From a virus: 25,957 nucleotides of DNA. Below the pieces are notes generated by a model. That model was not told where the DNA came from, made no database searches, and saw nothing but the letters and a program-made list of their open reading frames with translations. Both the position numbers and the translations under genes were made by a program. This document shows, piece after piece, positions 1-25,957 of the stretch (within the stretch, counting starts at the first letter, position 1; each line of letters starts with the position of its first letter). The stretch spans positions 1 to 25,957 of the IMG/VR virus record IMGVR_UViG_3300027784_000038, one strand, 5' to 3'.

Positions 1-48
1 GGAAATTACCGATTTATTTATGTAAAAACCTAAAAAGGAGAGATAAAA

Positions 49-426
49 ATGTTGAAAATAATAATAACTAATGTAGATGTAGATGGTGAAGAAAATAAAG
101 TTAATGTAGATTTGGCAGGTACTACTTTTAATCTAGGTAAACACACAGTTAAGCAGGATAGTGACGAAAATACATTTCAAATTGTGCCTAGAAATAATGT
201 TAAAAGTATATTGGATTTTTATGAAGAAAAATTTAGTGAAAAAATGGAAGAAGATGAAGATAATGTAAAGGAACAATTACAGAACTATTTTACCATGAAA
301 TTGCTGTCCGAATTGGGAATAGAAGAATATCCCCTGAAAGTTGAAAAAGTAGGGGATGATTACACTGTTGAGGGGATTAAAGAGGATATAGAATTTGAAG
401 TATTTGAAGTAACAGAAGATGAATAA
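49..426 (+). CDS. Small acidic protein of unknown function
   Basis: A 125-residue protein that I do not recognise. The start is an ATG preceded by AAAAAGGAGAG at a normal distance. It is strongly acidic, with Glu/Asp-rich stretches around residues 60-72 and at the C-terminus, and has no cysteines, signal peptide or membrane segment. Alternating charged and hydrophobic residues suggest a soluble mixed alpha/beta fold. It heads a run of six small genes that ends at the terminator at 1741, so it is probably co-transcribed with them from a promoter outside the window. Function unknown; the reading frame itself is well supported by the ribosome binding site and the tight spacing to the next gene. 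Confidence 0.75.
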   Translation: MLKIIITNVDVDGEENKVNVDLAGTTFNLGKHTVKQDSDENTFQIVPRNNVKSILDFYEEKFSEKMEEDEDNVKEQLQNYFTMKLLSELGIEEYPLKVEKVGDDYTVEGIKEDIEFEVFEVTEDE

Positions 427-456
427 TCCAAATAAAAATCAGAAAGGGGAATAACA

Positions 457-714
457 ATGAAAGAAATGGATAAGCTGTGGAGCAAATTTAAGGAATTAGG
501 TGATTATGACACAAAGTTATTGAAGGAAGGTAAAATATCACCTGAAGAGCATGGTAAATTATGCTCACTAACAGATGAAATTAGTGAGCAAGTCGGGATT
601 ATATTGGAAAAACAAACTGACTTATCTAATTTGTCTGATTTAGTTGATAGATTGGAAAGGGCAGTTGAAAAACTGGAGAACATTCAGATTATTATTCAGG
701 GGGGTAATCAATGA
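457..714 (+). CDS. Small coiled-coil protein of unknown function
   Basis: An 85-residue protein starting at ATG after AAAGGGGAATAAC. The C-terminal half (about residues 42-80) has a heptad-like spacing of Leu and Ile between charged residues, so a coiled coil is likely. One cysteine, no membrane segment. The stop overlaps the ATG of the next gene (ATGA at 711-714), which indicates translational coupling. No family is recognised. Confidence 0.7.
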   Translation: MKEMDKLWSKFKELGDYDTKLLKEGKISPEEHGKLCSLTDEISEQVGIILEKQTDLSNLSDLVDRLERAVEKLENIQIIIQGGNQ

Positions 715-890
715 ACAGGACTTTAATTAAACTCCATAAAAAAGCTAGCATAGTTAATAATAAGAAGAAGTATCAAGGGTTAAAATTCAGTACTGTTTTG
801 GATATAATGCTTGAAGGATGGGATATGGCATGTCAGGATTTTGAAAAACCAGAAATGGGTATAAAAGAAAGGGGAATAAATAATGCATAG
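711..890 (+). CDS. Small basic protein of unknown function
   Basis: A 59-residue reading frame. Its ATG overlaps the previous stop (ATGA) and is preceded by GGGGGG at 699-704. The N-terminal third is Lys/Arg-rich. The middle carries LKFSTVLDIMLEGWDMA, which resembles LRYNIIESLIIEGWDLL in the protein encoded at 1225-1737, so the two may share a short helical domain ending in EGWD. It overlaps the next gene by 8 bases. Function unknown. Confidence 0.6.
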   Translation: MNRTLIKLHKKASIVNNKKKYQGLKFSTVLDIMLEGWDMACQDFEKPEMGIKERGINNA

Positions 891-1062
891 TGAATTGGAA
901 AAGGGATTTGTCAGTAAAGGTGTTATGTGTCCGAAAGATGAACAATTTGTAACTAATACTAAATGTAGAGATTGTAAGTATATGAAACATGAGGGACTCT
1001 ATAATATCTTTTGCAAATATAAATACTCAAATTCGGGGAAAATAAAGAATGATAGAAAATAA
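883..1062 (+). CDS. Small cysteine-rich (probable zinc-binding) protein
   Basis: A 59-residue frame whose ATG sits 8 bases after AAAGGGG, a very good ribosome binding site, and which overlaps the previous gene. It has four cysteines arranged C-x11-CxxC-x11-C (CPKDEQF...CRDC...C), a spacing compatible with one zinc site. The ends are charged. Similar small Cys-rich proteins are common in phage early regions, but I cannot name a family. Zinc binding is inferred from spacing only. Confidence 0.6.
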   Translation: MHSELEKGFVSKGVMCPKDEQFVTNTKCRDCKYMKHEGLYNIFCKYKYSNSGKIKNDRK

Positions 1063-1081
1063 CTCAAATTGGAAGGTCAAG

Positions 1082-1228
1082 ATGACTATTAAAACGACTG
1101 CTGATAGATGTCCTCATAATTGTGGGGATATGTGTTTTAGTGACAAGACTTCTGTTAATGGTAGTCCAGTTAAATGTAAAAAAGATATATGTCCTTATTT
1201 AATGAAAAAACAGGGGGTTTTAAAATGA
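1082..1228 (+). CDS. Very small cysteine-rich protein
   Basis: A 48-residue frame starting at ATG after GGAAGG at 1071-1076. It has five cysteines: CPHNCGDMC near the N-terminus, then C and CPYL near residues 32-38. This resembles a small zinc ribbon or knuckle. The TGA stop overlaps the ATG of the next gene (1225-1228), which fits the coupling seen through this cluster. Function unknown. Confidence 0.55.
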   Translation: MTIKTTADRCPHNCGDMCFSDKTSVNGSPVKCKKDICPYLMKKQGVLK

Positions 1229-1737
1229 AAAATCATGAGGATTATATGAGATTGATACAGCAGACAGCAACAGAATTGAGTAACAAAGAAAAATTCAAAG
1301 CATTAAGATACAACATTATTGAGTCACTGATAATTGAAGGTTGGGATTTGCTAGATGGACAGCTTCATCAAGAAGAACAAGAGAGGATAGAAGAACTACC
1401 TTTTAGAGAGGGGTTAATTGAAAAATTAAAAGGCAGGCAGATTTTTGTTACTGCCGGATGGTTGGAAAAGAATGACCCAGATATGTTAGATGTAATTGAA
1501 AATACAGACTATTGGCAATCAAAGTATGGACACGATAGACAAGCAATTCAACTAGCAATTTATTTTGAATCTGATGATATTGGTTATAAAGTATGCAGTG
1601 TTGAATCCTCTGAAAGTATTACAGACATATCTGATTATCTCTGGAGAGAAAGTTATGAAGTCTGGCTGACAGAGGATTTGGCATTATATTACAATGGATA
1701 TAGAAATAAAGACCCATTATCCAAAGAATTAACTTAA
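1225..1737 (+). CDS. Phage protein of unknown function, 170 aa
   Basis: The start is placed at ATG 1225. It follows GGGGG at a suitable distance and overlaps the previous stop in an ATGA arrangement. An in-frame ATG at 1189 lies inside the previous gene without a ribosome binding site. The N-terminal 60 residues are helical and contain LIIEGWDLL, like the EGWD motif at 711-890. The C-terminal half is rich in Trp and Tyr. No catalytic motif or membrane segment is seen. It is the last gene of the first cluster and is followed directly by a strong terminator. Confidence 0.7.
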   Translation: MKNHEDYMRLIQQTATELSNKEKFKALRYNIIESLIIEGWDLLDGQLHQEEQERIEELPFREGLIEKLKGRQIFVTAGWLEKNDPDMLDVIENTDYWQSKYGHDRQAIQLAIYFESDDIGYKVCSVESSESITDISDYLWRESYEVWLTEDLALYYNGYRNKDPLSKELT

Positions 1738-1740
1738 AAA

Positions 1741-1784
1741 AAAATGAAGCCGGGTATGAGTCCCTTCATATCCGGCTTCATTTT
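1741..1784 (+). terminator. Rho-independent terminator after the first gene cluster
   Basis: A long hairpin begins 3 bases after the stop at 1737. AAAATGAAGCCGG on the left pairs with CCGGCTTCATTTT on the right, and the stem extends inward through TATGA/TTCATA with one G-T wobble, leaving a loop around TCCC. The right arm ends in TTTT. Flanking A and T runs could make it work in both orientations. Its right arm is also part of the conserved promoter block at 1761-1833. Confidence 0.85.
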
Positions 1785-1804
1785 ATACTAGTTTACTGTG
1801 TTTT

Positions 1805-1833
1805 TTGACTTTTACTTAAAAATATGATATAAT
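1805..1833 (+). promoter_or_regulatory. Sigma70/SigA-type promoter with extended -10, upstream of SNF2 gene
   Basis: TTGACT (1805-1810), a 17-base spacer, then TATAAT (1828-1833), with TG one base upstream of the -10 (TGATATAAT), so an extended -10 as well. It lies between the terminator and the SNF2 helicase gene and would start transcription about 50 bases before that ATG. The sequence from 1761 to 1833 recurs at 25488-25560 with identical spacing, so it is a repeated promoter cassette. Confidence 0.85.
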
Positions 1834-1893
1834 GGTATTAGAAGGTAGAAGAATGACCAAAATTAATAAAAAACAGGAAGGGGAATAAGAGAA

Positions 1894-3990
1894 ATGACAA
1901 CAATGAAAGTATATGAAGCAGTTGAAGTTCTGTTGTCCCGGTGTGACGGAGCAGTGTCACAAGACGGGATGGGATTCAATAAGTTTGACAGAAATAAAGT
2001 AGATAGATATGTAAGATATGAGAAAAATTATCAGAATGAACAAGTTTTGAAGGAAGTTTGCGAAAAATACAAAAATCAGCTAGGGATTGAAAAACTAGAG
2101 ACTGAATTTGAAAAACCAAAATATGATGTTATTGTTCAAGAAAGCAGTGGAGAACTGGTTGTGAAATTCGATTATAACAAAGAAATAATTAACAGGGTTA
2201 AAAAAGTCAAAGGGAGAAGGTATAACCCCAAAGACAAAAACTGGTACATTCCTATTAATCAACTTCCAAAACTAAAAATTGAATTGAAAGATTTTAAAGT
2301 AAAATATGATTTTGAGGAATCAGAATTAAATGAAAAAAATGGTAGAAGAATCGAATTAAATTCCGAAAAAATCTACATTTATTTTGAATATAATGAGGAC
2401 ATTCTAGACAATATCCGGTCACTACCAGATAGAAGATGGAATAAACAAGCAAAAAGGTGGGAAGCAGGTATAAATCTTCCCAACTTAAATCAAATTTTGA
2501 AAATTGCTGAAGAATATGATTTCTCTGTTGACCAGAGAGTTTTTGAGAAAAAGCAGGAACTTGAAAATATTCTGGAAAAATCAAAAGCTGTTGAAAATGG
2601 AGAACAAATAGAAATTGAAGGTTTAAATCCTAATTTGGAACTCAAACCTTTTCAAAAAGCTGGAGTACAGTATGCAACCCAAAAGAAGAAATTGTTCATT
2701 GCAGATGAAGTAGGATTGGGGAAAACTCCCCAATCAATAGCGACAATCCACAAAGATAAATCTTATCCAACTTTAGTGGTTTGTCCAGCATTTCTGAAGT
2801 ATAATTGGGAAAAAGAGTATAAAAAATGGATAGAGGAAGATTTAGATATTTGTATAATTGATGGTCGGGATAATGAAGAAATCCCAACTGATTGTGATGT
2901 ATATATTATCAATTATATGATTATCCATCACAATTTGAACTTATTATTATCCCTCAATTTGAAATCTTTGATTATAGATGAATCTCATTATATAAAGAAC
3001 CATAAAGCTAAAAGAACCAAAGCAATACAAAAAATTGCAGACAAAAAGGATTTTGAATATATCCTGTTATTGTCTGCAACTCCCCTCAAGAACAGACCTA
3101 AAGAATTAATTTCCCAACTTAATGTTTTAGGGAAATTAGAAGGTTTAGGTGGATTTTGGGGATTTGCTAACAGGTATTGTATTCAACAGACAGAATGGGG
3201 TCAGGATTTTGATGGAGCAAAGAATATGAAAGAACTCCATAATAGACTCCGAACTGAAGGATTTATTCGTAGACAAAAAGAACAGGTAATGAAAGAACTT
3301 CCACCAGTCAATAGGGCTTCAATTCCTGTTGAGATTGATAATAGAGAAACTTATAAACAAGCTGAAAGAGATATTATCCGGTGGATTAGAGAAAATGTTG
3401 GTACAAAAGAAGCACTTCGGGCAATGAAAGCAGAAATGATTGTTCGGTTAGGAAAGTTGAGAAGGTTATCTGCAGAAGGAAAACTCTCTTCAGTAGAAAA
3501 ATGGGTTTCTAATTTTCTGGAATCCAGTGAGGAAAAAGTTATCGTATTTGCACACCACAAGAGCATAACAGAAAAATTAGCTGAAAAATTTGATGCACTT
3601 AAAATAACAGGAAACACTACTGCTGAAGAGAAAAATAAAGCAGTTGAAGAATTTCAAAATAATCCAGAAAAAAGATTAATAGTGATTTCCCTACAGGCTG
3701 GTAGTGAGGGGCTAACCCTCACTAAAGCTAAAAATATTGTATTCGTAGAATATGGTTGGACTCCTACTGAACACAATCAGGCAGAGGGAAGAGCATATGG
3801 TCGATTAAATGATGCTCATGGTATTAATTCATATTACTTTACAGGTGTCGACACTATAGATGAATACATTTTAGATATGATTGAAAGTAAAAGAGAAGTA
3901 GTCAACAAAACATTAGATGGGGAACTAGTTGACTCTGAAAAAATTAGAGATAATATAGTGGATGAAGTAATTGATAATTTAATTAAATAG
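1894..3990 (+). CDS. SNF2-family DNA helicase/translocase with two HARP-like repeats
   Basis: A 698-residue superfamily 2 ATPase. Two similar repeats precede the motor, at about residues 55-115 and 130-205. Each has a strand followed by (R)RYNPKDKNWYIP or RRWNKQAKRWEAG, the pattern of the HARP domain found in annealing helicases such as SMARCAL1. The motor shows motif I DEVGLGKT, motif II DESH, motif III LLSATPLKN and motif VI QAEGRAYGRL, so both RecA-like lobes look intact. In the family, ATP hydrolysis drives movement on double-stranded DNA or rewinding of forks. A role in fork remodelling or recombination during phage replication is inferred. It has its own strong promoter (1805-1833). The ribosome binding site GGAAGGGG supports ATG 1894. 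Confidence 0.93.
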   Translation: MTTMKVYEAVEVLLSRCDGAVSQDGMGFNKFDRNKVDRYVRYEKNYQNEQVLKEVCEKYKNQLGIEKLETEFEKPKYDVIVQESSGELVVKFDYNKEIINRVKKVKGRRYNPKDKNWYIPINQLPKLKIELKDFKVKYDFEESELNEKNGRRIELNSEKIYIYFEYNEDILDNIRSLPDRRWNKQAKRWEAGINLPNLNQILKIAEEYDFSVDQRVFEKKQELENILEKSKAVENGEQIEIEGLNPNLELKPFQKAGVQYATQKKKLFIADEVGLGKTPQSIATIHKDKSYPTLVVCPAFLKYNWEKEYKKWIEEDLDICIIDGRDNEEIPTDCDVYIINYMIIHHNLNLLLSLNLKSLIIDESHYIKNHKAKRTKAIQKIADKKDFEYILLLSATPLKNRPKELISQLNVLGKLEGLGGFWGFANRYCIQQTEWGQDFDGAKNMKELHNRLRTEGFIRRQKEQVMKELPPVNRASIPVEIDNRETYKQAERDIIRWIRENVGTKEALRAMKAEMIVRLGKLRRLSAEGKLSSVEKWVSNFLESSEEKVIVFAHHKSITEKLAEKFDALKITGNTTAEEKNKAVEEFQNNPEKRLIVISLQAGSEGLTLTKAKNIVFVEYGWTPTEHNQAEGRAYGRLNDAHGINSYYFTGVDTIDEYILDMIESKREVVNKTLDGELVDSEKIRDNIVDEVIDNLIK

Positions 3991-4025
3991 TTGAAAAAAC
4001 TGAAGTAAATGCTGTATATTATAAT
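3991..4025 (+). promoter_or_regulatory. Phage promoter-like motif, copy 1
   Basis: Directly after the SNF2 stop codon: TTGAAA (3991-3996), 18 bases, TATATT (4015-4020), within TGCTGTATATTATAATG. The same TGCTGTATATTAT occurs at 11089 and 18036, each time with a TTGA(T/A)A box 18 bases before TATATT and at the front of a new gene group. It is not a textbook SigA site: the spacer is long and the TG lies directly against the -10. TATAAT at 4020-4025 is an alternative -10. Promoter function is inferred from position and recurrence. Confidence 0.6.
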
Positions 4026-4050
4026 GCAGAAAGGGTGGTAGATATGAAAT

Positions 4051-4077
4051 TGGGGGAGAAAATCCCCCACTTTTTTC
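4051..4077 (+). terminator. Terminator hairpin in the leader of the 4109 gene (possible attenuator)
   Basis: TGGGGGA (4051-4057), loop GAAAA, TCCCCCA (4063-4069), then C and TTTTTTCTT: a compact intrinsic terminator. It sits only about 25-30 bases downstream of the promoter-like motif at 3991-4025 and before the next gene, so most transcripts from that motif would end after about 45-50 bases unless read-through is controlled. A 13-codon frame (4044-4085, ATG with AAAGGGTGG ahead of it) runs through the hairpin. A very similar hairpin lies at 11838-11857. It may alternatively just end the SNF2 transcript. Confidence 0.7.
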
Positions 4078-4108
4078 TTACATAATTTTCAAGAAAGGGG
4101 GGAGAAAT

Positions 4109-4516
4109 TTGGAGAATATTCAAGCAGTAAATATCTCTGACACTGATTACATAAAAGAATTAGCATTTAAATATCAAGACCTTAATCAGAAAAAACAAGA
4201 ATACGATAAACAAAGGAAAGAAGTCAGGGATGTGATAAAAAACACAATGTCCGAAAAGGGCATAAAGGAATTTGATGATAGTGAAATAAATATCAAAATC
4301 ATTGAAAATGAAAGGAAAAAAGTTGATGAAGAAGCACTACTGGAGATTATTGAAAAACACAATTTAGATGCAGTTAAGACTGCTCCTGATTTGACAAAAT
4401 TGGAGAAAATTGTGGAATCGGGTGAACTATCACAGGATGTAATACAGGAAATTTCTGATTGTATTAAAGTCACAAAGTATGAATATATTAAGACCAAAGA
4501 AAAAGGGGATGATTAA
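4109..4516 (+). CDS. Coiled-coil phage protein of unknown function, 135 aa
   Basis: The start is TTG 4109, 4 bases after the run GGGGGGAG. No ATG lies near the front of the frame. Residues about 14-50 are a charged Gln/Lys/Glu-rich helix typical of a coiled coil, followed by an alpha/beta segment. The protein has many lysines and glutamates, one cysteine and no membrane segment. Many phages carry a short coiled-coil protein of this type near the replication genes, but no family can be named. It ends just before the ATG of the next gene (TAAATG). Confidence 0.72.
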   Translation: MENIQAVNISDTDYIKELAFKYQDLNQKKQEYDKQRKEVRDVIKNTMSEKGIKEFDDSEINIKIIENERKKVDEEALLEIIEKHNLDAVKTAPDLTKLEKIVESGELSQDVIQEISDCIKVTKYEYIKTKEKGDD

Positions 4517-4729
4517 ATGGGTAATGATAGAACTAGATTATTATTGATGAATACCAGAACTAAACAGGTTCATCTAGCTTACCCAGATAAGGAAGGGTTA
4601 GAAGATTTAAACAGAGAAGATGCTTCAAATTATGAATCTGTCTGTTTTAGATTTAAACCTAATCAGAAAAATGGAAAACTATTTTATGGAACTTTTAAAG
4701 ATGTTACCTGTGACCACTGCAGAGGATAA
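4517..4729 (+). CDS. Small protein of unknown function, 70 aa
   Basis: ATG directly follows the previous stop, with AAAAGGGGAT as the ribosome binding site. The protein has a strand-rich N-terminus (RTRLLLMNTRTKQVHLAY) and ends in CDHC, with one further Cys near residue 43. This could form a metal site or a redox pair. No relatives recognised. Confidence 0.65.
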   Translation: MGNDRTRLLLMNTRTKQVHLAYPDKEGLEDLNREDASNYESVCFRFKPNQKNGKLFYGTFKDVTCDHCRG

Positions 4730-4741
4730 GGGGGAATACTA

Positions 4742-4963
4742 ATGGCAAAAATAAAAGAATTTAAATATGGCAGGGGTTTTTCTACTGAATTAGATGGAAC
4801 ATGGCATAAATTTTACTCTGAAATAAGTAAAGAATTGGATGAAGAGGATGATTTTGAAAAAGTTAAAGAAGAAACAATGGCAGAAGTTGACAGTTTATTA
4901 GGAGAAAAAGTTACCAATTTATTTGAATCCAAAAAAGCTATGGATGAAAAAACGAAAAAATAA
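4742..4963 (+). CDS. Small charged protein of unknown function, 73 aa
   Basis: ATG after AAGGGGGAATACT. The N-terminus IKEFKYGRGFSTELDGTWHKF looks like a short beta domain and is followed by an acidic helix (EELDEEDDFEKVKEE). Phage-encoded proteins starting with a KYGRGxS pattern and followed by an acidic helix are familiar to me from phages of Gram-positive bacteria, but their role is not established. It is the last gene before the terminator at 4982. Confidence 0.65.
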   Translation: MAKIKEFKYGRGFSTELDGTWHKFYSEISKELDEEDDFEKVKEETMAEVDSLLGEKVTNLFESKKAMDEKTKK

Positions 4964-4981
4964 TGTGTTTTTTCTCTCCTT

Positions 4982-5028
4982 CCCCTTAATATCACCTGCT
5001 ATCTTTGTTGATATTAAGGGGTTTATCC
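4982..5028 (+). terminator. Stem-loop terminator after 4963
   Basis: CCCCTTAATATCA (4982-4994) pairs perfectly with TGATATTAAGGGG (5009-5021) over 13 bases with a 14-base loop, followed by TTTATCCCTT, a weak T-rich tail. It closes the 4109-4963 group. Because the tail is weak it could be a regulatory hairpin rather than an efficient terminator. Confidence 0.65.
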
Positions 5029-5031
5029 CTT

Positions 5032-5052
5032 ACTATAAAATCATTTTATAGT
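5032..5052. repeat. Perfect 21-base palindrome
   Basis: ACTATAAAAT (5032-5041), a central C, ATTTTATAGT (5043-5052): a perfect inverted repeat with a one-base centre. The loop is too small for a good RNA hairpin, so a dimeric protein-binding site (operator or origin element) is the likelier reading. It lies 4-11 bases after the 4982 terminator, in the gene-free region before the replication initiator gene. Confidence 0.6.
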
Positions 5053-5231
5053 GCTTTATTCTACTAAAGTCCTTCTAATGTATGATATTACAGCAATTAT
5101 CCCGGTTTTTCACCTAAAGCCAGCCTCTCTTTATATATAAACCTTTATTTATTTTTAAATAATGAAAGAATGATAATAATAGACAGAGAGAAAATTTTGG
5201 TAAAACTTTATAAAAGAAGGGAGTGGAGTAT

Positions 5232-5996
5232 TTGTTTAGTAAAGAATTTCAGGAAGAACCCCTCTCACTAATTCTTTTAATATATTTATATGAAAACTCC
5301 AACAGTCCGATTGAATTTAGCTATAAACAGATTGAATCAGATTTGAATATTAGTAAGTATAAGCAGAAAAAGGCATTAGAATTTCTTCAAAATAAAAATA
5401 TGTTGAATATACATAGAGAATTTAGCAGACAAAACAAAACTTGTTTAGCAGAAGTGAATTTAGATAATCCATTAGTCAAAGGAGTGGTAGGGAACTTGAA
5501 AAAACAAGGGGAATTAATAACAGGATTAACCAGAGAGGATTTGACTAGAGAATTAGATGATAACCCTTTATTAACTTATCCCTTCAAGATTAGTGGGAAT
5601 AAAGGAAGAACTATTATGGATTATGGTATGCAGAAGTACATAAAAGCATTTTTTGGGAAGATTAGTTGGGATAAGGTAACATATCGGGATTTAGCTTGTG
5701 TATTAGCAATGTCAGCAGGGAAAAGACATAAAGATATGTTTTTCTACCAGTTGAAAAAAGCTAATTGGGCTGGAAAGATTATAAAAAAGTATTTCAATCA
5801 TATTGAAAAAAGACATTTTTTATCTGTTGCAGTGGAATTTGTAAAAGAGTACGAAAAGAGTTATGATGATGGTCAGGGTCTTAATTGGAACTACATAGAT
5901 AAACACACACAACATAGAAAAAAACTTTTGACAAAAGCAGAAAAGAATGTTATACTAGATGAAAGACAAAAAATAGGTCAGGTACTATGGGAGTGA
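5232..5996 (+). CDS. Putative replication initiator (replisome organizer-like, winged helix N-terminus)
   Basis: The start is placed at TTG 5232, 8 bases after AAGGGAG (5217-5223). The in-frame GTG at 5223 overlaps that ribosome binding site. The 254-residue protein begins with a winged-helix-like segment (about residues 8-75: a leader helix, then FSYKQIESDLNISKYKQKKAL as the HTH). A basic C-terminal half is rich in Lys, Phe and Tyr. It sits immediately before the helicase loader and helicase genes, the usual place for phage initiators (O- or DnaD-like organizers). The function is inferred from the HTH and context. No close family is recognised in the C-terminal part. Confidence 0.55.
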   Translation: MFSKEFQEEPLSLILLIYLYENSNSPIEFSYKQIESDLNISKYKQKKALEFLQNKNMLNIHREFSRQNKTCLAEVNLDNPLVKGVVGNLKKQGELITGLTREDLTRELDDNPLLTYPFKISGNKGRTIMDYGMQKYIKAFFGKISWDKVTYRDLACVLAMSAGKRHKDMFFYQLKKANWAGKIIKKYFNHIEKRHFLSVAVEFVKEYEKSYDDGQGLNWNYIDKHTQHRKKLLTKAEKNVILDERQKIGQVLWE

Positions 5997-6000
5997 TGTC

Positions 6001-6687
6001 ATGGAATATATTGAAAATTGTTGGGCTAAAAGTTATTGTAATTCTTACATGACAGATAACTGTAACAAAAACTGTTTAGGATATCAACAGTTAAAATTTC
6101 TTTATAAAACCAGTGGGATTCCAAAGAAGTATCAGCATCTACATAATTTAGATTTACAGAAATCAGATAAAGGTATTCAAAGTACATTAGAAAATTTTCG
6201 GGACAACATAGTTGAAAATGTGGAAAAGGGCAAAGGAGTTATAATGGTTAGTCAAAATAAGGGGAATGGGAAAACTAGTTGGGCTTGTATTTTTCTTAAT
6301 TCATATTTTCGGGAAATTGCTTTGACCAATAATTTAAGAGTTAGAGGAAAGTTCATCTCTGTTCCTGATTTTCTGCAGGGATTGAGGGATGATTTTGATA
6401 AAGAGCAGAAAGAAATGAATAAGATAAAAAAACATATCAGGGAAGCAGATATTGTTGTGTGGGATGATATTGGAGTAGAGACTCCCACAAAATGGGTTCG
6501 TGAAACATTATATAACTTTATTAATTACAGAATCAGTAATGAAATGACACAGATTTATACATCTAACAGAACAGTTTCGGAACTTGAAAATATTTTAGGA
6601 GAGAGAATTTTCTCCAGAATAAGAGGGCAATGTCTGGGAGTCATTTTTTCCGGGAAGGACATGAGAATTAGGGGGGATAGACATTGA
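6001..6687 (+). CDS. DnaC/DnaI-like helicase loader ATPase
   Basis: A 228-residue AAA+ protein. The Walker A is QNKGNGKT (residues 85-92; the usual first Gly is replaced by Gln), Walker B is IVVWDD (151-156), sensor 1 is in YTSNRT (about 186-191), and an arginine-finger segment ERIFSRIRG follows. This is the layout of DnaC/DnaI loaders, which place the replicative helicase on single-stranded DNA. The N-terminal 25 residues carry C7, C13, C21 and C25, a possible zinc site like that of DnaI-type N-terminal domains. It lies between the initiator and DnaB genes and overlaps the dnaB start by 4 bases. Confidence 0.88.
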   Translation: MEYIENCWAKSYCNSYMTDNCNKNCLGYQQLKFLYKTSGIPKKYQHLHNLDLQKSDKGIQSTLENFRDNIVENVEKGKGVIMVSQNKGNGKTSWACIFLNSYFREIALTNNLRVRGKFISVPDFLQGLRDDFDKEQKEMNKIKKHIREADIVVWDDIGVETPTKWVRETLYNFINYRISNEMTQIYTSNRTVSELENILGERIFSRIRGQCLGVIFSGKDMRIRGDRH

Positions 6688-7973
6688 TAGAATTGCAGTT
6701 CATTAATCAAATTCTTAATGACAGAAGTCTATCTCTAGTTCGACAGAATGATATCAATAAAGACCACTTCACTGCTTATCAGCAGGAATTTGAGTTTTTG
6801 GAAGAACATTACCGGGAATATGGATGTATTCCGGACAAAACAACATTTATTGATAAATTTCCAGACTTTGACATAGTAGATATTCAAGAGAGCAAAAGGT
6901 ATTTAGTTGAGCAACTTAAAGAGCAGTATCTATTTTTGAAAATGTCTCCAGCTATCAGGAAAATAGCTGAATTAGCAGAAGAAGATAGTCGGGAAGCATA
7001 TACATTCCTAAAACAAAAGATAGATGAATTTAATAAAATTTCTAGTACATATATGGAAGGGCAGGATTTAGTCAAAGATTCTGAAGATAGGCTTCAAGAA
7101 TTTAAATCCAGACAAAAGGAAGATGGGTTGTTAGGCATAAAAACAGGGATAGAAGAATTGGATGAAGTAACTCATGGTTGGCAACCAGAGGATTTTGTTT
7201 CAATCATAGCAAGAACATCACAGGGAAAGACATGGTTATTGATGTTTTTTCTAGTACAGGCATGGAAGCAGGGGAAAAGAGTTCTTTTGTATAATGGTGA
7301 ATTACCAAATCATGTTATAGGATTTAGATTTGATACTTTAAATCGACATTTTTCAAATACAGCATTAACCAAAGGGGATGAATCCCTCAATCAAAAATAT
7401 GAGGATTACATAGAAGAATTGAAAAATATGGAGACTCCTTTTGTGGTCATCAAACCTAGAGATATAAAAGGAAAATTAACTGTTAGTAAGGTGGAAGGAT
7501 TAATTGAAAAATATAAACCCGATATCGTGGGGATTGACCAGATAACTTTAATGGAAGATGAAAGGGGGGAGAGGGGTCAACCATCTTATCTGAAATATGA
7601 ACATATTACTGAAGATATTTACCAATTGACTGAAAAATGTGCTGTCCCCATATTAGCACCACATCAAGCGAATCGGGATGCTGATTCTGACTCTGATATT
7701 GAAGATATTGATGATATTGAAGTTCCAAAAATAAGTGAAATTTATGGGAGTGATGCAATTTCTCACAATTGTCGGAGAATCATAACATTCAAGAAAGTAG
7801 ATTTGATGACAAAGCTGGTCTTGAAAAAGAATAATTATGGCAAGGATAATCAGGAGATTCTCATGCTGTGGGATATGGATATCGGATTAATGAAACCATA
7901 TTTAACAGTGGATAAGAGTGAAGGAGAAGAGAGAGTAAAACCAGTTAATCAGGATGACATTAATCTGTTTTAA
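6684..7973 (+). CDS. dnaB: DnaB-family replicative DNA helicase
   Basis: A 429-residue helicase starting at TTG 6684, overlapping the loader stop (TTGA). The N-terminal about 110 residues match the helical DnaB-N region in length and character. The RecA-like motor has Walker A ARTSQGKT (about 176-183), the catalytic glutamate in YNGELP (E206), Walker B IVGIDQ (D285), and HQANR (about 327-331). It would unwind the fork as a hexamer 5' to 3' and recruit primase. The protein ends in QDDINLF, which resembles a beta-clamp-binding tail; this is a guess. The partners encoded nearby (loader, primase, clamp) fit the role. Confidence 0.93.
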   Translation: MIELQFINQILNDRSLSLVRQNDINKDHFTAYQQEFEFLEEHYREYGCIPDKTTFIDKFPDFDIVDIQESKRYLVEQLKEQYLFLKMSPAIRKIAELAEEDSREAYTFLKQKIDEFNKISSTYMEGQDLVKDSEDRLQEFKSRQKEDGLLGIKTGIEELDEVTHGWQPEDFVSIIARTSQGKTWLLMFFLVQAWKQGKRVLLYNGELPNHVIGFRFDTLNRHFSNTALTKGDESLNQKYEDYIEELKNMETPFVVIKPRDIKGKLTVSKVEGLIEKYKPDIVGIDQITLMEDERGERGQPSYLKYEHITEDIYQLTEKCAVPILAPHQANRDADSDSDIEDIDDIEVPKISEIYGSDAISHNCRRIITFKKVDLMTKLVLKKNNYGKDNQEILMLWDMDIGLMKPYLTVDKSEGEERVKPVNQDDINLF

Positions 7974-7992
7974 GGGGAAGGGAAGAGGATGA

Positions 7993-8211
7993 ATGAAAAG
8001 ATGCTATAAAGGATGCACTTTAAAAGCTGTTCTGGACAAGGGTTCAGATGGAATAGAAAGAGTATATGCATCTGCTGTTGATGATGATACTGGTTATATT
8101 ATTATGGAAGAATTTTATTTATCTAATATTACTGTTCCTGAAGTTATGAAGGATATAAAATTAGTTGTTGACTCTTACAGAGAAAATGAAGAATTGTGGG
8201 TAAATAAATAA
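7993..8211 (+). CDS. Small protein of unknown function, 72 aa
   Basis: ATG 7993 follows GGGGAAGGGAAGAGG. It has two cysteines at the N-terminus (MKRCYKGC), acidic residues in the middle and no membrane segment. Predominantly strand-like in the first half with a helix at the end. It lies between dnaB and another unknown gene. No family recognised. Confidence 0.65.
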   Translation: MKRCYKGCTLKAVLDKGSDGIERVYASAVDDDTGYIIMEEFYLSNITVPEVMKDIKLVVDSYRENEELWVNK

Positions 8212-8255
8212 ATATTTTTATTTCTATGAATTCTATGAAGGGAGTGGTAATAAAA

Positions 8256-8651
8256 ATGATAGAAGTTGGTGACACAATTACTTTTTGTCAGAGATTTTGG
8301 GGTCGGATAAAAGGAGCAAAAGTTATGTTTATTGATGAAGAGGGTGTGGATTATTTAGGTAAAAAAATTCTTGTTAAGTATAAAGACCCTGTTGGAAGAA
8401 TTAGATTATCATTAATCCATCCCATGCAAATACCGGGTTATGAAGAACCAGAAAAATCTGAAAGGGATTGTTTAGAGAAAGTTATAGAAGAAATTGATGA
8501 TGAAATAGAAAGTTCAGATTTATTGGGTAAAATTGAGCAGAATATTCCAGACCATGTGGGTTCTAGATATTGGCAGGGTTATGTAGATGCTATGAGGGGT
8601 TTAAAAAGAAAATTAAAGGATAAAATAGGGAATGAAAAAAAAGGGGAATAA
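8256..8651 (+). CDS. Phage protein of unknown function, 131 aa
   Basis: The start is chosen at ATG 8256, 11 bases after AAGGGAG. ATG 8226 and 8235 are in frame but lie at or before that site. The N-terminal half looks like a small beta barrel (VGDTITF...GAKVMFIDEEGVDY...ILVKY). The C-terminal half is an acidic then basic helical region. It could be a small nucleic-acid or protein-binding module, but nothing identifies it. It is tightly followed by the YopX-like pair. Confidence 0.65.
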   Translation: MIEVGDTITFCQRFWGRIKGAKVMFIDEEGVDYLGKKILVKYKDPVGRIRLSLIHPMQIPGYEEPEKSERDCLEKVIEEIDDEIESSDLLGKIEQNIPDHVGSRYWQGYVDAMRGLKRKLKDKIGNEKKGE

Positions 8652-8653
8652 TT

Positions 8654-9037
8654 ATGAGAGAAATTAAGTTCAGAATATGGGATTATAGATATGAAGAAAT
8701 GTGGGAATGGGATAATATGTGTAATAGTGAAGAAGATGTACAAGATTTATTAAATAGAAGATTTTCTGATTTATCTCCTGCAATGCAATATACAGGGTTG
8801 CAAGATAAAAATGGTCAAGATATTTATGAGGGAGATATAGTAAAAGGTGTAGTGATGTTTCATGATGATTTATGGCATGTTGAGGGCGTAATTAAATATA
8901 ATCATGGAAGATTTGTGATAGGCAAGTATAATTGTCCTCTACATAAATTTAGTAATGAAATTGGCAACAAAAATAATGAGATTGAAGTAATTGGGAATGA
9001 ATTTGAACATCCTGCACTACTGGAGAGGGTAGAATGA
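8654..9037 (+). CDS. YopX family protein, first of a tandem pair
   Basis: 127 residues. The family signature is visible: N-terminal IKFRIWD, then MQYTGLQDKNGQDIYEGDIV in the middle, and EVIGNEFEHPALL at the C-terminus. YopX proteins are common in Gram-positive phages and prophages; their biochemical role is unknown. The last 4 bases overlap the start of the neighbouring paralogue at 9034. Ribosome binding site AAAGGGGAATA. Confidence 0.88.
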   Translation: MREIKFRIWDYRYEEMWEWDNMCNSEEDVQDLLNRRFSDLSPAMQYTGLQDKNGQDIYEGDIVKGVVMFHDDLWHVEGVIKYNHGRFVIGKYNCPLHKFSNEIGNKNNEIEVIGNEFEHPALLERVE

Positions 9038-9429
9038 AGATTATTAAATTTAAGGCATGGGATAAACATGAAGAAAAAATGATAAAAGACTTTACAAATT
9101 ATGCTGGTTGGAAAGCAATAACAAATCATATGAATGTTTGGTGTGATGATAGATATATTAAACTACCTTTTACTGGAGTTAAAGATAAAACAGGGAAAGA
9201 TATTTATAAGGGAGATATCCTCTTAAAGAAGAAAAAATGGGGGAATGATATATTAAAAATTAAAGGAAAGGTAGAGTTTAGGAAATTAGATGGTTTTATT
9301 GTTGAGTATATTGGATACAAATGTGAACCCTGTTCTCTTTATGAATTTTGTAGTGCTTTGAGTATAAAAGGAGAAACGATTGAAGTAATAGGTAACGAAT
9401 TTGAACATCCAGAATTATTAAAGGAGTGA
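9034..9429 (+). CDS. YopX family protein, second of a tandem pair
   Basis: 131 residues with the same layout as its neighbour: IKFKAWD at the front, LPFTGVKDKTGKDIYKGDIL in the middle, and EVIGNEFEHPELL at the end. The C-terminal EVIGNEFEHP is identical in the two proteins while the central regions differ, so this is a tandem duplication with uneven divergence. ATG 9034 overlaps the preceding stop. Role unknown. Confidence 0.87.
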   Translation: MKIIKFKAWDKHEEKMIKDFTNYAGWKAITNHMNVWCDDRYIKLPFTGVKDKTGKDIYKGDILLKKKKWGNDILKIKGKVEFRKLDGFIVEYIGYKCEPCSLYEFCSALSIKGETIEVIGNEFEHPELLKE

Positions 9430-9433
9430 GTTA

Positions 9434-10396
9434 ATGTCAGAAACATATATTGAAGTGTATGGTGTTCCAATATTCGCAGACATAAAGGAGATTTTGAAAA
9501 AGTTAGAGGATGAAGGTCACTACATAGGGAAAATTAAGACCACTGGAAATAACTATATGATGGTTTGTCCTTTTCATGATGATAATGACCCCAGTTTAGG
9601 TGTTGCTAGAAAGGATATGATTGACTACTCTGGAAGAAAAATTCCTGCTGGAACTTTTAATTGTTTTGGTTGTTCTTATAGTTCTGATTTAATCGGTTTT
9701 ATATCGGACTTGAAAAAGGTATCCGGGAATGTAGCATATAAGTGGTTGGTTGAAAATTTTGTGGTGGGGGAATACAAGAAGAGGACAATTGATTTAAGTT
9801 TTCTAGATAGGCAAGATGAAGAAGAAATAAGTTTGGATGATTTTGACCATTATCATCCCTATATGGAAAAAAGAGGACTGTCCGGAAATCTAATATATAT
9901 GTATGACATAAGGTATAATCCAGAGCATAATTCCATTGTTTTCCCAATATATTCAAAAGACCATGAATTAATTGGATATCAAGAAAGGGGAGTAGAGAAG
10001 AAGGAAATTTATAGCACTGGTTTTGTCAACACTCTTTTTGGTATGCAGTGGTTAGACCCAGAAGATGATGAAGTTTGGATTGCAGAAGGAGCATTGGATG
10101 CATTAATTTTGAAAAAATTTGGTTATAATTCAGTGGCAATAATGGGGGGATTAAGTCAAGCAAAATTAGATGCAATAGGTAGATTAGACTATAGAGTTTT
10201 TGTGATTGCTTTTGATAATGATGAAGCAGGAGATAGATATGCAAAAGAAGTAGCAGAAACTTTTTCAAATAGATTAGTAAAAAGAGCATTTTTTGAGAAG
10301 GGGGATGACCCGGCAGAGTTATGTGAGGATTGTGATTTTACTCAATGTAGAATGTGTTATGATGAATTTCCAGTAACATTGAAATATATGACATAG
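9434..10396 (+). CDS. dnaG: DNA primase (CHC2 zinc finger plus Toprim)
   Basis: A 320-residue primase. The zinc finger has C45, H48, C77 and C80 (CPFH...CFGC). The Toprim core has the catalytic glutamate in WIAEGALDAL (E218) and the metal-binding FDNDEAG (D261, D263). It makes RNA primers for the phage fork. It is only about half the length of cellular DnaG and lacks a recognisable helicase-binding C-terminal domain. Instead the C-terminus holds a second four-cysteine group, C297xxC300x4C305xxC308, which looks like another zinc knuckle. ATG with an AAGGAGTGAG ribosome binding site, 4 bases after the YopX-like gene. Confidence 0.9.
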   Translation: MSETYIEVYGVPIFADIKEILKKLEDEGHYIGKIKTTGNNYMMVCPFHDDNDPSLGVARKDMIDYSGRKIPAGTFNCFGCSYSSDLIGFISDLKKVSGNVAYKWLVENFVVGEYKKRTIDLSFLDRQDEEEISLDDFDHYHPYMEKRGLSGNLIYMYDIRYNPEHNSIVFPIYSKDHELIGYQERGVEKKEIYSTGFVNTLFGMQWLDPEDDEVWIAEGALDALILKKFGYNSVAIMGGLSQAKLDAIGRLDYRVFVIAFDNDEAGDRYAKEVAETFSNRLVKRAFFEKGDDPAELCEDCDFTQCRMCYDEFPVTLKYMT

Positions 10397-10407
10397 GGGG
10401 GTGAATT

Positions 10408-11064
10408 ATGCAATCTACTTATCAAAGTTTGATTCCCTGTTCTCAATTACTGGATGAAGATGATTATGATGTATTAATTGATTTATATAAGAAAGAAAAG
10501 AGAAGGGATGAAATTGTGGCAAAGATTTTTTGTGATAATTATATATATTTGATAAATAGGGGGAAGAAGTACATATCCATAGAAGAGGAAGATAAAGCTA
10601 GTTTTGCATTAGAATCAATTCATGATGCATTAGAAACTCATGATGGTAGAGATATTAAGTTAATTACATTAATTGGATTTTATTATGAAAGAAAGTTGAA
10701 AAATACTATTGAGTATCAAAATAGAGAGAAAAGAAAAACTAGTAAGGATTTAGAAAGTACAGATATGTTGCAGGAGCAGGCAGTTAGGAATGAAGATTCA
10801 GTAGATGATTTAGGTTTTACATATAAACATAATTTGTGTGGAAATACAATGGGAACAGTTGATTTTAATAACTCTCTATTGAAGTTGAAAATCAAAGAAT
10901 CAGAAATGCTATCTGATTTACAGAAGGAAATTTGTAAATTGATGTTAGAAAGCAATGGCACTATGACTTATCGTGAAATGGGAGAAGAGTTGGATATCAG
11001 TGGAGAATGGGTTAGAGTTCAACTTGAAAAAATAAAGGATAAAGAGTTATCGAAAATTTTATAA
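10408..11064 (+). CDS. Sigma70-like factor (phage sigma)
   Basis: 218 residues. The N-terminal half looks like sigma region 2 (a helical stretch from about 25 to 110 with FYYERKLKNTIEYQNREKRKT). The C-terminal about 55 residues look like region 4: LQKEICKLML..., then the HTH YREMGEELDISGEWVRVQLEKI. It would direct RNA polymerase to phage promoters. Similar divergent sigma-like proteins control middle or late genes in several phages. It is followed within 6 bases by copy 2 of the TGCTGTATATTAT motif (11070-11100), which it might recognise; that link is inference. Start ATG after GGGGGGTGAATT. Confidence 0.7.
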   Translation: MQSTYQSLIPCSQLLDEDDYDVLIDLYKKEKRRDEIVAKIFCDNYIYLINRGKKYISIEEEDKASFALESIHDALETHDGRDIKLITLIGFYYERKLKNTIEYQNREKRKTSKDLESTDMLQEQAVRNEDSVDDLGFTYKHNLCGNTMGTVDFNNSLLKLKIKESEMLSDLQKEICKLMLESNGTMTYREMGEELDISGEWVRVQLEKIKDKELSKIL

Positions 11065-11069
11065 ACTAG

Positions 11070-11100
11070 TTGATAAAATTAAGGTAAGTGCTGTATATTA
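11070..11100 (+). promoter_or_regulatory. Phage promoter-like motif, copy 2
   Basis: TTGATA (11070-11075), 18 bases, TATATT (11094-11099), inside TGCTGTATATTAT. Same geometry as the copies at 3991 and 18017. A start about 7 bases after the -10 would give a leader of roughly 30 bases before the SSB-like gene at 11139, with AAGGGGG as its ribosome binding site. This is the clearest of the three as a promoter for a downstream gene group. Confidence 0.65.
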
Positions 11101-11138
11101 TGTATGGAACATAAAAATTATAAGGGGGTATTTACTTA

Positions 11139-11801
11139 ATGGGTTTACAAGACAAATTTGATAAGTATTCAGGTGGAGCAGGAGCAGAATATTTTCATCT
11201 TGCAAATGATAAAGACACTGCTATAGTCAGATTTCTATATACAACAGAGGATGATGTTGATAAACATGGCAGTGTGGTTATTCATGATGTTGAGATTGAT
11301 GGGAAAAATAGGAAGGTAAAATGTCTATTACAGAACTGTCCTTTGTGTGAAGCTGGTATTAAGAATAGAGCAAGGCTGTTGTTGCAGTTAATTGAGTATG
11401 ATGAAGAGGGTAATAAGAAGGATGGGGGCAAGGTGAAGGTTTGGGATAGAGGAAAGAGAATTTTACCGGACATTATTGATATGCTCAATAGATATGCTCC
11501 ACTCTACAGATTTACCACTGAAATTGTGAGACATGGAGAAAAGAATGACCCAAATACTCAATACAGATTATATCCACAATTGGATGATGAAAAGACATTT
11601 ATTGAAGATACAGAAGAAGCAAGGGAAGAAATGAAAGAATTAAGAGAGGAAATAATTGGAGAAAATAATATGGTAATTGAGAGAGATAAGGAAGATTTGA
11701 AAAAGATTGCTGAAGGAACATTTACTTTTAATAATGGAACAAATGATGGTCAATCAGACACTGAAAAGACTAGTAGTAGAAATCCTGCAAGTTATTTTTA
11801 G
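11139..11801 (+). CDS. Single-stranded DNA-binding protein, phage type
   Basis: 220 residues. The layout resembles the SSB-like proteins of large Gram-positive phages: an N-terminal strand region with AIVRFLY, a zinc-ligand-like segment KCLLQNCPLCEAGIK (about residues 60-75), then KVWDRGKRILPDI and a strand pair IVRHGEKNDPNTQYRLYP, with an acidic helix and a Ser/Asn-rich C-terminal tail ending in a Phe. It would coat single-stranded DNA at the phage fork. The position right before the polymerase and clamp supports this. The OB fold is not shown directly by the sequence. ATG start after AAGGGGGTATTTACTTA. Confidence 0.68.
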   Translation: MGLQDKFDKYSGGAGAEYFHLANDKDTAIVRFLYTTEDDVDKHGSVVIHDVEIDGKNRKVKCLLQNCPLCEAGIKNRARLLLQLIEYDEEGNKKDGGKVKVWDRGKRILPDIIDMLNRYAPLYRFTTEIVRHGEKNDPNTQYRLYPQLDDEKTFIEDTEEAREEMKELREEIIGENNMVIERDKEDLKKIAEGTFTFNNGTNDGQSDTEKTSSRNPASYF

Positions 11802-11837
11802 GTTTGCATATATGAGGGGGTTATGGTTTTGGTGGTT

Positions 11838-11857
11838 GGGGGAGAGAAATCTCCCCC
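11838..11857 (+). other. GC-rich hairpin in the leader of the polymerase gene
   Basis: GGGGGAGA (11838-11845), GAAA tetraloop, TCTCCCCC (11850-11857): a perfect 8-base stem. Unlike the similar hairpin at 4051-4069 it is not followed by a T-run, so it is not a standard terminator. It lies between the SSB-like and polymerase genes, 13 bases before the polymerase ribosome binding site, and may control mRNA processing or polymerase translation. Confidence 0.6.
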
Positions 11858-11888
11858 ATAATCTATTTGTGAGGAAGGGGGACAAGTA

Positions 11889-14111
11889 GTGAGACACAGT
11901 TTGTTAGATGACTCTAAAAAACGAAATAAGAGATTAATCCAGAAATTAAAGAATAAGAAAAAGGCAAAAAAGACAGTAAGTACAAATAAATTAAAATTTC
12001 AACTTGATAAATTACATAGTAAGATTGATGAATATTTTGATGAAGATTATGAATATGACATTATTATGGACAGTCAGGAATTATACGACTATTTGACAAA
12101 GGGAGAAATTTATGGTCTTGACACAGAATCCGATACGATAAATGAACCTAATCCATTGGTTGACACAATGGTTGGGTTTTCTGCATATTCTAGAGAAAAT
12201 GAAAAAGCTATATATGTTCCGACAAAGCATAAGAAAACCCACTTGATAACTCATGATTATAAGTACGATTATTCAAAACAGTTGTCAGAAGAAGAAGTAA
12301 AAGAAGTTATGCAGGAAGTTGATTCTAAATTTGTTCTTCATACTGCCACTTATGATAGCCGGGTATTCCTTAATTCAACTGGTTATTTTAATTTTGATTC
12401 CATAATTTGGGATGTGTTTTTAGCATCTATATATTTAAATGAACTTGAAAAACATGGATTGAAGGCACTATATGATAAGTATGTTAAGGGGTCGGGCAAG
12501 GAATCATTAGGATTCAAAGAACTTTTTGAGGATTTAGATTTCAGCATAGTTCCTCTTGATTTGGCAAAGTTATATGCTGGTAAGGATGCAGTGATGACAC
12601 TGGAACTTTACTATTTTCAACTGGAGCATTTGCATCCAGAAGGGAAATATACAGAAGAGCATGAGTTGAAAGATGCAGGTCATTTCTTTGTTAATTGGGA
12701 AGTTCCTCTGATTAAACCAGTGGCAATGATGGAAGAAAGAGGGATGAATTTTGATTATGAGTATTCGCAGAAATTGAAGGAAAAATATGTTGAAAAATTA
12801 AATACAATTGAAAAAAGGATTCATGACTTTTTTGATAAATTAGATTTTTCAAAATTACCTAGAGAGAAAAAAGATAAATTGGGTGAACCAGTTAATATAG
12901 CAAGTCCCCAACAGATATCTATTATATTATATGATGTTTTAGGTCTTGATTATGAAAGCAGAACTACAGATGTAGATTGCTTAAAACATTTTGCTGGAAA
13001 ATTGCATGGGGATAAAAAGAAATTTTTTGAAGATATGCTTGAGTATAGAACAGTAAGTAAGCTAATTAGTACATATATTGATAATCTACCAGAATTAGTT
13101 CATGAGGATGGGAAAATACACACCAGATTACATCAAATGGGGGCAAGGACTGGTAGATTTTCAAGCAGTGACCCGAATCTTCAAAATATCCCAAAGAAAA
13201 ATAAGGAAATCAGAAGAATGTTTACTGCAGAAAAAGGTAAGGTTCTAATTTGTAGTGATTATTCTCAACAAGAACCTAGAGTTCTTGCATATATTTCTGG
13301 GGATGAAAAGATGATTGAAAGATACCAGCAAGACAGAAATTTGGATTTATACAGTTTGGTTGCTAGTATCATTTTTGAAGTTCCCTATAATAGCTGTCTA
13401 AAAGGGGCAGAGAATGAGAAATTTAGGACACTATGTAAGGCAATTTTGTTGGGGATAATGTATGGAAGGTCAATCGGGAGTGTAGCTGAATCATTAGGAA
13501 AAAGTTACAAGGATACAAAGAAATTATTGGATGAAATAAATAGAAGATTTCCCGGTATAGAATCAGCTATTCGTGGAGCAACAAGATTTTGTGAGGATAA
13601 AGGATTTGTGCAGACTATACATGGTCGGAAGAGAAGATTACCGGATATTCATTTACCAAAATTTGAAGTATTTGCAAAGGATGAAGGTAAAAGGCAGGAG
13701 TATCTTACAAAACTATGGAATACAAATAGTTTTAAAGAGATACAGAGATTGAAGAATCAGGCAAAAGCAGAGGGAATCCACATAAAAGATAACACAGGTT
13801 TTATAGCTAAAGCAAAAAGACAGGCTATTAACAGCATCATTCAGGGCAGTAGTGCAGATATGATTAAGAAGTCTATAGTCATGATTGAGGATAATCAAGA
13901 TTTGAAAAATCTAGGATATGAATTATTGTTGACAGTGCATGATGAAGTTATCGGACAGATACCTTTTGAATGGGATAAGATAGAAAAGGCAAAGACAATT
14001 ATCACTGATATAATGGTCAGAGCAGGAGAACCTGTAACTGTTCCAATGAAAGTTGACCATGAAGTTCAGTTTAGATGGAATGGGAAAAAATTGAAACCAG
14101 AGGGGGAGTAA
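11889..14111 (+). CDS. polA: Family A DNA polymerase with 3'-5' exonuclease
   Basis: 740 residues, GTG start after GAGGAAGGGGG. There is no 5' nuclease domain. The proofreading exonuclease has D78xE80 (GLDTES), HTATYDSRVF as Exo II and YAGKD as Exo III. The polymerase has motif A CSDYSQQEPR (D457), motif B R-x3-K517-x7-Y525 (LCKAILLGIMYG) and motif C TVHDEV (D685). The position equivalent to E. coli Pol I Phe762 is Leu521, an uncommon residue known from many viral family A enzymes. This is very likely the phage replicative polymerase, since the helicase, primase, clamp and clamp loader are encoded around it and no Pol III alpha gene is present. The sliding clamp gene starts one base after its stop. 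Confidence 0.96.
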   Translation: MRHSLLDDSKKRNKRLIQKLKNKKKAKKTVSTNKLKFQLDKLHSKIDEYFDEDYEYDIIMDSQELYDYLTKGEIYGLDTESDTINEPNPLVDTMVGFSAYSRENEKAIYVPTKHKKTHLITHDYKYDYSKQLSEEEVKEVMQEVDSKFVLHTATYDSRVFLNSTGYFNFDSIIWDVFLASIYLNELEKHGLKALYDKYVKGSGKESLGFKELFEDLDFSIVPLDLAKLYAGKDAVMTLELYYFQLEHLHPEGKYTEEHELKDAGHFFVNWEVPLIKPVAMMEERGMNFDYEYSQKLKEKYVEKLNTIEKRIHDFFDKLDFSKLPREKKDKLGEPVNIASPQQISIILYDVLGLDYESRTTDVDCLKHFAGKLHGDKKKFFEDMLEYRTVSKLISTYIDNLPELVHEDGKIHTRLHQMGARTGRFSSSDPNLQNIPKKNKEIRRMFTAEKGKVLICSDYSQQEPRVLAYISGDEKMIERYQQDRNLDLYSLVASIIFEVPYNSCLKGAENEKFRTLCKAILLGIMYGRSIGSVAESLGKSYKDTKKLLDEINRRFPGIESAIRGATRFCEDKGFVQTIHGRKRRLPDIHLPKFEVFAKDEGKRQEYLTKLWNTNSFKEIQRLKNQAKAEGIHIKDNTGFIAKAKRQAINSIIQGSSADMIKKSIVMIEDNQDLKNLGYELLLTVHDEVIGQIPFEWDKIEKAKTIITDIMVRAGEPVTVPMKVDHEVQFRWNGKKLKPEGE

Positions 14112-14112
14112 G

Positions 14113-15177
14113 ATGCTAAAAATACCTACTAGAAAATTGAAGGATGCTGTTGAAAAAGTAGGTAAGATGATTGGTAGTAATTCTGTTATGGAAATATGTA
14201 ATTATTTAGAAATTATATATTTGGAAAATCAGTTGGTGATGACTGCCACTGATAAGACAATGGCAATTACTGTTGTAGTGGATATTGAAGAGCAGGATGA
14301 AGAGGATTTTGAAGTTGTGGTAGAGGGTAAGAAATTTTGTGATTTAGTTAAAAATAGCACTGTAGATACAATTAAGGTCACTCCAGAGGATTATCACTTA
14401 AAATTTGTTGGTAATGGAAATTATAAAATAAAGTATTTCAATAGTAGGTTTTTTGAATATGATGTAAGTCCAGAGTATGTGTTTGAACTTGATGGTGAGC
14501 AGTTATTGAAGATTATAAGCAGACATGAAGGCACTGTCTATGAAAAGATGGGAGTATTAGGTGGTTTTTATATCACAAATCAGGATATTGTCACTCTTGA
14601 TAATAATAAAATGGCATTGACTCAAATGAGTTTATTTGATGAAGATGTGGAATTACTGATACCAGCAGAATTAATGGAGTTTGTCCAGCTATTTGATAAA
14701 AGCAGTCAAATAAAGTTGATGGTAGATGGTCAGAAAGTTCTATTTTCAGACAATAGTTTATCAGTTTTTGGTGGACAATTATATGGTATTGAAGAGTATC
14801 CTGATATATCTTCATATAAATCAATGGAATTTGAAAATTTTGCTAAAGTGGAAGTGGAGTTACTCAAGAAAAGTTTGAAGAGAGTGGGGCTTTTTGTAAT
14901 AGAGGAAGATGAATTTGGGGTTAATGTTATGTTAAAAGATGGTGTTTTAAGTGTGTGGGACACAAAAAATCAGTCTCTGGAAGAAGTAGATTGTCTAGAG
15001 AGTGAAGGAACTTTTGATTGTACTGCATCTTTAACAGATTTACAGCTATTTTTGAAAAATATTGGGGCAAAGAATGTTATTTTGAAATTTGATGGGGGTA
15101 GAGCATTGAATATGACTAATGAGCATATTGAAACAAATTATTATAGTGCAATCATAAGAGACAAAGGGGGAAGATAA
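14113..15177 (+). CDS. dnaN: DNA polymerase sliding clamp, beta (DnaN) type
   Basis: 354 residues, close to the length of bacterial beta clamps. The N-terminal domain shows the family pattern (KLKDAVEKVGKMI, YLEIIYLENQLVMTATDKTMAI). Two further domains of similar size follow, ending in the C-terminal TNYYSAIIR, comparable to the family's C-terminal region. As a ring-shaped dimer it would tether the adjacent family A polymerase. Overall divergence from host-type DnaN is large. It contains QMSLF (171-175), which looks like a clamp-binding peptide, in domain 2. ATG with AGGGGGAGTAAG, one base after the polymerase stop. Confidence 0.9.
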   Translation: MLKIPTRKLKDAVEKVGKMIGSNSVMEICNYLEIIYLENQLVMTATDKTMAITVVVDIEEQDEEDFEVVVEGKKFCDLVKNSTVDTIKVTPEDYHLKFVGNGNYKIKYFNSRFFEYDVSPEYVFELDGEQLLKIISRHEGTVYEKMGVLGGFYITNQDIVTLDNNKMALTQMSLFDEDVELLIPAELMEFVQLFDKSSQIKLMVDGQKVLFSDNSLSVFGGQLYGIEEYPDISSYKSMEFENFAKVEVELLKKSLKRVGLFVIEEDEFGVNVMLKDGVLSVWDTKNQSLEEVDCLESEGTFDCTASLTDLQLFLKNIGAKNVILKFDGGRALNMTNEHIETNYYSAIIRDKGGR

Positions 15178-15178
15178 A

Positions 15179-15976
15179 ATGAGTTTAGACACATTAGTGG
15201 AAAAATTAGCAACAAGGAGTAAAGATATACCAGATGAAGAGTATTTAGTTAATGCGATTAATGAAGTTACAGTGCAGGAGTTTGGTGGCAGAAAACCATC
15301 AACATATTACTCCCCTTCAGGATTGGATAAATGTTTAAGAAGTTTGTATTATAAAAGATTGGGAGTAGATATTGACCCGAATCCTGATATTGAAGTTAAG
15401 AATTGTGAAAAAGCAGAATCAGGGGAAGATAGGCATGAAAGGATTCAACAGAAGATAGTATTAGCTTCTGATAAATATGATTTTGATATTGTGTGGGTAG
15501 ATGTGGAGAAATTTATTAAGCGTAGGGGTTTGGATTATCTAGAAGTAGTTTTTAAAGATGAATATGAAGTTCTTTTGCTAGATAATAGATTTGATTTAAG
15601 ATTTAGGATTGATGGGTTGGTGAAAATAAAAGGGAGATATTACATAATTGAGATAAAAACTGATAATCCTGATTTCTGGCAGAGAAGAACCTATGTTTCA
15701 AAGTGGCATAATATGCAAGGGTATTGTTATGCATTGAGTCTCCAGTTGGATACTATTATTTATCTGTATGAAGAAAGGAAAGATTTTCAAAAACAACCAT
15801 TGGTTAAGAAAGTTTCTGAAGAAGAGAAGCAGAAAGTTGTGGAGAAAATAAATAAGACAGAGGATTACATACAAAATGAAGAATTACCACCGAAAGATAT
15901 AAGTAAATGCATGTTTTGTGATTATAAGATTAAATGTAAGGAAAATTATAATCCAAAGGAAGGTGATAATAATTAA
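15179..15976 (+). CDS. Cas4/RecB-like PD-(D/E)XK nuclease with probable Fe-S cluster
   Basis: 265 residues. The nuclease core has H86 (EDRHERIQ), D145 (RIDGLVKI), E158xK160 (YIIEIKT) and a QxxxY-type motif (MQGYCYAL). One cysteine lies before the core (C52 in DKCLRSLYY) and three after it (CMFC at 244 and 247, C253). This is the 1+3 cysteine layout that holds a 4Fe-4S cluster in Cas4 and AddB-type nucleases. It probably resects or processes DNA ends for recombination with the phage RecA encoded 1 kb downstream. No CRISPR array or other cas gene is present, so a Cas role is not suggested. ATG one base after the clamp stop. Confidence 0.85.
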   Translation: MSLDTLVEKLATRSKDIPDEEYLVNAINEVTVQEFGGRKPSTYYSPSGLDKCLRSLYYKRLGVDIDPNPDIEVKNCEKAESGEDRHERIQQKIVLASDKYDFDIVWVDVEKFIKRRGLDYLEVVFKDEYEVLLLDNRFDLRFRIDGLVKIKGRYYIIEIKTDNPDFWQRRTYVSKWHNMQGYCYALSLQLDTIIYLYEERKDFQKQPLVKKVSEEEKQKVVEKINKTEDYIQNEELPPKDISKCMFCDYKIKCKENYNPKEGDNN

Positions 15977-16427
15977 TCTTTTTGAAAGAGATATAAGTGA
16001 TAGTCTCACTAGGTTGGAAGATGTGATGTGGGGAATGAGGATTCCTGATAGTTCTTATGGGAAGAAACCATCTGCTTGTGATTTTTTGGTGTTGAATTAT
16101 GGATTGTTGATGGGGGTTGAATGTAAAATGATTACAGATGGAAGTAAAAGTTTCCCCTTTGATAAAATCAGTGAAAATCAGGTAGAGGGGTTGAAAAGAA
16201 TAAATGATTGTGGGGGAAAGGGGCTTCTGTTGTTTAATTTCAGGTGGATGGGGTCAGGAAAGTGCAAGGGCAAGGTATTTTGCATAGATATATTAGAGTT
16301 TTTGTATCTTGAGCATGCTTTAGATAGACAATCTATACCACTGGATTATTTTCAACAAAACACTCTTGAATTACCAAAGCTAGAATTAGAAGAGGGATAT
16401 GGTTGGGATTTAAGGGTGTTAAAATAA
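15963..16427 (+). CDS. RecU-like PD-(D/E)XK Holliday junction resolvase (putative)
   Basis: About 154 residues. The core PSACDFLVLNYGLLMGVECK gives D40 and E53xK55 of a PD-(D/E)XK nuclease, followed by ISENQVEGL and GGKGLLLFNF. This order is seen in RecU and related phage resolvases. It would cut Holliday junctions made during recombination-dependent replication. The start is uncertain. GTG 15963 lies too close to its ribosome binding site, whereas AAGG at 15960-15963 points, with an 8-base spacer, to ATT 15972, which would also overlap the previous stop as other genes here do. The functional call is moderate; nuclease fold likely. Confidence 0.6.
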   Translation: MIIINLFERDISDSLTRLEDVMWGMRIPDSSYGKKPSACDFLVLNYGLLMGVECKMITDGSKSFPFDKISENQVEGLKRINDCGGKGLLLFNFRWMGSGKCKGKVFCIDILEFLYLEHALDRQSIPLDYFQQNTLELPKLELEEGYGWDLRVLK

Positions 16428-16442
16428 GGGGGAATATGTATA

Positions 16443-16970
16443 ATGATGAATGTTGATAGAATTAGAGGATTATTGAATAATTTACATAATAAATCAGAAA
16501 GAGTCCATGCTCTTGTTGATGGTATTATTGGGGAATTTATTGGTGATATGGATTTATATTTAGAAGAAGTCCGGCAAAAGGTAAACAATGGAGAAGTCAG
16601 TGATGGTGAATTAGAGCAGATAACAATACGATTACCATTAATGATTTATTTTGCTAATGATAGGTTAGAGGATTTAGGTCTGGAAGGAGATATTGCAGAA
16701 GCTGTAAAGAGTGAAGCATTTGGTGAATCTTATCTATCAGCAGAGGGGACAATTCCAGAGAGGGAAAGCAGAGCAGAATTAGATACATTGGAAGAGGATT
16801 TAATTGAAAAAGCGTACAAAAGAGCATATAAAAAATTGAAGTCTAAAATAGAGAAGGCTGAAAGCGTATATACTGGAGTTAAAAAAGTTTTAGATAAGAG
16901 AGCAAGAGAAGTGGGATTATCTATGATGTCTCAAAATAATGTGGGATACAGAGATAATGAAGGGGGTTAA
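16443..16970 (+). CDS. Helical protein of unknown function next to recA, 175 aa
   Basis: ATG 16443 after AAGGGGG. The protein is predominantly helical and acidic. The C-terminal third is Lys/Arg-rich (EKAYKRAYKKLKSKIEKAES) and probably a coiled coil. There is no enzyme motif. It lies between the resolvase-like gene and recA, ending 3 bases before the recA start. Its position and character would suit a recombination mediator or RecA accessory factor, but this rests on context alone. Confidence 0.65.
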   Translation: MMNVDRIRGLLNNLHNKSERVHALVDGIIGEFIGDMDLYLEEVRQKVNNGEVSDGELEQITIRLPLMIYFANDRLEDLGLEGDIAEAVKSEAFGESYLSAEGTIPERESRAELDTLEEDLIEKAYKRAYKKLKSKIEKAESVYTGVKKVLDKRAREVGLSMMSQNNVGYRDNEGG

Positions 16971-16973
16971 TGG

Positions 16974-18020
16974 ATGTCAAAACTTGAGCAGGCAATAAAC
17001 AAAATTAATAAAAAGTCAGGTTCTTCTCTTATAATGGAGAAATTTGATTATAGTAACATTCAGAAAATACCATTTCCTTCTCCCAAATTAAATTGGCAGT
17101 TATATGGGGGATTACCTTTGAAAAGGATAACAGAGATTGCCGGAGAAGCAGGGTCAGGAAAAACAACAACTGCATTAGGATTTGTGGGACAGGCACAAAA
17201 AATGTTTCCAGAGAAAAGAGCATTATTTATTGATGCTGAATATACATTAGATTTGGATTGGGCTGAAAAGTTGGGGGTTGATACTGAAAATTTGCTTCTT
17301 ATGAGACCGGAAGTCACTACTTCAGGTGAAGATGTTATGGATTACATAATGGAATTAACTTCTACAGAAGAATTATCTGTGATTGTTTTGGACAGTTATC
17401 CAGCACTGACTCCATCAAATCAAATGTCGAAAAGTGTTAGTGAAAATACATATGCTGGTTTGAGTCTCCCATTTACTAAATTTTGCCGGGATATAATAAA
17501 GTTGCTCCAGCGATATAATACTAGTTTATTCATAACTAATCAGGTTAGAGAAGATATGAATAATCCATTTAATCAATATAGAACTCCCGGTGGTAAGGCT
17601 TTTCAGCATTATGGAGCATTGAGATTATTTTCAAAAAAGGGCAGTATGTTAGACTCTGATAATAAGGAAATTTCAAGAAATGCAGAAAGACCAGCAGGGC
17701 ATTTAGTCAATATAAAAATTGTAAAGACAAAAGTCTCAAAACCTAACAGACCATTTTCAAGTTATACTTTGAATTTTATGGAAGGGATTGATGTGATACA
17801 GGATACAATTGATACTGCTGAAAAATATGACATTATTGTTAGGGCTGGAGCATGGTATAGGATAATTGACCCGGACACAGGGGAGATTTTACAGGATTCA
17901 GATGGGGAAGAGTACAAATATCAAGGGAAGGCAAATTTAAGGCAGGCACTGAAGGAGAATGAGGATGTGTTTCAAATGGTATCTGATAGAGTTAATGAGA
18001 AAATCTTGAATCCTGCTTGA
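16974..18020 (+). CDS. recA: RecA-family recombinase
   Basis: 348 residues. Walker A GEAGSGKT (57-64), catalytic glutamate in FIDAEYTLD (E89), Walker B VIVLDS (D140), and an L2-like region with TNQVRED...TPGGKAFQHYG. The protein keeps the RecA core but is diverged from host RecA in the N-terminus and C-terminus, as phage recombinases usually are. It would pair DNA strands for repair or recombination-dependent replication, together with the neighbouring nucleases and SNF2 helicase. ATG after AGGGGGTTAATGG. The stop codon lies inside the -35 box of promoter-like motif copy 3. Confidence 0.92.
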   Translation: MSKLEQAINKINKKSGSSLIMEKFDYSNIQKIPFPSPKLNWQLYGGLPLKRITEIAGEAGSGKTTTALGFVGQAQKMFPEKRALFIDAEYTLDLDWAEKLGVDTENLLLMRPEVTTSGEDVMDYIMELTSTEELSVIVLDSYPALTPSNQMSKSVSENTYAGLSLPFTKFCRDIIKLLQRYNTSLFITNQVREDMNNPFNQYRTPGGKAFQHYGALRLFSKKGSMLDSDNKEISRNAERPAGHLVNIKIVKTKVSKPNRPFSSYTLNFMEGIDVIQDTIDTAEKYDIIVRAGAWYRIIDPDTGEILQDSDGEEYKYQGKANLRQALKENEDVFQMVSDRVNEKILNPA

Positions 18021-18051
18021 TATGGTAGGGGTTTCTGCTGTATATTATAAT
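18017..18051 (+). promoter_or_regulatory. Phage promoter-like motif, copy 3
   Basis: TTGATA (18017-18022, overlapping the recA stop), 18 bases, TATATT (18041-18046), within TGCTGTATATTATAATG, which is identical over 17 bases to copy 1. A transcript starting about 7 bases after TATATT would have a leader of only about 12 bases before GTG 18065, just enough for the AGGGGTGAT ribosome binding site. It would drive the 18065 to 22164 genes, including the clamp loader. Confidence 0.6.
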
Positions 18052-18064
18052 GAGGGGTGATAGT

Positions 18065-18376
18065 GTGGATAAAAAGATAGAAGAGCAACAATTAACAGTG
18101 GATGAAAAAAGAGCAAGGGCAATGAAAAAAGCTAATGAGCAGATGAAAGAAATGGGCAAGGTAGTTGAGGAAAATTTATTAGAGGAAGAAAATGAAGAGG
18201 AAGAGAAAAAATGTCTGCAAGAGTGGTTAGAAGATTATAAGGTCGAAATTTTGAATCCCGGAAAAGCTAATGATTTAGAAATTGATTTAACAAAGAATGA
18301 ATTTTTAGATTTATTAGGTAGAGTAACTATCAGAATAAAACATGATTCTAAATTAAGAAAGGAGTGGAATGTTTGA
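18065..18376 (+). CDS. Acidic coiled-coil protein of unknown function, 103 aa
   Basis: The start is GTG 18065, preceded by AGGGGTGAT. An in-frame ATG at 18050 lies within or just after the promoter-like motif and has no ribosome binding site. Residues 1-60 form a highly charged Glu/Lys/Met-rich helix with a run of acidic residues. The rest is mixed alpha/beta. It overlaps the next gene by 4 bases (TTGA). Function unknown. Confidence 0.65.
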   Translation: MDKKIEEQQLTVDEKRARAMKKANEQMKEMGKVVEENLLEEENEEEEKKCLQEWLEDYKVEILNPGKANDLEIDLTKNEFLDLLGRVTIRIKHDSKLRKEWNV

Positions 18377-18726
18377 GTAGAGAAATAAGCAAACCCCATG
18401 AAGAGAAGGTAGCAAGTATTATTCGGATGGTGGATGAATCAGCTTATGTTGTTAAAAGCAGTGGGGCTTGTGATTTTCATGATGGTGATGTTAAATTTAA
18501 AGCAGGACTGGTAGAGTGTAAAACAATGAAAAATCCTCAAAAACAGCAGACAATTAAGAAGGAAGATTTAGAAAAATTAGAGGAAGAAGTTTTCAGGAAT
18601 AGTCTGGACATTGCCACACTTGCATTTAATTTTGGTGATTTGACCGGGAAGGAATATTTTATTGTGGAAGAAACTGATTTCATAAATATGCTTTATGCTT
18701 ATTTGAAAGGAGAAGATAAAGAATGA
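18373..18726 (+). CDS. Hjc-like PD-(D/E)XK nuclease, putative Holliday junction resolvase
   Basis: The start is TTG 18373, 8 bases after AAGGAG (18359-18364) and overlapping the previous stop. GTG 18364 coincides with the ribosome binding site. The 117-residue protein has E10 near the N-terminus, then SSGACDFHDG (D34) and AGLVECKTMKNPQ (E48xK50), the motif order of small archaeal-type Hjc resolvases and related phage nucleases. It is a second possible resolvase besides the RecU-like gene at 15963, or it may act on other branched DNA. Length fits the Hjc family. Confidence 0.65.
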   Translation: MSREISKPHEEKVASIIRMVDESAYVVKSSGACDFHDGDVKFKAGLVECKTMKNPQKQQTIKKEDLEKLEEEVFRNSLDIATLAFNFGDLTGKEYFIVEETDFINMLYAYLKGEDKE

Positions 18727-18729
18727 TAG

Positions 18730-18822
18730 ATGAAAATGAAAATATTGATTGGGAACTTGTTTGATGTATTATACAAGATTATTGAAAAAGAAGGGAGTCA
18801 CATAATTGGAATCAGAAAATAA
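18730..18822 (+). CDS. Possible very small protein (30 aa)
   Basis: A short frame with a Leu/Ile-rich centre (ILIGNLFDVLYKIIEK) overlapping the start of the next gene. The ribosome binding site AAAGGAG at 18706-18712 fits better with a competing ATG at 18723 that encodes only 13 residues. Either could be a translated coupling peptide, or the 79 bases between 18726 and 18806 may be non-coding. TTGATT (18745) and TATTAT (18767) here make a poor promoter candidate. Confidence 0.25.
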   Translation: MKMKILIGNLFDVLYKIIEKEGSHIIGIRK

Positions 18823-18991
18823 GATATGTACTCCGGTTGATATAAGATATAAAAATAGGATTTTAGGGGTGGATTTATTTCAGGTTTATTTTATTGATGA
18901 AGATTTTGTTATTTTACAATTTGAAGATTACATTGCGAAACGAACTTTGATACAATCATTAGATACTATTTTATCTATATATGAAATATAA
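18806..18991 (+). CDS. Small protein of unknown function, 61 aa
   Basis: TTG 18806 is 8 bases after AAGGGAGT. The protein looks like a small beta-rich domain (VDLFQVYFIDEDFVILQFEDY) with a C-terminal helix, one cysteine and no membrane segment. It ends 10 bases before the dnaX start. No family recognised. Confidence 0.6.
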   Translation: MESENKICTPVDIRYKNRILGVDLFQVYFIDEDFVILQFEDYIAKRTLIQSLDTILSIYEI

Positions 18992-19001
18992 GGGGGAAAA
19001 G

Positions 19002-20009
19002 ATGCGAATGAGTACATTAGCTGTGAAATATAGACCAAAAACATTTTCAGATGTGATTGGTCAGGATGTAATTGTGGAGATTTTGAGTAAACAACTAGAG
19101 AATAATGATGTGGCATCTGGATATCTTTTTAGTGGGAGCAGTGGCATTGGTAAAACTACTGTCGCAAGAATTGTGGCAGATAGTTTAAATGCCGATATAA
19201 AGGAGATAGATGGGGCTAGCAACAACAGTGTTGATAACATAAGGCAGGTGAGAAGCGACACAAGGCTGAAATCCATAAGCAGTGATTGGAAGGTGTATAT
19301 CATTGATGAAGCACACATGCTTTCTAAAGGGGCATTTAATGCACTTTTGAAAACACTGGAAGAACCACCGGAAAATGTAATGTTCATTCTAGCAACAACA
19401 GAACCCGAAAAGATTCCAAAAACTATTCAGACCAGACTCCAGCATTTTAAATTTTCAAGATTGAACTGGAAAGACATAAAAGGTAGATTGGCAGAAATTG
19501 CAGAGGAAGAGAATATTGAAGTAGAAGAAGAGATACTTGATTATATAGCAAAAGTGGCAGATGGTGGGGTTAGGACTGCAATCAATCTACTGGAGAAAGC
19601 TATACAGTTAGATAGTGTTACTGTTCAGGTCATCACAGAATTGTCCGGTGCTGTGGAGTACAAGGATGTTTTCAAGCTGTTGGCAACTCTAATAGAGGGT
19701 CAAGCAGACCAGTTAATACAATTGATTGAATCCATGTATGAAGCAGGGAAGAATCTTGAGAAATTTATAGAACAATGTTGTTATTTCACAACTGATTTAG
19801 CTAAATACGCTATGTTCAGGAATTTTGAATATGTTAAAATACCGGCAGTTTATGAAGAAGATTTATTGAAGTTGCTGGATATTGTTAAAAATAATGATGT
19901 GAAATTAAGGGAGTTATTTAATCAACTGAATCAGTTACGATATGATTTGCGATATGAAAATGATAAGAAAATATTAATAGAAGCAGTGTTACTGCAGATT
20001 GGGGGATAA
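19002..20009 (+). CDS. dnaX: Clamp loader ATPase subunit, DnaX (gamma) type
   Basis: The start is ATG 19002, 5 bases after AGGGGG, and the protein has 335 residues. It shows the family order: AVKYRPKTFSDVIGQ, Walker A GSSGIGKT (45-52), EIDGASNNSVDNIR, Walker B DEAH (102-105), NALLKTLEEPP, and sensor 1 ATTEPEKIP. The usual SRC arginine finger is TR (144-145). The four-cysteine zinc module that normally lies between SLN and the EIDxAS motif is missing entirely. It corresponds to domains I-III only (gamma form), without the tau extension. With the next two genes it forms a complete gamma/delta'/delta loader that would open the phage clamp. Confidence 0.93.
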   Translation: MRMSTLAVKYRPKTFSDVIGQDVIVEILSKQLENNDVASGYLFSGSSGIGKTTVARIVADSLNADIKEIDGASNNSVDNIRQVRSDTRLKSISSDWKVYIIDEAHMLSKGAFNALLKTLEEPPENVMFILATTEPEKIPKTIQTRLQHFKFSRLNWKDIKGRLAEIAEEENIEVEEEILDYIAKVADGGVRTAINLLEKAIQLDSVTVQVITELSGAVEYKDVFKLLATLIEGQADQLIQLIESMYEAGKNLEKFIEQCCYFTTDLAKYAMFRNFEYVKIPAVYEEDLLKLLDIVKNNDVKLRELFNQLNQLRYDLRYENDKKILIEAVLLQIGG

Positions 20010-20010
20010 G

Positions 20011-20712
20011 ATGATAGGTCAGAAAAGATTACTTAAAAAAGAGTTTCCTCAATTTGTGATTTTGATTGGGAAAGCAGGGAGTGGGAAGAAAACTTTAGTC
20101 AGGGAGAAATTTGATAATCTGGTAGAGGGATTTTCAAAAGTGGATGATGTTAGATGGATAATAGAGGATTCTAGGGATTTGGTTGACATGAGGACATATC
20201 TTCTAGATGGTAATGAAATGACATATCAAGCACAAAATGCTCTTTTGAAAATAACAGAAGAACCCAATGAGAAAACCCGAATCATTTTAACAGGGAGATT
20301 TCAGAAACAATTCCTAAACACATTATTATCAAGAGCAACAATTTTTCACATGGATACCTATAGTAAGGAAGAATTGATGAATTTTACCGATAAACCAGAA
20401 TTAATTGGTATTTATGGAACTCCGGGACTATTGGTTCAATATGATGAAGAATTAGTCTATATGGTAGAAAAATTGGCTCATAGCATTAAATCAGGTACTA
20501 TATCCCAAATGTTTGAGGGAATTGACTCGATAAGCGAATTTTGCTCTATATATGGTGTTAAGTCACCAATAGTTATGAAAACACTAAAATGGCAGTTTCG
20601 GAAAAATCCTGAAGCAATCCGGTTAATTTCAAAATCAGAGTATTATGCGATAAAAAACTTTAATTTCATATTTGAGGAATTGGTCATTAAGATAAGGGGG
20701 GTTGTAGGGTGA
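20011..20712 (+). CDS. holB: Clamp loader delta' subunit-like (HolB)
   Basis: The start is ATG 20011, directly after GGGGGATAAG and overlapping nothing. TTG 19999 is in frame but ahead of the ribosome binding site. The 233-residue AAA+ protein keeps a Walker A (GKAGSGKKT, 20-28), the MTYQAQNALLKITEEP motif shared by DnaX and HolB, ILTGR as sensor region, and LLSRAT with the SR arginine finger. The DExH box is degenerate (DGNE). This suits delta', which supplies a finger to its neighbour. It sits between dnaX and the delta-like gene; its stop overlaps the next GTG. Confidence 0.8.
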   Translation: MIGQKRLLKKEFPQFVILIGKAGSGKKTLVREKFDNLVEGFSKVDDVRWIIEDSRDLVDMRTYLLDGNEMTYQAQNALLKITEEPNEKTRIILTGRFQKQFLNTLLSRATIFHMDTYSKEELMNFTDKPELIGIYGTPGLLVQYDEELVYMVEKLAHSIKSGTISQMFEGIDSISEFCSIYGVKSPIVMKTLKWQFRKNPEAIRLISKSEYYAIKNFNFIFEELVIKIRGVVG

Positions 20713-21605
20713 ATTTTAAGCAGTTTCAAAAATTAGATTTTAATGAGTATAAAGAGAAATATTTGTTAATCGGAAAAAATCCATTGTCTGATATAGTAGA
20801 GGATATGTATTTTGATGATTACAAGATATTGGATGATACAGAGATACCAAAAAGAGAGGGGTTCACTGATAGTGGGTTGTTGATATTGGGAAGTCAGGAT
20901 GTATTAGGAGAAGATTTTTCAGAGTTGGATTTTGGGAGTTTTGGGAGTAAAGTTTTGATTCAGATTCCAGCACATTTGTATGACAGGAGAAGGAAAATAT
21001 TCAAAAATGCTAATGATGATGACATAATTGACACAACTGCAGATGGCAATAAAGATTTATTGATTGGCAGGATACAGCAAAAACTAAAGGTAACTAAACC
21101 ATCTGCAATTAAATTATTTGAAGCATGTTCAGGGGTCAATGATATATTTTGTAGGATTGACCAGTTTAAGTATCTAGAACCAGCAGAAGTTGAAAGTATA
21201 ATTGACAGTTTATTTGTGTATGAGGATTACTTAATTTTTAATTTGATTGATGCTATTCTGACTGGAAAAACAGAGGATGGTGAAACTCCTTTTGATATCT
21301 ACGAAAAGCTAGAGGATGAAGATTTTAAATTGATGTATATGCTGACAAAGCAGGTCAAGAACATAATGATTTGTAAGGATTTCATGATAAATGAAACTAA
21401 TGAAAATATTTCAAATAAATTCGGTATCCATCCTTATCAGGTAAAGATTTTCAAATCACAGGCTGGAACATTTTCAATGGAAGAGTGGGAAAAGATATTT
21501 CTGTATTTATGTACAGTAGAAAAGGACATGAAAAGGGGCAAAATAACACCAAAGTTGGCACTGAATTGGGTTATAATGTATATTTCAAATTTGAGAAGGT
21601 TTTAG
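20709..21605 (+). CDS. holA: Clamp loader delta subunit-like (HolA)
   Basis: 298 residues, GTG start overlapping the previous stop. The N-terminal domain has lost ATP-binding motifs, as in delta. The C-terminal half matches the delta pattern well: LIFNLIDAILTGKTEDG, LMYMLTKQVKNIMICKDFM, SNKFGIHPYQVKIFKSQA, FSMEEWEKIFLYLC, and ending with LALNWVIMYI. Delta is the clamp-opening wrench. The N-terminal part is strongly diverged and would be missed by simple searches. Position after dnaX and holB supports the call. Confidence 0.82.
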   Translation: MNFKQFQKLDFNEYKEKYLLIGKNPLSDIVEDMYFDDYKILDDTEIPKREGFTDSGLLILGSQDVLGEDFSELDFGSFGSKVLIQIPAHLYDRRRKIFKNANDDDIIDTTADGNKDLLIGRIQQKLKVTKPSAIKLFEACSGVNDIFCRIDQFKYLEPAEVESIIDSLFVYEDYLIFNLIDAILTGKTEDGETPFDIYEKLEDEDFKLMYMLTKQVKNIMICKDFMINETNENISNKFGIHPYQVKIFKSQAGTFSMEEWEKIFLYLCTVEKDMKRGKITPKLALNWVIMYISNLRRF

Positions 21606-21623
21606 GTCTGGGGGTGATTGGTA

Positions 21624-21980
21624 TTGTCTAATCATGAACTATTGAATTTAGCAGACTATACAAAAAAAGATGTGATACGATATCTGTTGAACAATTATAC
21701 AAGATTGAGAAGCATGGTTGACAGGGGGGATAGTGTAGCACATAGCATAATAATGGATTTGAATTGTTGTCTGGAGCATGAATATTTACAGGACACACAA
21801 AGAGAAGCATTAATTGATTTTTACATAAAACAATACAGGCTGACAGAGTTAGCTGAAGATTATAAATTAACTCCGGAAGGAGTGAAATATAGGATTCAGG
21901 GTGGGATAAATAGAATTTATGAACTATTGAATAATAAATGTGAGTATAAGTTATATGGGAAGGGAGTGAAGAAAAATTAG
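21624..21980 (+). CDS. Small HTH protein resembling sigma region 4
   Basis: The start is TTG 21624, 5 bases after GGTGAT (21613-21618). TTG 21618 is in frame but overlaps that site. The 118-residue protein has a C-terminal helix-turn-helix like sigma region 4: TQREALIDFYI, LTELAEDYKLTPEGVKYRIQ and INRIYELL. Such proteins in phages act as transcription regulators or sigma-like adaptors (ArpU-type). It could pair with the larger sigma-like protein at 10408. Two adjacent cysteines (NCCLEH) lie in the middle. Confidence 0.65.
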   Translation: MSNHELLNLADYTKKDVIRYLLNNYTRLRSMVDRGDSVAHSIIMDLNCCLEHEYLQDTQREALIDFYIKQYRLTELAEDYKLTPEGVKYRIQGGINRIYELLNNKCEYKLYGKGVKKN

Positions 21981-22164
21981 TGATTTGAAAATTGAGATTA
22001 AAAATGTATCTGATACTTCAGATGTTAAAGTGGTGGAGATAACAAAAATTGATATGGATATAATTGGTTATGATTCTATAATTGTTTTTACATTAGATAA
22101 TGGTGAAAAACTTGAATTTGCTGGAGAAGATTTAGCTAGAGCAGTGACAGCATTAACTTCTTAA
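21976..22164 (+). CDS. Small protein of unknown function, likely ATT or TTG start
   Basis: An open frame encoding a beta-rich 59-62 residue protein (IKNVSDTSDVKVVEITKI, then IIVFTLDNGEKLEFAGEDL). An in-frame stop at 21967-21969 leaves only ATT 21976 or TTG 21985 as starts. AGGGAG (21961-21966) is 9 bases before ATT 21976 and 18 before TTG 21985, so the spacing favours ATT, which also overlaps the previous TAG. Codon use matches the neighbours. Function unknown. Confidence 0.55.
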   Translation: MSDLKIEIKNVSDTSDVKVVEITKIDMDIIGYDSIIVFTLDNGEKLEFAGEDLARAVTALTS

Positions 22165-22188
22165 TAATTGAAAGGGGCTGATAATATA

Positions 22189-22485
22189 GTGGACAAAAAT
22201 GTGCAGAAATTATTGGAGTCTAGATATTTCAGAAATCAAGAAACCAGTTGGGAAGAATTAGTAGAAAGAGTTGTCAATTTTGTATGTTTAGATGAAAATT
22301 ATAAAAGCAATTATTTTAACATAATAAAAAACAGATTTTTCATCCCTAGCAGTCCATGTTTGATGAACTCCGGGATAATCAATCAATTATCCAGTTGCTT
22401 TATTGTAGATGTGGAAGAAGATACAATGGATGAAATAATGAGTACAGCTTCAGAATGTGCAAAGATTTTTCAGAAAAATGGAGGT
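22189..22485 (+). CDS. nrdJ: Adenosylcobalamin-dependent ribonucleotide reductase NrdJ, exon 1
   Basis: Encodes the first 99 residues of a class II ribonucleoside reductase. GTG 22189 follows AAAGGGG by 11 bases; TTG 22168 lies before that site. The sequence has PSSPCLMNSG and QLSSCFIV, including a redox-active cysteine (C70), and ends at NGG just before a group I intron. Joining base 22485 to 23251 restores the conserved NGGVGFSLGTLRP. NrdJ makes deoxyribonucleotides from ribonucleotides using a 5'-deoxyadenosyl radical from vitamin B12 and works with or without oxygen. This gives the phage its own dNTP supply. Confidence 0.92.
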
Positions 22486-23250
22486 AAATTTATTGCTTCC
22501 CTTCAACAGTAATGTTGATGCTTGAAAATCGGTTAATTCGGTGGAAGCCTAAACTCTATAATAGAGCATGGTAATACCGAGCCGAGCCTATCAATAGCAG
22601 GCAAAAAGAGGAGGTGGAAAAGATGAGAAGAATATCTGATTTTATTGAAAATATAAAAGATGATTATTTTATAGTCAGAAGTGGCAATATTTATAGATTG
22701 AAATATGATGTGGAAAAATACATAAAAGCAATTGATTTGAGAAGAAGAGGATTGACTTATAAGCAAATATCCAATAAATTGGGGATATCACAGACTACTT
22801 TATTTAGAAGAGTAAATAATTATCCGGAGCATCCATATAAAATGCTGACTCCAACTTATGGCTCTGAAGGATACAGAAAAATAGGGCTGTATAATAAAGA
22901 AGGAGACCAGATTTATTTTAGAGTTGCAAGGTTGATGGGCTATTGTTATCTAGGGCTACAGAAAAATAGTGATTTAGTTGTAAATCATAAAAATGGAGTT
23001 AAAGATGATGATAGGATTGAAAATTTAGAAGTGGTGACAATATCAGAGAATATGAAGCATGCAATAAAAGAGTTGGGGTATAATCCTCTTGACAATTTAG
23101 GAGAATATGCTATTGGTAGGAAGGTGTAACGACTATCCCTTTTGGGAGTAAGGCAGAGCTTATCTCTGCTTGAAAAGCCGATTATCCTGTAAAGGATAAA
23201 GATATAGTCTAGTCCCTTTTAAAAATACTGTGAAAACAGGGGTGTTATCG
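22486..23250 (+). mobile_element. Group I intron in nrdJ
   Basis: 765 bases. The 5' exon ends in GGAGGT (22480-22485), which pairs with GCTTCC (22495-22500) as the P1 helix, with the U.G pair at the splice site. The intron ends in G (23250) as required. P7 is visible as GACTAT (23131-23136) with ATAGTC (23204-23209), and a P8-like hairpin as GCAGAG/CTCTGC (23153-23169). The upstream core region holds GGTGGAAGCCTAAACTC and GGTAATACCGAGCCGAGCC, typical of phage introns. The HNH gene fills a peripheral loop before P7. Splicing restores one nrdJ frame of 775 codons plus the stop. Confidence 0.93.
22623..23129 (+). CDS. HNH homing endonuclease encoded in the intron
   Basis: The start is ATG 22623, 8 bases after AGGAGG; GTG 22614 coincides with that site. 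The 168-residue protein has an N-terminal helix-turn-helix (RRRGLTYKQISNKLGISQTT, about residues 38-57), and a C-terminal HNH domain with VNHKNGVKDDDRIENLEVV followed by SENMKHAI, as in I-HmuI-type enzymes. It would cut intronless nrdJ alleles and spread the intron by repair. The stop ends immediately before the P7 strand. The HTH lies before the HNH, the reverse of the common order. Confidence 0.9.
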   Translation: MRRISDFIENIKDDYFIVRSGNIYRLKYDVEKYIKAIDLRRRGLTYKQISNKLGISQTTLFRRVNNYPEHPYKMLTPTYGSEGYRKIGLYNKEGDQIYFRVARLMGYCYLGLQKNSDLVVNHKNGVKDDDRIENLEVVTISENMKHAIKELGYNPLDNLGEYAIGRKV

Positions 23251-25281
23251 GTGGGGTTTTCATTGGGAACTTTGAGACCAAATGATACTGAACTCCTATC
23301 CAGTGATGGAAAATCTTGTGGAGTCACAGGATTTATGGAAATTTTTGATAAAATTGCAGATGTGGTGACAAGAAATAATAATCGGAAAAGTGCTATAAAA
23401 ATTGATTTACCTATTTGGCATCCCGATATTTTAGAATACATAAGTATTAAGGATGATACTGATAGATTAACCAGAATGAATATATCAGTAATGGTTACAG
23501 ATGAATTTATGAAATGTGTAGAAAATGATGAATTATACTCATTAGAATTTCCAGATTATGAATGGGATAAAGAGAAGTATGATGAAGAATGGGATGGAGA
23601 TTTAGAATCATGGAAAGTTAGTGGGGGAAAAGTAAAAGTTTACAAAGAAATACCAGCAAGAGACTTATATAATGAAATTATGGAGCATGCACATAAAACA
23701 GGTGAACCCGGCATTTCTTTTCAAGATAATATGAATTTAGACAATAACTTGCATCATTTAGGAAAAATTAAAAGTACAAATCCCTGCAGTGAATTTACTT
23801 CAATTCCTTATAATTCTTGCAATTTAGGGAGTATCAATTTATTTAATATTTTCTTGAAAAGTGTGGTGGATGCACATAATAAAGAGCAGGGAAGTTTTAA
23901 AGATTTTGATAGGGAGCATGCTTTATCAGTAGCAGAGCAATATATGGATAATGGAGACTTTGATTTTAATTCTTTGATGGGTAGTTATTTTTATGATAAT
24001 ATTGAGGATGTAGTTACTATTGCTGTCAGGTTTTTGGATGATATGATATCTGTCAATGAACTTCCACTGGAGAAAATTCAGGAAATAACAGATGGGTCAA
24101 GACCAATTGGATTAGGAATCATGGGATTAGCTGATTTTTTTGCAATGATTGGGGTTAGGTATGGTGATGAAGAATCTAACTTATTTGTAGATGACATTTT
24201 CCGAACTATGAAAATCAGAGCAGAACAGACATCTGAATTAATGGGTTCAGAAAAAGGAACTTATCCTCATTATTCAGGATTAGAAATTAAAAAAAGAAGA
24301 AACAGTCATTTATTATCAGTTGCTCCCACTGGTAGTATCAGCATAATTGGGGAAACTAGCAGTGGAATTGAACCAAATTTTGCATGGGTTCAATCAAGAA
24401 AATTGGCAGATGGTGAAATTTTCTATTCTGTGAATTCAGTATTGGATTTTTATATCCAGCATCATGGATTAAATAGAGAAAAGATAATTAAACAGATTTC
24501 AGAGAATCAAGGAAAGATACCAGAGGATATGAAAAAGGATTTAGGTATGGAGCATTTTGTAACAGGGACAGAAGTAACACCACAGGAACATTTAGAATTA
24601 TTGGCAATTGCAACTACACATGTTGATTTGAGTATAAGCAAGACAATTAATTTTCCACCAGATGCAACTGTGGAAGATATAAAAAATGTATATATGGATG
24701 CATGGAAAAAAGGAATTAAATGTGTAACAGTATATAGACAAGGAAGTCGGGATGATGTTGTGGTTGGTGGAGAATGTACTGAAGAACTGGAAAGAGGATA
24801 TATCGTAGAAGCACAAGAGGAAGCATTTTCAAAAAGATTTAAACTCCAAACTGGTTGTGGGACATTATATTTAAATGTGGTTTTTGATGATAATGGTAAT
24901 ATCATTGAAGTTTTTAATACAACTAGTAATGGGGGATGTTCAATTTTTACTGAAGCGACATCAAGATTAATTTCTCTTGCATTAAGAGGGGGAATAGATT
25001 TAGAAGATGTTCTTGACCAATTATATTCTCCTAATGCTTGTGCTAGTTATCAATATAGGAAAGGTAAGAAGGGGGATGTCAGTCAGGGAAGTAATTGTGC
25101 ATCTGCTATTGCCAATAAGTTGAAGAAGTATGTGAATCAAAAAGAGGATTTGCATACAGTGGAAGAAGCAGAAGAAGAGAGAAATCAATCATCTACTAGT
25201 TGTCCTGAATGTGAGAATCATCTTGAAAATAAAGATGGTTGCATTAGTTGCAGTGTGTGTGGATGGTCGAAATGTAGTTGA
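23251..25281 (+). CDS. nrdJ: Adenosylcobalamin-dependent ribonucleotide reductase NrdJ, exon 2
   Basis: Encodes residues 100-775. It starts VGFSLGTLRP and carries the catalytic loop STNPCSEF (N276, C278, E280 in the spliced protein; the usual Gly of NPCGE is Ser), a second cysteine in YNSCNLGSINL that could be the partner of C70, and the radical-site loop SVAPTGSISII. The C-terminal tail ends in CPEC...CSVC...C, two CxxC pairs typical of NrdJ proteins that shuttle reducing power from thioredoxin or bind metal. No nrdB-like small subunit is present, in line with class II. It ends the operon just before a terminator. Confidence 0.95.
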   Translation: MGFSLGTLRPNDTELLSSDGKSCGVTGFMEIFDKIADVVTRNNNRKSAIKIDLPIWHPDILEYISIKDDTDRLTRMNISVMVTDEFMKCVENDELYSLEFPDYEWDKEKYDEEWDGDLESWKVSGGKVKVYKEIPARDLYNEIMEHAHKTGEPGISFQDNMNLDNNLHHLGKIKSTNPCSEFTSIPYNSCNLGSINLFNIFLKSVVDAHNKEQGSFKDFDREHALSVAEQYMDNGDFDFNSLMGSYFYDNIEDVVTIAVRFLDDMISVNELPLEKIQEITDGSRPIGLGIMGLADFFAMIGVRYGDEESNLFVDDIFRTMKIRAEQTSELMGSEKGTYPHYSGLEIKKRRNSHLLSVAPTGSISIIGETSSGIEPNFAWVQSRKLADGEIFYSVNSVLDFYIQHHGLNREKIIKQISENQGKIPEDMKKDLGMEHFVTGTEVTPQEHLELLAIATTHVDLSISKTINFPPDATVEDIKNVYMDAWKKGIKCVTVYRQGSRDDVVVGGECTEELERGYIVEAQEEAFSKRFKLQTGCGTLYLNVVFDDNGNIIEVFNTTSNGGCSIFTEATSRLISLALRGGIDLEDVLDQLYSPNACASYQYRKGKKGDVSQGSNCASAIANKLKKYVNQKEDLHTVEEAEEERNQSSTSCPECENHLENKDGCISCSVCGWSKCS

Positions 25282-25297
25282 TATAGTGGGATTTGAG

Positions 25298-25337
25298 AGA
25301 GACCGGGCATTTATCCAGTAATGTCCGGTCTTTTTTA
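25298..25337 (+). terminator. Rho-independent terminator after nrdJ
   Basis: AGACCGGGCATT (25300-25312 region) pairs with AATGTCCGGTCT (25320-25331 region) with one G-T pair, loop around TATCCAGT, then TTTTTTATTTT. It lies 16 bases after the nrdJ stop and ends the long replication transcript. Confidence 0.9.
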
Positions 25338-25381
25338 TTTTAGGGAAAAGAGAGATGTATGAATAATTATAAATATGGTGA

Positions 25382-25421
25382 ATAAACAGGAATAAATAGG
25401 AAGATAAAGTCATAAACAGGA
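25382..25421. repeat. Short repeats with 10-base period (iteron-like)
   Basis: ATAAACAGGA at 25382-25391, ATAAATAGGA at 25392-25401 and ATAAACAGGA at 25412-25421, with the intervening 10 bases AGATAAAGTC a poor match. The three good copies are in register at one helical turn, so a protein could bind them along the same face. The region is gene-free and lies between the nrdJ terminator and the next promoter. Confidence 0.5.
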
Positions 25422-25441
25422 AGAAATCGAACAATAAGTTT

Positions 25442-25470
25442 AAAAAATGCCGAAAAAAAGTTGAAAAAAA
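25442..25470. promoter_or_regulatory. Phased A-tracts, probably bent DNA
   Basis: Runs of 6, 7 and 7 adenines at 25442-25447, 25453-25459 and 25464-25470, with centres about 11 bases apart. A-tracts in phase with the helical turn bend DNA; this is established for such spacing. They precede the promoter at 25532 by 60-90 bases. They could act as an upstream activating element or be part of an origin. Confidence 0.5.
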
Positions 25471-25482
25471 TTTTTATAGGGG

Positions 25483-25508
25483 ATAAATCCCTTCATTTCC
25501 GGGTTTAT
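25483..25508 (+). terminator. Hairpin ahead of the 25532 promoter
   Basis: ATAAA-T-CCC pairs with GGG-TTTAT around TTCATTTCC (one bulged T), followed by TTTC. It occupies the same place relative to the promoter as the terminator at 1741-1784 does to its promoter. As a terminator it is weak, with no good T-run. Confidence 0.4.
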
Positions 25509-25531
25509 TTCGCACTATTTTACTATGTTTT

Positions 25532-25560
25532 TTGACTTTTTGCCGAAATTATGTTATAAT
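25532..25560 (+). promoter_or_regulatory. Sigma70/SigA-type promoter with extended -10 (copy of the 1805 promoter)
   Basis: TTGACT (25532-25537), 17 bases, TATAAT (25555-25560), with TG one base upstream of the -10. It drives the 25613 gene. From 25488 to 25560 the sequence matches 1761-1833 at about 58 of 73 positions by my count without gaps, including the stretch TGTTTTTTGACTTTT. Confidence 0.85.
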
Positions 25561-25612
25561 AGTAGTAGAGAAGGTAAGAGAGAGGGACAAAAAATTCAAG
25601 GGGGTTATAAAA

Positions 25613-25822
25613 ATGTTATCAAAAAAAGAATTAAAAGAATTAAAAGAAAACAAAAGTTTAAGTTTAGGTATAATTAAAGGCATAAGAATTAAAGAAGTTA
25701 TTAATCAGATTAAAGAGGAATTGAATATTATTGTTAGTAATAAGTATGTAATAGATAATAGTCAATATTATCAAGCTGATATATATCATAACAACAAATT
25801 TTATAAATTATTTATTCACTAA
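25613..25822 (+). CDS. Small lysine-rich protein of unknown function, 69 aa
   Basis: ATG 25613 is 8 bases after AAGGGGG and about 45 bases after the likely transcription start from the 25532 promoter. An earlier in-frame codon at 25532 lies inside the promoter and is not credible. The protein has a basic helical N-terminus (KKELKELKENK) and a strand-rich C-terminus with several Tyr and Asn. No family recognised. It is the first gene of a new transcript. Confidence 0.7.
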   Translation: MLSKKELKELKENKSLSLGIIKGIRIKEVINQIKEELNIIVSNKYVIDNSQYYQADIYHNNKFYKLFIH

Positions 25823-25838
25823 AAAAGGAGTGATTACT

Positions 25839-25957
25839 ATAAAAGATATATTAATATTACTTGCTGGTTATGATATTATTAATGTTGGTGTTGTTGGTGT
25901 TATGTGGTATTTATTCTTTTTCTCTTTTCTGCCCCGATATTATAATTTAATAGACTA
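25839..25957 (+). CDS. Hydrophobic membrane-type protein, cut by window end
   Basis: An open frame running off the window, with a very hydrophobic stretch (VGVVGVMWYLFFFSFL) that is probably a membrane segment. AAAGGAG at 25824-25830 is followed 8 bases later by ATA 25839. The only standard start in frame is GTG 25830, which overlaps the ribosome binding site. If GTG is used the protein begins MITIKDILILL; if ATA, MKDILILL. The frame lies 17 bases after the previous stop. Confidence 0.5.
   Translation, partial: MKDILILLAGYDIINVGVVGVMWYLFFFSFLPRYYNLID

Follow-up and report, generated by a model that had tools for sequence, protein, structure and literature searches.

A viral replication module with a family A DNA polymerase beside a beta clamp and a three-part clamp loader

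The window, that is the whole stretch of 25,957 nucleotides analysed here (record IMGVR_UViG_3300027784_000038), is a fragment (25.96 kb) that contains no structural genes; about 92% of its sequence is coding and nearly all listed genes lie on one strand. All the replication genes named in the sequence-only reading are open, on the + strand and in the places reported there. The product of the first of them (5223–5996, +) had been called initiator-like, which is unproven: the Pfam search gave zero matches and the DnaD/O-like matches were only marginal (phrog_186, E 0.0046; phrog_345, E 0.011). It is weakly suggested to be a winged-helix initiator or a helicase-loader partner, and among the loci scanned its homologue was found in L116 only. 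The next gene encodes a DnaC/DnaI-like AAA+ helicase loader with the Walker A motif GNKGNGKT (6001–6687, +; phrog_50, 2.2e-46; PF00308, PF01695), which occupies the same position in the modules of Streptococcus phages Dp-1 (HQ268735) and MS1 (KY629621). It is followed by a DnaB-type replicative helicase ending in NQDDINLF (6684–7973, +; PF03796, 4e-20; phrog_19, 1.1e-54), a DnaG-type primase with a CHC2 zinc finger and Toprim (9434–10396, +; PF01807, 3.4e-11; PF13155, 3.3e-11; phrog_47, 7.6e-42), a weak match to sigma (10408–11064) and a single-strand DNA-binding protein (SSB) ending in NPASYF (11139–11801, +; phrog_14578, 9e-42). Dp-1 Gp70 also matches phrog_14578, and 80 of 83 non-redundant SSB tails end in F or Y.

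The polymerase and clamp genes come next, and between the clamp and the loader lies a recombination set. It comprises a Cas4/RecB-like PD-(D/E)XK nuclease assigned to this module (15179–15976, +; phrog_1706, 3e-38; PF12705), a RecU-like Holliday junction resolvase starting with MIIINLFERD (15963–16427, +; phrog_843, 6e-15; PF03838, 3.8e-6), a RecA/UvsX-like recombinase (16974–18020, +; PF00154, 9.9e-38) and a second small protein similar to Holliday junction resolvases (18364–18726, +; phrog_2002, 1.2e-15). The RecU start resembles a clamp-binding motif, as does the MNLFES start of RecU in the related loci L005 and L007. The Rfam scan of the window revealed zero introns or other RNAs, and the genome_contigs scan gave only a cellular-type Pol I of about 30% identity and no clear prophage.

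The clamp gene (14113–15177, +; PF00712, 1.2e-14; phrog_947, 2.3e-26) encodes a beta-type sliding clamp. Its AlphaFold2 model (pLDDT 94.6) aligned with bacterial beta clamps over 345–349 of 354 residues (Z 36), by which alignment the chain has three domains. The three loader genes are contiguous (18981–21605), with overlaps of a few bases. DnaX (18981–20009, +; PF13177, 4.4e-31; PF22608, 2.4e-8; phrog_5846, 5e-85) is of gamma length (342 aa), with Walker A (GSSGIGKTT) and Walker B (IIDEAH) motifs and the trans-acting Arg present in TRLQHF. It carries no zinc module and none of the tau C-terminal domains, since the protein ends at 342 aa and the Pfam matches end at gamma domain III. Therefore, the label "bacterial-style" has to be limited here to a DnaX without the tau tail and the zinc module. 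The HolB-like delta' (19999–20712, +; PF13177, 8.5e-12; phrog_5846, 3e-23) has kept the P-loop GKAGSGKKT and an Arg in LSRAT. The HolA-like delta (20709–21605, +) matched PF21694 above the Pfam cut-off (3.6e-19), its family profile matched B. subtilis delta (3zh9) with E 1.2e-30, and in its AlphaFold2 model it folds as delta (Z 16.3 to 3zh9, 13.6 to E. coli delta). A direct search with the delta of the window found zero relatives in IMG/VR or phages; the relatives were recovered via the DnaX and polymerase alignments. The clamp-binding wedge of E. coli delta is AMSLF; SLF-like wedges are found in L041, L009 and L052, whereas the window has a diverged KREGF within a low-confidence stretch of the model. 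The T4-type two-domain gp45 clamp and gp44/gp62 loader were not encountered in the window, where the clamp has three domains and the loader parts match PF13177/PF21694. Thus, the assignments of the DnaC-like loader, DnaB, primase, SSB, family A polymerase, clamp, DnaX, delta' and delta made by the sequence-only reading agree with the profile matches and, for the clamp and delta, with the models, and the family A polymerase does have beside it a beta clamp with a complete gamma/delta'/delta loader, a self-contained set.

The polymerase gene (11889–14111, +; PF00476, 6.5e-85; PF01612, 3.5e-8) begins with a GTG start, with GAGGAAGGGGG upstream, and directly precedes the clamp gene on the same strand. 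It encodes a family A DNA polymerase with a 3'-5' exonuclease, and the Pfam search found no 5' nuclease domain. The first codons (11889–11912, +) specify MRHSLLDD, a proposed clamp-binding peptide followed by a Lys-rich linker, which was aligned with MQNSLF (L005), MKNTLL (L007), MRGTLL (L116) and MAQKGLF (Dp-1); clamp-binding-like starts in the group also include MEQLSLF. The reported clamp-motif consensus is QL(S/D)LF; the motif tolerates a Leu in position 5 and can lack the Gln, and in Hda the site is N-terminal (PMC11139829). The peptide of the window is degenerate, with Arg instead of Gln and Leu instead of Phe. Among non-redundant PolA N-termini, L[FW] within residues 2–12 was present in 57 of 66, compared with 32 of 757 other ORFs (4% background), and in nine proteins motif position 1 is Gln as well; the significance of these counts takes no account of shared ancestry. 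This suggests that the N-terminal peptide is a candidate way of holding the clamp. The view that the motif is confined to phages encoding a clamp was rejected: of the phages taken as controls, ZCSE2 and 033B do carry clamps, and polymerases of the clamp-less pelagiphage/023Pt group bear QxPLF in this position. Given the latter, the motif could partly reflect the use of a host clamp. Polymerases of Bacillus/Listeria-type phages have an LxLxL peptide at the N-terminus, and the phrog_947 clamp is absent from the whole records of both groups. The main text of the Dp-1 host interactome paper reports no polymerase–clamp contacts.

The same gene order was sought in other phages and found in Dp-1, MS1 and many viral contigs. 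Fifty records were collected by DnaX similarity and searched as whole records: PolA was present in 41, the beta clamp in 45 and delta-C in 38, and 33 had all three. In most contigs the order PolA, clamp, DnaX-delta'-delta lies on one strand. Pol III alpha was detected in 3 of the 50 records, none of which has PolA, and in 0 of the 33. The claim that family A is the only polymerase holds for the 25.96-kb record, in which neither Pol III alpha (PF07733) nor a family B polymerase was found; the part of it that concerns the genome is limited by the record being a fragment. The Pol III alpha gene whose presence would speak against it did not appear: there was no PF07733 candidate in the complete Dp-1 and MS1 genomes, and none in related long contigs. 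In the DnaX tree, one viral clade of 43 rows (support 99/94), separate from the 16 sampled bacteria, unites the window with Dp-1, MS1 and 40 further contigs; relative to Dp-1/MS1, the window is on a sister branch. The proposal of a distinct new replisome plan did not survive, because the annotation of Dp-1 already gives this set in this order, and the kit is common among uncultured viruses, in dozens of them.

In bacteria, the tau C-terminal domains of DnaX bind Pol III alpha and DnaB. Since the DnaX of the window lacks the tau tail, this polymerase–helicase link is missing. A terminal Phe was found in DnaB of 45 of 47 relatives (background 15%), usually preceded by acidic residues. Such a tail may replace the tau coupling, by analogy with T7 helicase tails, which bind the family A polymerase (PMC12593628). 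The literature searched holds no description of the polymerase N-terminal peptide or the Phe-ending DnaB, and no biochemical work on a viral replisome lineage of the Dp-1 type.

The window is best read as a deep-branching member of the Dp-1 kind, and we put at roughly three in four the probability that its replication module comes from a phage with its own clamp-dependent family A replicase. The DnaC-type loader would put DnaB in place and the separate CHC2/Toprim primase would lay the primers, at which DnaX, delta' and delta, presumably as a gamma3-delta-delta' pentamer, would load the phage beta clamp. The polymerase would then grip the clamp via its extreme N-terminal peptide (MRHSLL; QLSLF-type in relatives), connected by the Lys-rich linker to the exonuclease domain, and copy processively with its own proofreading, while the DnaB tail may couple helicase to polymerase in the T7 fashion. 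The loader stoichiometry, the clamp binding and the coupling are what we infer from these data; joint action of the parts is suggested by the conserved terminal motifs and by the gene order in many genomes. That this represents a widespread viral replisome lineage, combining a T7-like link between DnaB tail and family A polymerase with a beta clamp, a tau-less DnaX/delta'/delta loader and an N-terminal clamp tether, seems somewhat more probable than its opposite.

The phage clamp and loader might instead serve the host Pol III by recruiting PolC/DnaE, leaving gap filling, recombination or repair to the family A enzyme. Host Pol III is used by many phages that lack a polymerase, both clamp and loader are of the bacterial type, and the record is incomplete. 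However, the missing tau domains, the mutual exclusion of PolA and Pol III alpha across the 50 records and the presence of the clamp-type peptide on the phage polymerase itself make this unlikely, and proofreading without a 5' nuclease domain suits a replicase, not an Okazaki-repair enzyme. Another possibility is that the peptide arose to bind the host clamp and that the phage acquired its own, competing clamp late. The QxPLF and LxLxL peptides of phages without the phrog_947 clamp are in line with this, but the single viral loader clade suggests that loader, clamp and polymerase have long been together, and we consider such an origin distinctly unlikely.

On another, quite improbable reading, recombination and repair proteins (RecU, Cas4-like, resolvase) would be the main users of the clamp as a platform, and the polymerase would work clamp-free like that of T5. 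The Cas4-like, RecU and RecA genes do come after the clamp gene and RecU has its own motif-like start, but the most consistent motif is borne by the polymerase, and the clamp and polymerase genes of 033B and ZCSE2 lie directly side by side, without the recombination set as neighbour. A chimeric contig, or host DNA taken for phage, is already contradicted and has a negligible chance of being correct: the lack of structural genes is in line with it, but the dense coding with nearly all listed genes on one strand, the gene order shared with Dp-1 and numerous viral contigs, and PolA residues 1–620, which are identical in the independent contig L115, speak against it.

The bacterial clamp, loader and Pol III are regarded as a single unit. 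Here, a viral lineage appears to have exchanged the polymerase while retaining the clamp and three-part loader, in dozens of distinct viruses; if true, clamp and loader are separable from Pol III and can be rebuilt around an unrelated polymerase. The system is compact and testable, and it bears on the clamp-loader minimum (no tau, no zinc module), on the processivity of family A polymerases without thioredoxin and on whether clamp-binding peptides determine which polymerase a clamp serves. Moreover, a family A polymerase that is small, proofreads and comes with its own clamp may find practical application in DNA synthesis.

Among known systems, TOSV-like Aquificae viruses, Queuovirinae 033B and Salmonella phage ZCSE2 share the family A polymerase and beta-type clamp with the window, the TOSV-like viruses being reported without an obvious loader (PMC7689252). 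The T7 replisome has in common with it the family A polymerase and a helicase whose tail contains acidic residues and ends in Phe, but it uses thioredoxin and a fused primase-helicase and has no clamp or loader. With the bacterial Pol III holoenzyme the window shares the clamp and delta folds and the DnaX/delta'/delta set; unlike it, the window has no alpha subunit in the record, a family A polymerase, and a DnaX reduced as described above. Dp-1 and MS1 correspond in both parts and order: SNF2 helicase, DnaC/DnaI, DnaB, DnaG, sigma, SSB, family A polymerase (N-terminus QKGLF) and DnaN, then Cas4/RecB, RecU, RecA, DnaX, delta' and delta. Their module also includes a dUTPase and a ligase-type protein, whereas in the window a split RNR follows the module; the idea that the Dp-1 "ligase" Gp16 is a misnamed resolvase was rejected, as Pfam gives a true NAD-ligase N-terminal domain. 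Identity between the window and Dp-1/MS1 is 36–38% for the polymerase, 39–41% for DnaX, 27–31% for delta', 24% for the clamp and 19–21% for delta, and the window has the same layout, with DnaC-DnaB-primase-sigma-SSB upstream and Cas4-RecU-RecA between clamp and loader.

Coding sequence makes up about 92% of the window, which is a complete IMG/VR record; almost all of the genes listed lie on the + strand, and no structural genes were found within its 25,957 bases. The Pfam and PHROG searches identified a DnaC-type loader, DnaB, a CHC2/Toprim primase, SSB, beta clamp, DnaX, delta', delta and a family A polymerase (PolA) with a proofreading exonuclease, which bears out these replication genes as named in the sequence-only reading. 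The initiator-like protein (5223-5996) named there stands less firmly, with only marginal DnaD/O-like matches (E 0.005-0.01) and a single homologue, in the viral contig L116, among the loci scanned. The translated polymerase retains the catalytic motifs DYSQQEPR and HDE and the exonuclease motif DTE, and the 5' nuclease domain is absent. In DnaX, Walker A, Walker B and the trans-acting Arg are all retained, and the protein stops at gamma length. The delta' protein (19999-20712) carries a full P-loop (GKAGSGKKT; GEVGSGRKT in the counterpart from Streptococcus phage Dp-1), whereas E. coli delta' has lost ATP binding. Two YopX-family proteins lie in tandem at 8654-9429. The ribonucleotide reductase large subunit is divided into an N-terminal part (22168-22512) and the remainder (23230-25281), with an HNH endonuclease with HTH between them (22614-23129); this split (22168-25281) suggests a mobile intron or insertion, and no Rfam intron match was obtained in the window. 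Another contig, L115 (IMGVR_UViG_3300000557_000708), encodes polymerase residues 1-620 at 100% identity to the window's and represents this phage, or one almost identical to it, in a second assembly.

AlphaFold2 models agreed with the proposed identities of the clamp as DnaN-type and of the 20709 protein as delta. The clamp model (44-sequence alignment, pLDDT 94.6) matched bacterial beta clamps across nearly the full length (Z 36). The delta model (43 sequences, pLDDT 88, residues 41-53 unsure) was closest to B. subtilis delta (Z 16.3), followed by E. coli delta (Z 13.6), with RFC subunits ranking below both (Z 9.6 and lower); the delta family profile also recovered B. subtilis delta (E 1.2e-30).

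The same gene order was sought in other phages and was found in Dp-1 (HQ268735; complete genome, 56.5 kb) and in MS1 (KY629621), whose module resembles that of Dp-1. In Dp-1, SNF2 helicase, DnaC, DnaB, DnaG, sigma, SSB (Gp70, of the window's SSB family) and Pol I are followed, across the genome ends, by DnaN, RecB/Cas4, RecU, dUTPase, RecA, a ligase-like gene, DnaX, delta' and HolA. Whole records of 48 IMG/VR contigs, Dp-1 and MS1, all picked by DnaX similarity, were searched; PolA was present in 41 of the 50, the beta clamp in 45 and the delta C-terminal domain in 38; Pol III alpha turned up in 3. According to the search tables, PolA, clamp and delta occurred together in 33 of these 50 DnaX-selected records, some of them long contigs (102 kb and 205 kb, for instance). 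Whole-record searches found no Pol III alpha among the 33, and no PolA in the three records that carry Pol III alpha (210-218 kb). A second set comprised 80 polymerase loci; in most contigs of sufficient length, the clamp gene lies downstream of the polymerase. Splits or insertions are frequent in the group's replication genes (L005:1525-2460; L042, L046, L051, L065); the L005 polymerase has an insert of ~310 aa whose match to intein splicing is weak (E 0.003), and some DnaX frames of L056 and L059 are 600-720 aa long. Maximum-likelihood analysis of 77 DnaX proteins gave a single clade (support 99/94) that holds 43 viral rows, including the window, Dp-1 and MS1, and none of the 16 sampled bacterial DnaX. 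The tree favours a single ancient lineage of viral loaders, a picture that wider bacterial sampling could alter. L005, L007, L116 and L008 share a branch with the window, and this branch is sister to the remainder of the clade.

The polymerase of this group may contact the clamp through its extreme N-terminus, where a short hydrophobic peptide stands immediately 3' of the start codon: MEQLSLF (L182), MEQISLF (L178), MAQKGLF (Dp-1, MS1), MQNSLF (L005), MALF, MPLF or MAGLF (rumen-type contigs), MNLWGEEF, and MRHSLL in the window, where a good ribosome-binding site precedes the GTG start. QLSLF is identical to the published clamp-binding consensus QL(S/D)LF, in which position 5 tolerates Leu and Gln is helpful, not essential; in Hda the motif also sits N-terminally (PMC11139829). 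L[FW] occurs within residues 2-12 in 57 of 66 non-redundant PolA N-termini versus 32 of 757 other ORFs from the same contigs, a difference whose nominal probability is not fully meaningful because the sequences share ancestry. For E. coli Pol I, contact with the beta clamp is known (PMC6010275). RecU-like resolvases of the window subgroup start MIIINLF (window, 15963-16427) or MNLFES (L005, L007), possibly also a clamp motif, and the window 1189-1737 protein starts MSLFNEK.

Such peptides are not exclusive to the group, being found also in clamp-less phage polymerases. Pelagiphage/023Pt-type family A polymerases (L267-L346) start QxPLF (MTQIPLFQ, MRSTQIPLF, MSTQRPLF), possibly a host-clamp-binding peptide, and those of Bacillus/Listeria type (L195-L265) start LxLxL (MDVKLTLNL, MEGLRLNLN), resembling the clamp motif of six residues in Pol IV or Hda. 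Whole-record searches found no clamp gene in either type, and both polymerases likely use the host clamp. The peptide was absent from the sampled T7, T5-like, N4-like, SPO1-like and mycobacteriophage polymerases. The 'hypothetical protein' upstream of Pol I in Salmonella phage ZCSE2 (L200:404-1402) belongs to the phrog_947 clamps (6.6e-44), and so does the annotated clamp of Vibrio phage 033B (L349:98-1057). A family A polymerase with a clamp has been reported in TOSV without an obvious loader (PMC7689252).

In bacteria the tau tail joins helicase and polymerase, a tail that DnaX here lacks. The DnaB C-terminus may supply this missing link. Of 47 DnaB proteins of this group, 45 end in Phe, as do 40 of the 42 distinct tails, against 15% of background ORFs, and the tails are usually acidic (KEDVF, GEDVF; NQDDINLF in the window). 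In T7, basic patches on the family A polymerase are where the acidic tails of the helicase bind (PMC12593628), and by analogy the DnaB tail is the best candidate. Of 83 distinct SSB tails, 80 finish with Phe or Tyr; for T7 SSB, a 2009 paper, as cited in PMC9917605, reports that the terminal Phe matters for the polymerase.

Summarizing, the replisome plan proposed from the sequence is real and well formed as described, but it is not unique. What is of lasting value is not the gene list as such but the breadth of the viral lineage, together with two concrete motifs that can be tested; the window adds a new, deep-branching member to a kind that Dp-1 already represents.
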